Assembly (NCBI GenBank): GCA_034401795.1
Contig: CM067369.1
Span: 94,432,536 to 94,496,535 of the forward strand
DNA length: 64,000 nt
DNA from: Chaetoderma sp. LZ-2023a
Taxonomy: Eukaryota > Mollusca > Caudofoveata > Chaetodermatida > Chaetodermatidae
Direction of reading: 5' to 3'
The first letter of the stretch is position 1; each line of letters opens with the position of its first letter. The notes below the pieces were generated by a model. That model saw only the letters and a list, made by a program, of their open reading frames with translations, did not search any database and was not told the origin of the DNA. The position numbers were made by a program, and so were the translations under genes. Below are positions 1 to 64,000 of this stretch, piece by piece.

Positions 1-279
1 GATGTAAGAAATATTCTTGAACCTATTGGGCCTGGAGATATGGCAGCGAAATCTTCCATTCCAATTATGTTCAAAGTATTCAACAGTCTGTTTTTATTTT
101 GGTTTGAAAACAATCTAAGTTATTTCTCTGCCGGACGGTAGGTTATCTGTGAGCATGCGATCTATCGTCACTTGTCAGCCGTTAATTTTGGAAGCACATT
201 TGGGACGAGGGGAGTTCAACTTATTATATTACAGGTTTGAATGATTTTTACTTACCTCAAGTAAATGACCTCCTTATCA
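1..279. other. unassigned; hairpin-arm relic
   Basis: No gene is visible. Bases 70-86 (TTCAAAGTATTCAACAG) match one arm of the family A/B hairpin. The following T-rich text resembles the stretch after the hairpin relic near 15128-15195, so this is probably an old, unbounded copy of a family B-like element. Confidence 0.4.
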
Positions 280-664
280 ATGAACCGTTCCAGTTTATTC
301 ACCCATCATACGACGGGATATTCAACTACGTGGCGTGTAGGACGACGTCATACTAACTGACGCCATGAATGACGTAGATAAGTAGATCAAAAGGCATAAT
401 TGATGTACGAATTGTATGTCTTTACTATTTGATAGACAGGTTGTTGTATATTTTGAAACTAATTTGACTGAGCGCTGTTGCTGCCATAGGCAGCAACAGC
501 ACCCAGTCAAATTAGTTTTAAAATACTCAACAACTTACCTGTAGAGTCTTCTAGAAATTGATAGCTTAAGAGTTCAGGGATCGATCGATCCCAGCACGGG
601 CAAAGCGTGGGTGGAGTTTAGCTAGAGATGGGCGGAGTATAGCTAAAAGCGGAAAGGTCCATTA
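280..664 (-). mobile_element. family A hairpin MITE, copy 1
   Basis: This is the first of about 21 copies of a non-coding miniature inverted-repeat element. In the + orientation used here a complete copy begins TAATGGACCTTTCCAGTTT, runs through a GC-box-like part (CCCCGCCCATCTCTAGC), a GATCGATCGAT stretch, a central hairpin, ACATACAATTCGTACAACG and several TGACGTCA sites, and ends with the inverted copy of its start. This copy is reversed. Its central hairpin lies at about 440-534 with CTGCC-ATA-GGCAG at the tip. The element has no coding capacity, so it must rely on a transposase from elsewhere. Confidence 0.85.
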
Positions 665-850
665 CGTCATACATAGGTTAGCTTCACAACATATAGTGAC
701 GTATTTAGCTCTTGTGCTGAATATTGAAAAGTCCGTCAAGGTATAAATTCATGTTTTTGATGAATGTACAATTTGCTAAAGATTCTGTTAAATATTTTAA
801 AATTAATTTGACTGGACGCCTGTTGCAAAAGACAAATTAATATGGATAAG
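665..850. mobile_element. family B-like element, partial
   Basis: This relic abuts family A copy 1. It shares TGAA-ATTGAAAAGTCCGT and the following GTATAAATTCATG-like text with 14441-14775, and a half hairpin (TTTTAAAATTAATTTGACTGG) with the other copies. It is degenerate and its right end is unclear. Confidence 0.5.
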
Positions 851-1039
851 TTTGAATTTATTATTATTTAGCCGCGGAGTTAAACATTTTAACATTTATA
901 AGGCTCACTAAAATCAGGCAATCAGAAATATGTGTAATTTGATATTGTTTAATATATGCGCAAATATAGCCATTGATACTGGTCCTCTGCGCCGTCGCCC
1001 AACAGGGGTGATAATAACAAAGTAAATATTGGTGCCATG
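851..1039. other. unassigned AT-rich DNA
   Basis: I see no feature here; the short open frames look like chance. Confidence 0.5.
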
Positions 1040-1217
1040 CGCCGTTGAACAATCGAGAGTCCATCAGGTTGGACCCAAATTCTAGCCAACTGGTACCAAA
1101 AAAGCTGACCAAGGTTATTTGGTATCATTGGAAAGGTTATCATGCCAGGAGTTCATTTTCGCATGATAACAATCTGGAACTGGTAGCTTAAGTCCTGTCT
1201 ATCAGTTTAATTGCACC
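1040..1217 (+). repeat. left inverted repeat of transposon element 1
   Basis: This stretch reappears inverted at 4397-4562. Shared words include AGTCCATCAGG, GGTACCAAA, GCTGACCAAGGTTATTTGG, TATCATTGGAAAGGT and GGAACTGGTAGCTTAAG. Identity is roughly 80% by eye over the best 130 bp. The two repeats flank the coding relic at 1390-3745 and define a 3.5-kb element. Confidence 0.8.
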
Positions 1218-1389
1218 CCACCTCCATCCCCCCGTCAAAATTGCATAATCTACACGGATCCCTACATACAAATGCATATCAAGAGGGCATATACTATTAA
1301 AGACTGTTTAAATATACATATTTTGCGAGGAAGCATGCAAACACCGCCCCTACATTACGCAGCAGGGTAAAAATATTAATTAAAAGACG

Positions 1390-3745
1390 TCTTTGTTGAG
1401 AACCCTTGTACACTCTCATAGAAGAGAAATCAATGAACCACCATTGTGCACGGCAAAACTGGCAACCGGGGAACGTGATATTGGTGTCTCACATAATATT
1501 CGACCACGTGTGTTGACTACGTTGGCATGGATAATATTGAGAGATTGGAGGAGACTTTAACTGGTTGAGGTACATCCCATAGGGTTAGAGGAATAGCTGT
1601 TCAACCCAGAGTGTTTGGAGCGCTACCTTTCAAACCAGAGTTCCCTAAAATCATGAAATAGACCAAACGTAGTATCGCTAAACTGGAATTTCCGTAACCA
1701 ATCTATGTCTGTGGAACGCAGATTGGCCCCCAAACTTTAGAAACCGTTGACGCAGATGTAACAAGTGCGATTCCAAATGGTCAAAAGAAGAACATGATGT
1801 GGTTTCTTGCTCGAGAACTAGAACTTCCCCTCAACGTGATATTAGTTGGACAGGATTTAATATGTTGCAGTCTCACAGGATATGACTTTAGGCTGGTTGC
1901 TCGAGCAAAGTATGTATTAACTGTTTACGAGATACTCAACTAATCTGTGAAAATATGGAACGTGTACCAATTGCAGATTATTATGCTAATATGCAATCTG
2001 GTCGTCTACGCTAAAATATTGGAGATTATCTGGAAGAATCGAGAAAAATTTGATACCATTATTGTGAAAATGAAGAAATTTCATGCTATGAGTAATGCTT
2101 TGTCATTTATTGGCAAAATACCAGGATGCTGGCCTTAAGAACGTTCTTATAGAAGCTGGTGTCATCTCAGAATGATCGATGTTTGCTGTAATAGAGGTTT
2201 GTTAGAATAACATAGTAGTACTTATGCATAAATGTGTGTATGAAGCGTTTCTCCATTTCGCTTGGAAGACATTTAGCATCCAGAGCATATTAATCAGATA
2301 AACGAAGGCGTCGAAGTGATTAAATGCCTCGATTATGATCTATCAGCAGAAAGCCTTCATGTCACAATACAGAAATAACTGTTGGTTGATCTGTTGCCGT
2401 ATGCTTCACAATATACGACATTTCTGAAAAAGGGCAATGAAGAATTATCTTCATTTGTGGTCAACTACATGGATATGGTAGCAGACATTGTTTTGGGGCT
2501 GATATGTGCATCTTCCATGGTGCTACGCATGTTGCTGCTTGTTGCCTAAGTGTTTATTATGCTGAGATGTCTAGCGCTGCCAACAAAACATTCAGGTATG
2601 TACCAAAACCTTCAACAAGACGCATTTTCTGTTCAGATAGGTCTATTTAACCCCTTTGATAAGAGAAGATACCAGGTCTGTGGAGATACTGTAAATAAAG
2701 ATACTGAAACACCAGATGCTGAGCTAAATAAGGCAAAATTGTGAAAGCTGTTGCATCTACAGTAGATGTTCTAAAAGGGGTTGTTCATCCATTTACTGAT
2801 TCGAGTGATTTACAGATCATCTCGATTGCTGGCCTTGCACAATCTAATGACTTGGTTTAAAGTTTATAGACTGGTGGGTGATCCTCCTGTAAAGTTTAAT
2901 GATTCACTACCCAAAGAAATGCTAAAGACGCTCTCATATACCAAGAAAGTAACACCCAATGGTAAGTTATAAAGCGTAGGACAACCACCGACCTGTTTGG
3001 CACAGCCATGTGATCTCGACAAGAGTTCTACAACACCCGCTTGGAGCAATTCCATGGTCTCTATGCACAGCAGATGGGATATTTGGAAAAACCAGCAAAT
3101 CAGTTCTTAGATCACTAAATTGCTATGGACAGGCATACTGGTGACACAAACTCTTGAGATGAGACCGTTGTATTTAATGTTCCCGACGATGGTCGCACGG
3201 CCCCACTGGAACGATTGAGTTCCACCGGCCTTAGGAGCCGGTTTTTATTACCCGTAGAGCAGTCTCATACAGGATCCGTCACCCCGAGACCGGATGCTAA
3301 CCAGCGTCATCATTCATCGTGCACTTGTGGTACGGCGAGTCGACATCACACACAAGAATGGCCCGACACTACCCCGTGAGCTACAGCACCAAAATCCACA
3401 ACTACATCAGTAAATGAGCTCCACTACCGGTTATTCTCAGCAAAAATTGACATATCTACTCTCATCAACTTCTGCCATGTGCCAATGCACTTAGGAAGCA
3501 CACAATGTGAGCCAACTACTAAGCAGCCATACGGAGAAGTCTTCAAGGTAATTACGATGTACCAATTTCATGTGGTAATGGATGGAAGGTAGAGGTGATT
3601 GGATCCACAGTGGAGCTAATCATTGATTGGATGGATGGTGGGCTTGCTCCAAACTCAGTCATAGCCATGGTAGCATGCAAATGTTCTCGTTCGTTTACTC
3701 TCTTATCGATGATGCAAGATAGTAATGACGGTGATTTAGTTTATG
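1390..3745 (+). pseudogene. XPG/CXC-type transposon protein, degraded (element 1)
   Basis: This is a plus-strand relic of a large multicopy protein that I know from memory as recurrent predicted proteins in corals, molluscs and lancelets. Recognisable blocks in order are NIERLEETL (about 1528), VYAKILEIIWKNREKFD (about 2004), SFVVNYMDMV (about 2453), NPFDKRR with VNKDTETPD (2648-2718), LVGDPPVKF (about 2871) and DLFGTAM (about 2992). After a non-matching GC-rich stretch (about 3110-3430) come GWKVEV, DWMDGGLAPNS (about 3627) and ACKCSRS (about 3673), the start of a decayed cysteine-rich tail. The blocks lie in several frames with many stops, so the gene is dead. The middle, where the nuclease motifs should be, is missing or replaced. 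The flanking inverted repeats argue that this was the element's own protein. Academ-like is the closest class I can name. Confidence 0.72.
3110..3430. other. GC-richer stretch replacing the nuclease region of element 1
   Basis: The text between the DLFGTAM block and the C-terminal block does not match the family and is more GC-rich than its surroundings (for example 3190-3310). It could be a secondary insertion or a highly diverged part. I cannot name it. Confidence 0.4.
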
Positions 3746-4396
3746 ATCTCAATGAATGAATACATTTTGATATTCAGTGTCCCATTTTAGTAATTGAAAA
3801 TACATCGACTATGAGAACTCTAGTTTATTTTTAAAAGGCTTTCAAGCTTAGACGGCTGTCCGCATCGGTGTTATCCGAAATCCACACCAGCCTTTCGTCT
3901 ATTGACTTTATAATGATTACCCGTTTGACATAAGTTGCATACAAGGTTGTTCCGCAATATTCGTGGACAGTGGTGTTGATCCCTTGTCACAAATTTGCAT
4001 AAGATGTTTCTTATTAATAAATAGTAATTTGAGGTTTAGCATCGGGTTTAGACATTGCATGTTGTCAAATATGTACAGTTGATGAGTTATATATACATGC
4101 TGTGCTCTATGTATGATCATAATAATCATCGTAATACAGCATTGCCAACGATTTTCCAGAATGTCATACACATTTGCAATAGTTCATGGTGTGGTTATTG
4201 TTGTGATAGTAATGAGGAGGCAATTCATGCATACATGTACAAGAAAATAGCAGCACCTGTATCTATTGTAGTTAAATGCCAAGACCCAGGGGAATTACAT
4301 GGAATGATTGCACACAATTGCATGTAGAATATAGTTATATTCCCTTAACGTGCGTCGAATCTGAGATCTGTAGTAGCTTTTATTGATACTGATAGG
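3746..4396. other. interior of element 1, non-coding
   Basis: This lies between the coding relic and the right inverted repeat. The short open frames here have no recognisable motifs. Confidence 0.5.
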
Positions 4397-4562
4397 GTGT
4401 GCACTTAAGTGAGGTACAAAGCTTAAGCTACCAGTTCCAGTTTGTTATCAGGCGGAAATGAACACCTTAAATGTTCACCTTTCCAATGATACCAAATAAC
4501 CTTGGTCAGCAATTTGGTACCGGTTGACCCCTGTACCTGATGGACTATTGATCCCTCGCCTT
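4397..4562 (-). repeat. right inverted repeat of transposon element 1
   Basis: This is the inverted partner of 1040-1217. CTTAAGCTACCAGTTCCAG begins near 4422 and CCTGATGGACTATTG ends near 4551. Outside this point the two flanks no longer match, which sets the element's outer ends to within about 20 bp. Confidence 0.8.
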
Positions 4563-5395
4563 ATTAATTGGTCAATGCCACTAATTCGATATTGCTGCAT
4601 TACATCTGCATCAACACTCACATATGCACACGAGGTTCAGTCAGTATGATGAACAAATTTAAATACAGCTCAAGACTTCTCCGGTACTTTGATTACTAGA
4701 AATTCAAAAAGGATACAATTGGGTATTTCACAATCTGAACTAAACCGACTTAGCATAGTTTCCTTACATCCAAAAAGGATATTCGTGCTTTATACTCATC
4801 AAAATCTTTCATTTAAAATAATTACTTTGCCGCTACTTATCAGTGGTCAGTTCCCGCATTTGCCTGTTTAAAATTCCTTGCAAAGTTAGTGACGATTTCA
4901 CAATTCAAATTGACTGTCAGACGTGGATGGTAATCTTTGATCAGCGGGAACACGTTTTAGGCATTACCAACAAATTAATTAACAAGAAAACGCACTAGTC
5001 ATTATTTATTTAAGTCTACTGGTGATGGGATATCACAGTTAAAGGACAACTCATCTCGTCTATTCACGCCCGTGATGCAATCCGTATAAACTATGCATGC
5101 CATTTCAATATGCATCACTAGACACAAGGGTTAATGCAAGCATGGAGTGATCCTTCTTCTTCTTGTTCTTGATGCATTTTTCAATTACTCTGGCTCTACT
5201 GGAGGGATCTTCTCAAAACTTGGTTGGAAGCTTACCCAGTGAGTTCCCAAAAACCCATTCTCCCCAGGCCAAAGAACGTTAATCATGCTTTAATAGCTAA
5301 ATGTTGAAACATTTCTCTATTCATCATTTGCTTTTCAACCAAATAGAACAAGCATATATTGACAGAGAGATTTAAAAGCAAGCAATCAGGTAACT
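4563..5395. other. unassigned AT-rich DNA
   Basis: No gene, RNA gene or repeat is recognised. The only frame of note (4689-4871) has no motif. Confidence 0.5.
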
Positions 5396-5500
5396 TGGGG
5401 ACTTATTTGAAACAAATTCATCTGGAAGCTCAGTATCACAACAGCTTCCAGTCAAGTTAATTTCAAAATATTCAACAAGGCAGTTATTACATATGTAAAT
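5396..5500. repeat. degenerate family A/B hairpin
   Basis: ACAGCTTCCAGTCAAGTTAATTTCAAAATATTCAACA-like text pairs imperfectly with the preceding GAAACAAATTCATCTGGAAGCT. It looks like an old copy of the central hairpin without recognisable ends. Confidence 0.5.
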
Positions 5501-6096
5501 TCGTTTATTTGCACCTACATGACGTCATCGATAGAATATCGTTTAAGGAGACAAAATGGAGGCGCCAACGAGCCCAAATTAATGCGACATTAAAACAGCA
5601 CATTATTATGACATAAACATAGAACTGCAGTTGACCACGATTAATATGGAGTAGTATGGAATCTCTCTGCGAAAATCCATCAATAAAACACGACATTTGA
5701 GATGGGGTTAGTATTTTATGAGCTTTTCATCTTACGCTCTGGGAGAAATCAATGGCTATTTAATAACTATAACAATAAATGGAGCGTAATGAGATTGGAG
5801 ACGGCCAATGCAATTGCAAAAAGATAGAAGAGACATTTACTAATACGGCAAGGAGCATTACTGGAGTCACTTAAAAGCACATTTATTTAACAAACTAGAC
5901 ACAGATCTGTAGAGGGATTGCGCATATATCCTTCACTTGTTCTGTTAGCGTTTTATTTAAATATATATCGTATTAAACGGCTTTGACAAATCTTGTGTTT
6001 GAAATATCCATTTATGTCATTCTGTTTCTTTTGTAAACCTGTGTGAAAATGATTTGTTAACCTTTCAAAGACGTATGTATCAGAATCTTGAAATAT

Positions 6097-6128
<32 letters not shown>

Positions 6129-6313
6129 AAACGCAAGAGATGCTAAGAGCACCAGATTGTGTGCTCTTGATTACCTCGGATTCTTGGAAGTATATTAGCA
6201 TTTTTGAAATAGTTCTTATGGATCTTAAAGTCCTTAAATCTTGGACCCGTGAATTCCCAGAATTTAAATTTCAACCGTAATGTGTAAGCTTTTGACTATG
6301 TTGATGAATTTGA
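5501..6313. other. unassigned DNA with a (GTC)n run
   Basis: A pure GTC triplet run spans about 6096-6128. Nothing else is recognised. Confidence 0.5.
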
Positions 6314-6315
6314 CA

Positions 6316-6375
6316 GGAAACCTTAGGCAGCAACAGCTCCCAGTCTAATTACGTTAAAAATATTCTACAGAATTT
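6316..6375 (-). repeat. half hairpin of family A
   Basis: CTTAGGCAGCAACAGCTCCCAGTC followed by AAAAATATTCTACAG matches only the right half of the hairpin. It is a solitary arm just outside copy 2. Confidence 0.55.
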
Positions 6376-6413
6376 TGAAGAAGTTGTCAATGAGGTTTCG
6401 GCCTAGCATAATC

Positions 6414-6814
6414 AATGGACCTTTCCAGTTTATCAATCAATCATATGACGTCATAATGAACTACGTGACGTGTAGGATGCCGCCCTAATCAATGATGGCG
6501 TGAAGGACGTTGATGAGTTCGTGACTAACACTTAATGACGGACTACGCGTTGTTGTGCGAATTGAATCTCTTTACTATTTAATAAACATGCTATTGAACA
6601 TTTTGAAACTAATTTGACTGGACACTGTTCATGCCATAGGTAGCAACAGCACCCAGTCAAATTAGATTCAAAATATTCATCAGCTTACCTGGATATTTTT
6701 CTGGAAATTGATAGTCGAGGAGTTCAGGGATCGATCGATTCCAACACGAGCCAAGTGTGGGTGGAGCTTAGCTAAAGATGGGCGGGGCATAACTAAAACT
6801 GGATTCCTCCATTT
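6414..6814 (-). mobile_element. family A hairpin MITE, copy 2
   Basis: A nearly full reversed copy from AATGGACCTTTCCAGTTTA to a mutated end, GGATTCCTCCATT. The hairpin loop region is altered (GTTCATGCCATAGGTAGC). It is followed at once by a family B copy. Confidence 0.85.
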
Positions 6815-7190
6815 AACTATCAAATGAGTAGAGTGATCCGAGCTGTCACTCAAGTATCTGATGCCATAATCTAATAATCACTTGTTGACTGACGCTACAA
6901 TAAAAGAAATCCATCACAGTCTGTCACGAATGTGTCTGAATTGTATGGTTTTTTGTTTAAAAAAAAAATTTATTTGCTATTTAAATTAACATAAACAGCA
7001 TCTCCCCCCCCCTCACCCCCAGTCAAATTAGTTTCAAATTATTCCAAATCATCCTTGTATGGTTAGCTTGAAATTGAGATTCCGGGAATTCAGAGTTCCG
7101 AGTGCCAAAATCTATTCCAACACTGGAACAAAGTTGGCAGAGCTTGGATTGAAATGGACGGGACATGAGTAGTCGTAGATCCATCTATTT
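6815..7190. mobile_element. family B element
   Basis: This copy shares GATCCGA-CTGTCACTCAAGTATCTGA and the later TTCCAACAC---GGCAGAGCTT pattern with 46125-46500 and 28325-28670. The hairpin is interrupted by C-rich and A-rich runs near 6960-7020. It lies between reversed copy A2 and forward copy A3. Confidence 0.6.
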
Positions 7191-7290
7191 TATTAGTTGG
7201 CCCGTGTCTTTTGTGATCATTTTTGATGGTAGATAGGTTATTCGTGTTGTGTATCGACGGATTTGAACGTATTTGGCTATTATGAGCAGT

Positions 7291-7662
7291 AGATGAATCT
7301 AGTTTTAGTTATGCCCCGACCATCTCTAGCTAAGCCCTAGCTAAGATCAATCGATCCCTGCACTCTCCGAATCTCAATTTCCATAGAACTATACAGGTAA
7401 GGTGTTGAATATTTTGAAAGTCATTTGTCTGGATGCTGTTGCTGCCTATGGCAGCAAGAGCGCCCAGTCAAATTACTTTCAAACTATTCAGCAGACTGTT
7501 GATTAAATAGTAAAGACACAATTCGTACAACTTGGTGGACTATTAAGCATTTATGACAGAGTAAGTCGCGGCATTCATGACGTAATTGATTAGGACCTCC
7601 GCCTACACGTGACGTAGTTGATAATGCCGTCATATGAATGATCGATAAACGGGATTCTTTCA
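7291..7662 (+). mobile_element. family A hairpin MITE, copy 3
   Basis: A forward copy with both ends decayed (AATCTAGTTTTAG; GATAAACGGGATTCTTTCAT). The central hairpin is well kept around TTGCTGCCTATGGCAGCAA (about 7438-7456). Confidence 0.8.
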
Positions 7663-7696
7663 TGGGCTCTATGATATGGTACGGTAAGCATCATGA

Positions 7697-7782
7697 TAAT
7701 GCTGGTTACTAGGCCTGTCCTGGGACAATGTCGCGTCATAATAGCACGGTATTAGTCCAGTACCGCCCAGTGGCCTGTGTTA
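7697..7782. mobile_element. family C palindromic mini-element, degraded
   Basis: This is about 86 bp. The ends ATAATGCTGGTTACTAGG and CCCAGTGGCCTGTGTTAT are inverted relatives of the better copies at 14812-14897 and 49677-49750. Confidence 0.5.
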
Positions 7783-8568
7783 TCAGTTATCAGGGTGCTA
7801 TGTCTGTATTTTATAATCAAGTAGACAGCTAAATAAAAACGAGTGTGAAGCAACCGATTTCCATGAATATGTTTCATGTATGACGACGATTGGAAGAGTG
7901 GAGATATCCCATAATCCATCAGTGCAATGCTACATTTGAGATGCGCAAGCCTACAACTTTAAATATCCCTTTACGATTTGCATTCACCGTTTGACTAGCA
8001 GATGGAAGATTCTTCTTTGAGAATGTTGCCCGTGCAAGTCATTTCCCTTCACAAACAGGACTGACTGACCCTATAACTTTGTAAAAATATAAAGTGATTG
8101 TGCTTGGTAAATACGTCAACCACCAGGTCGGCATTAAGCCCGCTTTGTTAGCAACAAAAGCACCGCAGATAGGATTTCCAATAATAACAACAACAAAAGA
8201 TCTGGCTTTAATGGGCAAAATGCAATCTCTGGATTCAATCCTCTCCTAATTCTCGCCACTCTCATTTGCTAACAAATTCAATTCTGACACATTTCTACAT
8301 TTGTTGCTCTCATTCATTGCCAATTCAGAATTTCCAAATTCAATCAGTTGCTTTATTACGCACAAGCGGTAGGAAGCGTTTGCAATTGAAGTGCACTTTG
8401 AAAATGCAATATTCACTTTACTGCGTGACTTTAATTTCTACCCGCCCATTCATCTCACACACACACAATGTCGAAATCTTGTGGAGAAATATATCTCTGT
8501 AGTGAGAAGTAATACAAAGATGTGACCTTTTGAAAATTTGTTTCGAAGATGGAAGTGGATTAGTACGC
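7783..8568. other. unassigned DNA
   Basis: I see no gene. The frame at 8266-8502 lacks motifs or supporting context. Confidence 0.5.
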
Positions 8569-8952
8569 AATGGAGGAATCCATTTTAGCTATGGCTCGCC
8601 AATCTTTATCTAAGCTCCACCCACGCTTCGCCCGTATTGTGAACACGGACTATCAATTTTCAGAAACTATACAGAGAAGCTGTTGAATATTTTGAAACTA
8701 ATTTGACTGGGTGCTGTTGCTGCGTATGGAAGCAGTCAAATTACTTTCAAACTATTCAACAACATGTTTACTAAATAGTAAAGACATACAATTCGTACAA
8801 CATCGCTTTACTCCCTCATCAATTATGCGTTCGTGACGAACTTAATTACGCCATTCAAGACGTCATTTATTATGACGTCATTATACAAGGTACGGAGTTG
8901 ATTATGACATCATATGCGATGATTGATGGATAAACTGGAAACGGGCGTCCAA
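8569..8952 (+). mobile_element. family A hairpin MITE, copy 4
   Basis: A forward copy. A short deletion removes the tip-proximal part of one hairpin arm (GCTGCGTATGGAAGCAGTCAAATTA). The right end GGATAAACTGGAAACGG is recognisable. Confidence 0.85.
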
Positions 8953-9245
8953 TGGGCAAAGTCGCAATTCAAGGGACTTAGCAATCTCACATTTGTGCTG
9001 TTAGTGTTACAACGTAGATTTTACTTTTTTTAAATCAAACATACGTCATGTTGCAACACCGATTGTGAGTGTATGGCAAACCTAATCGCCCTGAACGTCA
9101 CTAGTTTCAGGTTCATTTTCTATTTCAATTTCATATTTATTTTCACGTTTATTACACGCAGGACACTGAGCTAGCATATGATGACAAATATTTTGAACTA
9201 GGGTGAGAGTGAGATTCTATTGTGTTGTCTGCAAATCAGTAGAGT
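8953..9245. other. unassigned DNA
   Basis: Nothing is recognised in this AT-rich spacer. Confidence 0.4.
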
Positions 9246-9472
9246 AATGGACCGTTCGAGTTTTAGCCAATATCTATCTAAGCTCCACCCACATCACGCT
9301 CGTGTTGGGATCGGTCGATCTCTGAACTCCCTGACTAACAATTTCCAGAAAGCTATGCGTGTAAGATGTTGGCAGAAACAGCGCCCAGTAAAATTAGTTT
9401 CAAAATATTCAACAGCATGTTTATTAAATAGCAAGACATACAATTCGTACAACGTGTCGGACTATTAAGCCA
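9246..9472 (+). mobile_element. family A hairpin MITE, copy 5, truncated
   Basis: A forward copy kept up to GTGTCGGACTATTAAG. The left hairpin arm is largely deleted and the right half of the element is absent. It stops almost exactly where the left inverted repeat of element 2 begins. Confidence 0.75.
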
Positions 9473-9485
9473 GTTTTGGTCGATC

Positions 9486-9612
9486 AACCTAGCCAAAATT
9501 CCAACATAAGAATTTTTGTTGTCATCCGACGAGTAACGTTACCCAGAATGACGTACTAAAATCCCCATCGATCCCTTTTAGGCGAAAATTTTATACGGGT
9601 TTAAATTTGAGA
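9486..9612 (+). repeat. left inverted repeat of transposon element 2
   Basis: CAAAATTCCAACATAAGA, CCAGAATGACGTACTAAAAT and CATCGATCCCTTTTAGGCG recur inverted at 12230-12356 with roughly 75-80% identity by eye. Together they enclose the minus-strand coding relic. Confidence 0.75.
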
Positions 9613-9989
9613 ACCATTCTTTTTACATATTGGGCGAAATATCATAAGGTGGTGGGGTAGCAGAAAACGGTATCGTCTGCTATTTTCCAACCAAATACAA
9701 TGTTCAACAATTGGAAATATGGACTCATACCAGGTAGGTGTGTCGTGAGCTGTACACGACCTATTTACCGGCATCACCAATAGCAAAAGGGAAAGAGGGC
9801 TATTCTACATATCGTATAATTGCTAACGAGAGTGAGAAAATGAACAATCAATTGTCATTATTTAAAAGTCTAATCATTGTCACTCAGCAGCTGAGATGCA
9901 TAGATGCTAAGGAAAATACAAACAAGTTCATCACCGAGGATAGCATAGAGATGCTCATCAGCACATGGTATACTTTGAGGTCGAAACCT
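9613..9989. other. 3' interior of element 2
   Basis: Between the left inverted repeat and the C-terminal end of the minus-strand gene. The overlapping plus-strand frame 9738-10196 is a shadow of that gene, not a gene of its own. Confidence 0.5.
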
Positions 9990-11640
9990 TTAGTTTCTTC
10001 ATCAAATATTTACCATATGGTCGATGTTGCTGCAATTCTGACCTCGGCACCGTGCCGTCACATATTTCAATACATTTTGTTGCATAAAGCATTGCTTGGT
10101 GCTACACAGATTCTTTGTTGCTGCTTTACATTTGCAACGAATGAAGTTGAGCACCTTCGATGGTTCACCATAAAAATCCGTCATTATTGGACATAAAGAG
10201 ACATTTTTCTCTTTCCATCCTCGTTCATTGTGGTTGAGTTCATCAGTGCTAAGAGTTAGCTATCTGAGAACGTGAAGGTGAACACACAGGCTGTGGAAAT
10301 AAACTGCGCGCACAGTTGTTGCGTGCCTATCTTAGTCCCTTTCGCAATCATATGCATGTATTCGGGCGTATGTCAAATAAGTAAGCGCGTCCTTCTCAGT
10401 GACATTATGCAGGCAACAGAATAGGCTAAGTCCTACACACCCAAACTCTTCCTCTTATTTGTCAAAATTCCCGATTATGTCAGACAGGACCTGCACCTCT
10501 TTGGACTTAGCCATGGCCTTCAGAAGATTTGTTTTGTCATGGCAGAACGTGGAGCACTCACTCATTCCAAACATGAATTATCAGAATACTCTGCCGGTAC
10601 CACATCAACAGCTTCTTTAAGACCCTCGCTTCGATCATTTTGCTTCCTTCTTCAGGAAAATGACAATCTGTCGTCCCAGTGATCCAGCAACAACATCAAG
10701 ACGTAAGCGTACTCAGCAAGAAATATTTAATGGCTGACAATCACTAGCATTGTCCATTGCAATCGATACTATCAGTGTATCTGCGGCTCCCATACTTATC
10801 TTCGTGACATGGCCCCATGATTGAAGATGACCTGATAGAAGGCAATTAGTTTAGTCTCGCTACCTTTTGAGAGGAATGTCTCCTGGTCACCATAAGCCTT
10901 GGCTCTATCTACAACACTACACCAGGAGAGATCTTGCCTATTTGCTATCGACCGCGCTTATCGTACATCCTAGAACTGTACTGTTCAAGCACCTGAGCAT
11001 GTGTTGCTTTTTGCCATCTTATATAGTGTAGCAGCCAGCCACCATCTATCACAGGCATGTTATGCATTGGTAACTGGGACTTAGCGTTGTCGTGGTTTGT
11101 CAGACCGTCCTGCATTGTTCTGGCCAATTCCGGTTTATCCACCTTCCTCGTGAAGAAATCTTGGAAAAAGGATGCAGAGACTGCGGCCATTTCGCATCCA
11201 AAGTCAGGAAGAATATCCTCGTCCTTTCTTTGCGTTAATGCGGTACATCGCATGAACAAAACCGATGGATCAATTCGCGCAGTTTGCTTATCGATCTTGA
11301 TTCCAGTACCATCTGAGACCTCTTCATGATTGTGCCATTTACAGATTTACCATCCATGCTCTGTTGTAACTCTTCACTGACTTTCTCGGCTCGTCCTAGC
11401 TGATGTCATCCTCTTTGCATGCAGGTCGATCACTGGCAAGAGGTCGCACTTGCAGAACATTGGGATCTAAGTATCTATGCACTTGAAACCAGCTCGTTTT
11501 CTTTCTCTTCAATCATGTTCACATCTAACTCTCCCCGTGTCCACGTGCTGATCGCTTTTAAGGTGTCGCTTCCCACCGGACAGAGTTTGAAAGAGTTGTT
11601 GCTGCCTTAGTCATCAATGGCTTTCATTCACATACCTTCT
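9990..11640 (-). pseudogene. XPG/CXC-type transposon protein, degraded (element 2)
   Basis: A minus-strand member of the same protein superfamily as elements 1 and 3. The longest piece (11259-10945) holds the block FTRKVDKPELA and then VIDGGWLLHYIRW near 11052-11014, which corresponds to the first acidic motif of the nuclease. Downstream in other frames are AYGDQETFLSKG, then GAADTLIVSIAMDNAS (10794-10747), the acidic XPG-I-like block, then CHDKTNLLKAMAKS, a worn form of the family's GCDTTSA block. The C-terminus (10184-10002) reads VLNFIRCKCKAATKNLC and continues with further cysteines, matching the family's CXC tail. There are several frame changes and stops and the DTD block is not recognisable, so the gene is not functional. 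The inverted repeats at both flanks support a transposon origin. Confidence 0.75.
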
Positions 11641-12229
11641 GAAAGTAATATTACATTGAATGCAATGCTGATTATTTTGAGAACAGTTCGATTGAAAGTT
11701 GTTGCAACAGCAATTTTCAGTAAACTCGTTTTCAAAACGTTAGTCAGTTACACTTGTATATTCTGCTGATTTTTTTGCGAATAATTTGAAGGAAAGTTGT
11801 TGCTGTTAAGAAAATATCAAGCCTAACGTGTTTCAACTCTATGCTAGAAAATACACAATTAGAATGGACCTGCTTTATACTTGCTACGCACTGTCGAGGT
11901 AGCGTTCCTCACCGTGGAGGCTACTAAGCACTGCCCTAGAGCGAGAACAATAGAATCCCAAATAATGGCAGTTACAAATATCAAAACTAAAATTGTGGTT
12001 CCAAAGAGGATGATTGTCACCAAATTTTCACAAATCTTTCCTAATGTTATTACTTCAGAATAACTTTAAAACCCGATTAACCAACGAAAAAACACATTTT
12101 CTGTCAAATGGGGAAAGATTCTGGGCGTTGAACGGTCGAATTGCCAAGAAAATAACTAAAGCCTCCCATCTTATACCACCCATATCCCATTAATTTGAAT
12201 AGTAAAACAGCCAAAAATAGTCCTTGACT
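11641..12229. other. 5' interior of element 2
   Basis: No family block is recognisable upstream of the coding relic. The text around 11660-11790 (repeated GAAAGTTGTTGC) is weakly repetitive. Confidence 0.45.
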
Positions 12230-12356
12230 TCAAACCCCTGGAAAAATTCAGTCCAAAAGTAATCGATAGGGGAATTTTAGTATGTTATTCTGTGTGACAT
12301 TATACATCGAATGACACCAAAAAATCTTATGCTGGAATTTTGTCTAAGTTCAGGCC
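12230..12356 (-). repeat. right inverted repeat of transposon element 2
   Basis: The inverted partner of 9486-9612: TAGTATGTTATTCTGTGTGA and TCTTATGCTGGAATTTTG are the reverse complements of left-end words. The matching stops near 12360. Confidence 0.75.
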
Positions 12357-12459
12357 CCTCAACGATTAGGCTAATTATTGCAAAGTGAGTATTAGAGAGA
12401 GAGAGTCAGACAAATCTATAGGGCAACTGTTTCTTTATGCCATGGCCTATTGCTACTAT

Positions 12460-12560
12460 CACAACACACTATTTTTTTTTTAAAAGCGGGAAATACAATT
12501 ATAGGATACTGAAAAATGAAAGTAACATAACACCACGTCTACATAACCTGGGGCAATGAT
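12460..12560. repeat. dispersed unit, copy 1
   Basis: GGGAAATACAATTATAGGATACTGAAAAATGAAA followed by GTAACATAAC is a relative of 13340-13450. This degenerate unit is repeated four times between 12460 and 14064, with family A copies inserted in it. Confidence 0.5.
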
Positions 12561-12833
12561 TGACGGCTCAAAATGTTCCTTCCAGTAGCCGCTATAATTC
12601 CGTACATGCCACATGCGAATCAGGTCTGTTGAATATCTAGGCCACCAGGGTTCAAATGATCACCAATTTTGTCCGTTGCCTAAAATCACGCTACTCTACA
12701 TTGTTGTGATTGGCAAAGTGCTAATAAAAGAACATTTCGATATTAACGTCTTGTAGATTGTGTATTAGACAGACTATGACAAATCTAATGTACCAATGTT
12801 TATTTATTTAATAAAATCTTGTTACTATGATAA
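12561..12833. other. unassigned DNA ending in a dispersed unit
   Basis: The last part (12800-12833, AAAATCTTGTTACTATGATA) belongs to the dispersed unit that resumes after the MITE at 13227. The remainder is unassigned. Confidence 0.5.
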
Positions 12834-13226
12834 AGAACCTTTCCAGTTTCAGCTATGCTCCGCCCTCTCTAGCTAAGCTCCACCCACACCTCGCTTGTGT
12901 TGGTATTGATCGATCCCTAAACTCCATGACTATCAATTTCCAGAAAACTATACAGATAAGCTGTTAAATATTTTGAAACTAATTTGTCTGGGTGCTGTTG
13001 CTGCCTATGGCGGCAACAGCGCCCAGTCAAATTAGTTTCAAAATAGTCAACAGAATACTTATTAGTAAAGACATACAATTCGTACAACGCATACTCCGTC
13101 TTAAATTACGCGTTCGTAATGTACATATCGACGCAATAATAATGCCATTGATTATGATGTCATTCTACACGTCACGTAGTTAATTATGACGTCATATGAT
13201 GGATGCATAGCTGGAAAGGCCCATTA
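12834..13226 (+). mobile_element. family A hairpin MITE, copy 6
   Basis: A full forward copy with an almost perfect hairpin (about 12959-13047; GCTGCC-TAT-GGCGGC tip). It interrupts a dispersed unit whose uninterrupted relative lies at 13340-13450, which gives a natural empty site for judging the element's ends. Confidence 0.88.
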
Positions 13227-13535
13227 ACAGAATGGCCATTCTTGAGAATAGCATATAAATGAAACTATGGGATACTGAGAAACGATGTGATCATTAGAGA
13301 CCACCTTCCAAATTTTAAAGGGCTAGTGTTAGTTTATTTCATGAAATTTTGTTACTACGACAAATGACAGACTGGCCATTATTGAAAATCTTGAGAAAAT
13401 GCAATTATTGGGTACTACAAAATGAAATAAGCGTAACATAAAGTTTCCATACGCTAGGGTAGTGGCTGAACGCTGAACGCTCACGATCAGCCTTGTTATG
13501 GTGCCCACAATAGCATACACGGTGCATCAGTAGAG
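13227..13535. repeat. dispersed unit, copies 2 and 3
   Basis: 13227-13290 continues the unit broken by MITE copy 6. 13340-13450 is an uninterrupted relative (TTTTGTTACTACGACAAATG, then GGCCATTATTGAAAATC). Confidence 0.55.
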
Positions 13536-13843
13536 TAATTCACCAGAGTATCCATTTATCATATGACGTCATAGTCAGTTAGGCGTGTATGATGACGTCA
13601 TCATCATTATGTCATAAATGAATTATTTGGCCCGTTTTTAACTTAATAGTTCGACACGTTGTACGAATGAATATTTTGAAACTAATTTGACTGGACGATG
13701 TTGCTGCCATAGGCTTACCTGTATGGTTTTCTGGAAATTGATAGTCAGGGAGTTCAGAGATCAATCGATCCCAACACGAGCGAGGTGTGGGTGGAGTATA
13801 GCTGGAGATGGGCCCGGCATAGATAAAATGGAAAGGTCTATTA
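13536..13843 (-). mobile_element. family A hairpin MITE, copy 7
   Basis: A reversed copy in which the whole right hairpin arm has been lost (GTTGCTGCCATAGG joins directly to CTTACCTGTATGG). A precise arm loss like this is expected when a long hairpin is deleted during replication. Confidence 0.82.
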
Positions 13844-14064
13844 GGTCGCTAGATGTCAAAAGATCAACAATATTGTCAGCTGTTTAGAGTTAGCCAACTG
13901 CGCATTGTTGCGAAGGACAAAATGCTAAAAGCGTTGGTGTTACCCTAAAAAGTAAATGCTAGGTACCATGTGACAAATCGAAATTCCAATGCTCTTTTAT
14001 TTCATGGAGCTGTATTACTATGGTAACTGACAGGAAGTGCCTATTTGAAAGCATGAGAAAAGTG
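13844..14064. repeat. unassigned DNA and dispersed unit, copy 4
   Basis: 13985-14064 (TCTTTTATTTCATGGAG, TTACTATGGTAACTGACAGG, TTTGAAAGCATGAGAAAA) is the fourth unit. MITE copy 8 is inserted in it. Confidence 0.5.
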
Positions 14065-14440
14065 TAATGGACCTTTCCAGTTTTAGCTATTCCCCGCCCA
14101 TCTCTAGCTTTCCCATGTTGGGATAAATCGATCGCTGAACTCTGTGAATCTCAATTTCCATAAAACTACACATGTTAGCTTTTGATTATTTTCAAACTAA
14201 TTTGACTGGGCGCTGTTGCTGCCTATGTCAGCAACAGCGCCCAGTCAAATTAGTTTCAAAATATTCAACAACACACTTATTACATATAAAAGACATACAA
14301 TTCGTACACCGTGTCGAACTATTAACTAAATCGAGTCATTCATTCTGTAATTGATCATAAACGTCATCCTGCACGTTACGTAGTTGATTATGACATCATA
14401 TGATGTCATACGATGGATGGATGAACTGGACAGGTTCATT
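14065..14440 (+). mobile_element. family A hairpin MITE, copy 8
   Basis: A forward copy from TAATGGACCTTTCCAGTTT. About 35 bp of the GC-box part are missing. The hairpin is intact (tip GCTGCCTATGTCAGC). A family B copy follows without a gap. Confidence 0.88.
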
Positions 14441-14775
14441 CTAATGACGTAGGCTATTATAACTCCATCATGAAAATTGAAAAGTCCGTTAAATGTACGA
14501 AATGTATGTCTTTGATGGATTTTCAATTTAATAAATATTCTGTTGTGTATTTTGAAACAAATTTTCTGGGAACAGCTGTAACAGCCACAAGTAAAATTAC
14601 TTTCAAACTATTCAACCGCTTACCTGTATAGTTAGGCGTCTACATTGAAATTTCAATTCTGGGAACTGAGGTTTCAAAGTTTTTAATCGATTCCAACACG
14701 AATAAAGATTGGGTGGAGCTTAGCTAGAAATGGCCGGGCATATCTAGAAATAAATCCCTCTATAAACCACAGTAG
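14441..14775. mobile_element. family B element
   Basis: TAATGACGTAGG-like start, then TGAAAATTGAAAAGTCCGTT, a short imperfect hairpin (14547-14615), and GGAGCTTAGCTAGAAATGG followed by GGGCATATCTAGAAAT. The last two words lie 21 bp apart and form the seed of the minisatellite unit seen at 50210-53522. Confidence 0.7.
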
Positions 14776-14811
14776 ATCAGAAATGTAAGCACAGAGATCT
14801 GCTTATCCAGA

Positions 14812-14897
14812 TAACGCAGCTTACTGGGAAGATGCTGGGAAGATTCCGCTCCGATACTTTCAGTATCACCCAGGTATCGGCCCAGTAGGCTGCGTTA
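14812..14897. mobile_element. family C palindromic mini-element
   Basis: This is 86 bp with inverted ends TAACGCAGCTTACTGG and CCAGTAGGCTGCGTTA (15 of 16 paired). The interior is also partly palindromic. It is related to 49677-49750. Confidence 0.65.
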
Positions 14898-15062
14898 GCA
14901 GGGTAGTAGTTTCAATATATATATCCACACCTACAGGTCACGAGAAGTACAGAATTTATTTTGAAAAATAATGTACAGTATAGCTCATTAAGAAGATAAC
15001 ACCTTTCCAAAAAAGCCAGAAACATGTTACTTAGTACAAATTTGAACACGATGTAAACATGA

Positions 15063-15165
15063 TCTCTCGAACATTTTGGACTTAATTTGATTGCAAGCTG
15101 CCTTAGGCAATGGCTTCCAATCAAATGTAGTTAAAATATTAAACAGTACGTTTTATTTTGGTTTG
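15063..15165. repeat. degenerate hairpin relic
   Basis: CGAACATTTTGGACTTAATTTGATTG pairs with CAATCAAATGTAGTTAAAATATT around CTGCCTTAGGCA. It is an old relative of the family A/B hairpin; the flanking ends are not recognised. Confidence 0.6.
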
Positions 15166-15354
15166 GAAAAATCTCAAGTTATTTCATAGCTGTACTGTAA
15201 AAAGGAATTTGTCTCAATGATTAATTATGGCTCCATTGTACGCAGAACGTTATTGGGGTCATTTTAGTTATGGGGTATAAAAGATTTTATTGGTCGACAC
15301 ATGGTAAATTAAAATTAGCATTTTCCAGAAATTCCTTTTTATTATCATTTTTCA

Positions 15355-15425
15355 CAATCGATTCTCCTCACCATGTCAAATGCCTGCTTGAAATCTATAA
15401 AGCAACAATACAATTTCAGTGCATG
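15355..15425 (-). pseudogene. LINE reverse transcriptase fragment
   Basis: The minus strand reads KLYCCFIDFKQAFDMVRR, the conserved motif A region of a non-LTR reverse transcriptase with its D and KAF-like residues. Only about 25 residues survive. A (GGT)n run lies upstream, so the proline-rich open frame that contains this fragment is a fusion with simple sequence and not a gene. Confidence 0.7.
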
Positions 15426-15435
15426 AAGTGGGGCT

Positions 15436-15560
15436 AGTGGTGGTGGTGGTGGTGGTGGTGGTGGCCAATGGGTGTTGGGGGGTGGTGGTGGTGGAGCTGG
15501 GGTGGCTGGGGTGAGAATGGTGGTGGGTTGCGGTGGTGGGGTGGGGTTTGGGTGTGCTTG
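15436..15560. repeat. (GGT)n microsatellite and G/T-rich decay
   Basis: GGT triplets from about 15436 to 15464, then interrupted GGTGG-rich sequence. It is the source of a spurious proline/histidine-rich frame on the minus strand. Confidence 0.85.
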
Positions 15561-15579
15561 TGACGATTGGCCGTCGTGG

Positions 15580-15735
15580 TAGCGAGATCGCCTGGTAATC
15601 AGTCGGGTGGGGCAATCGGTGGAGAGATACGCAATCTCAGTCACCCCTGATGCTGCGTCATTCGCATGCCACGTCCTAATAGAGGGGGCGTAAAGCCGTC
15701 GTCCCGGCAACACATTGGGGGAAGCAACTCATAAG
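15580..15735. other. unidentified GC-richer segment
   Basis: A stretch containing GCGAGATCGCCTGG, GCGTCATTCGCATGCCACG and GGCGTAAAGCCGTCGTCCC. It stands out in base composition and may be a short dispersed repeat, but I cannot assign it to a tRNA, SINE or gene. Confidence 0.35.
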
Positions 15736-16340
15736 ATAGCCATGGCTAAGATACACCTCGGTTTAAGCGGCCAATAGCACCAACTGAACAACAACATATT
15801 CATGGTGATAGGCGTTTTGTGAATATATTATATATGATCTGATATTGATCTACACTTTCTGAAATCTGTCCCTGTATCAACACTGTATCTTTTTTTTGGG
15901 TTAAAATAGGAAATCAGTGTGCACCTCATGACTCCGATGTAAAAGCACCAGAAATCAAAACCCGCAGCCATATAGGTGGTGCCTGGAAAAGACATCAGAG
16001 CTTAATGCCATGTTGTAGCTCTTCCGGAACCCAATACGTTCAATGGCAGTACATAATGCTGCTATCCATCAAAAGACGGCGGAGACAAACAATAAAAAGT
16101 AATAACTAAATTTAACATATTTCAGTCCGGCAAGGGAAACGACTCCAAAAACAAATCCTAGCATCATGGTTATCTACCCTGATCCATAGTAAACTAATGT
16201 AAAAATTCTTCCGACAAAATTCTGAAAATAGCTTGACAGATAGTTTCAATAATGGATCCGGTGTATGGGAGAAGTAGCTGGAAAATAAATAATCACACAA
16301 ATAACGTCACCAGAGTCTTCACCGTTGCCACCAATGACGA

Positions 16341-16373
<33 letters not shown>

Positions 16374-16429
16374 TGGCAACGACAACAGCAACTAAATAAG
16401 GCTATAATGTAAAATATTTCTAATAGAAA
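15736..16429. other. unassigned DNA with a (GAC)n run
   Basis: A GAC triplet run lies at 16336-16372. No other feature is recognised. Confidence 0.5.
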
Positions 16430-16830
16430 ACAGAAGGTCTACTCGAGTCGTGTTGCGGTCGTATGTCGGACGGTCGCAGGCTCTGTCCCAGCAAGCGAGC
16501 GGCGGCTATTGAAGGTGAGTGGCTGCGGGCGTCGAGTGGCCGGCGTTGACGTCATGGTAGTCACAGCGGTGGGCGTCGAGAGGTCAGTGGAAATTAGCAT
16601 AGTCTAGGCCGTCGGAGATGCTGGTCGGAGGATGACACCCGTCAGTTCTCACGTGTGCGGGCCTGCTGCTCGTCGCTTCCGTCCCTACAGATGTTTGCGG
16701 GCCGGAAGCGGCTGCTGCATCTATGGATGCACGTCGGTCCTCACGTATATGAATGGAGCCGAGACATTTCCAGGGGCTGAACTAGAGCCTGCTGTCTGGA
16801 TCATCTTGATGAGATGCCATGTTGGTTAAT
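16430..16830. other. GC- and CpG-rich island
   Basis: This segment is strikingly richer in G, C and CpG than its neighbours (for example GCAAGCGAGCGGCGG near 16490 and GCGGGCCGGAAGCGG near 16695). A GAAGGTGAGT word at 16511-16520 fits a splice-donor consensus, but such words are common by chance. It could be a promoter-type CpG island or part of a GC-rich repeat. No protein is recognised in the 65-codon frame at 16632-16829. Confidence 0.4.
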
Positions 16831-16951
16831 GGCGGCTCTCTTTTCAATTCCATTATTCCAAAGAGATCACAAGGAAGTTTCCAATCAATTGATTCCAACG
16901 GCGGGATGAGTCTGCTTGCCAAAAGCCTGGTCCGTGTGCTGGCGTGTTCCT

Positions 16952-17053
16952 CCTAGTGTCGGGATGCACGTTCCAGGGGTCATTAGTTTGCAAATTCCAT
17001 GATCCTAGTGTTGGGATCTACGTTTCAGGGGTTATTAATTTGCGTACAAGAGG
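16952..17053. repeat. 52-bp tandem duplication
   Basis: CCTAGTGTCGGGATGCACG at 16952 and CCTAGTGTTGGGATCTACG at 17004 begin two related 52-bp units. Confidence 0.75.
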
Positions 17054-17259
17054 TTATAAGCACATTTACGTAGAATAAATACAAGAGATGTTCCTTCTTT
17101 CCTAAGTTGACCATGTAAATGTAGAACTACCCTTTATTAAGTATACAGAACATGCCCTTCAGCGTGACGCGAGTGCGTTCCAAACTGTGGCCTATTCTAT
17201 GCACAGTTATTAAGTTATCCCTACTTTATATCTGTATTCAGTTATAGCTGACTTTAGGC

Positions 17260-17261
<2 letters not shown>

Positions 17262-17311
<50 letters not shown>
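17262..17311. repeat. (TC)n microsatellite
   Basis: An almost pure dinucleotide run of about 50 bp. Confidence 0.95.
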
Positions 17312-17312
<1 letters not shown>

Positions 17313-17870
17313 AAACAGGGAATACTATATAAATATATTTACTAAACGAAAATGAGAGAGCTCGCGGGAGGTGGGATGCTCTAAGGCGGGATGATCTCAG
17401 CTAACATTTGGCATTATTCCTAGTCGTGAGCGAAAAGAAAAAAAGAGAGTTCCATTCCGGGTAGCACCCATTTGACAAGATGTTTAGAGCACTACTTTAG
17501 ACATGTTGAATTTGCGAGCAGTCGTTGTCTACCCGAGGTTTCCAAGATGGTATAAACGAAAGAGATGGGAAGATGATCGTATCTTTATGTCTTGCCAAGA
17601 ATTTAGGCTGGATGTCCAAAAGCGGAGGACAAAATGTTTCCTATTCAATTGGTTGCATATAAACCAGATAGCGGGAGAAAGCAAATCTGTTAGTCGATGC
17701 CGCTTGAAGAGGTCTTGTGGTGGTCCTTATAGACTACAGTTCGCTGACTGCAGACCTTTGTGTGCCTAAACTAACAGTTTTATCTGATTTAGCCTTTGCG
17801 TGTGTTTTATGCCTCACGGGCTAGCGCTATCCTACTTATAGGTTATGTTAGTAGACGTGACGGTTAGTAG
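17312..17870. other. unassigned DNA
   Basis: The 88-codon frame at 17503-17769 has no recognisable motif, and nothing around it suggests a gene. Confidence 0.45.
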
Positions 17871-17871
17871 G

Positions 17872-18140
17872 AACAACACTCCAATTATGTGAGACCGAAA
17901 CCAACCCACAGCGGCAACAGAGACACTGCACTCTTCACAACGGCCGGCACCATAAAGCGGCACAAACCGTCAGCAAGAGGAACAGATATGGATACAGGGA
18001 TGCAAACAGTAAGTGCATGCATTAACGGAAGGTAGGGACAACAATCCAATTATGTGTGGCCGAAATCTACCAACTGCCACAGCTAAGACAACGGCGCATG
18101 CAGAAGGCAGCCAACAACACTCCAATTAAGCGACGAGGAC
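17872..18140. repeat. short direct repeats around CCAATTA
   Basis: ACAACACTCCAATTATGTG (about 17874), ACAACAATCCAATTATGTG (about 18039) and ACAACACTCCAATTAAG (about 18114) are direct repeats with intervening CA-rich text. They immediately precede the Tc1 element. Confidence 0.6.
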
Positions 18141-18180
18141 AACTGCCAGCTACCTCGTCTAACTAATATTTAAAGACGAA

Positions 18181-18210
18181 TATATACACCTGTGCAAAAG
18201 TTAAGCACCA
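18181..18210 (+). repeat. left terminal inverted repeat of Tc1 element
   Basis: The 30 bp here, starting TATATACACCTGTGCAAAAG and ending AAGCACCA, are the exact reverse complement of 19820-19849. Outer TA dinucleotides fit the TA target of Tc1/mariner elements. Confidence 0.95.
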
Positions 18211-18508
18211 CCCTATTTTTACGCACATGCGAGGGTATATTCATGTGCTATGAAGAAAGCAATAGCATAAACATTTATGTACCCATCCATCTTAGTGCAA
18301 GAGGTAATAATGCAACTAGAGGAATGCTGATTATGATGGTGGGGAAACACTGTATGTTTTTGTTTGAACTTGAAAACGAGGCCTGAATATGGTTACGTTG
18401 ACACAACTGACAACTATTGCCCTACAGTTGACACACGTGGCTAGATTGTCATTAATGGTGTCTGAAAACGAAGTTTAACATCTGTGCACAAGTTTGAGAC
18501 TGTCATTA

Positions 18509-19534
18509 TTAATACCGGGTATATCCACCTTGTGCCTGGATGACGGCCTGGACACGACGTCTCATGCTGGTCACCAACCGACTGATACGCCATTGTGGTA
18601 TTCGTTGCCATTCAAGATGGAGTGCGCCTGTTAATTCCTGTAGGTTCTGCACAGGAGGATCCCTCCTTCTCACCATGTTTCCCAGAATGTCCCAGATATG
18701 CTCAATAGGGTTCATGTCAGGGCTCCTTGCTGGCCATGGTAGTGTTTCGATGGCATTCTGGCGGAGGTATTCATGCGCAGCTCTAGCACGATGTGGTCGG
18801 GCGTTGTCATCCATGAATATAGGGTGGGTTCCAGGTGCATGATTTACAAAATGAGGGACCACAACTCTATCCAGTATGGAATCTTGATATCTTTGTCCAT
18901 TTAGTGTTCCAGGTACAGTCAACAGATCCAGCTTACAATCAAATGAGATGCACCCCCATATCATAACGGAACCTCCACCAAATGGAACTTCTTCCATGAT
19001 GTTACGTTGGTCGTACGCCGTGCGTCTGGACCTCCATACACGAGTTCGACCATCTGTGGCATGAAGCAGGAACCGACTTTCATCGGACCAGTGTATCCGT
19101 CTCCAGGATCTCATGTTCCAGTGTCTTCTTTCGTTGCACCACCTCAGACGCTCCTCTTTGTGGTGTGCAGTGAGGAGAGGACGTCTGACAGGTCTCCTAG
19201 CTTTCATGCCAGCAGCATACAGTCTCCTTTTGACGGTAGACATTGACACTCTATTGCGCGTTTCCCATTGCTGGCTGAGCACTCTGCTGTTGGTGAATGG
19301 AGATCTCCTAACAAGGCGTACTAGGGCTCGATCATCACGGGCAGTAGTCTTCTTCGGTCTTCCAGATCTAGGCCTGTCCTTCACCTCGTTAGTTTGCCCA
19401 TGTTTTGCAATCAAACGACTGATTACAGTATGGTTAATGTTCAGCTGTCTGCCAATCTCTCTGCATGACATACCAGTGGTATGCATGCCTATGATTTGCC
19501 ATTTCACACGATCACTTAACCTTCGTCTTGCCAT
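18509..19534 (-). CDS. Tc1-family transposase, DD34E, intact frame
   Basis: A single 341-codon frame from ATG at 19534 to TAA at 18509. It catalyses cut-and-paste movement of its element at TA sites. The N-terminus carries two helix-turn-helix units (about residues 1-48 and 65-115), separated by the AT-hook-like RSGRPKKT (57-64), which bind the terminal repeats. The RNase H-like catalytic domain follows, with D151 in HWSDESRF, D243 in FMDDNARPH and E278 in DMNPIEHIW. Exactly 34 residues separate the last two, giving DD34E. The glycine-rich FGGGSVMIWG (185-194) is also typical. Length is normal for Tc1 (about 340). No stop or frameshift is present, and the element is complete between perfect 30-bp ends, so recent activity is plausible. 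Confidence 0.96.
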   Translation of the reverse strand: MARRRLSDRVKWQIIGMHTTGMSCREIGRQLNINHTVISRLIAKHGQTNEVKDRPRSGRPKKTTARDDRALVRLVRRSPFTNSRVLSQQWETRNRVSMSTVKRRLYAAGMKARRPVRRPLLTAHHKEERLRWCNERRHWNMRSWRRIHWSDESRFLLHATDGRTRVWRSRRTAYDQRNIMEEVPFGGGSVMIWGCISFDCKLDLLTVPGTLNGQRYQDSILDRVVVPHFVNHAPGTHPIFMDDNARPHRARAAHEYLRQNAIETLPWPARSPDMNPIEHIWDILGNMVRRRDPPVQNLQELTGALHLEWQRIPQWRISRLVTSMRRRVQAVIQAQGGYTRY

Positions 19535-19819
19535 AGCGGTTCACAATCAAGAGCTAATTCTCTCTGTACAAATAAACCACGGTCATGAACACAAAATTCC
19601 TAATCTTGTCGCCTAAATCTGTTTGTAATGTTCTACACCTCAAACTGGACTTTTACATAACTGAACACGTGTGCTGTTTCCCGCCACGCACGGACATCAA
19701 GCGGCGTGAAGTCATGCATGCATGTGCATTTCGTACTTGGAATTATGTCAGCTAACGCGGGGACAAAAAGTATGGCAGCCTAGTTGTACCATTATGTTTC
19801 TACGTTCTATTGTTTTTGC

Positions 19820-19849
19820 TGGTGCTTAACTTTTGCACAGGTGTATATA
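19820..19849 (-). repeat. right terminal inverted repeat of Tc1 element
   Basis: A perfect 30-bp partner of 18181-18210. The whole element is about 1.67 kb with roughly 300 bp of non-coding DNA on each side of the transposase. Confidence 0.95.
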
Positions 19850-21225
19850 TCTAAAATAGTTATTTGGCAAGATAGCCCATGCATACGAACAGTCCAATAC
19901 TAACACAACTACAGAACTGGTACGACAGAAAAAAAGCAAAATAAAAAGTTGCAGCGCATGCACCTGTTTTATTCCTGACTCCTTGACGAGCGGGCAGAGT
20001 GGCGTACGTCTTCGCCAAATCAAGACGCCGTTATGCGGACTTAAGGGAGACCATTTTATTTCTACCTATCTAACATTTTCGCCAGGACCTGTTTGCGACC
20101 AGTCAGGGAAGGAAAGGGTCCTATCTGCCTGCTCGTGGTAGTTATTCGCGTGGAACTGCTCAGTACGATGGCGGTTTATACACACAAAGATGCTGATGGT
20201 GCAAGCATTCGCCTGGCAGTCTGAAAGGTTCGGACATGAGCCACGCCGGTCAAGAGGGGCGTGCACTGTTTCCAAGTGTGGGCCTGAGAGTGGTCTAGCC
20301 GAGGGAGCAGTGAGGACGGAGTGTCGTATGTTTCCTTCACCCTACGTGTAATATAAAAGGACAGTAAAGTCGATGTTCCAGAAGCTACCGCTAGCTGCAC
20401 TTATGGCGGCACTGGTAGGAGAGTGGCATTACTTTATCTCTATCTAACCATTGCAGTATGTGTAGACAGAGATGTTTCAAAGTGAGCTGCGTCGTAGTGA
20501 GTTTGTTTCAAGTCTGGATGCTGGGCGAAAGCTGGGATAGGGGCTGAGGATAAATGAGGATTGCAAATACGATTTAGCTGATTTACGACCTTCTATTACA
20601 ATATGCACTTTAGAAGGCAGCCGTTATATATGCAGCATATAATGGTAAGAAGCTGATCTACTCTAGAAATGGAGAGAGAAGGGTATCATGCAAATAGGTA
20701 TGGTAATATCAATAATTTATCATCCCGCGTAAATGGATCAACGAACACAGGATCTGTAATGTTAATACCAGGAGGAGGACTCCAAAATATTCACAGTTTG
20801 TTAACAAGTTACGCGTGCCGTAGAATGTTTGAAACAGATGCGGACGTTTAGGGCACGTTTTAACATGAATAGCGGAGCGCAGTCCCGGAGATGAAACAGC
20901 AAATAAGTACAGTTACAGTCAAATACGGAGGATTGTGAAAATAACAACAGTATCGGCGCATATAACTACAGCGACGAATATAAACACAAGCGGAGTAAAT
21001 CTTGTACGTTAATTAAAGGAAAGGAACAGGGAACTAACAGATGCACGTGAATGAAAGCTTTATATAATAATCAACCTATAGCACCCAGTAATAAACCAGA
21101 ACAAATCAGAATAATTAGAAAACCCCAGCTAAATACCATTTATGTCACTCTGGCGGGAACCAATTAGTGACAAAGCTGGAAGCTGATTAGCCACTACTTC
21201 CTGCAGGTAAAATACGGTCTAGTTT
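19850..21225. other. unassigned DNA
   Basis: No gene is visible in 1.4 kb. Short frames near 20066-20400 lack motifs. The base composition is mixed, and no repeat shared with the rest of the window was noticed. Confidence 0.45.
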
Positions 21226-21400
21226 TAAAACAATTTGTCTGAAAGCCGTTGTTTCTAGAGACATTCTGTCACACGAATTTCAAAATATTCAGTGGGCATC
21301 ATATTGCGACATTGGAAACCCGCAGTGTATTTTGAAATCATTTTGACCGAAACTTGTTACTTCACCAGAACTAGTGACTTTCAAATAAAACGTTTTCAAA
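21226..21400. repeat. degenerate hairpin relics
   Basis: Fragments such as GTTTTAAAACAATTTGTCTG and TTTCAAAATATTCAG resemble worn arms of the family A/B hairpin. The ends are not definable. Confidence 0.4.
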
Positions 21401-21614
21401 AGGATCAATAGTGAATTAGCAGTAGCGAGTTAATCGCTCTACATCGGCGCCGATAGAGAATACTATTCATACCGCTTAGAAAACTATATTCAAGTGCGCT
21501 TTTGTTATATTCAGGTAGGCCTATGGGGTATACCTGACACACAGATAACGCACGGCGGAGTGCGAAGCACCAGCGCGCGGTCACTAATTGGCTCCAAGTT
21601 AAGCGCTCCTAGAT

Positions 21615-21644
21615 TTAGATAGATAGATAGATAGATAGATAGAT
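21615..21644. repeat. (TAGA)n tail at a LINE 3' end
   Basis: Seven to eight TAGA units. Read on the minus strand, an AATAAA word and then (TCTA)n close the LINE copy that extends to 23240, so this microsatellite is the retrotransposon's 3' tail. Confidence 0.75.
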
Positions 21645-23240
21645 GTTTATTACACCCAGATCATACAAATGATATAAGGGGAATATGATTAAACAGGGTT
21701 GGCAGTGGTGAAGTATTTACAGTACATTATAATTTGTACATCTTACCCATATTATCTTATTATAATTATTATTAGCATTATTAGCATTGCCATTGTCATC
21801 GTCACAGTCGTCGTCGTCATCATCGTCGTCATCGTCGCCGTCGCCGTCATTATTGTCTATGTAGCATGGTGAGTTTGTGCAGGGGTCTACCTTGCGGAGA
21901 ATTGGCCTGTAATAATGCTGATGAATGAGCATAGTTTTATTAAGAGCTTCTTTTTTTCTGTGGAAAATAGCTTAAAGAACTTCGAGTAATTTCGTCTGTT
22001 ATAATAAAATAAATTTTGGCAAATACTTTAGCCTGTCAGGTTTGAAATAGTCGCAAAAAAATGGTATTCATCACCAATATCGTTTTTGTCACATAATTGG
22101 CATGTTCGCTGTTCTCGAGGGACTCTCTCCCAACGACCCTTCTCAATAGGTAAATGGTAATTACCGGTTCTAAAGTTTGTGAATGTTATTCTATTCCTAT
22201 CTCCAAGCTTGAGTAGATATGGCTCCATTTCAAGGCTTGTTTTAAACGCTTTGTATGTTTTCCCTTTCAAGATTCCCCCATTTGCCCTTCCCACTTCTGT
22301 TTAAATTGATCCACGAGGTTTTGCTTTACGTAGCATTTTATTTAATTCACACTGGTTACTGACTGTGCTTCCCAAATATAGGCCATTCCAGTTTCTTCTA
22401 GTATGTTTTAATGCAGTTTAACCATTTGTACTGTGTGTTGTTCTGGTGGTAATCATTCAATGCGTATTTGTATATTTGGACTGATAGTTTGGTCTGTTAT
22501 CCAGTGATTAGCTTTAACCAGAAATTTACCATGCGCGGTTTGATCTTTCATTCCAGTGGCATTTCCTTTGTTTCCCCATACAACATGTACTTAGGCGTAC
22601 TTCGTTTTACTTTCAATACATATCTTAGGAAAACTAACTTAGTCTTTTCAAGCATGTTGATGTTCTCGATACCTAGAATTTCACTACTATATAAGAGTAT
22701 TGGTTCAATTGTCCTCAGGAATAAAGTGAGATGGCAATCGAATATTTAGCTTCCATTGGTCTACGTATGCATCAAATGCGTCAAGTGACGTCTGTAGATC
22801 AGGTGCGCTCTCTGCCATTATAACTGTATCGTCAGCACATAGGAGTATCAATAATTTAAGAAATATAAATAATTCATCCTCTCTTATTTTAAGTTCTACT
22901 TGCCTACAATTATTATTTTCTAAGAAATTTTGCAGGTCATTTAGGTATAGTGAGAATAGAACTAGTTTTCGCCCTGTCTTACGCCTAGCTTACAATTTAT
23001 GGTTTCAGAGAATTCATTATTTAGTTTTATCCTCGACTTGCTATTTTTATTCATACTTTTTATTATATTAAAAACTTTACCAGTAATTTTATGAGATGCT
23101 AATTTTCCCCAGAGACCTGTTCTCCAAACTGTGTCAAAAAGCTTTTTCAAAATCTATGACGGCACAGTATAGTTTTTTCTTTCTTTGTTGTATTATTTAT
23201 AATAGTTGGGATCTGCTTTTTCTCAAATAATCCCGATTCA
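21645..23240 (-). pseudogene. non-LTR retrotransposon, 3' half, copy 1
   Basis: A minus-strand LINE fragment. From 23240 downwards it reads a reverse transcriptase core with AVIDFEKAF (motif A), CKLGVRQGEN (motif B, near 22970) and LLCADDTVIMAE (the catalytic motif C, near 22830, with C in place of the usual Y or F). This is followed by the thumb region (LVFLRYVLKVKRSTPKYMLYGE) and a C-terminal FRTGNYHLPIEKGRW with CQLCD-----H zinc-finger residues near 22150-22060. Several frame changes, stops and a deletion after the RT core make it inactive. The 5' half is absent. The family resembles copy 2 at 24498-25565; the clade (CR1/RTE-like) is not certain. Confidence 0.82.
21790..21850. repeat. (GTC)n-rich segment in LINE 3' UTR
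   Basis: Imperfect GTC/ATC triplets lie inside the 3' untranslated part of the LINE copy. Confidence 0.8.
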
Positions 23241-23366
23241 TTTCCATTTTTACCGATGGTAGTTTATTTAATATTGTATGAAATTACCAATAAACACCAT
23301 TTGTTATTTCCCTTTCCCTTCCTTTAATATAGTAAGAGTTCTATGCTGGAGCGCGGTAAGCCTACG

Positions 23367-23762
23367 TAATGGACCTTTCCAGCTTTAGCTATGCCCCGCC
23401 CATCTCTATCTAAGCTCCACCCACGCCTCGTCCGTGTTGGGATCGGTCGAACTTTGAATTCCCTGACTATCAATTTCTAGAAAACTATACAAGTAAGCTG
23501 TTAAATATTTTGAAACTAATTTGACTGGACGCTGTTGCTGCCATAGTCCAGTCAAATTAGTTTCAAAATATTCAATAGAATATTTATTAAATTGTGAAGA
23601 CATACAATTTTACAACGTGTCGGACAATTAAGCGTTAAAGACAGAGTCTATATCGAGACATTCATGACGTCATGATTATAACGTCATCTTACACGTCACG
23701 TAGTTGATTATGACGTCATATGACGTCATGTGACGGATGGATAAACTTGGAAAGGTCCATTA
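23367..23762 (+). mobile_element. family A hairpin MITE, copy 9
   Basis: A full forward copy with perfect TAATGGACCTTTCCAG and CTTGGAAAGGTCCATTA ends. The hairpin tip is shortened (GCTGCCATAGTCCAGTC). The element sits just beyond the 5' break of the LINE copy on its left. Confidence 0.9.
23665..23728. promoter_or_regulatory. three perfect CRE-type TGACGTCA palindromes
   Basis: TGACGTCA occurs at 23665-23672, 23711-23718 and 23721-23728 within MITE copy 9. This 8-mer is the binding site of CREB/ATF-type bZIP factors. No promoter is seen nearby, so any regulatory effect is inference. Confidence 0.55.
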
Positions 23763-23934
23763 AAGCACATGATGACCACAGTCAATGGTGATGAGGATGA
23801 AGATGAAGTGAGAAGAGAACAACCTATGTAGGCCCATCAATGGCATATGAGGGTAAAATGTACAAAATGAATGAATATTATCAATACAGTAAATTGCATG
23901 TATATAAAATTTATAATTCTATGGCGGTAGCAGC

Positions 23935-23960
23935 AGGAGCAGCAGCAGCAGCAGCAGTAC

Positions 23961-24026
<66 letters not shown>

Positions 24027-24034
24027 TAGTAGTA
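23935..24034. repeat. (GCA)n(GTA)n microsatellite
   Basis: Triplet runs that change from GCA to GTA. They yield meaningless poly-valine and poly-serine frames. Confidence 0.95.
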
Positions 24035-24111
24035 GTATAATTTGAACTACTGCTATCTTCGTTATCAAATCATTATTTTATCATTCTCATATTGTCATCT
24101 CATCTTTATCA

Positions 24112-24185
<74 letters not shown>

Positions 24186-24305
24186 CTGGTAGTAGTACTG
24201 GTAGTAGTACTGGTAGTAGTACTGGTAGTAGTACTGGTAGTAATAGTAGTAATAGTAGTAATAGTAGTAGTAGTAGTAATAGTAGTAATAGTAGTAGTAG
24301 TAGTG

Positions 24306-24354
<49 letters not shown>

Positions 24355-24373
24355 CAGTAGTAGCAGTAGCAGC

Positions 24374-24453
<80 letters not shown>

Positions 24454-24458
24454 GTAGT

Positions 24459-24497
<39 letters not shown>
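24112..24497. repeat. (TAG)n/(CAG)n microsatellite, about 385 bp
   Basis: A long triplet tract with TAGTACTGG and TAGTAA higher-order variants, ending in (CAG)n. It adjoins the 3' end of the LINE copy to its right, read on the minus strand. Confidence 0.95.
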
Positions 24498-24503
<6 letters not shown>

Positions 24504-25565
24504 CGCTATCGGTGTCTGCTGTTAAACCTTTGGCTTTTTTGAAAATACAAAAAATTTACAGTTTTATGAGAACAGGCACACTGCATAGGGCTAATAAATC
24601 TTTTGTTTTGCCTGGGTTGAACCTTGCGATAATGTACTGCGGGATGTATTTTGATCGCTCATCATCGTATTTTCTGCAGGTGTAAAGAAAATGATTTTCG
24701 TCGTCTATTTCATTGCATATCCTACACAATCTGTTATTTCTTTTAATATTTTCCTATCTGCCCGTTTCAATTTTTAGTTTGTAGTTTAGGGTCCGGAAGT
24801 GACATAAGGCAACAGCTTCCTTAAATGGTAGAATCGTAAGATAACTTTCATACCCAAAGTATTCTTTAATTGCTTTGTAGAAGGTTAATCTGGTAGAAGC
24901 ATCAATTTCCCGTCTCCAGCGTGCTAGGTATTGATTTTGCAATGTTTCTTTTGCGACTTTAACAATATAACTTTTATCAACATAGTCCTCACTCATTAAC
25001 TGTTCTTGACCTATAGCTTGAAGAAGAGAGTTGATACATGCTAGCTACTTACAATTAAAAGTTGTATTATTATCGAGCTCTCTATATAAAAAGTAGATGG
25101 TAGAGGAGAGTTTCCCATAGCCAGAATTCACGAGAGTAGCCATAAACCTAATCATATTACATTTTACGGTAATACTTAATTGATATCGCCCAGTCTCTCC
25201 GTATATCATAGAATTTGGGGTACTTTTCTTTCCTCTCAAACCATGCTTTAAAAATCGGAGGTGACAAGTTTCGAACATTTCCAGATTTTTTAATCCACAA
25301 ATCTCAGAGGCGTATAAAGGTACAGGTGTTATCATTGTGTCAAATAAGGTGTATTGCAGGTCGAATGGGAGATCAATTTCTGTTATTTTCTTAATTAGTT
25401 AGAACATAGGTTTTGTACCTTGTTTTAAATTTCGGCACCTATAAGAATAAAAACTGCCACTTGTTTAAAAATCGTTCCCAAATAAAGGTACTCATCCACT
25501 ATTTCAACTTCTTTGCCTCCTAGATAAAATATGTTCTGTTTATGTCGTTTACTATTTGAAAAGAG
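24498..25565 (-). pseudogene. non-LTR retrotransposon, 3' end, copy 2
   Basis: A minus-strand 3' fragment of the same LINE family as copy 1. It begins after the catalytic core with VLFSNSKRHKQN and EIVDEYLYLGTIF (25560-25480). It continues with the thumb region (25335-25045, with STPNSMIYGETGRYQLSI), a linker (24996-24754, ending CHFRTLNYKLKIETGR) and then CRICNEIDDENHFLYTC near 24700, whose C, C, H and C residues match the C-terminal zinc finger seen in copy 1. Stops and frame changes are present. The 3' end runs into the (CAG)n/(TAG)n tract. Confidence 0.82.
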
Positions 25566-25789
25566 AACATGAATTTGAACTTGTTTGACTGGCATAACAG
25601 TACATGTTCCTTACTAATCAGTGAGGGCAATCATCCTTCGCAGGCCAGCATGCACGCCTTTGTAATCCGACTACACTAGGTTCTATGTTCCGACCAGCCC
25701 TTTCCTGGTCTCCCACATGTGTGTCATGTAACAGGTGCGGCGGAAGCATATTGGTATTGGCTCGCCATAGACAAGTCAAACCAGAAGCG
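25566..25789. other. unassigned DNA
   Basis: No feature is recognised between the LINE fragment and the degenerate tandem region. Confidence 0.45.
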
Positions 25790-27700
25790 GGCGTCTGGTG
25801 GTGGGTGGGGTGGTCACCCATGGCAAAATTGTGAAATCTAGATGTTATCAGATGGCTTCTCGCACATTTCTGCAGCTAAATAGGGGCATTCAATTGACCA
25901 CTAGTTTTTTCTATTTTAGTCAAATTTTTTCGAAGAGAGTCTATATGTCATTACTCAGAATAACATAAATTCGTAAAATAATATTGTTGAAAATCACCAA
26001 TATTTATAATTAGAAGACATTATGCTATTAGTCAATTTTGTTCATGTTTCCCTATAACCTTGATGGCTTTCTGAGCAAAAAGAATAACAAAGCAACATTT
26101 TCTAATGATATTTACCGTCAAATTTTTCAGAACATGTGAATTGAATGAAGTATTGGCGTTAATTAATAAAAGAAATTGTGTTAACCGTGATGAATATTTT
26201 GAAATATATTTAACTGGACGCTGAACGCACAAACATTTAGTGAATAAAAAAATGAATCTGAACTTGGATATGTATTTAAGCTGATTCTTCTAATCAATCA
26301 TGTGCAATGTGAGTAGGTTATATTATATTCATATCCTCTTGACAATTACCATAACTGTTGCAAAACTGCTTAACAATAAATGGTCCTCCCCCCGCAGGTT
26401 TGAAATCTAGATGCTCCAAGATAAGGGCTCGCGCATTTGCAAAGGTAAATCTATACACTTAGCTGTCTGTGAATTCATCTCTATTTTCCACATTTCTCCC
26501 GAAAATAAAAATAGTTTATCTCAGGGACGCATTGGTCAATGATCAACCGGAACGTTTTTGTGCATCATCCACATCTGCGAAGAACATTCAAGGCAGTGTG
26601 CAGGGGTGTGTGTGTGTGTGTGGATGGGTGAGGATGGGGATGGGTGGGGTGTGAGTGTTGAGGGGTGCGTGTGTGTGATGAATTATTTCAATTTTTATAT
26701 CAAGGAAAAAATATGTGTTCAAACATAGAAGAATCAACTAGATTGCTTCGCAGTCTCATTTAGAAAAAATACGTGACTAATAGAGTTGGCAGAAACAATT
26801 GAATGTGAGTCTCTTTGAATATTTATTTCACTGATTTAATTTTTTTTCCAAATGTGGTGGGGTGGGTGGGGTCGTTCGCACCCAACGACTACCACCACCA
26901 CCACCACCTCCCTCCTTCTAGCGACGCATATTTATCATGTTTAGATCCGAAATTAGCCTATAAGACAGAATACTTTCCAGTTAATAAATGATATACAACA
27001 ACAACGATATAAAGTTAGTAGTATATCATCCCCTGGACGTGCAGCTGAGGTGGGTGTGATTTTAAACATTTGAAATCTAGATACTGTTTGAGTACATTTC
27101 CAGCATTTCTGGAGGAATTACCATCCTATTGACGTTCAAATGGCTGCCAAATTACAGTTTTCTGTTAACCTGCAGGTCTACACTATCTGTGCAGTTCCAG
27201 AAACAATGTCCAGTTCTAGTAAACACAATGTACAAGTCAAAACTTCTGAAATATGTGTTTATTGCTGAATACAATACGAATAACGAGGTGACACATAACA
27301 GAAATTCAATCACTTTGAAACGAGTGAGCCTATAAGTAAAATTAACATATTAAGGTGATGGAGTGGACTGGCACCAAATTAGCACCCGACCGACCTCTAA
27401 CATCCCCAGCTCGCTTTAATCGCCTGTTTATGCAGTGTGAAATTCTTCTTAAAGGAACGGGTGTCAATTATTATATTCTAATAGAGGCCGCCGCCATTTT
27501 TAAATCTGTATACTTTCGGAGGGCTCTCCAGCATTTTAGAGGGAAATATAATATGGGCTGTCAGATGATTGTCGACTTATTTTATTTCACAAGGGGTGGA
27601 GTGGGGGCTGAGTTGATACCATCCATCATTTGACGCCCCGACCGATCGCCACTCTCACCACACCAGCTACATCCCTGGCAAGAATCCCCTATTTGGGCAT
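25790..27700. repeat. degenerate tandem units of about 450-670 bp
   Basis: GAAATCTAGATG or a close variant occurs at about 25835, 26400, 27068 and, weakly, 27500. Each is preceded by GGTGGGTGGGG-like G-rich text and followed by related words (CGCACATTT, GCGCATTTGC, GTACATTTCC, CTCTCCAGC). This is an old tandem array with much divergence. No gene is seen. CA/TG-rich runs lie at 26603-26690 and a CAC run at 26888-26908. Confidence 0.5.
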
Positions 27701-27754
27701 AGACATGTTCAACTTTTTCACACTCGAGAGCCCCTATCCTGGTATGGGTGGGGT

Positions 27755-28015
<261 letters not shown>

Positions 28016-28324
28016 GGCTTAAAAATTTACAAAACTGCCTGCAACATATCTCCCGAACCCAAGAAAATACAAGCGCCAAACTAAGTACCTACAATAGTAT
28101 ATTGTAGCTGTCTTGGGATGGTTTGAGCTTTCTGGGGTCTGGCACACGACTAGTAATAATGGTTCCAGTGAACCTAATGAATATCATTTTGGCATTGGAT
28201 TGGGTGAGATGTGTGAGGGGCGTGTGAGGGTAGGGGGTGGGTGGTGGGTGGGGGCTCGAAAACTTTGTATCGTGGGATATCTCTCTACATCCCCCAACCA
28301 CCCCACACTCGGCAAGCTCCACTG
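28016..28324. other. unassigned DNA
   Basis: Contains a G-rich GGGTGGGTGG stretch (28200-28260) and no recognised gene. Confidence 0.45.
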
Positions 28325-28670
28325 AATTGATAGATCCAATCTGTCACTCGAATATATGACGTTATAATAAATTATAGTCACGTGTAGGGTGACTTCACGC
28401 TCAAAATGCGTAATTAATGACGCATCTAGGTCCGTCATGGGCGTTGAATTGAAGATTGAGCATCATTCGTTGAATGGTATGTCTTCACGTTTTAATAAAC
28501 ATTCTGTTGAATATCAGCTAATTTTTATAGCAAAATTGAAAATGTGCTTCGAGAATTTCAATGTTCAATTTATATATTAAAGTGTATTTAAATCGATTCA
28601 AAGAGTGGAAAACGTGGGCGGAGCCTAATTACATATGGGCCGGGCATAGCTAGGAATGGCTCTGTCTATT
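28325..28670. mobile_element. family B element
   Basis: ATCCAATCTGTCACTCGA start, TAATGACGCATC, AATAAACATTCTGTTGAATAT, then GGGCGGAGCCTAATTACATA and GGGCATAGCTAGGAATGG. The last two words are 21 bp apart, as in other copies. The central hairpin is replaced by AT-rich text. Confidence 0.65.
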
Positions 28671-29599
28671 CTCCAATATGGCGATGACGTGCATTGCGGA
28701 ACGCCAAATTATCAAATGGCATGAGGTGAGGCTCGCACGACCAGTGGCCACACGAAGTGGGGAGGATCTGCTTAGTTACGGCGAGATGGGCTTGGGGCAT
28801 TCTGCCAAACCATCAGTATTCGCCTCAACCGTCACGGCTCGGCACAAGTTAATTCGACCGGGTATTGTCAATAATAACGTTTCAAGTCAAATCAGTTTCA
28901 AAATACCCAACAGCTTATGAACTGATTATCTTCTGAATGGGGAACTACTCAAGTGCCAACTCATCACCGATTAACGATGATATATGACATATATTTGAGC
29001 AATAATTTACGAAACAAGGATAATTACAAACTCGCGTATCATTTAATGACAAACCACATATGAATAAAGACTGAAAGTAAATAACGATTACGTAACTAAA
29101 ATATAATAACGTGGAATAAATAGGCGGTAATGACGAGAGTATAAAATAAACTTGGAAGGTCGGTATTCTTACCGGCCTATGAAAAATAATACCCGATAGT
29201 ATATATGTAAGATAAGTTCCTCTGTGCAGACCTGATTTGTCGGATGAACGTCCGCGAAAGTGACAATACGAATTCAAGAGCTGGAGAAACAGTATATTAT
29301 CTAGGATGCTGATCGAACGTAAAAAGTATTTCATTAGGGTTAAAATAATGCGATGACATGGAGAAGAACAGAGGCAATATAATCGGGGATGAGCAACAAA
29401 TAACCGGTTAAAAACCAGAAGGTAAGGAACGTCTTCTATCAATTAAAAGACTATCCGCTGTGCATAAAAATGGACTAGGTAAAGAAAATAGGGGAGAGAG
29501 TGAAGATGAGCCAAATGGCCAACAGGATCACTCATTCACTGGAAAGGTCGAGTCCCAGGAGGGGGTGGCCAAATGCAATGTACGTTACTGACAGAATTA
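28671..29599. other. unassigned DNA with a hairpin-arm fragment
   Basis: AAGTCAAATCAGTTTCAAAAT at 28882-28902 is a solitary family A arm. The frame 28945-29442 (165 codons, minus) has no motif I can name. Confidence 0.45.
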
Positions 29600-29621
29600 T
29601 ACAAGCAGAAAACTCCACTAC

Positions 29622-29755
29622 AAGATAGTAGTACTACAATATAGGCGGATGCAGATCCGCACGACAATACTTGAGTGGCAGACGTCCCCCTAAGGATGGT
29701 ACTGCAATAGTGGACATATAGATCCGAGCGACAATATTTGAGTGATGGAGATTTT
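29622..29755. repeat. imperfect tandem duplication of about 70 bp
   Basis: AGATCCGCACGACAATACTT (about 29652) and AGATCCGAGCGACAATATTT (about 29720) mark two related units, each preceded by GTACTRCAATA. Confidence 0.6.
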
Positions 29756-30266
29756 TAAGGGCAGTCTCGTATGCCAAAAGGCTAACGAAGAGCTATTACT
29801 ATAAACTACTATCGATTCAACTCTCTAACATTAATCTTCGAACTATCTGAAATCGGGACCTAGGGTCTTGAGTGGTAGTCGATTCATTCTGGAAAAGTAT
29901 CAAATGGGGAAACCGTCTACTTGTACACATGGCACGGAGAGATACGATCCAGTGAAGACCGTCCTGTTCCGGATAAGTCCATTGACCTATACCACGGAAA
30001 CGCACGTTCCGGCTGGGAGGATCTATGCAAAACGGACAGTAACTAAGAGATAAGACAGGTTCTGAGAAAGGCAAGGAAAGAGGAATATTTCAACGTATAG
30101 CACCCCCACCCCACCCCCTTAGCAGTATGAAGAACTTAATATAAGCTTACGGTTTGCGGATCTCGGGACCCTTTCTACGATCAGTTTCAATGGCTAAATT
30201 GCTTAAATACAGACTAACCCAGGTCCTATCATGTAAAATGGACACAGTTCTGCTCGGATGGAACAC
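29756..30266. other. unassigned DNA
   Basis: No gene or shared repeat was recognised. Confidence 0.45.
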
Positions 30267-30478
30267 GAGCCAGGCCAAAAAGGGGAAAGATCTACCTCGG
30301 TCGAATTGTCAGCACGTTCCGTCCATCACAATAGTGCCTGGTATCCTCACCCAGGCAGTGGTTGAAACATCCGAGCTAGGCCAAAAAGGGAAAAGATCTA
30401 CCTCGGTCGAATTGTCAGCACGTTCCGTCCATCACAATAGTGACTTGTATCCTCACCCAGGCAGTGGTTGAAACATCC
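30267..30478. repeat. 106-bp tandem duplication
   Basis: Two nearly identical 106-bp units start GAGCCAGGCCAAAAA (30267) and GAGCTAGGCCAAAAA (30373). High identity implies a recent event. Confidence 0.9.
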
Positions 30479-33400
30479 CCTAATTGTCGCCACGGAAATC
30501 AGTATTTGAACTTATGGAAAACTCCCACACTGTTGTATAATGGAGGGAGGCTTGCACCGTTGGTGCCTATACAGTTTCAAAGAAGTATCTTGATTTAGTT
30601 AATCTAATTTGAAACATGGGCAGGAGTGCCCAAACTAGCAATCCTAATACTATGGAATGGAGTCTTACAGATTATTGTGTTAAAATTACAATTCCACGAC
30701 AGTAAATAACTCTTCCCAGAAGAATAGTGGTATTAATTCTGGTATGTGTTAAACACTTACGGTTGACGTAATATAGTAATCCGGTTATAAAACATTAATT
30801 GAATAATGAACTAATAATTGAACACCGTGTCCGGTATATATATACGTATAAGTATACCGTGTCCGGATACAAATTGTTCTGGAAAAGGTATGTGTCATCA
30901 AGGAAGATAAAAATGACTAGGTCTAGTGAGGTGTGGGGTGGGTGGCTGGGTGGGTCGGGTGGGCGTGGGTTTGGGTGGCCGTGGTGTGTGGTGTGGTGCG
31001 GTGGGAGGGGGTGGGTTGTGGGGGAGGTACGGTTGGGTGAGTGGAGATGGGGTAATGTTCACTTTACTGGAATCACTTGGAGTCCTGGAAAATAGGAATC
31101 ACTCTGAGCACCAGGTCCTCCGGCAAACCAATTACTATTCGTCAACAGCTCGATGCCTTTGGGTCTGTTGATAATATCATCCGCTGAACATGAACATGTA
31201 TCATACACTGGGCTGACAATGTAAGCACAATGTGATAGAAGAAGGTCCCATACTACTTCGATGTGGTGGTAACAACCGCTGGTCATCTGGCTCTGGAAAG
31301 TCTCTGGGAACAGGATGTTTGGATTCTTGGACTCTCAGGTGAGCGTCCAATCTCTTTAAACTATGTTTCATATACGGAAGTAGACCACTGCCGAATCTGA
31401 CGAAGACAAATACTGGAAACGAGAACTGACGGGTCTCCACATACTCAGGATCCAGTACTTCAGGATAGCAACTCAATAACGGACAGTTCGATAAACATAA
31501 ACTTAATGAAGCGAAGGGAATTCCTTGCTTGTTGGAATCCATGGTTAAATCCGTCAATTCAGTTTTATCAGGATCAGGTCAACAGCAACTATGTCGCTAT
31601 ATGCGACAGACTATGGTAACCAGGAAAGTTCTACCGGAACGTGAGATAGTCTAATTCAAATTAAAGAATGTCTGGCAAACAAATCTTTTGCAGTTTCTGA
31701 TGTCTTGATCGAATAATGGCCAAAACGTGCCTAGTAAATTCAGGTGCGCGTAACGAGTATGCAGAGAAGCCAATGTGACATCTGGAATGCACATTGCCAA
31801 AAGAACTATAAACTGTGAAACGTTCTTAGCACAATACAGTTATTTCCTCCATTTGTAATGGAAACTATATAGCTCTTTGGTACTAAGCTTCTGACGTGTG
31901 CGGTTGATCATGATAGGGGGAGGCGAGATGGTGTCCGCATAACGAGATGGCTGCAGTCTGACGCAAATGAAATGGAATGCCTATTCCGCACTGTCGGAAA
32001 GTCGTCAACTCTCCAGACACGCACTGACAATCAAACTTAGGCAAGAAAAAGCACGTGAAATTACTGAATCAGGTCTATTTATAATAGACGCATCTCAGCT
32101 TCTAGAAAAAGGGGGTAATTTGAGACAAAGACCCAATCTGATACCAGGAACGAACCAGCCCAAGTCTGGCACGTCCAGGCATCTTCCACAAAATATCTTC
32201 TCAAAGTGGAGTCTGGGAACTTCAATCTCGCATAACTCCCTAACTACTGCACCGACTGAAAACAGTTGCAGATTCAGAATTCCCAATAAATTCTACATGA
32301 AAATGTCTACGCGCGCCCTTCAAAAACGCAGTTTTAAGGAAATGCTATTTAATCATTTATACCCTAAGTTGGTACAGTTTCAAATACATCCGACATGTAG
32401 ATTAGATGAGAGTAGCAGCTGCCTCGTGAATGAAACGATGGCGTGGAATGCGCGTGGGATGTCCAATCCGGTCACCAGGCCGAGAAAGGGGCGCACACGA
32501 ACCGATTCCCGTCCGACCTCCACCCGCAACATCCGTGCGGAAGACTGACAGACTCCGAATTTCATTACAAACTTCCATCAACATAGTATTTTGTATGATT
32601 TCTAGTATTCCATTTTCAAACGGTTAAAGAAAAAATATTCTCGTAGAGAATCGATTTTTTCATCACAAACCCACGTCTTGCACCTGCTGACTCGACCTGG
32701 GAATTAACAATGATCGATGGCGCCTGTTGTCAATTAATTGTTTCCGACATTGACAAAGTGAGTGCGCATAGAACTCTACCGGCAACATGCCATTAATAAA
32801 CTAAGTGCCTATGACATGCGTAGAGCAGATGGTGCTCTATATGACAGGTGTATCTCATGTAGACAAACAAACATTTTTCTCCTGTCTCACAAACTAGCAT
32901 AAACTAGTCCGTTGGTTTTCCTCTGTCATTCTGTCATGTTGTTACTGCTGCTAACATTTTTAGTGCCATTGCCAGAATTTTGGTATTGGAAGAGAAGGGA
33001 CAATGCTGGTTTTGGATGCCAGATGTTCCACTGGGGTCGATAGGTGGGGTGAGGTGGGGATTGTAACCCCGTACGTCAGCAGTCTGGTAGCTCCGCGTGT
33101 CCTCAACAGGGAGATCATTGACGATTAGAGCCCGCGGAGCAGCCACTTAATGTATTAACACACCTAAAATTTACATTGTAGCAGATATGAATATTGGTCA
33201 ACCTGGCCGCAGTTACAAACACATTGTTCATTCTACGTCCATCCCTGGTAAAGGGGCTTGGTCAGCGTCTGGATAAATCACGTAGATAAGTTCGTCACAA
33301 ACGCTGTTGGATATGAGCTGTTGGATATTTTCAAACCACTTTAACTAGAAACTGATGCTACTACGGGAACAAAAGTGGCGGTATTTAATAAATATTTAAT

Positions 33401-33575
33401 ATTAAAATAACGACCCACCCACGCCCATCCCCACCTCCATGTAGCAACAGCGTATACACAAATCAAATCCTAAAGCAACCAACACGACATCTACAGAAAA
33501 AACCTTTTCCTACAGTAGTTTAAATCACATATGGACTCATGCCCATATATTTGAAATAATTGAATTCTCAGAAAG
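30479..33575. other. 3-kb unassigned stretch
   Basis: I recognise no gene or element. The longest frame (31967-32548, plus, 193 codons) has no domain I know, and its surroundings give no start or splice support. A TGGG/GGTG-rich run lies at 30930-31050. CCGTGTCCGG occurs twice near 30830-30866. A degenerate hairpin-like piece (GAGCTGTTGGATATTTTC) lies at 33316-33333. Confidence 0.4.
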
Positions 33576-33979
33576 AATGGACCTTTCCAGATGTATCTAT
33601 GCCCCGCCCATATCTAGCTAATCTCCACGCATACCTCACTGGTATTGGGATCGATCGATTCCTGAACTCCCTGACTATCAATTTCCAGAAATCTATACAG
33701 ATAATCTGTTGAATATTTTGAAACTAATTTGATTGGGTGGTATTGCTGCCTATGTCAGCAACAAAGTCCAGTCCAATTGGTTTCAAAATATTGAACAACA
33801 TGTTTCTTAAATATTAAAGACATACAATTCGTACAACAACGCTTAATCCGTCACCAATTATGCGTTTGTGACGAACTTATCTACATGATTTATGACGTCA
33901 TTGATTATGATGTTGTCCTACATGTCACGTAATTAATTATGACGTCATGTGATGGGTGGATAAACTGGAAAGGTTCACT
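33576..33979 (+). mobile_element. family A hairpin MITE, copy 10
   Basis: A full forward copy, GAATGGACCTTTCCAG to AACTGGAAAGGTTCACT. The hairpin has several mismatches, so it is older than copy 9. Confidence 0.88.
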
Positions 33980-34077
33980 GGCAATGCATATGACTTACAT
34001 CACATACAGTACAGCACAGAAACGTCACATATTGTCCTCACAAATTGTCCTCATGTTTTGTTGAATGTGTTGTACCC

Positions 34078-34468
34078 AATAAACCTTTCCATTTTAGCCA
34101 TGCCCCGCCCTTCTCTAGCTAAGCTCCGCCCCCACCTCGATGGCGTTGGGGCCGATCGATCTCTGAACTCCCTGACTATCAATTTCCATCAAACTGACAG
34201 CTTAAGCTGTTGAAGATTTTGAAAATAATCTGACTGGGTGCTGTTGCTGCATATGGCAGCAACAGCGCCCAGTCAAATTGGTTACAAAATATTCAACAGC
34301 ATGTTTATTAAATAGTAGAGACATACAATTCTTACAACGTGTCGGACTTTTAAGAGTTAAAGACGGTCCGTATGGAATCATTTATGACGCAATGATCATG
34401 ACGTCATCCTACAAGCCACTTAGCTGATTATGACGTCATATGACGTCATTACTCTGGAAAGGTCCATT
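34078..34468 (+). mobile_element. family A hairpin MITE, copy 11
   Basis: A full forward copy only 100 bp after copy 10 and in the same orientation. It has a good hairpin around GCTGCATATGGCAGC and tandem TGACGTCATATGACGTCA near its right end (about 34431-34448). Confidence 0.88.
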
Positions 34469-34929
34469 GGGCTGGAAGACATCGCTATCCAATCAAACCA
34501 TGACCAAAACATTGAACAACATGTTAAGAAATTGCTGGGCTGCACTACATTTTGTAAATTAGTCTTTTTCGTCTTCTCATTATATTTTTATTGTTGTAAC
34601 CCATTCTTATGCGATCTTCAAAATATCGAATTGCCCTGATTCAATGGAGACCATTTCACCTCTACACCACATAACGTCAAATCAACTGAGGGTACTTCAG
34701 GGATGTATGGTATTCACATTGAAGACAATACGTAAGTAAAAAATTAAAACTATGTTTCAATTTCGTAAGTGGTTCGTGTTAGAATCATGAAGTGGCTCGT
34801 AGGCTCTAGAGCAACGATATTTTCATATGCGCCAGATGGCTAAACTAAAGCAAAATGATGCGCTTATTTTAGCATCATTATTCACATTATATCCGGAATG
34901 GTCATGAAACAGTATTTCGGTAGGCGCAA
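34469..34929. other. unassigned DNA
   Basis: AT-rich, no feature recognised. Confidence 0.45.
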
Positions 34930-37405
34930 TTTGAAACTGATGCATCAAACTTAATTAAAAAACGCGTAACGTATGCCCAAAGCCTGCGCGATACCTGGGA
35001 AATTCACAAAGAAATGGACGAGTGTTTCACCTGTCGGTACGCATAAGAAACACGTGTCACGCCCCCTAATTCCTACTTTCCTAAGGAGAGAGTCCACCCA
35101 TTGCCCTGAATGGATTAATCGCCAAACAACATCTCACGCTCTATTAGGGATATGTGATGAATGGTTTATTACAACACACTTCATGCCAATTTGCAGGGAA
35201 ATACGTTGAATTTTCCCATGCCATAATTGCCCTTTGTATCGTAGAATGTTGTAGCATTTACACGCGGTACTAATACTTACATCTTACAGAACATGTGAAA
35301 ATTGTATCCCTATATTATTAGAGGTTTTGGGGTTTCATGATTCATAGATGCCATGGGTATGCGAAACCACTCCCTCAGAATTGCTAACTGCAACCGCTTT
35401 AATAGACGTTGTACATCGATTATCAGAAGATTGGTAGCCTGTGTTATCTCGTTGAGGGATTTCCATTCACATACGGCCACATCAACAATATCAGAGAAGT
35501 ATTTTATTCCTTGTCTGACTAACGAGAAATAGTTTAAAACTCCACCATTATGCAGTATTTTATCATTCTCCCAACGTTGTTGACGTACAGCATGTTCCCT
35601 GTAGAGTGGCGAGTCTTCCATTTTCATAAACACATCCAAAGCTTTTCTAATCTCTAGATATGGACTAGGAATATGCCTGTCATTTGGATGAGGTTTAGAA
35701 GATCAAAACAGACTTTGCTGAAAACGTTTCCACATATCTTTTCAATAAGACTTCGAGATATCAGCTCCAATATAGTGTTACCATGGAGTAAACCATTGAA
35801 AAGTTCAAACGCAATAACCTATATTTAGTTCTTCGTTTGTACATATTTTTTATGAGACACTATGTGCATTTCCTTCCAACAAAATATCAAGCACAATCTT
35901 ATTAATTTCCTGTTCAATATGTCTTGGCATAAACACAATAGAGAACAGCTACCATACTTGTGTGAAGATTAAACTATTTAATACTAAAGCTCGTTCAAAA
36001 ATCGTCAGGTGTCCATGACTCTCCTTTGCAATTTTTTTCTTAAGTTTGACAATTACCTCTTTTCAATAACGAGAATTAAATTCCTTTTCACTAAAGTGGA
36101 TTCCCAGAATTTTGACTGAATCGCTTGTCCAAGTGATATCCAGTGGCTGGTCAGTTCTCTGTTTCCCAATGACCTAGAAATAAGCCTACAGCTTTTTTTG
36201 TTTATTTTCAAACCGGATGCTATTTGATATTTTTGCAAAATGACATTCACATTAAGAAAATCACTAGCTTGACCTACTGAGACGGTGGTATCGTCACAAT
36301 ATTCAGATACCTCGGATGCGCAGACCGTGAAAGTTGATATCTCGTCTTAGCCCTTTAATCCTCGAATTTTTTCAAGAAAATCTAAATTTTCTCATAGAAT
36401 ATGTCCATTTGCAGACCCAACGAAAACTATTTTAAACGATTTACCACTGGAATGACTGCCAGTTCAGTGGTAAATCTTCATAAATAGTCTTCTTTGGTCT
36501 GCAAATGGACATGTCTCAACTCAACTGCAAGACCACTATAGAATCCGGGTTTGACCGGCTTGAGTGTTAAAAGTTAAGGTTTGCACATAAGGATTCCATG
36601 GCTATCACAAACAAAAGCTGTGATAGAGAACAACCTTGGCGAACACCTGGATCTAATGTTACGGGCTGATCACAGTAATTATGTACGATATATCTGCTGG
36701 TAATATTTCTGTATAATATTTGGACCAATTTCTTTTTTATCAAAGTAGTTCAATGACAAACATAAAAATCCCCATACTAGGCGACCAAATGCCTTTTCAT
36801 TATCTAATTCGACAATTTCTCCATGAATATTATCCTTTACATCGCGGGTTATTATTGCATTAGTTGATATAGATCTTCATGGGATGGAACAAGTCTGGTC
36901 AGGATTTGTTGTCGCATCTGCCAGCACACCACCAAGTTTTAATTAGAGAGCTCTGGACATAATTTTATAATTAACACCAAATATTTTTTGCAGATCAGTG
37001 CGATCACCCTTTTTATATGTTAACCATACACATTCTTGAGGGATTGTTTCAGAAAGCTGGTCTCGCTGAAAGATTTCACTGACAACTTCGTGGAATGTAG
37101 TAATAAGATGCCAATAAGATGCCATAATGTTTGATGCAATTCGACACAAAGCCCATCACCCCCCGCCGATTTAACAGCTTTCATCGAATTAAGGAATTTT
37201 GCTATTTCACCAAAGCTTAGGTCCTGCTCACTTACATGTACATCAACCGATGAAAGATGTAGCTTCTCTTCGAGATTATTAAGCAGATCTTAAGCTAGTT
37301 GCTCATCAATAGGTTATGATCTTACAGAAACTGATAGAAGTTCCGTACATCGTCTAACATTCCTGAATTGGAACTAACAACTGAATGATCTATTGCAAGC
37401 TTCTA
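34930..37405 (-). pseudogene. L1/Tx1-like non-LTR retrotransposon relic
   Basis: A minus-strand reverse transcriptase relic. From high to low coordinates it shows DLSFGEIAKFLNSMK with AGGDGLCVE (a form of the SPGPDGL motif, about 37200), then IFQRDQLSETIPQECVWLTYKKGDRTDLQK (37066-36970), then VELDNEKAF (motif A, about 36810), then GVRQGCSLSQLLFVIAMESL (motif B, about 36620), then YCDDTTVS (catalytic motif C, about 36295) with SGLKINKKSCR, and at the end a CFLC---H-like zinc finger near 35040. Several frame changes and stops are present. A small inverted-repeat element interrupts it at 36346-36579, and a family A MITE marks its 5' limit at 37408. Confidence 0.82.
36346..36579. mobile_element. 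small inverted-repeat element inside the LINE
   Basis: A long imperfect hairpin: TGTCCATTTGCAGACC at 36402 pairs with GGTCTGCAAATGGACA at 36496-36511, and the arms continue inward about 50 bp to ATTTACCACTG/CAGTGGTAAAT. Outer ends CTTAGCCCTTTAATCCTCGA and CTTGAGTGTTAAAAGTTAAG are weakly inverted. It separates motif B from motif C of the LINE. Confidence 0.7.
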
Positions 37406-37407
37406 AT

Positions 37408-37795
37408 CAATGGACAGTTCCAGTTTTAGCTATGCTCCTATTCCTAGTTAATCTCCACCCACGATTCGCCTGTATTGGGATTGACCGATCACTGCATTAT
37501 CTGAATCTCAATTTCCAGAAAACTATACATGTTACCTGTTGAATATTTTGAAATTAATTTGACTGTGTGCTGTTGCTACAAATGGCAGCAACAGCGCCCA
37601 GTCAAATAGTTAAAAATATTCGACATGTTCATTAAATAGTAAAGACATACAATTCGTACACCGTGTCGGACTATTACGCGTTTAAGACTGACTAAATCGA
37701 GTCATTCATGCTGTAATTGATTATGACGTCGTCCTATACGTCACATAGTTGATTATGACATCATATGATAGATGGATAAACTGGACAGGTCCATT
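37408..37795 (+). mobile_element. family A hairpin MITE, copy 12
   Basis: A full forward copy, CAATGGACAGTTCCAGTTTT to AAACTGGACAGGTCCATT. The right hairpin arm has lost a few bases. Confidence 0.88.
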
Positions 37796-38034
37796 GTTCT
37801 ACACCTCTAAATCGTTCGAGATTGCGGAAACATTGTGTTTTTCTCCTTCTTTGGGGTCGAGATCTTCTCTTTGCGCCTTCAGCACTTTGCTCTTGGATTG
37901 CACGTGGTTTACATTTTATTTCATTCAGATATTCGATTAAATGAGCTGCTCCATTTGTGTCCTTGCGGGCAAATAGGAACAATAAGCGTTCAAGTGCTTT
38001 CTTATCTTTCCGCAATTCCCTCGCTTTTTAATTG

Positions 38035-38212
38035 AAAATGGACCTTCCAGCTATAGCTATGCCCCACCCATCTCTAGCTAACCTCCACCCACCCTCGCTC
38101 GTGTTGGTATCGATCGATCCCCTAACTCCCCGACTATCAATTTCCAGAAATATATACAGGTAAGTTTTTGAATATTTTGAAAATAATTGGACTGGGCGCT
38201 GTTGCTGCCACA
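38035..38212 (+). mobile_element. family A hairpin MITE, copy 13, left half
   Basis: A forward copy up to the hairpin loop (GCGCTGTTGCTGCCACAGG); the right half is missing. A reversed scrap of the same end (CATAGCTAAAACGGGAAAGGC) lies at 38643-38669. Confidence 0.78.
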
Positions 38213-38514
38213 GGTGTCCTAGCACTAACCTTAACCAATATCAGGAAAGATTTACAGAAATGTGTGCAGAATAAAATTTCAGGCGGGTGGACCTTGTAAG
38301 TAATCCAATGGACGGCTGCCTTTCTCCAATGGTTCATCATCGTCTGGGAGCCCACTGTTAATTTAATTAGACATTTGAGAACAAGATGTTTGATGGGGGT
38401 AAATTTAGTTAGGAAGCAGTATTGAGATAAAAATGGACATCCCTTAAACCTGGTTTAATCAAAATTTAACGTATAAGCTTAATCTTTTTCAGAATTGAAC
38501 TTAGTCACCTACTT
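38213..38514. other. unassigned DNA
   Basis: Nothing recognised. Confidence 0.4.
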
Positions 38515-38870
38515 TGCAAAATTGTGTAACCTAAGAATGAAAAAAGCTGGCGCAGAGTTAATTAAAAACGGCGTTTATCACTGTTAATTAACACTTTTGA
38601 TTAGATATTTGAGCACAAGTTTGAAATTAAGTTTACTACAACATAGCTAAAACGGGAAAGGCCCATTAGCAAGACCTACAATCCATTGCTTAAAGCTCTC
38701 ATGTCCCGTTAAATAAATACACTTTTGCGCGAGATATGAGATGACTGTTGATTTATGTTCAACTTACCAGGCATGCAATGCTATCCAGCGTGCAATGCTA
38801 CCCAGCATACAATGCCCTGACTCCGTAATCGTTGTAACTTTTGGACGCTATATTCGTTTAGTCTATTGTC
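38515..38870 (+). repeat. left arm of a long inverted repeat
   Basis: AATTGTGTAACCTAAGAATGAAAAAAGCTGG (38520-38550) and GAGCACAAGTTTGAAATTAAG (about 38611) recur inverted at 40565-40655. The inner part, from CATGTCCCGTTAAAT to CCTGACTCC (38699-38825), recurs inverted at 40091-40205. About 350 bp present in the right arm are missing here, replaced by a scrap of family A. Confidence 0.78.
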
Positions 38871-40044
38871 TGCACAAGCCAAGATTTCACCATCGTACTA
38901 ACATACGCCCACTCAGATAGTTACGCTGTTCAAGGCCGTACTTGAAGACCTTTGATATCTCGCTTTGTTGACTGCCGGTTTTCAAGCCGCCAATCAGATT
39001 TCTGCCTACTTCAATCTAATTAGCAATAAAAAATAGAGGCGTGGCTTCGTGCCAATATCGATGGAGAGCTCGCGAGACACGAATGTCATTCTATGTGATT
39101 AACAGTATATCAGTAGGATGATAACAACCGGGAAATTTCGTTGTGTGGAAGTTGACTGACCTCGTTTAGGACGTTTTGTTAACTTAGCTTGGATATCATA
39201 TCACGCAAGCACGGTACCCAATACGGGAATGGAGTGGGAGGGTGAGGATCGTGCAATAGGACGATGGGATTTCACAAACAAAACCAACCTGCTTGCACGT
39301 GCAAATAGTCATTTGTACGCCAGCTCTGGAAGCGTAAGCATGCGCGTAGGGCGTATTCACGACAGTCTGCATTTCCATGCTGTTCAGAGAAAGTGTGCCA
39401 ATTTCCTGGAGAAAATACGAGAAAAGTTTTATATATTTTGACAATAATTTGCATGAAAGCTATTGCTGTCAATGCAGCAACATCATTCAGTCAAATTATT
39501 GTCAACATAATTAGTAGGTAATGCGATTCGTATCTGTTACAGCAGATTTGATACTAATTTGAACGATCATTGCAGCAGTGCTCAGTCTATATATATTCTA
39601 AAATAATAATCATAATTTTCAGTCAACACTCGATGCGGATTTGAAGTGCAATTTTACTGTAAGTTGTTGCTGACTAAGGCTGTTGTCCATAGAATCCCAA
39701 AATACGCTTTGCCTACACGAAGGAAATATTTAGACAAGTTAGCGTATGGACGTTTCTGTTCAATCAATGCATTTCGAACAAATGCGCAGTCAGTCAACGA
39801 AACTTAGAAGCTGCTTGCTAACCATTCATTCTTGGCGAGAAAGCGTATATAGGCCTATGCGCACTCTACCTATACAGTAAGATATTTATTGCGTGTGCGT
39901 GGCTAACAATTCTACAATTGTCTAATCGAGACGAATTTGTACAACGTGATACACATTTGTACCACGTGATACCGTTGTCCGATTATACTCTTGGTCGTTC
40001 GGATATGTTGTCGAGGTACCCTGCTTACCCTGACAACATACCCG
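38871..40044. other. interior of the long inverted repeat
   Basis: 1.2 kb without a recognised gene. A degenerate hairpin lies at 39434-39505 (TTGCATGAAAGCTATTGCTG against CAGCAACATCATTCAGTCAA). Confidence 0.5.
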
Positions 40045-40662
40045 AACTTAGCCTGGATTAAACTCATATCGAATCCAATAGTTACACAGATCATGGAGTC
40101 AGGGCATTACACGCTGGGTAGCATTGCATGCTGTGTAAATTGAACAGAAGTCAACAGACATCTCATATCTCGTGCAGAAGTGTCTATATTTAACGGGACA
40201 CGAGAACTTTAAAAACACATTTTATCGTGCATTCTCTACCAAAGAATATGGCTACGGTCAATAGGCACGTTTTTGCAAATCAATGGTATAATTAAAAGTA
40301 TTAATTTATCATTTATGTGTCTGTTGTTGACCTTTGACCGTCGCTTTTGTATAGAATGCGCGATAAAATGTGTTCTTAAATAGTGTCCTTGGTAACCCAG
40401 GCTGTCATCTAAACATAATTTCAGACTTATGCACTAAAATATCATTAAAATTCCAATTAAACGGTCATGTGAATGGTGACCTTTAACCTGTTCATAGGCA
40501 TAGAATGAACCACAAATTTGTTCTTGTGCAATGGATTTTGTTTCTTGGCAAGTTATGCTACATTGTAAACTTAATTTCAAACTTGTACTCAAAAGTCTTA
40601 TTACGTGTTGATTAACAGTACACCAGCTTTTTCATTCTTAAGTTACACAATTTAGCGAATTC
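40045..40662 (-). repeat. right arm of a long inverted repeat
   Basis: The inverted partner of 38515-38870, longer because it keeps 40210-40560. The structure spans 2.15 kb and looks like a non-autonomous foldback-type element without coding capacity. Confidence 0.75.
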
Positions 40663-40739
40663 CGTGATCATATTCAATTCTAAAAAAAGTAAGCTTGTTC
40701 AACAAATTTTGATTAAAAAAGGTTTTTTTAAACATTAAA

Positions 40740-40801
40740 ACAGGTTTTTTTTTCTTGGGTGGGTGGAGGGAGCGGGGGGGGGTGGTGGAGCGGTGTGTGT
40801 G

Positions 40802-40833
<32 letters not shown>

Positions 40834-40840
40834 TGCGCGC

Positions 40841-40903
<63 letters not shown>

Positions 40904-40932
40904 CGTGCGCGTGTGTGTGTGCTGGGGTGCGT
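40740..40932. repeat. G-rich run and (GT)n/(GTGC)n microsatellite
   Basis: T- and G-homopolymer stretches followed by GTGT and GTGC units. Confidence 0.95.
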
Positions 40933-41170
40933 GTTCTAGTGGTGCCTTAAGCACCAATTCTGAAACTTATAAATGCTAGTTTCATCCCAGCACTGCTCCA
41001 TAACTAAATTTCTGCCATCAAACATGTTTTTCTCAAACATCTAATTTAATGCAAGTGGGCTCCCAAACTATCAGTAGTTTTCTTCGTGAAGTCAGTAAAT
41101 TAAAGATTTTACGGAGCAGCTAAAGAACTTCATGCCTCATAAAGCTCTTCGTGGTTGACAATGGTGTATA

Positions 41171-41174
41171 CTCA

Positions 41175-41261
<87 letters not shown>

Positions 41262-41262
41262 T
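41171..41262. repeat. (CACG)n microsatellite
   Basis: About 22 perfect CACG/ACGC units. Confidence 0.95.
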
Positions 41263-41306
41263 ATATAATGAAGTATGCCACAGTTTATGGACTGACGTTG
41301 CGGCGG

Positions 41307-41383
41307 AAATTGACCTATCCAGTTTATCCATCCATTATATGACGTCATAATCAACTATGTGGCGTGTAGGATGATGCCATTTA
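41307..41383 (-). mobile_element. family A hairpin MITE, copy 14, first piece
   Basis: A reversed copy start (TTGACCTATCCAGTTTATCC, then GACGTCATAATCAACTATG) that stops at GATGATGCCAT, exactly where the element at 41387 begins. The consensus continues at 43208. Confidence 0.75.
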
Positions 41384-41386
41384 TTA

Positions 41387-42587
41387 GTCCCCTACCGGTA
41401 AAACCGGGGGTGGGGGGTGGCGGGGGGCGGGGGGGGGGGGGGTAACTATAGGTTTGCACTCAGTCTGTCCGTCTGTCCGTCCGTCCGTCTGTCGCAGTTG
41501 GTTGTCCGCAGTTTTTTTCGCAGTCCTTCAAGGTATTCAACTGAAAATTGGTATATTGCTTTGTTATGAGAAGTTACAGACCAAGTTCTGGTTTCACGCG
41601 TATGCGTCAATTTTTGATGGAGTTATGCCCATTTTCGACTTAAGAAATACGAAAAATATCAGCTTTCCGCTCTTTTTTTCGCACTCCTTCAAAATATTTA
41701 AGCGAAAATCGGTGCATCGCTTTACTATAAGGCGTTACAGAGCAAGTTTGAGTTTCAGACATTTTCGTCAATTTTTCATGGAGTTATGTCCCCTTTCGAC
41801 TTATGAAATACGAAAAATATTAGTTTTCCGCACTTTTTTCACAGTCTTTCAAGATATTATACTGAGAATTGAGACATTGCTTTGTTATGGGAAGTTACAG
41901 ACCAAGTTCGAGTTTCAGGCGTATGTGTACATTTTTGATGGAGCGATGCCCCCTTTCGACTTAGGAAATATGAAAGATATCATCTTATCGCACTTTTTTT
42001 CGCACTCCAAGATATTTAAGGAAAAATCGGTACATCGCTTTAGTATAAGGGGTTACAGAGCAAGATCGGGTTTCAGACATTTTCGTCAATCTTTCATGGA
42101 GTTATGCCTCTTTCGACTTATTATTAGTTTCCGCACTCTTTTTCGCAGTGTTTCAACGTATTATACTGAGAACTGCTACATTGTTTTGTTATGAGAAGTT
42201 ACAGACCAAGTTCGAATTTAAGGCATATGCGTAAATTTTTGATGGAGTTATTCCCCCTTTCGGCAAAAAATCTTAGCTTTCCGCACTTTTTCCGCAATCC
42301 TTCAAGATATTTAAGGAAAAATTAGTATAAGGAGTTACAGAGTAAGTTCGAGTTTCAGACATTTTCGTCAGTTTTGCATGGAGTTATGTTCCCTTTCGAC
42401 GTATGAAATACAAACATATCAGCTTTCAAGACTTTTTCCTTCTCCTTCACCATATATAACTGAAACTTGGTTTATTGCTATGTTATGAGAAGTAACAGAT
42501 CAAGTTCGAGTTTCAGCTGCTTCTGTCAATTTTTAATGGAGTTTTTCACTGTCACTCTCTAAAGATTTATATCACCAGGTAGGGGAC
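41387..42587. mobile_element. tandem-array element with GTCCCCTACC ends
   Basis: The ends GTCCCCTACC (41387-41396) and GGTAGGGGAC (42578-42587) are exact inverted repeats. Inside are a G-rich run, a GTCCGTCTGTCC region and seven units of about 145-161 bp starting near 41527, 41688, 41848, 42004, 42149, 42297 and 42445. The units alternate between an A type (ATTG-TTTGTTATG-GAAGTTACAGA) and a B type (CATCGCTTTA-TATAAGG), so the real period is a dimer of about 310 bp. The 246-codon frame across it is a by-product of the repeats. I recall repeats of this kind in molluscs; I cannot name the family. Confidence 0.65.
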
Positions 42588-43004
42588 ATGTATTGCAAAG
42601 CAATACTTACAGAATGCTTGTTTAAACATATTTTTATTATTCAAGAGACAATACGGATTGAGTCACAAGATGTCTCCGAAAATTATACAATATATTAAAA
42701 TAATGACGAATATGTGCAGTTGATAAGAACTTATACACATAATCAATATAAGATTTAAATAGAAATTAATAAAATAATTAAAATAAGATTTAGAATTGTG
42801 TTCATATATGCGTGTATATGCATGTATTTTAAAGCCCCTTTGTGTTTTACAAGATTTTAGCAGCTAAGTAGTTTATAGCATTGTTGTGATCCGTGCTTGA
42901 ATATGCGTATGTAGATGTGCGCCTGTTTGCGTGTTTAAAACAATAAAGTACTTGTGATGATATATCTACTAAGTATTCGCGTGTGCTAGGAATTTGTGCG
43001 TGCG
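42588..43004. other. unassigned AT-rich DNA
   Basis: No feature recognised. TATTGCAAAGCAATA at 42591-42605 is a small palindrome just outside the element's right end and may belong to it. Confidence 0.4.
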
Positions 43005-43095
43005 TGCATTCGTTCGCGCGCGCGCGCGCGTGTGTGTGAGCGTGCGTGCGCGCGTGCGTACGCGCGTACGTACGTACGTGCGTGCGTGCGTGTGA
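43005..43095. repeat. (CG)n/(GTGC)n/(GTAC)n microsatellite
   Basis: Imperfect alternating purine-pyrimidine tract, capable of Z-DNA in principle. Confidence 0.9.
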
Positions 43096-43207
43096 GCGTA
43101 TATTTACGCAATTTAAGCAATTTCATATGTGCTTGCCTATTGATCTGTTCCAGTATGAGTGTGTGTATACGTGCTCATGTCAACCGCCTAAGTCGTGCGC
43201 CCAGGTG

Positions 43208-43310
43208 CATAATCATGATGTCATAATCAATAACGTCATGAATGACGTCGATTAGTACGTCACAAACGCATAATTGAGGACGGACTAAGCGTTGGTGTAC
43301 GAATTGTATC
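43208..43310 (-). mobile_element. family A hairpin MITE, copy 14, second piece
   Basis: CATAATCATGATGTCATAATC to TGTACGAATTGTAT continues the reversed consensus where 41307-41383 broke off. It is cut again before the hairpin. Confidence 0.7.
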
Positions 43311-43904
43311 GAGGTCAATTAGTTGAAAGTAGCAGATTCTAACGGGCATGATAAGTTCGTTAAAGTACAAGTAACACCTCGTAGGTAACAGCTCTACCAA
43401 AGTCAATTTTGATTATCATACTACAATAAAACGTGACATTGACTATGAGTCCGGATTTACCGTTAGAATCCAAGGATCACAGACGTGCTGCGATTATCCT
43501 GGACAGATAACAATAGCACTAACAGGATCGCTAACAAACATGACAAGTATCACGACATTTGCTTGGCGAATTCGTCCAGAAAATGTACCCTAATCCGCAA
43601 CGTGATTCAATAATAATTTGCACCACTATTGCTTATCACTAATTCTGACAATGGATATACTGTAGAAACTATTTTTATCCTCTCTAAGAATACTAAGTAT
43701 CCCGATGATTCAATAACATACGGTGGCTGGTAAGTAACATTCATATACTTTTCAATAATCAAATTTGTTTAATTTCCACCGCAGTACAGGCTTTAACTTG
43801 TTCACATTTCAGACATGCGTTGCATATTGCAATGACGCTGTGAAATGGTAGGTCTACGCGTTTAATATATAAAGATGTTACGAGACTATTGCAATAGCCA
43901 TGTG
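43311..43904. other. unassigned DNA
   Basis: No gene or shared repeat noticed. Confidence 0.45.
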
Positions 43905-44345
<441 letters not shown>

Positions 44346-45440
44346 GCGTGTTACAGACTGCATCATGGCCTCATCTGACAACACTGTTCAGCTTAGCTTA
44401 ACCCGTCCGCCATAAATCTGCACACGAACCTTCGTGAACTAATGTGTACAGCCAGATACTCCGATAACCAAGAAACTGGCAAAAAAGTAGCTCCTGTTAA
44501 CTAGAGACGACCTTTCCTGTTCTGTCCATACAACGTAAGAACATGATACAGATCGCAAAAATGATCCCTTTGGATTGAGTATCTTAAAACACATTGATGC
44601 CAGAAAGGCCCACATTAGTGAAACTCAAAGGCCATAAGTATGTTAAAGATCTGCCAACTTCCAAGTCGTTTGCTTAAAAACTATAGGAGAAAACATTGTT
44701 TAAATATTGCTCCCACACATACCAAATCAAGTCAAGCCCGAGAAGATGACAAACCTTCAAGTCGATCGTGGAGAAAGATTTCGGCGTCCATTTTGAAAAA
44801 GAAATTGATTTCAACTTTGCCCTGAAGGGGAAGTTCATTTCTGCCAAAACTAAAATTGGTAATTTTGACAAAAATTTGGGTTTCTGTGTAGCGAGATGGA
44901 TCATCAGGTATCAACTAATATGCCTTTTGGATGTATATAATTAAGGTGATTCATTCCACGTAAGATGGAAATTGGTAACGTTGACACAATTTAAGGTGGG
45001 GGGGGGGGGGGGGGGGGGTGGTAGTGTTCCTCATAAAGGAAGTTTCATTCCGATTATGGGGCGACTTGGGGTGTACCTTGTCATATGCCCATTGAGCTGC
45101 ACTGAACAAGGTGTGTTCATTTCTGCCAAAAACTAAAACTGGTAACTTTAATTACTAAGTACTTTGCTTCAAGGGGAACATCTTACCCAAGTGATGTGCT
45201 GATGCAACTAAATCGCGAGGCCTAGTCGGAGTACAAATCTCAAGATACTAAAAATCCATATATATTTCCCATGGGTCATTTCGGCCAGAGAACGGAGGGT
45301 ATCTCAAAAATCCTTCGGCAAATCGATGCTCTTTTCCTCAAAGAATACTAGAAATTGACCAAGTTTGAAGTTGATCGGATGAAAGTTGCAGGAAGAGTTG
45401 AGGTGCTTATCAAGAACAAGAAATACAAAAGGCAGGAAAT
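44346..45440. repeat. degenerate direct repeats
   Basis: GTTCATTTCTGCCAAAACTAAAA at 44833 recurs at 45116, followed in both by TTGGTAA or CTGGTAA. The end of the region (AAGTTTGAAGTTGATCGGATG, about 45360) has an inverted relative near 54450. A poly-G run lies at 44996-45018. The 44640-44825 frame is not gene-like. Confidence 0.45.
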
Positions 45441-46124
45441 TCCTGAGTAATTAAAATAATCTGCGTTGCCACGTTAATAACAACGAAATAAAGCAGCTAC
45501 AATGACATTGTCAGTTACGGACTCTCAACTAGCAGCTATTAATGAGTTTATAAATCAAGCTCCTAATATAAAGTACTAAGCGAGCAGCGCCGGTTGTGTG
45601 ACGTCATCTGACCGTTATCTTCAACACACTTTGATAGATATTTACACGCTGCTTATGGGGGTGGGGGGGGGTGCTCTCGCAAATGCAAATGCGTACCAGT
45701 AAAGAAAGTAATGTTTTGCTCAACTGGTACCACCGCGACCCCTCCTGCGGACGCCCACGATTGATATTATGTCTTCGCATGCACTCCTTTGTTTTGATAT
45801 GATAAATTACATAGCGGTAATGTGGAGTAGCGAGGAATGGCACGGTAATCTTGTCAATTTTCCATTATCAGATCTATTTAGCCGTTAGTACAATTACACC
45901 ACATCGAAATCTAAATTTATGGACTATTTATTTTAATTACGTCTAGAATCGAGACCCGGATGCAGACAGTATGACAGTATTTACAAAGAATCTAAGCAGA
46001 CACATACATCTTAATTTGCTAGGAATTAATCAGTAGGCGATAGTCGTTAGATATATTAATCATTTTACATCGTATGCATAATTCGTTTCTCTATGGGTGT
46101 ACTCAATGCGTTTCTAATGAAGCG
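45441..46124. other. unassigned DNA
   Basis: No gene seen; a short G-run at 45656-45671. Confidence 0.45.
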
Positions 46125-46500
46125 ATCCGATCTGTCACTCAAGTATCTGACATCATGGTCAAATAGGTCACACATTTGCTGACCTGACAATCAAAATAAC
46201 GTATGTCCGTCACGAATGTGCCAAGAACCCTTTACGAGAGTGATTTGTATGGCTTTGATCATTTCACAATGTATTTAACATTTTGCTAAATAGATTGAAA
46301 CTAATTAGACTGGGAGCTGTTAGGTTCAAAATATTCAAATGCTTACACGCACAGTTACATTTATATCTAGATTCTAGGAATTCAGATTAAAAGTGTTACT
46401 GTAAATAGCAATTTCAACACACGTCTAAACTGGGTAGAGCTTAGCAAAAAATATGCGGGTCATAATTCGAAATTGATCGCTCGCTTACATTAAAATACTT
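46125..46500. mobile_element. family B element
   Basis: GATCCGATCTGTCACTCAAG start; half-deleted hairpin (GACTGGGAGCTGTTAGGTTC); GGGTAGAGCTTAGC and ATGCGGGTCATAATTCG near the end. It precedes family A copy 15 by about 55 bp. Confidence 0.65.
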
Positions 46501-46556
46501 ATAATCAAAGTTATGTAATGTTAGTGTATAACTCAGATTACACTTAGTCCATTCGT

Positions 46557-46973
46557 CAATGGACCTTTCCAGTTTTGGCTATGCCCCGCCCATCTCTAGC
46601 TAAGATCCACCCACACCTCGCTCGTGTTGGGATCGATCGATCTCTGAACACCCTGACTATCAATTTCCAAAAAAACTACACAGGTAAGCTGTTGAATATT
46701 TTGAAACTAATTTGACTGGGTGCTGTTGCTGCCTAAGCCAGCAACAGCGCCCGGTCAAATTAGTTTCAAAATATTCAACAGCATGTTTATTAAATAGCAA
46801 AGAATTACAAAGACATACAATTCATACAACGTGTCGAACCATTTGCGATTTGATGACGGTCTCTATGAAACCCTTTGTGACGTAATGATTGTGACATCAT
46901 CATACACGCGCTGAGCAGATTATGACGTCATACGAGGTCTGATGATGGATGGATACTCTGGAAAGGTGAATTA
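46557..46973 (+). mobile_element. family A hairpin MITE, copy 15 (reference copy)
   Basis: The best full forward copy. The hairpin spans 46689-46781 with 43-bp arms and a 7-base loop, and only about two arm mismatches. The left arm starts CTGTTGAATATTTTGAAAC and the right arm ends GTTTCAAAATATTCAACAG. The ends are CAATGGACCTTTCCAGTTTT and CTCTGGAAAGGTGAATTA. Confidence 0.92.
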
Positions 46974-47425
46974 ACTAGTATAGCATAGCATCGCTTCTGG
47001 CGGTAATTAGGAGAAATATGCATGTATACATAATCAAACAAGGCCAATCGGAGAGTGCAGACCCTCCTCGCCTTCCCGTTTTAGTCACTTTGTAAAAAGT
47101 GTTAGGATTTTCCGGATTTTTTCCTTGACTTTCCGAATATTTTTTATTGTTTTTTATATTCCGGATTTTATCACGCCCAACATTGTAGAATCATAGTGTA
47201 TGGGCACACGCTTTCATGTGCTAAAATAAATTTAAGCCAAGGCTAAACAGTAGTTTCCAATATTTCCATAGATCCAGAAATTGATCCGCTCCTGATCTGG
47301 GCACTTTTATCTAGATCCCCGCAACAATCGAGAAATCCTCATGCGTGGCAAGTTCGCTCGTTGTGTTAAGAATGGAGACAAATCGGATCAGCAGTTTTGA
47401 GATAGAGCTCCGGACAGACAGACAT

Positions 47426-47472
<47 letters not shown>

Positions 47473-47498
47473 GGCAGGCAGGCAGGCGGGCGGGCGGG

Positions 47499-47533
<35 letters not shown>

Positions 47534-47576
47534 ATAGACAAGCAGGCATGCATGCAGGCAGGCATACATGCAGACA

Positions 47577-47608
<32 letters not shown>

Positions 47609-47610
47609 TG

Positions 47611-47670
<60 letters not shown>

Positions 47671-48350
47671 TAGGCAGGCAGGCAGACAGACAGACATACA
47701 TCCATGTAGGCAGGCACGCAGGCAGGCACACGATTGCAATGCCCTCTTCCGCATTCGTGGCGAGGGTAATTAGCTAGCATAGCCGTACTTCAGGTGGCGA
47801 TTTGGAGAAATGTTCATGTATAAATAAGTGATCGAATTAACTATGGGGACATGTGTTGTTTGGATCCATATTCTGAATAATTATAATATAGGACGGAATG
47901 CGACGATGCAGATTACAGCGTGATCGAAGTTACTAACGAGGTTTTAATAGCGATCATATTAACTTGCTTCCAGTGATTCAATTTGCTAAGATGGCCACAT
48001 GCTTGAAGCGCAGAGGAAAAGCTCGACTATTTCTAAAGATTTATTGGACCCATTTAGTGTTTATCAAATAAAGGCGAGGGAGTTAATTGATTATTGCACA
48101 CTCAGGAGCAATCAGAGATTGTAGACCCTAGCTATACCGTTTTTGCTATATTGTATCTTTCGGATTTCTTCTTATTTTCCTGATTTTCCCGATCACTAAC
48201 CAAAGTTGTGGGACCCTAGTGTACGAACCCAGCTTTTACTGTGCTAGAATTTGAGACAAATCCGACCATAAGTTTCCAAGATATCTATCGATGTATAATT
48301 TGATTCTATGCAGATCCGGATTTTCCGGATGAACAAAAATGAGACTACAA
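46974..48350. repeat. two related units around a (CAGA)n/(CAGG)n tract
   Basis: 46974-47410 and 47768-48340 share AATTA-CTAG-ATAGC, GGAGAAAT-TTCATGTAT, a TTTCCGGATTT/CTGATTTTCC part and TAGTTTCC or AAGTTTCC words in the same order. This implies a roughly 800-bp tandem duplication whose first unit ends in the microsatellite. Confidence 0.55.
47412..47700. repeat. (CAGA)n/(CAGG)n microsatellite
   Basis: A nearly 290-bp tetranucleotide tract; open in several frames, hence many Cys/Leu/Pro- or Arg/Gln-rich spurious frames. Confidence 0.95.
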
Positions 48351-48823
48351 AACGTAGAAGAATTCGGAATATCAAACGAACTAAGGCAGTTTAGGACTCA
48401 AACTCTGTACCAACTTCTAGTTTTGTACACGGCATTCTTGGATGTGATAATACCTCGCGATTATATATTGCATTGGTAAACGCGCTGCCCTGAAAAAGAT
48501 AATGGAGAATACATATTTCCGTGAACAATCTGATGGTTTTCGGCCAACACATTAGTAACACAGTTACAAAGGAATGAGCATTCAACAAGGAAAAAAGACA
48601 TTGTGTTTATGATATAGAGATCCCACTGAGAAAGTGGCTATAAGCAACACATGTAATCATGTATACAGGCTCAAAGCTTACCCACCCCCCCCCCCCCCCC
48701 CCCCCCCGCCCCCCACATCTGCATCTGTCAGCTATCATAGTCTGCATGTGTATTTCCAAATATGCTCTACAATGATAGGTCAGCCACAGAAGTGGAAATA
48801 GTTCGTCAGCAACAGGCAGCCTG
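48351..48823. other. unassigned DNA with a poly-C run
   Basis: Poly-C at about 48682-48713 is the only clear feature. Confidence 0.5.
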
Positions 48824-49135
48824 AATTAACCTTTTCAGTTTGTCCATCCATCATATGACATCATAATCAACGACGTGACGTATGGATGACGTCATAATCA
48901 ACTACAGCATGGACGACGCGATTTCGTCCGTCTTAAGCGCTTAATAGTTCGTCACGTTGTACGAATTGTGTTTTTACCATTTAATAAACATTATGTTGAA
49001 CAGTTTGAGACTAATTTGACTGGGCGCTGTTGCTTCCATAGACAACAACAGCACCAAGCCAAATTAGTTTCAAAATATTTAACAGCTTACATGTATAGCT
49101 TTCTGAAAATTGATAGTCAGGGAGGTCAAGGATCG
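48824..49135 (-). mobile_element. family A hairpin MITE, copy 16, truncated by (GA)n
   Basis: A reversed copy with a complete hairpin. It is kept as far as GGAGGTCAAGGATCGA, where the consensus GATCGATC gives way to a (GA)n tract and the remaining end is missing. Confidence 0.82.
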
Positions 49136-49163
49136 AGAGAAAGAGAGCGAGAGAGAGAGAGAG

Positions 49164-49206
<43 letters not shown>
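49136..49206. repeat. (GA)n microsatellite
   Basis: About 70 bp of GA with GC interruptions, starting inside MITE copy 16. Confidence 0.95.
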
Positions 49207-49212
<6 letters not shown>

Positions 49213-49676
49213 GGAGTGGGTGGGTGGGGATGGAGGGAGAGAGGACTGGAGGGTGAATATGAGGACAATGATGCCTGAAAGAAACCATCAATGAGAGCTT
49301 TATTCGAAACGTGCACGCCGTTGAATAACAGCTCTTCGGGGATGTCACGTTCGCGCCTTAAGGACCAACCAACGATAATTCTATTCTGCATGATTGCACC
49401 TTCACTAAACATTCCATTAGTCAAAAGTCACTTGAACGCGATGGAAATTTGATTTGTGAAAAACGTTTTTTCTATAATTCGCACTTCGGGAACCTCTGGT
49501 GAATTTAGTCTTTAATGAAACCACTTCCGGCTGAATCGCTGACTTGTTTGGTTTGACAGTTGCTGCTTAACCGTAACTGGGTTTCATTTTCAAAGGAACG
49601 TTGATGTTAGCTGTTGTTTTCTAAATCAACCACGGGTTAGAACAAAGTTGTTTCAACTCAACATCACCTCGATATA
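49207..49676. other. unassigned DNA
   Basis: No gene recognised. Confidence 0.45.
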
Positions 49677-49750
49677 TAACGCAGGTTACTGGGCCGCTAC
49701 TGGACCATTAGTTCGGTATTGACCCAGTACCGGTCCAGTAATCTGCGTTA
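49677..49750. mobile_element. family C palindromic mini-element
   Basis: This is 74 bp. The ends TAACGCAGGTTACTGG and CCAGTAATCTGCGTTA are inverted repeats, and inner words (CTACTGGACC, GGTCCAGTA) are also paired. Confidence 0.65.
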
Positions 49751-50009
49751 CCATGGAAGGGGTTAAATCGTTAACGTATTACTCGAATATAATATCGTTC
49801 TGTTAAATTCTCACTCAACCGGGTCTAAAATGGTTTCATTCAATCCGGGTTAAATACGCGGTGTCTAGTATAATGCCCTGCATTTTTACGAGAATAAATT
49901 GACTATAATTATGCCCTCCTTGGTAATCAACTAATTTTCCTTCCCTTTTCTATCACACGGTAATAACTGCTAGTGTCAGTTCTATCTTCCCAGTGTGTAG
50001 TACTCTGAG
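49751..50009. other. unassigned DNA
   Basis: No feature recognised. Confidence 0.4.
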
Positions 50010-50209
50010 GAATTTAATAAAACATTCTGGTCAACATTTTAAAACTAATTTAACTGAGAGATGTTGCTGCTATAGGAGGCAACATCACTCGATCACATTA
50101 TTTTCAAAATATTCAACAGTTTTTCTATATACCTACCTTGGAATTGAGATTGTGTAAATTCAGGTTTCAAACTTCCACGCCGAGTCCAGCAAGCATAAAA
50201 AGTTGGCGA
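50010..50209 (-). mobile_element. family B-like element that hosts the minisatellite
   Basis: AATAAAACATTCTGGTCAAC, then an imperfect hairpin (GAGATGTTGCTGC-TATAG-GAGGCAACATC), TTCAAAATATTCAACAG and a TTGGAATTGAGATTG part. The element's own 3' segment, GGCGAGGCTTAGCTAGAAATG, is the first unit of the array. The other flank resumes with AGATCCTTCTAGAGATGG after 53522. Confidence 0.7.
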
Positions 50210-53200
50210 GGCTTAGCTAGAAATGAGCGTGGGATAACTAGAAATGTGCGTGGCATAACTAGAAATGAGCGTGGCATAACTAGAAATGTGCGTGGCATAA
50301 CTAGAAATGAGCGTGGCATAACTAGAAATGTGCGTGGCATAACTAGAAATGTGCGTGGCATAACTAGACATGTGCGTGGCATAACTAGAAATGAGCGGTG
50401 GCATAACTAGAAATGAGCGTGGCATAACTAGAAATGTGCGTGGCATAACTAGAAATGTGCGTGGCATAACTAGAAATGTGCGTAGCATAACTAGAAATGA
50501 GTGTGGCATAACTAGAAATCTGCGTGGCATAACTAGAAATGTGCGTGGCATAACTAGAAATGTGCGTGGCATAACTAGAAATGAGTGTGGCATAACTAGA
50601 AATGAGTGTGGCATAACTAGAAATGAGCGTGGCATAACTAGAAATGTGCGTGGCATAACTAGAAATGTGCGTGGCATAACTAGAAATGAGTGTGGCATAA
50701 CTAGAAATGTGCGTGGCATAACTAGAAATGTGCGTGGCATAACTAGAAATGAGCGTGGCATAACTAGAAATGTGCGTGGCATAACTAGAAATGAGTGTGG
50801 CATAACTAGAAATGTGCGTGGCATAACTAGAAATGTGCGTGGCATAACTAGAAATGTGCGTGGCATAACTAGAAATGTGCGTGGCATAACTAGAAATGTA
50901 CGTGGCATAACTAGAAATGTGCGTGGCATAACTAGAAATGTGTGTGGCATAACTAGAAATGAGCGTGGCATAACTAGAAATGTGCGTGGCATAACTAGAA
51001 ATGAGTGTGGCATAACGAGAAATGTGCGTGGCATAACTAGAAATGTGCGTGGCATAACTAGAAATGTGCGTGGCATAACTAGAAATGTGCGTGGCATAAC
51101 TAGGAATGTGCGTGTCATAACTAGAAATGTGCGTGGCATAACTAGAAATGTGCGTGGCATAACTAGAAATGAGTGTGGCATAACTAGAAATGTGCGTGGC
51201 ATAACTAGAAATGTGCGTGGCATAACTAGAAATGTGCGTGGCATAACTAGAAATGAGTGTGGCATAACTAGAAATGAGCGTGGCATAACTAGAAATGTGC
51301 GTGGCATAACTAGAAATGTGCGTGGCATAACTAGAAATGTGCGTGGCATAACTAGAAATGTGCGTGGCATAACTAGAAATGTGCGTGGCATAACTAGAAA
51401 TGTGCATGGCATAACTAGAAATGAGCGTGGCATAACTAGAAATGTGCGTGGCATAACTAGAAATGTGCGTGGCATAAGTAGAAATGTGCGTGGCATAACT
51501 AGAAATGTGCGTGGCATAACTAGAAATGTGCGTGGCATAACTAGAAATGAGCGTGGCATAACTAGAAATGAGCGTGGCATAACTAGAAATGTGCGTGGCA
51601 TAACTAGAAATGTGCGTGGCATAACTAGAAATGTGCGTGGCATAACTAGAAATGTACGTGGCATAACTAGAAATGTGCGTGGCATAACTAGAAATGTGCG
51701 TGGCATAATTAGAAATGTGCGTGGCATAACTAGAAATGTACGTGGCATAACTAGAAATGAGTGTGGCATAACTAGAAATGTGCGTGGCATAACTAGAAAT
51801 GTGCGTGGCATAACTAGAAGTGTGCGTGGCATAACTAGAAATGTGTGTGGCATAACTAGAAATGTGTGTGGCATAACTAGAAATGAGCGTGGCATAACTA
51901 GAAATGTGCGTGGCATAACTAGAAATGAGTGTGGCATAACTAGAAATGTGCGTGGCATAACTAGAAATGTGCGTGGCATAACTAGAAATGTGCGTGGCAT
52001 AACTAGAAATGTGCGTGGCATAACTAGGAATGTGCGTGGCATAACTAGAAATGTGCGTGGCATAACTAGAAATGTGCGTAGCATAACTAGAAATGAGTGT
52101 GGCATAACTAGAAATGTGCGTGGCATAACTAGAAATGTGCGTGGCATAACTAGAAATGTGCGTGGCATAACTAGAAATGAGTGTGGCATAACTAGAAATG
52201 AGTGTGGCATAACGAGAAATGAGCGTGGCATGACTAGAAATGTGCGTGGCATAACTAGAAATGTGCGTGGCATAACTAGAAATGAGTGTGGCATAACAAG
52301 AAATGTGCGTGGCATAACTAGAAATGAGTGTGGCATAACTAGAAATGAGCGTGGCCTAACTAGAAATGTGCGTGGCATAACTAGAAATGTGCGTGGCATA
52401 ACTAGAAATGAGCGTGGCATAACTAGAAATGTGCGTGGCATAACTAGAAATGAGCGTGGCATAACTAGAAATGTGCGTGGCATAACTAGAAATGAGTGTG
52501 GCATAACTAGAAATGTGCGTGGCATAACTAGAAATGTGCGTGGCATAACTAGAAGTGTGCGTGGCATAACTAGAAATGTGCGTGGCATAACTAGAAATGT
52601 GCGTGGCATAACTAGAAATGAGTGTGGCATAACTAGAAATGAGCGTGGCATAACTAGAAATGAGCGTGGCATAACTAGAAATGAGCGTGGCATAACTAGA
52701 AATGTGCGTGGCATAACTAGAAATGTGCGTGGCATAACTAGAAATGTGCGTGGCATAACTAGAAATGTGCGTGGCATAACTAGAAATGTGCGTGGCATAA
52801 CTAGGAATGTGCGTGGCATAACTAGAAATGTGCGTGGCATAACTAGAAATGTGCGTGGCATAACTAGAAATGAGTGTGGCATAACTAGAAATGTGCGTGG
52901 CATAACTAGAAATGTGCGTGGCATAACTAGAAATGTGCGTGGCATAACTAGAAATGTGCGTGGCATAACTAGAAATGAGTGTGGCATAACTAGAAATGAG
53001 CGTGGCATAACTAGAAATGTGCGTGGCATAACTAGAAATGAGTGTGGCATAACTAGAAATGTGCGTGGCATAACTAGAAATGTGCGTGGCATAACTAGAA
53101 ATGTGCGTGGCATAACTAGGAATGTGCGTGGCATAACTAGAAATGTGCGTGGCATAACTAGAAATGTGCGTGGCATAACTATAAATGAGTGTGGCATAAC

Positions 53201-53522
53201 TAGAAATGTGCGTGGCATAACTAGAAATGTGCGTGGCATAACTAGAAATGTGCGTGGCATAACTAGAAATGTGCGTGGCATAACTAGAAATGTGCGTGCC
53301 ATAACTAGAAATGTGTGTGGCATAACTAGAAATGAGCGTGGCATAACTAGAAATGTGTGTGGCATAACTAGAAATGTGCGTGGCATAACTAGAAATGGGT
53401 GTGCCATAACTAGAAATGTGTGTGGCATAACTAGAAATGTGCGTGGCATAGCTAGAAATGTGTGTGGCATTACTGGAAATGAGCGTGGCATAACTAGAAA
53501 TGTGCGTGGCATAACTAGAAAT
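50210..53522. repeat. 21-bp minisatellite, about 158 units
   Basis: The unit is GGCATAACTAGAAAT followed by a 6-base variable part (mostly GTGCGT, also GAGCGT, GAGTGT, GTGTGT, GTACGT). The period is exactly 21 except for one inserted G near 50397. Units at the right end (53280-53500) are the most diverged (GTGCCAT, ATTACTGG). Because 21 is a multiple of three and most phases lack stops, frames of 1099 codons (minus, heptad MPRTFLV), 1047 codons (plus, heptad GITRNVR) and others are open. None shows codon or motif evidence for a protein. Longer blocks are duplicated within the array at offsets of 44, 52 and 76 units. Confidence 0.95.
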
Positions 53523-53742
53523 AGATCCTTCTAGAGATGGATTTGATTGACAGTTCAAATCTAAAATACGTCTGTATTTCTGGATTCCATGGGAAAGAAG
53601 ATTATTGCCTTGTTTTTGTCACGAGAGAGCATTGAAAGCTTGCTCCATATGTATCATAATATAAGTGGTGGGTCAAACTCTCACTGAATCAGTCTGGTTT
53701 TTCGTTACGCAGCTGGATCATTTCCTCCCCTCAAAAGTGATG
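53523..53742. other. unassigned DNA
   Basis: The first 15 bases close the family B host element; the remainder is unassigned. Confidence 0.45.
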
Positions 53743-54115
53743 TAATTGACCCTTCCAGTTTATCCATCCATCATATGAGGTCATAATCAACTACGTGACA
53801 CGTAAGCTGACGCCATAATCAATTACGTCATCCATGACGTGATTTAGTCCGTCTTAAACGCTTAATAGTCCGACACGTTGCACGAATTGTATGTTTTTAC
53901 TATTTAATAAACACTCTGTCGAATATTTTAAAACTAATTTGACTGGACGTACCCAGTAACATTAGTTTCAAAGTATTCAGCAGCGAACCTGTATAGTTTT
54001 CTGGAAATTGATAGTCAATGGAGTTCAGGGATCGATAGATCCCAACACGAGCGAGGTGTGAGTAGAGCTTAGCTAGAGATGTGCGGGGCATAACTAAAAC
54101 TGGAGAGATCCATTA
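53743..54115 (-). mobile_element. family A hairpin MITE, copy 17
   Basis: A reversed copy, TAATTGACCCTTCCAGTTTA to CTGGAGAGATCCATTA. The hairpin tip has collapsed (GACTGGACGTACCCAGTAAC), leaving only the outer arms. Confidence 0.86.
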
Positions 54116-54330
54116 ATCATTTGCGTACCCTTAGATCTAATCAATACCAGAATAATGCGATGGAACGTTAATAGCATTATTCCAAACGAAGAAGAACTAA
54201 ATTAAATTAATAAGTTCTCGATGACAATCAATATTTATTCAAGAACTCTGATTACCGCACATGTAGCAGATGGTAACTGTATTAACAATTTGAATTACTA
54301 ACTTAATCATTGCAGTGGTTGATGAATCAA

Positions 54331-54424
54331 ATTATAGCTATGCCACACCCATCTCTAGCTAAGCTCTACCCACGCTTTGTCTGTGCCGGGATTGATCGAA
54401 ACCTGAGCACTCTGAATCCCATTG
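54331..54424 (+). mobile_element. family A MITE fragment, copy 18
   Basis: Only the GC-box part and GATTGATCGA stretch survive (ATAGCTATGCCACACCCATC to CTCTGAATC). Confidence 0.7.
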
Positions 54425-54427
54425 CAA

Positions 54428-54600
54428 TGACTGGCGTGCATCTCCTACAGTTTTCATCCGATCACCTCCAAACTTGATTAACTTCCAGTACACATGGAGG
54501 AGAAGTGGGCTATTCAACTGAATTTGGATTTGCCCAAGAGTTTTCTAGCTACCCACTTTTGCGTATGAAAAAAATGTTTCATAGGAAATGTATGGGGATA
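54428..54600 (-). repeat. dispersed repeat relic
   Basis: The minus strand reads AAGTTTGGAGGTGATCGGATG followed by AAAACTGTAGGAG, an inverted relative of 45355-45420. Probably an old interspersed repeat. Confidence 0.5.
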
Positions 54601-54654
54601 TCATTATTATTAATATAGCTGGCGTTATCGCACAGTAACGTTATTAGTTATGGC

Positions 54655-55052
54655 AATTCATCTTTCCAGAGTATCCATCTATCATCTGACGTCACAATCA
54701 ACTAAGCCGCGTGTAGGATGATATCATAATCATTACGCTATAAATGATTATATTTGACCCTCTTTAACTCTTAATAGTCTGACACTTTGTACGAATTATA
54801 TGTCTCTATTATTTAATAAACAATCTGATGAATATTTTGAAAATAATTTGACTGGACACTGTTGCTGCCATAGGCAGCAACAGCGCCCAGTCAAATTAGT
54901 TCCAAAATATTCAATAGCTTACCCGTATAGTTTTCTGGAAATCGATAGTCAGGGAATTCATCGATCGATCGATCGATCGATCACAACACGAGCGAGGTGT
55001 GGGTGGAGCTTAGCTAGAGAAGGGCGGCGCATAGCTTAAAATGTCCATTAAT
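54655..55052 (-). mobile_element. family A hairpin MITE, copy 19
   Basis: A reversed copy with a good hairpin (54825-54917; tip GCTGCCATAGGCAGC). Its GATCGATC stretch has grown to about six GATC units at 54958-54983. Confidence 0.88.
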
Positions 55053-55290
55053 GCGAGTGTATGACGTCAAATGAACGCAAATGAACATAATAGCAAAACA
55101 GAGGGCTCAAATTTCAACGGAGGGCATTAATACATAATAATCTTCCGCCAATGACGTCACTCTGCGTGGTTGTGAAAACAGCTGATTCATGTGTCCAATG
55201 AGAATATTAGTGTTATTAGTATACAAGTGTTTTACACAGGCTTATGCCATATTATAGTCATCAAAATGATGTACATTTCATTACGACGAA
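55053..55290. other. unassigned DNA
   Basis: Spacer up to the LINE target-site duplication; nothing recognised. Confidence 0.45.
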
Positions 55291-55301
55291 GCTAGCATAT
55301 T
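55291..55301. repeat. target-site duplication at LINE 3' end
   Basis: GCTAGCATATT, identical to 59149-59159. Confidence 0.88.
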
Positions 55302-55324
55302 CTTCTTCTTTTCGATCGCTGGTA

Positions 55325-56395
55325 TCACACTTGGAGAGCCGTTCTCAAGCTGAAATCTGTGGTTTTCTGCAGTTCTTCCACAGGCCCATACAGCTTTTCA
55401 AGAAAAGAGGTTGACAAAGGCCAGATCTCTTCTCTCAGCAGCTGATACGTACTGCAACATTGAAGTATGTGCTCTGTGGTCAGTTCTGCTTCTCCACAAG
55501 GACAAGCGGGCGATGTCGTAAGGTGGAACCGCATGTACATGTGTTGGTTTAGTCTGTTATGTCCAGTTCTGAGACGAAAAATGGTCACTTGCTCTGGCCT
55601 CGAGAGATGATGGTAGGCATCTTCTGATTGAGGTGTTCTATAGAGTGACTTGATGATAGTCTTCATCTCTGTATGCGTAACCATGTTTTCTGTCTGATTC
55701 TCTTCTGCACCCACCTTTGCCATCTTGTCTGCTTCCTCATTTCCTTGGACCCCACGGTGTGAGGGGATCCACTGCAATGCTATCCGAAAGCATTTGATGG
55801 TTTGTAGTGCTTCTTCAAGTTGTGGCAGCTTACCTTTGGTGATAGCCTCAAGGACGGAGCGGGCATCAGATAAAAAGACAATCTGTGCAATAGGGTCTGC
55901 TGTTCTGCTGATGGTATTAGCTGCATGGACCAGTGCTTCGACTTCAGCTCTGTAGTTTGTGCAGTGTTTACCTGTCGGTATTGCAGCTGACTCATGCTGT
56001 CCGTTTGGATACTATATGTGCAGTCCGGCACCTCCGCTCATAATTGCATCTTTGGCTGATCCATCTGTGTAGATCCTTATCCACGTCTCCTGAGGGTACA
56101 TTTCTTCCAGCATGGCTAGGGTCAGGGCCTTATTGCTCACATCACTGTGTTCATCTTTGGTTGTGAGATGAGGTACTGTGGTGCGAATAGCTATGCTCTC
56201 TAGTTTGTTTTCCCAGGGTGGATGATCAAGGGTGTGGTTTTGGTCTTCTATTTGTGCTGGCAACATTTCTTGGTGTTTCCTTTGAAGTGCTTTTGTTTCT
56301 TTCACAAAACTTGATCTTTTAAGTCTTCCCGATGACAGCTGTGCTTGCCTGATCTTCATCGGATGGTTGTTGAACGATTTGAACTTTGCAGCTTG
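55325..56395 (-). pseudogene. LINE RNase H domain and C-terminal Cys/His motif
   Basis: Removes the RNA strand during element copying. The frame starts about 56395 (FKSFNNHPMKI). The domain carries all acidic residues expected of RNase H: YTDGSAKDA (about 56075), NYRAEVEAL (about 55950), VFLSDARSVLEA (about 55870) and GNEEADKMAK (about 55735), plus the SHRG motif. One in-frame TAG lies at 56012-56014. The C-terminal part has PACPCGEAELTTEHILQCC, a CCHC-like motif typical of the group. RNase H together with an APE endonuclease places the LINE in the I superfamily. Confidence 0.9.
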
Positions 56396-57900
56396 GACCA
56401 GTGCTTTGCATTCCCTTCCTTTACTAAGTGGGGGATGCCTGCTGTCTGCTCCATTTTTTCTATTGGTGTTGATCTCATTCCACCAGTGATGATGCGCAGT
56501 GCCTGGTTTTGTACTCTGTCGAGGTTCTGTTGATGAGATTTAGCTGCTGTCATCCATGAGCTGGATCCATACTCAAGGTGTGGTCGTACGGCACCTAGGT
56601 AGATGGTCTTGAGGATCCTTTCATTGGCACCCCACTTTGTTCCTGCCAGCTTCCTCATGATGTTTAGCTTTCTTCTGGCCTTTGCCTCTGCGTTCTGGAT
56701 GTGCTCCTTCCATGTTAATCTTCTGTCATAGGTGACTCCCAGGTATGTCTGCTGGTCCTCGTACTCGAGTGGAGTACCGCCCAGTGTCAGATTGCCAACC
56801 TTGGTTTTGGTGGACAGTGAGAATAGCATGGCTGATGATTTTTCTTTGTTGATGGTAATACACCAGCGATTGGCACAAGCTGTAATTCTGTCCAAGGCGA
56901 GCTGCGTTCTGTACGTGGCAGTCGTTGTGTACTCCTCGGTGCACCAGAGTACGAGGTCATCTGAATAGAGGGCTGCTTGGATCCCATTTGGCAGCTCTGC
57001 TACAATATCATTAATGAAGAGTATGAACAGAGTTGGTGATAATACTCCGCCTTGTGGTACCCTTGTCTCAGCAATACATTCTGTCCAGATTGTCCATCCA
57101 CCAGCACCCTAGCTCTGCGATTGTGTAGGTATGACTTGGTCCATCGGAACATGTTGCCACCGATGCCTGTGCGCCGGAGCTTCACGAGGAGGCCATCCTT
57201 CCACACCTTGTCAAATGCCTTCTGCAGATCAATAAAGGCAGCTAGCATCACCTTCTTGGCTTGAAAAGTGTCCTCTATGACCTGTGCAAGATGTGTTGTT
57301 TGATCTTCTGTGCTCCTGTATCTTCTGAAGCCAGCCTGCTCTGAAACTATTGTGTTCTCCGACTCCAGGTACCACTGCAACCGCTGGTTGACGATGCGCT
57401 CCATGGTCTTGCATATGCAGCTTGTAAGACTGATAGGACGGTAGCTCAGCACTCTCGTCTTGTTCTTCCCTTTTTTCAGAATAGGAGTCATTCTGGCTTC
57501 CTTCCAGCACTGTGGAACTTCTCCTTTGGTTCAACTGAGATTAAAGATATCTAGCAACTTGCGGAGAGATGCATTACCAAGGTGTTGGATCATTTCATTC
57601 GTAATGCCATCTGGTCCGGGAGATTTCTTCTTCTTCAATTGGCGGATAGACTTCTTCAGTTCTGCTAAACTAATGTCAACTTTCATTGCATCGTGAGTGT
57701 TGGTGTGTGTACTTTCCTTTTTCTCTTTTCTAACCTCTTTTTGACGCATTCGTGGAATAGAAATGTTGCTTTCTTTTGCATATGCCTTCGCAAAGGCATC
57801 TGCAGCCATCTTTCCTGACAGTGTTTGTCCATCTTCTTCAAGAGTAATCTTCTCTCCCCCGACACCTTCATCATTCAGTGCTTTAGTCAGTCTCCATAGC
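56356..57900 (-). pseudogene. LINE reverse transcriptase domain
   Basis: Copies the element RNA at the nicked target. From 57890 downward: KALNDEGVGG, KKKKSPGPDGITNEM (about 57620), an in-frame TGA at 57531-57533 at a position where a tryptophan codon (TGG) is likely, QCWKEARMTPILKKG, LSYRPISLTS (about 57440), AAFIDLQKAFDKVWK (motif A, about 57235), then a one-base loss in a G run near 57065 that shifts the frame, QGGVLSPTLFILFINDI, and LYSDDLVLW (motif C, YSDD, about 56965). The thumb region follows, with YLGVTYDRRLTWKEHI and LRIITGGMRSTP, down to a second shift near 56410. Confidence 0.9.
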
Positions 57901-58105
57901 TTTGTTGTGTCTCTCTCTCTGAATTAAACCCTGCCGTCTTTTCCCTCCAGCTTCTTCTTTTGGCCTCCAGCTTGTCCAGTAGGGGCGGTAGTTTTTCCTG
58001 AACCCTCGAGGAATCGCTTCGTTGGCAGCCTTGAGGATACTTGAATTAAATTCCTTGACCGCATTGTTGATGTTTCTCCCTTCTACTGCTATATTTTGGG
58101 TAAGC

Positions 58106-59035
58106 TCATTGGAACGAATGCCGAACAGACTCCAATTTGCCTTTTTGTAGTTCCACCTTGGATGTTGAGTTGAACTTGTTGAAATACTCCCAGAAAGAGA
58201 GAGAGAGGAGGACTGGGCGGTGGTCGCTTCCTCCTAACTGCGATCCGACCACTCTACTGAGGTTTCTGTGAATGTCTTCTGTACAAAATGTCAAGTCCGG
58301 CGTTGTTGTCGAGTGCCACCGGCGCGAGTAGAAGGTAGGCTGATCTGTGGGATCGTTGACAAGTAAAAGGTGCTTTTCATCTTGCCATGCTTCAATGTCT
58401 TCTCGTTTATCAAGTGTTCTGTATCCCCAGCTCTGAGACTGGCTATTAAAGTTTCCCGCAATGAGGAAGTGGCAGTCCGGGACCTGGATTGTGTCAAGTG
58501 AGAGATTCTTGTCATTAGGGCAGTAATAATTGACAATGTCAATCACAGAGTTGCTGGTTGTTACCTTGATCTTGATATATTCTGCCTCTTCCATAAAGGT
58601 TTTGATCTGGCTGGCGTTCACGTTGTTTCGGACCAAGGTGATCACCCAGCCTTTCTTTCTTCCTCTTCGATCACACCGGAAGATCTGGTAACCTCTGATC
58701 TTAAATGGTTTTCCTTCTTGCAGGTGTGTCTCTTGGATGCAGCAGATATCAATGTTGTTTTCGTACAGGACCTGTTTGAGCTCTGATTTCTTGTTGGTAA
58801 CCCCTTCTGCGTTCCAGTGCATGATGTTGATACTGGGGTTCTCTTTGGGTTTGGTCTTCTCTTTCGGTTGGCCAATATCTCTCCATCCTCGTCTTCTGGC
58901 TCCACAAGACGAGTTGATGGGACCTCCAGTAGCTGAGGGTGGGCTCCTTCGAGGCGTGGAGCCCGGCGCTGCACCTGCCTGGCAGATCCTCACAGGCCAA
59001 CCACCATTTCGTTTGATTCGATCTCCAAGTGTCAT
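58106..59035 (-). pseudogene. LINE endonuclease domain (APE type)
   Basis: A 309-codon frame at the 5' end of the LINE. It would nick the target DNA to prime reverse transcription. Recognisable motifs are MHWNAEGV (about residue 72), IQETHL (100-105), the GDFN position, which here reads AGNFNSQSQSWG, PDLTF and GSDHRPVLL (about 268-276). In the family the GDFN aspartate and the following histidine are catalytic or structural; here they are N and Q, so this copy's endonuclease is probably dead. The frame shifts near 58160, where the sequence continues in another frame as PRWNYKKANWS and YRPYWTSW down to about 57930. Confidence 0.9.
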
Positions 59036-59148
59036 TCATTTGCGTTGTTCATAATGCTCTGGTTAGCCCCTCCAAATGTCTGGATTGACACCCAGTGGGT
59101 TACACCCCTGCGCCACGTTGAGGCCGAGCATATAGTCTTAAACAGGGG

Positions 59149-59159
59149 GCTAGCATATT
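59149..59159. repeat. target-site duplication at LINE 5' end
   Basis: GCTAGCATATT, identical to 55291-55301. Confidence 0.88.
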
Positions 59160-59489
59160 AATCTGCAAACAATCTATGTCAAATACTGAAATCAACATAT
59201 CGATATGAAATTGGTTACTCGTAGCATTCGCTATGGTAGAACGGTTTATTTAATTAAAGGAATGCATACAGCCAATAATTACAGCCACATATAGGGAAAA
59301 CAATCCAAAACGTTTTGCTAATCCGCAAACTATTGATAATCCGCTGTTTTCGCATTAATTATGTCATATAATATACAAAACCAGAAAAGCAGATTTTGCA
59401 CGCGTAGAGTGCTCTGGAGCGTTTTCCCTATGGAACGCAAGGCTGGCAACACTTAAACGCCATTCTTGGTCAGGATGTTGGAGTCATGG
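59160..59489. other. unassigned DNA
   Basis: Nothing recognised between the LINE and the left end of element 3. Confidence 0.45.
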
Positions 59490-60195
59490 ATTAAAAAAAC
59501 CGTTTTCAAAACGGCCGCCAGGTCGCACATTTTGTACAAAAATACTAGTGTAGACTGGGATGTACTTTCCGTAGGAAATGCATGCCCGAAGTGAGATAGT
59601 GGTTGATTCCACTTCATTAGGTTGTGAAATGAAGAACAATTTTAGGTAACAGTTTTTTCGCCACCTATGACCCCTGTAGGGTACAAAAAATCCAAAATGG
59701 CCGCCATCGTTCATGGATACTACAGAGAATGGCATATCTGTGGAACCACTTGACCAATTTCAATGATGTCAGAGTCCGTTTTATGGTTTTCAAATATGCC
59801 CGATCATTTGGAACTGGTTTCTTGTCGACAGGCGGTCAAGGGTATGGCAAGGTCACGGTCAACTTACTTTTTGGCCTCTCGCTGCAGAAATATGAGTATC
59901 TATGGAGTTAATAGATCAATTTATATGATGTTAGCCTCTATTGTTGGGTTTTCAAACATGCCCGATCATTTGGAATGGGTTTTATCTCGATAAAGGGTCC
60001 ATGTCACAGAGCAAGGTCAAGATCTCAGCCAATTTTGGACTCTCGGTGCAGAAATATGAACACCTCTCCAGTTAATTGATCAAGTTGCATGGTGTTAAAC
60101 TCTACTGTAGGGTTTTCAGACAGGCCTGATTATTTGCAACATGTTTCATGTCGATAGGAAGTCAAGGTCATGCAGCAAGGTCAAAGTCATAATAA
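59490..60195 (+). repeat. left long inverted repeat of transposon element 3
   Basis: Three tandem subrepeats of about 162 bp (CGATCATTTGG-like words at 59801 and 59963, TGATTATTTGC near 60127) with CTCTCGCTGCAGAAATATGA and AGGTCAAG-type words. The same units occur inverted at 63560-64000. For example TCTATTGTTGGGTTTTCAAA at 59937 is found as its reverse complement near 63931. The part 59490-59720 (TTTTCAAAACGGCCGCC, AAAATGGCCGCC) may be the outer tip; its partner would lie beyond the window. Confidence 0.78.
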
Positions 60196-60400
60196 CAATA
60201 ATCTCTGTTAATAATTATCTGAAACATATTCCAAATAGTCAGGCATGTCTGAAAGCCTACAATAAAGTCTAACATGTATATCGGAACAGGCACTTTAATA
60301 ATCGCCATATTATTATCTCCTTCAGTTTCCTGACTCCATCAAGTCCAGTCATGTCAAATCGAGGTACTTGTGCTCAAAACGATCCAAATTATATATAGAA
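60196..60400. other. non-coding lead of element 3
   Basis: No conserved block seen. Confidence 0.4.
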
Positions 60401-60404
60401 ATCA

Positions 60405-63270
60405 AACATTCTGAAACATGTGTGTGCGTCGTGTTTAAAAGTAACTCTACAAACTTTGTTGCTGATCATGATATTAAACAGATATGTGATATATTATACT
60501 ATGCAACACGCTTGGCAGACCTAGGGTAAGCTGATTTGAGACCCCTATCAGATTATCTTTCTAGTTTATCCCGACCTGAGCTAGAAAGAATTAGATATCA
60601 TTCATATTGTCGTAAAAAAATTGTAAATGAGCCACAGGAAAGGCGTTCAAGAGAGGAGTTGAATATTATCTCATGAATGTGCTTGCCTGTTTCAACTTCA
60701 AATTTGATGGAGTACTGGGAGAAATATCTCCTGATGTACCTCTCCGGACAAAGTGCGAGCAACTCAAATCCAGCCTTCACCAGCGGAATGAGAACGTTAC
60801 AGACATGTACAACGACTTGGCATCGCATCATATGGATCAGATAGAATCTAAGCTTATGGATGCTGGGGAGTTGGTCAGATTCTTGACAAACTACATGTAA
60901 CAAGTCCAGTGTCTACTGCACATCATCAGTGCATGCCGTCTGGGCGACTGGGAGGCGTATCTGGCTGCCCTGAACGATCAGATCCAATACTTCTTCGCTC
61001 ATGACCTGTACCACTACACACGCCTTATACCTATCCACCTGGCCCAAATGAATCAGCTTGAAAACTATGGCCAGACAACGTGGAAGGCACTTAAGGAGGG
61101 CAACCTCCGTGTAAAAAAGTCTGACTTTTCCTTCACTGCACTCTTTGCAGATCAGGCTCTTGAACAGAAGATCAAGGAGTTGAAAGGGGTTCGGCATCTT
61201 GTGGGTATTACGCAAGACGAGGTCTCTCTTGACCGTGTTATCACCACATTGTCCCACATCACCTCTATCGTCAGTGATTGGCTGTGTAGATTTCCCCGCT
61301 TCTCAGGTGCCCCCCCCCCACCCCCTCCTCCTCTTCAGGTGAACATTATCAGCTTTCTGGCGATATAGCCCTACAATCAACCAGGAATGCGCTGATGCTG
61401 AGGGATTCCATCTCGATCCACTGCGAAGGTAACACCTTCATTGTGGGGGCGCCACTAAAGAGCCTTGTGTCATCAGTGCTTGGTTCCAAGGAGGACATAC
61501 TCAGCCAGAATGAAAAGGGGCTGGAGGGATATCGAACGTTTCTCAGAACCGTCTTGTACCTGCCGCACCCATGTCTGTGTGGGACACAATGAAGAAGATG
61601 AGGCTCAAGACCTTGAAAACACGGATGGCGAAGATGCGTGTGAGTGTAGGAGAAAAGGTCACCAGGCTCCGAGAAGAGAGACAGCTCCCTGCCCGCTTCC
61701 TCGTCATTCAACAGTCACGCCCCGAGCTAGTTCTCCGCTTGCCTGCAACCATTGGCAATTACGAAATGGCGGTAACACCGAGGTCAATGTATGCCTCAGG
61801 TGAATCACTCCTTATCCCAACACACAAAGCATCCATCATACATGCTGTTGAGGAGGCAAAGCACATTCAGACCGATACACAGACATCACCACCCGAATCA
61901 ACCATCCAAGCACCAGCACATGAGGATGCACACAATGGCCATCTCAGCATTCTCATCAATGGCTCCGTTGAACCCAATGAGCGTGTTATTATCATTGACA
62001 GAATGGCTGTTATTCAATGGATGAGAAAAAGATCCTCAACTTCAAAGAAGCATTTGTTAAGAGAATCACAAGAATGGTGAAACCGTACGATGAGGGGCGC
62101 ATTATATTTGACAACTATAACATCACTCAATCACTGAAGCAAAAGATGAGGGCGAAGCGAACACAAGGAAATGAGATGGGGTTTGCGATCCATGACGAGA
62201 TGACAATCGCTAAGGTTACCTTTAAAGAGCTACTTTCTGCTTCCAGGACAAAGGCGATCCTCTCCAACACATTTGGTGATGCTGTACTGGAGGCATACAC
62301 AGGATCACAGAAGGTGGTGGTCGTGAAAGGTACCACAGCTCAGATCAATCAACCCCACTCTTGAGCAGAATCCATGTCCACTCATAATCATGAGAAGGCA
62401 GACACCACGATTTCTCTGCATGTCATCAATGCCGTACATGACTCCACTCCGAGGGAGATAGATGTATGATCGCCTGCCACTGACGTACTGATCTTGTTGC
62501 TGGACCTTGTGGCTCATGGACGACTAGGTACATTGAATAACCTCAGGTTCCTTACTGGGCGCTTAAACGCAACAAATATCGATCGATCAACATTCGTGAG
62601 CGTGTGAGTGCTATTTGTCAAGAGGCGTGTCAAGGTCTGATTGGTTTCCATAGCTTCACTGGGGCAGATTGGGGTGGGAAATTTGTTGGAATCTCAAGGA
62701 GGAGTTGGATCGCCTCGTACCTATCCTTGCTCAATGATGACCCTATCGTCTCTGCCTTCAAACCTTTGGGTGATGGTGTCCTCACAAACACTGAATTGGT
62801 GGACGGTGTGATGTCCGAAGAAGTGTGGCCTATCGAGAGGTTTGTGTGCTCAGTATACAGTTCTGGGGGTCTAACTAACATCCCAGCTTTGCGATGGGAA
62901 CTGTTCAGGTCCAGAAATCTGGAGGGCGAAAAGCTTCCTCCGACCAGAGCAACACCGTTACCCCATACCTTATGTACGAACTTTGTGTCTATGAGAGACT
63001 AAAGCTATACAACACCTTACCCATGCCTACCGCCGCTAGAGGAGTATGGATGGGTGCTTAACAGGAGTATATCCCAGCCCGGTGACTCTACAAACAAGCA
63101 CCAGTCCCTGTATTAGAGCTGATCAAATGTGGTTGCCAGACATCTTGCAAGGGTCACTGCTCATGCAAGAAGAACAACCTCCCATGTAGTGCGCTCTGCA
63201 AATGTCACACTAGTGATTGCAGCAACCTTCCTGACTACAGGATGATGGAAGATGAAGACGACGATGCATG
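60405..63270 (+). pseudogene. XPG/CXC-type transposon protein (element 3), best preserved copy
   Basis: An intronless plus-strand gene, broken by several frame changes and stops. N-terminal block: HDIKQICDILYYATRL and ERIRYHSYCRKK (60470-60615). Second block, open from 60673 to 61368 apart from one TAA at 60898: LGDWEAYLAALNDQIQYFFAHD, LPIHLAQM-type text and LVGITQDEVSLDRV. Third: MSVWDTMKKMRLKT to RPELVLRLPATIGNYEM (61571-61780). Nuclease blocks in FEN1/XPG order: VIIIDRMAVIQWM (D at 61997), GRIIFDNYN (D at 62110), HEKADT (E at 62392, D at 62401), SPATDVLILLLDL (D at 62482), GFHSFTGADWGGKFVGI (D at 62667). Then PALRWELFRSRNLEGEKLPPTRA. The tail (63118-63222) has nine cysteines spaced as in tesmin/TSO1 CXC domains. 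It probably acted as the transposase or nuclease of its element; that role is inference. Confidence 0.8.
63118..63270 (+). other. CXC (tesmin/TSO1-like) zinc domain of element 3
   Basis: Frame KCGCQTSCKGHCSCKKN then CSALCKCHTSDC: CXC-X3-C-X3-CXC-X6-C-X3-CXC-X4-C. In plants and animals such cysteine-rich domains bind zinc and DNA. It is followed by an acidic tail and a TGA stop. An equivalent tail closes the genes of elements 1 and 2. Confidence 0.82.
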
Positions 63271-63559
63271 ATTGTCGCATGAACATGAAAGAAGACTGTT
63301 TTTGGGATTGTGTGCCCCTAAGTCACTTCTTACTAAGTATTCCCAGTGACATGCTTCATGATAGATACAATTATATTACAGCTTAGATTTGATATTATTC
63401 AATGTGCTGCATGGGTATGTGTGTCTCCCTTTTGATGTACTTCAGGTTACTTGACATAGATACATGCACTTCAGTTCTCTGACTGCAGCATTATTCGCAT
63501 CCCGATTGGTTATTATATGTTGACATTTCTTTTGCCCTGGCCATGTGACTTTGAAGTCC
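63271..63559. other. 3' interior of element 3
   Basis: No gene or clear repeat is recognised. Confidence 0.4.
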
Positions 63560-64000
63560 AATCGACCTGAAAGCTGATCAAAATGATCAGACTGGTGAGA
63601 ACCCTGCAATACACTCAAACATCATGCAAATTGATCAATTAACTCGAGTGGTACTCATATTTCTTCACCGAGAGGTTAAAAATGGCATTGACTATGATGC
63701 CCGACATTTACCTTATATCAACCTGAAACATAATCCAAATGTAGGCCTACGCGCATGTTTGAAACCCATACAATAAAGTTTCAGATTGTGCAAATTGATC
63801 GATTCACACCAGACGTGCTCCGATTTATGTACCGAGAGGCTGAAATGGATATGACCTTGACCTTTCTCTGTGTCTTTACCTCATATCGAGATAAAAACCT
63901 ATTGCAAATGATTGGGCATGTTTGAAAACCCAACAATAGAGTCTAACATCACGCAAATTGATCAATTACCTCCAGATGTGCTCATATTTTTGCACCGAGA
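63560..64000 (-). repeat. right long inverted repeat of transposon element 3 (cut by window)
   Basis: Read on the minus strand this is at least two and a half subrepeats of the left repeat: CTCGGTGCAAAAATATGAG, TTGATCAATTTGC, TCTATTGTTGGGTTTTCAAA, CATGCCCAATCATTTGCAA, AAGGTCAAGGTCAT. The element's right end lies outside the window. Confidence 0.8.

Follow-up and report, generated by a model that had tools for sequence, protein, structure and literature searches.

What kind of gene has left three decayed coding stretches within 64 kb of the genome of Chaetoderma sp. LZ-2023a, each enclosed by long inverted repeats of its own? A sequence-only reading of this stretch of 64,000 nucleotides, the whole of which is called the window here, had tied the three to a single protein family, with XPG nuclease motifs and a cysteine-rich tail, and had linked that family to Academ-like DNA transposons or a sister group of these. 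The analysis described below indicates that the relics are very probably dead, internally deleted copies of three DNA transposon families, best placed in AcademX, whose protein combines a DDE transposase, an XPG-type nuclease and a CXC domain.

Three relics and their inverted repeats

Local alignment, with scores compared to the maximum of 200 shuffles, found long inverted repeats around all three decayed coding stretches, one pair for each. The arms of relic 1 (1052-1297/4331-4552) are identical in 179 of 253 columns (score 166 against a shuffle maximum of 36), those of relic 2 (9486-9708/12127-12350) in 161 of 235 (127.5 against 38.5) and those of relic 3, for the part within the window (59729-60199/63505-63985), in 347 of 501 (296 against 36). 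At E<=0.05 there was no match between arms of different relics, and the claim that each relic lies between a different pair of repeats was thus borne out. Membership of one protein family was also upheld, in that profiles A1 and A2 of the family, searched at E<=10 against all stop-free segments of at least 25 aa in the six frames of the window, matched 13 and 14 segments, respectively, every one of them within the three relics, whereas the reversed window, searched as a control, gave zero matches. A Pfam scan of six relic pieces yielded nothing useful. All three genes are broken and each relic is without parts of the full-length protein. The coordinates given at the outset needed correction: relic 3 extends beyond the window (59546-64328 on its scale), relic 1 has its two ends at 1057 and 4547, and the right end of relic 2 is at 12373 (Table 1).

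Table 1. Positions of the three relics and their recognisable parts, on the scale of the window
Feature	Position	Strand	Basis
Relic 1, whole element, internally deleted	1057..4547	+	ends set by copies and inverted alignment
Relic 1, left terminal inverted repeat	1057..1297	+	local alignment; genome copies
Relic 1, transposase (DDE) coding remains, broken frames	1530..2274	+	tblastn P0134 residues 331-585, E 3.6e-21; profile match 1944-2135
Relic 1, segment between transposase and nuclease domains	3022..3108	+	short tblastn matches, best E 0.003; profile E 1.7e-6 for 2980-3141
Relic 1, C-terminal part into CXC tail	3469..3693	+	tblastn P0134 residues 1292-1364, E 3e-10; profile E 0.002
Relic 1, right terminal inverted repeat	4331..4547	-	local alignment; copies
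Relic 2, left terminal inverted repeat, outermost ~30 bp obscured	9486..9708	+	local alignment; genome copies
Relic 2, C-terminal cysteine-rich CXC tail	10005..10331	-	tblastn P0006 E 1.3e-4; profile E 3.5e-7
Relic 2, coding remains, just before and into nuclease domain	10930..11325	-	tblastn best E 4e-6 (P0075); profile E 1.1e-5
Relic 2, right terminal inverted repeat, terminus TAGCCTA	12127..12373	-	local alignment; copies
Relic 3, element, internally deleted	59546..64000, on to 64328	+	termini read in L009; 4,783 bp
Relic 3, left terminal inverted repeat, terminus TAGTGTAGACTG	59546..60199	+	local alignment; L009
Relic 3, transposase C-terminal half (helical insertion and conserved Glu region)	60634..61311	+	tblastn P0009 78.5% identity, E 1.5e-132
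Relic 3, linker and XPG-type nuclease domain, broken frames, altered site residues	61514..63080	+	tblastn P0001 E 9e-169; residues by eye
Relic 3, CXC zinc tail	63086..63268	+	profile E 2e-15; tblastn
Relic 3, right terminal inverted repeat (window part)	63505..64000	-	local alignment; genome copies

Relic 3, fetched with its surroundings as L009, has left and right arms that are 80.5% identical over 594 aligned columns and is flanked by TAC on both sides. Its nuclease-site motifs, read by eye, are altered, and no tblastn match covers the stretch of the transposase in which the first two catalytic Asp lie. Both arms contain repeated units of ~164 bp (59869-60184, 63505-64000) and are therefore partly tandem arrays. 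For relic 2 the working termini of 9486 and 12350 were shifted outward upon comparison with copies, which place the left end near 9454, where it is obscured by an adjoining dispersed repeat.

A flanking pair for relic 2 formed by dispersed ~400-bp repeats (e.g. 9266-9411/13668-13813) was rejected in favour of its own arms because these repeats occur throughout the window on both strands. They take up 14 longer places in the 64 kb (278-663, 6413-6803, 7292-7654, 8569-8941, 12826-13225, 14064-14441, 23364-23768, 33576-33980, 34083-34469, 37406-37796, 46558-46973, 48823-49136, 53743-54120 and 54655-55043) together with further fragments, and their core is self-complementary (e.g. 46688-46782 at 92.6%). 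Elsewhere in the window, 50206-53522 is a 21-bp unit repeated in tandem ~158 times, an array and not a gene, despite long open stretches in several frames of both strands. By eye, a 343-aa open frame at 18509-19540 (minus strand) resembles an uninterrupted Tc1/mariner transposase, and broken open frames at 55325-59035 (minus strand) resemble a LINE with endonuclease and reverse transcriptase.

Copies in the genome and target-site duplications

A search of the 2.44-Gb host assembly showed all three families to be multi-copy, with termini that begin 5'-TAG in each. The left arm of relic 1 found at least 40 matches including itself (102 candidates, 40 scored, all 40 matching), and in 35 of the 39 other copies the match starts at query position 19 or 20, equivalent to 1058/1059 of the window. 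The terminus of this family is TAGTCCATCAGG, the first base of which is altered in the window copy, and it is preceded by T in 17/17 left ends read. Four longer copies were obtained, two without a right end and two with both ends (5.2 and 4.3 kb), the latter with transposase and C-terminal coding inside. The left arm of relic 2, a family with the terminus TAGYCTAGTCG, likewise found at least 40 matches (287 candidates, 40 scored, all 40 matching); all four long copies contain relic-2-like coding and two of them have both ends (3.4 and 6.1 kb).

For relic 3, the family terminus of which is TAGTGYAGACTG, a 468-bp probe gave at least 42 matching rows (67 candidates, 40 scored). Twenty copies were fetched at 9.9 kb each, among them two that overlap, L018 and L019. 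An inverted-repeat pair of >300 bits surrounds the gene in 12 of the 20 and one of >100 bits in 14, with none in the other six. Both termini could be read in eight copies; these span 4.6 to 7.1 kb, and their arms share 79.5 to 82.9% identity. Across the 20 loci no stop-free stretch overlapping the coding matches exceeds 326 aa, and all therefore look broken, unless unseen introns split the gene. L018 and L019 (C2:29903000-29917900) are near-identical, lie ~6.6 kb apart and share the same right flank, apparently through tandem duplication of a one-copy locus.

Target-site duplications were sought by comparing the flanks beside each end, true pairs against re-paired controls, after 12 of the 20 relic 3 copies had been dropped because one or both ends were eroded or missing or the locus overlapped another. 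In the remaining eight, 14 of 24 positions match at 3 bp against a re-paired mean of 5.4, a value reached by none of 14,833 re-pairings, and there is no comparable excess at 2 or at 4 to 12 bp; the values at 10 and 11 bp exceed the null slightly (they are reached by 1,127 and 1,172 of 14,833 re-pairings) and were not taken as signal. A set of 13 was then made up of these eight, two copies each of the relic 1 and relic 2 families and the window relic 1; the window relic 2 was excluded on account of its obscured left end, and L046 was counted although its right end is within a local duplication. At 3 bp, 23/39 bases match in this set against 10.3 expected (0/20,000 re-pairings), with no excess at 2 or 4 to 10 bp: 26/104 at 8 bp against a null of 26.9, 27/117 at 9 bp against 28.1 and 38/130 at 10 bp against 33.9, the last reached by 4,117 of 20,000 re-pairings. 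Exact 3-bp duplications are retained by four of the 13, namely TAC (window relic 3), CTC (L021), GTT (L047) and TTT (L052). The flanks of relic 1 in the window match at 0/3 bases at this length, and a 4-bp candidate there (TCGA/TTGA) was set aside, 4 bp being without excess across the set. The 3-bp target duplications are decayed singly and clear as a set. Copies with the same inverted repeats were found at other loci for all three families, which contradicts a single-copy gene never flanked by repeats; copy number, shared termini and duplications support the proposed tie between the protein family and DNA transposons.

The protein family and its domains

With the pieces of relic 3 as query 15 relatives were found, and with the C-terminal half of one relative 226, with sizes of up to about 1,600 aa among the 120 listed. 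The few source-named relatives among these 120 of 226 come from fish, molluscs, a sea spider, amphioxus, a sea anemone and a sea cucumber. The domain order in relatives is an RNase-H-like DDE transposase, an XPG/FEN1/EXO1-type nuclease and a C-terminal, LIN54-like single CXC. The first of these, likely the catalytic core, had been missed in the earlier reading. Four Nymphon striatum entries (P0062, P0080, P0081 and P0082), named as RPC2, USP16, USP45 and a TRAPP subunit, match the transposon protein over 44-74% of the query and are probably gene models fused to transposon coding.

The predicted transposase core is RNase-H-like with an all-helical insertion ahead of the Glu, and the models match P-element, Hermes and RAG1 recombinases, P element and Hermes best. 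Intact relatives conserve D183, D413 and E654, whereas the relics keep only parts of the protein, and between the second D and the last E a GxxH stands in place of C/DxxH, with G437 and H440 nearly invariant (H440 in 60/60). The results suggest that DUF6589 of Pfam is the transposase domain; searches of the open-licence literature listed no paper with the term 'DUF6589'. No helicase family appeared when 16 relatives were scanned with Pfam at E up to 1 or 0.5.

The XPG claim stood as regards the fold but not as regards the Pfam XPG models, which matched 0/16 relatives. Predicted models of the nuclease match EXO1, XRN and FEN1, all 50 of the matches listed being 5' nucleases of the FEN1/EXO1/XRN fold, and the relatives have the acidic active-site motifs of the XPG/FEN1 superfamily as well as its fold. 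They differ from FEN1, EXO1, XPG and XRN in sequence (~10% identity) and in the fusion behind a transposase. The best PDB sequence match of A1, a designed helical protein (E 0.0014), was taken as chance.

The cysteine-rich tail is best read as a LIN54-like CXC domain: the LIN54 structure was matched at E 0.0027, and one of the 16 relatives scanned, P0134, passed the PF03638 cut-off (31.3 bits against 23.5), with matches below it in P0003, P0015, P0119 and P0126. The CXC units of LIN54 form a tandem pair. The cysteine pattern is that of LIN54/tesmin, but this protein family has one unit and most members fall below the cut-off. LIN54-type sites (TTYGAA) number 0, 0, 0, 2, 2 and 3 per arm against ~2 per kb window-wide, and enrichment is not clear.

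Placement among known transposons

The accessory nuclease of AcademX is of the XPG type, P and hAT elements make target-site duplications of 8 bp and RAG of 5 bp. The relic families resemble P element, Hermes and RAG1 in their predicted core and differ from these in the 3-bp duplication, the GxxH, the fused nuclease and the CXC tail. A passage of PMC10045372 gives duplications of 3 or 4 bp for AcademX and of 9 or 10 bp for AcademH, a difference linked there to nuclease and helicase; neither the long duplication nor, among the Pfam matches of the relatives, a helicase was found here, unlike in AcademH. Since transposase, accessory nuclease and 3-bp duplication occur together, the AcademX lineage fits, and the relics are best placed as new AcademX families, the comparison being one of described features rather than of Academ sequences. 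The Academ-like reading is supported to the same extent. Academ is abundant in bivalves according to part of PMC10294476, with 100 curated families of mean length 5,565 bp, against 3.4-7.1 kb for the two-ended copies here. Searches of the open-licence literature listed no paper that connects a CXC tail to an Academ transposase.

It is unlikely that the relics represent a sister superfamily with the same order of DDE and XPG and a separate phylogeny, perhaps nearer P, hAT or another group; P element and Hermes are indeed the best fold matches and Academ is known here by description only, but nuclease and 3-bp duplication are features named for AcademX in PMC10045372.

Proposed activity and remaining alternatives

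In an intact element of these families, the DDE domain would cut the 3' ends and join them at a stagger of 3 bp, the fused nuclease may trim 5' flaps or the ends of the non-transferred strand in cis, and the CXC domain may bind the long arms as a means of end recognition. It is tentatively suggested that two nuclease chemistries might thus share one chain, a P/hAT/RAG-like core that cuts and joins and an EXO1-FEN1-type nuclease that processes 5' ends in place of host FEN1, with the CXC reading the arms, and that the large 'uncharacterised' family of animal proteins marked by HEEADT...DTDV...TGCD could be mostly this element. A nuclease domain that no longer cuts, and serves the transposon as a DNA-binding or scaffold part, would agree with the weak sequence similarity to EXO1 (E 0.55), but is quite improbable, since E138, D140, D165, D167 and D227 reportedly do not vary among the 52 rows of alignment A1, as selection on catalysis predicts. 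That the relics are host nuclease-family genes lying by chance between unrelated repeats is extremely improbable: family proteins are indeed annotated in animal gene sets, under hypothetical or CXC-domain names, but a single genome contains dozens of copies, the same repeats enclose copies at other loci, and common termini and 3-bp duplications likewise point to transposons rather than host genes.

Implications

The transposon reading gives an identity to animal proteins filed as hypothetical, as 'CXC domain' or under apparently mis-fused housekeeping names (Nymphon RPC2, USP16/45), and supplies concrete parts in the form of termini, target duplication, catalytic residues and domain folds. The points of interest are the CXC tail, the P/hAT/RAG-like core and the role of the nuclease, and the question raised is why a cut-and-paste transposase should have a flap-type nuclease of its own.
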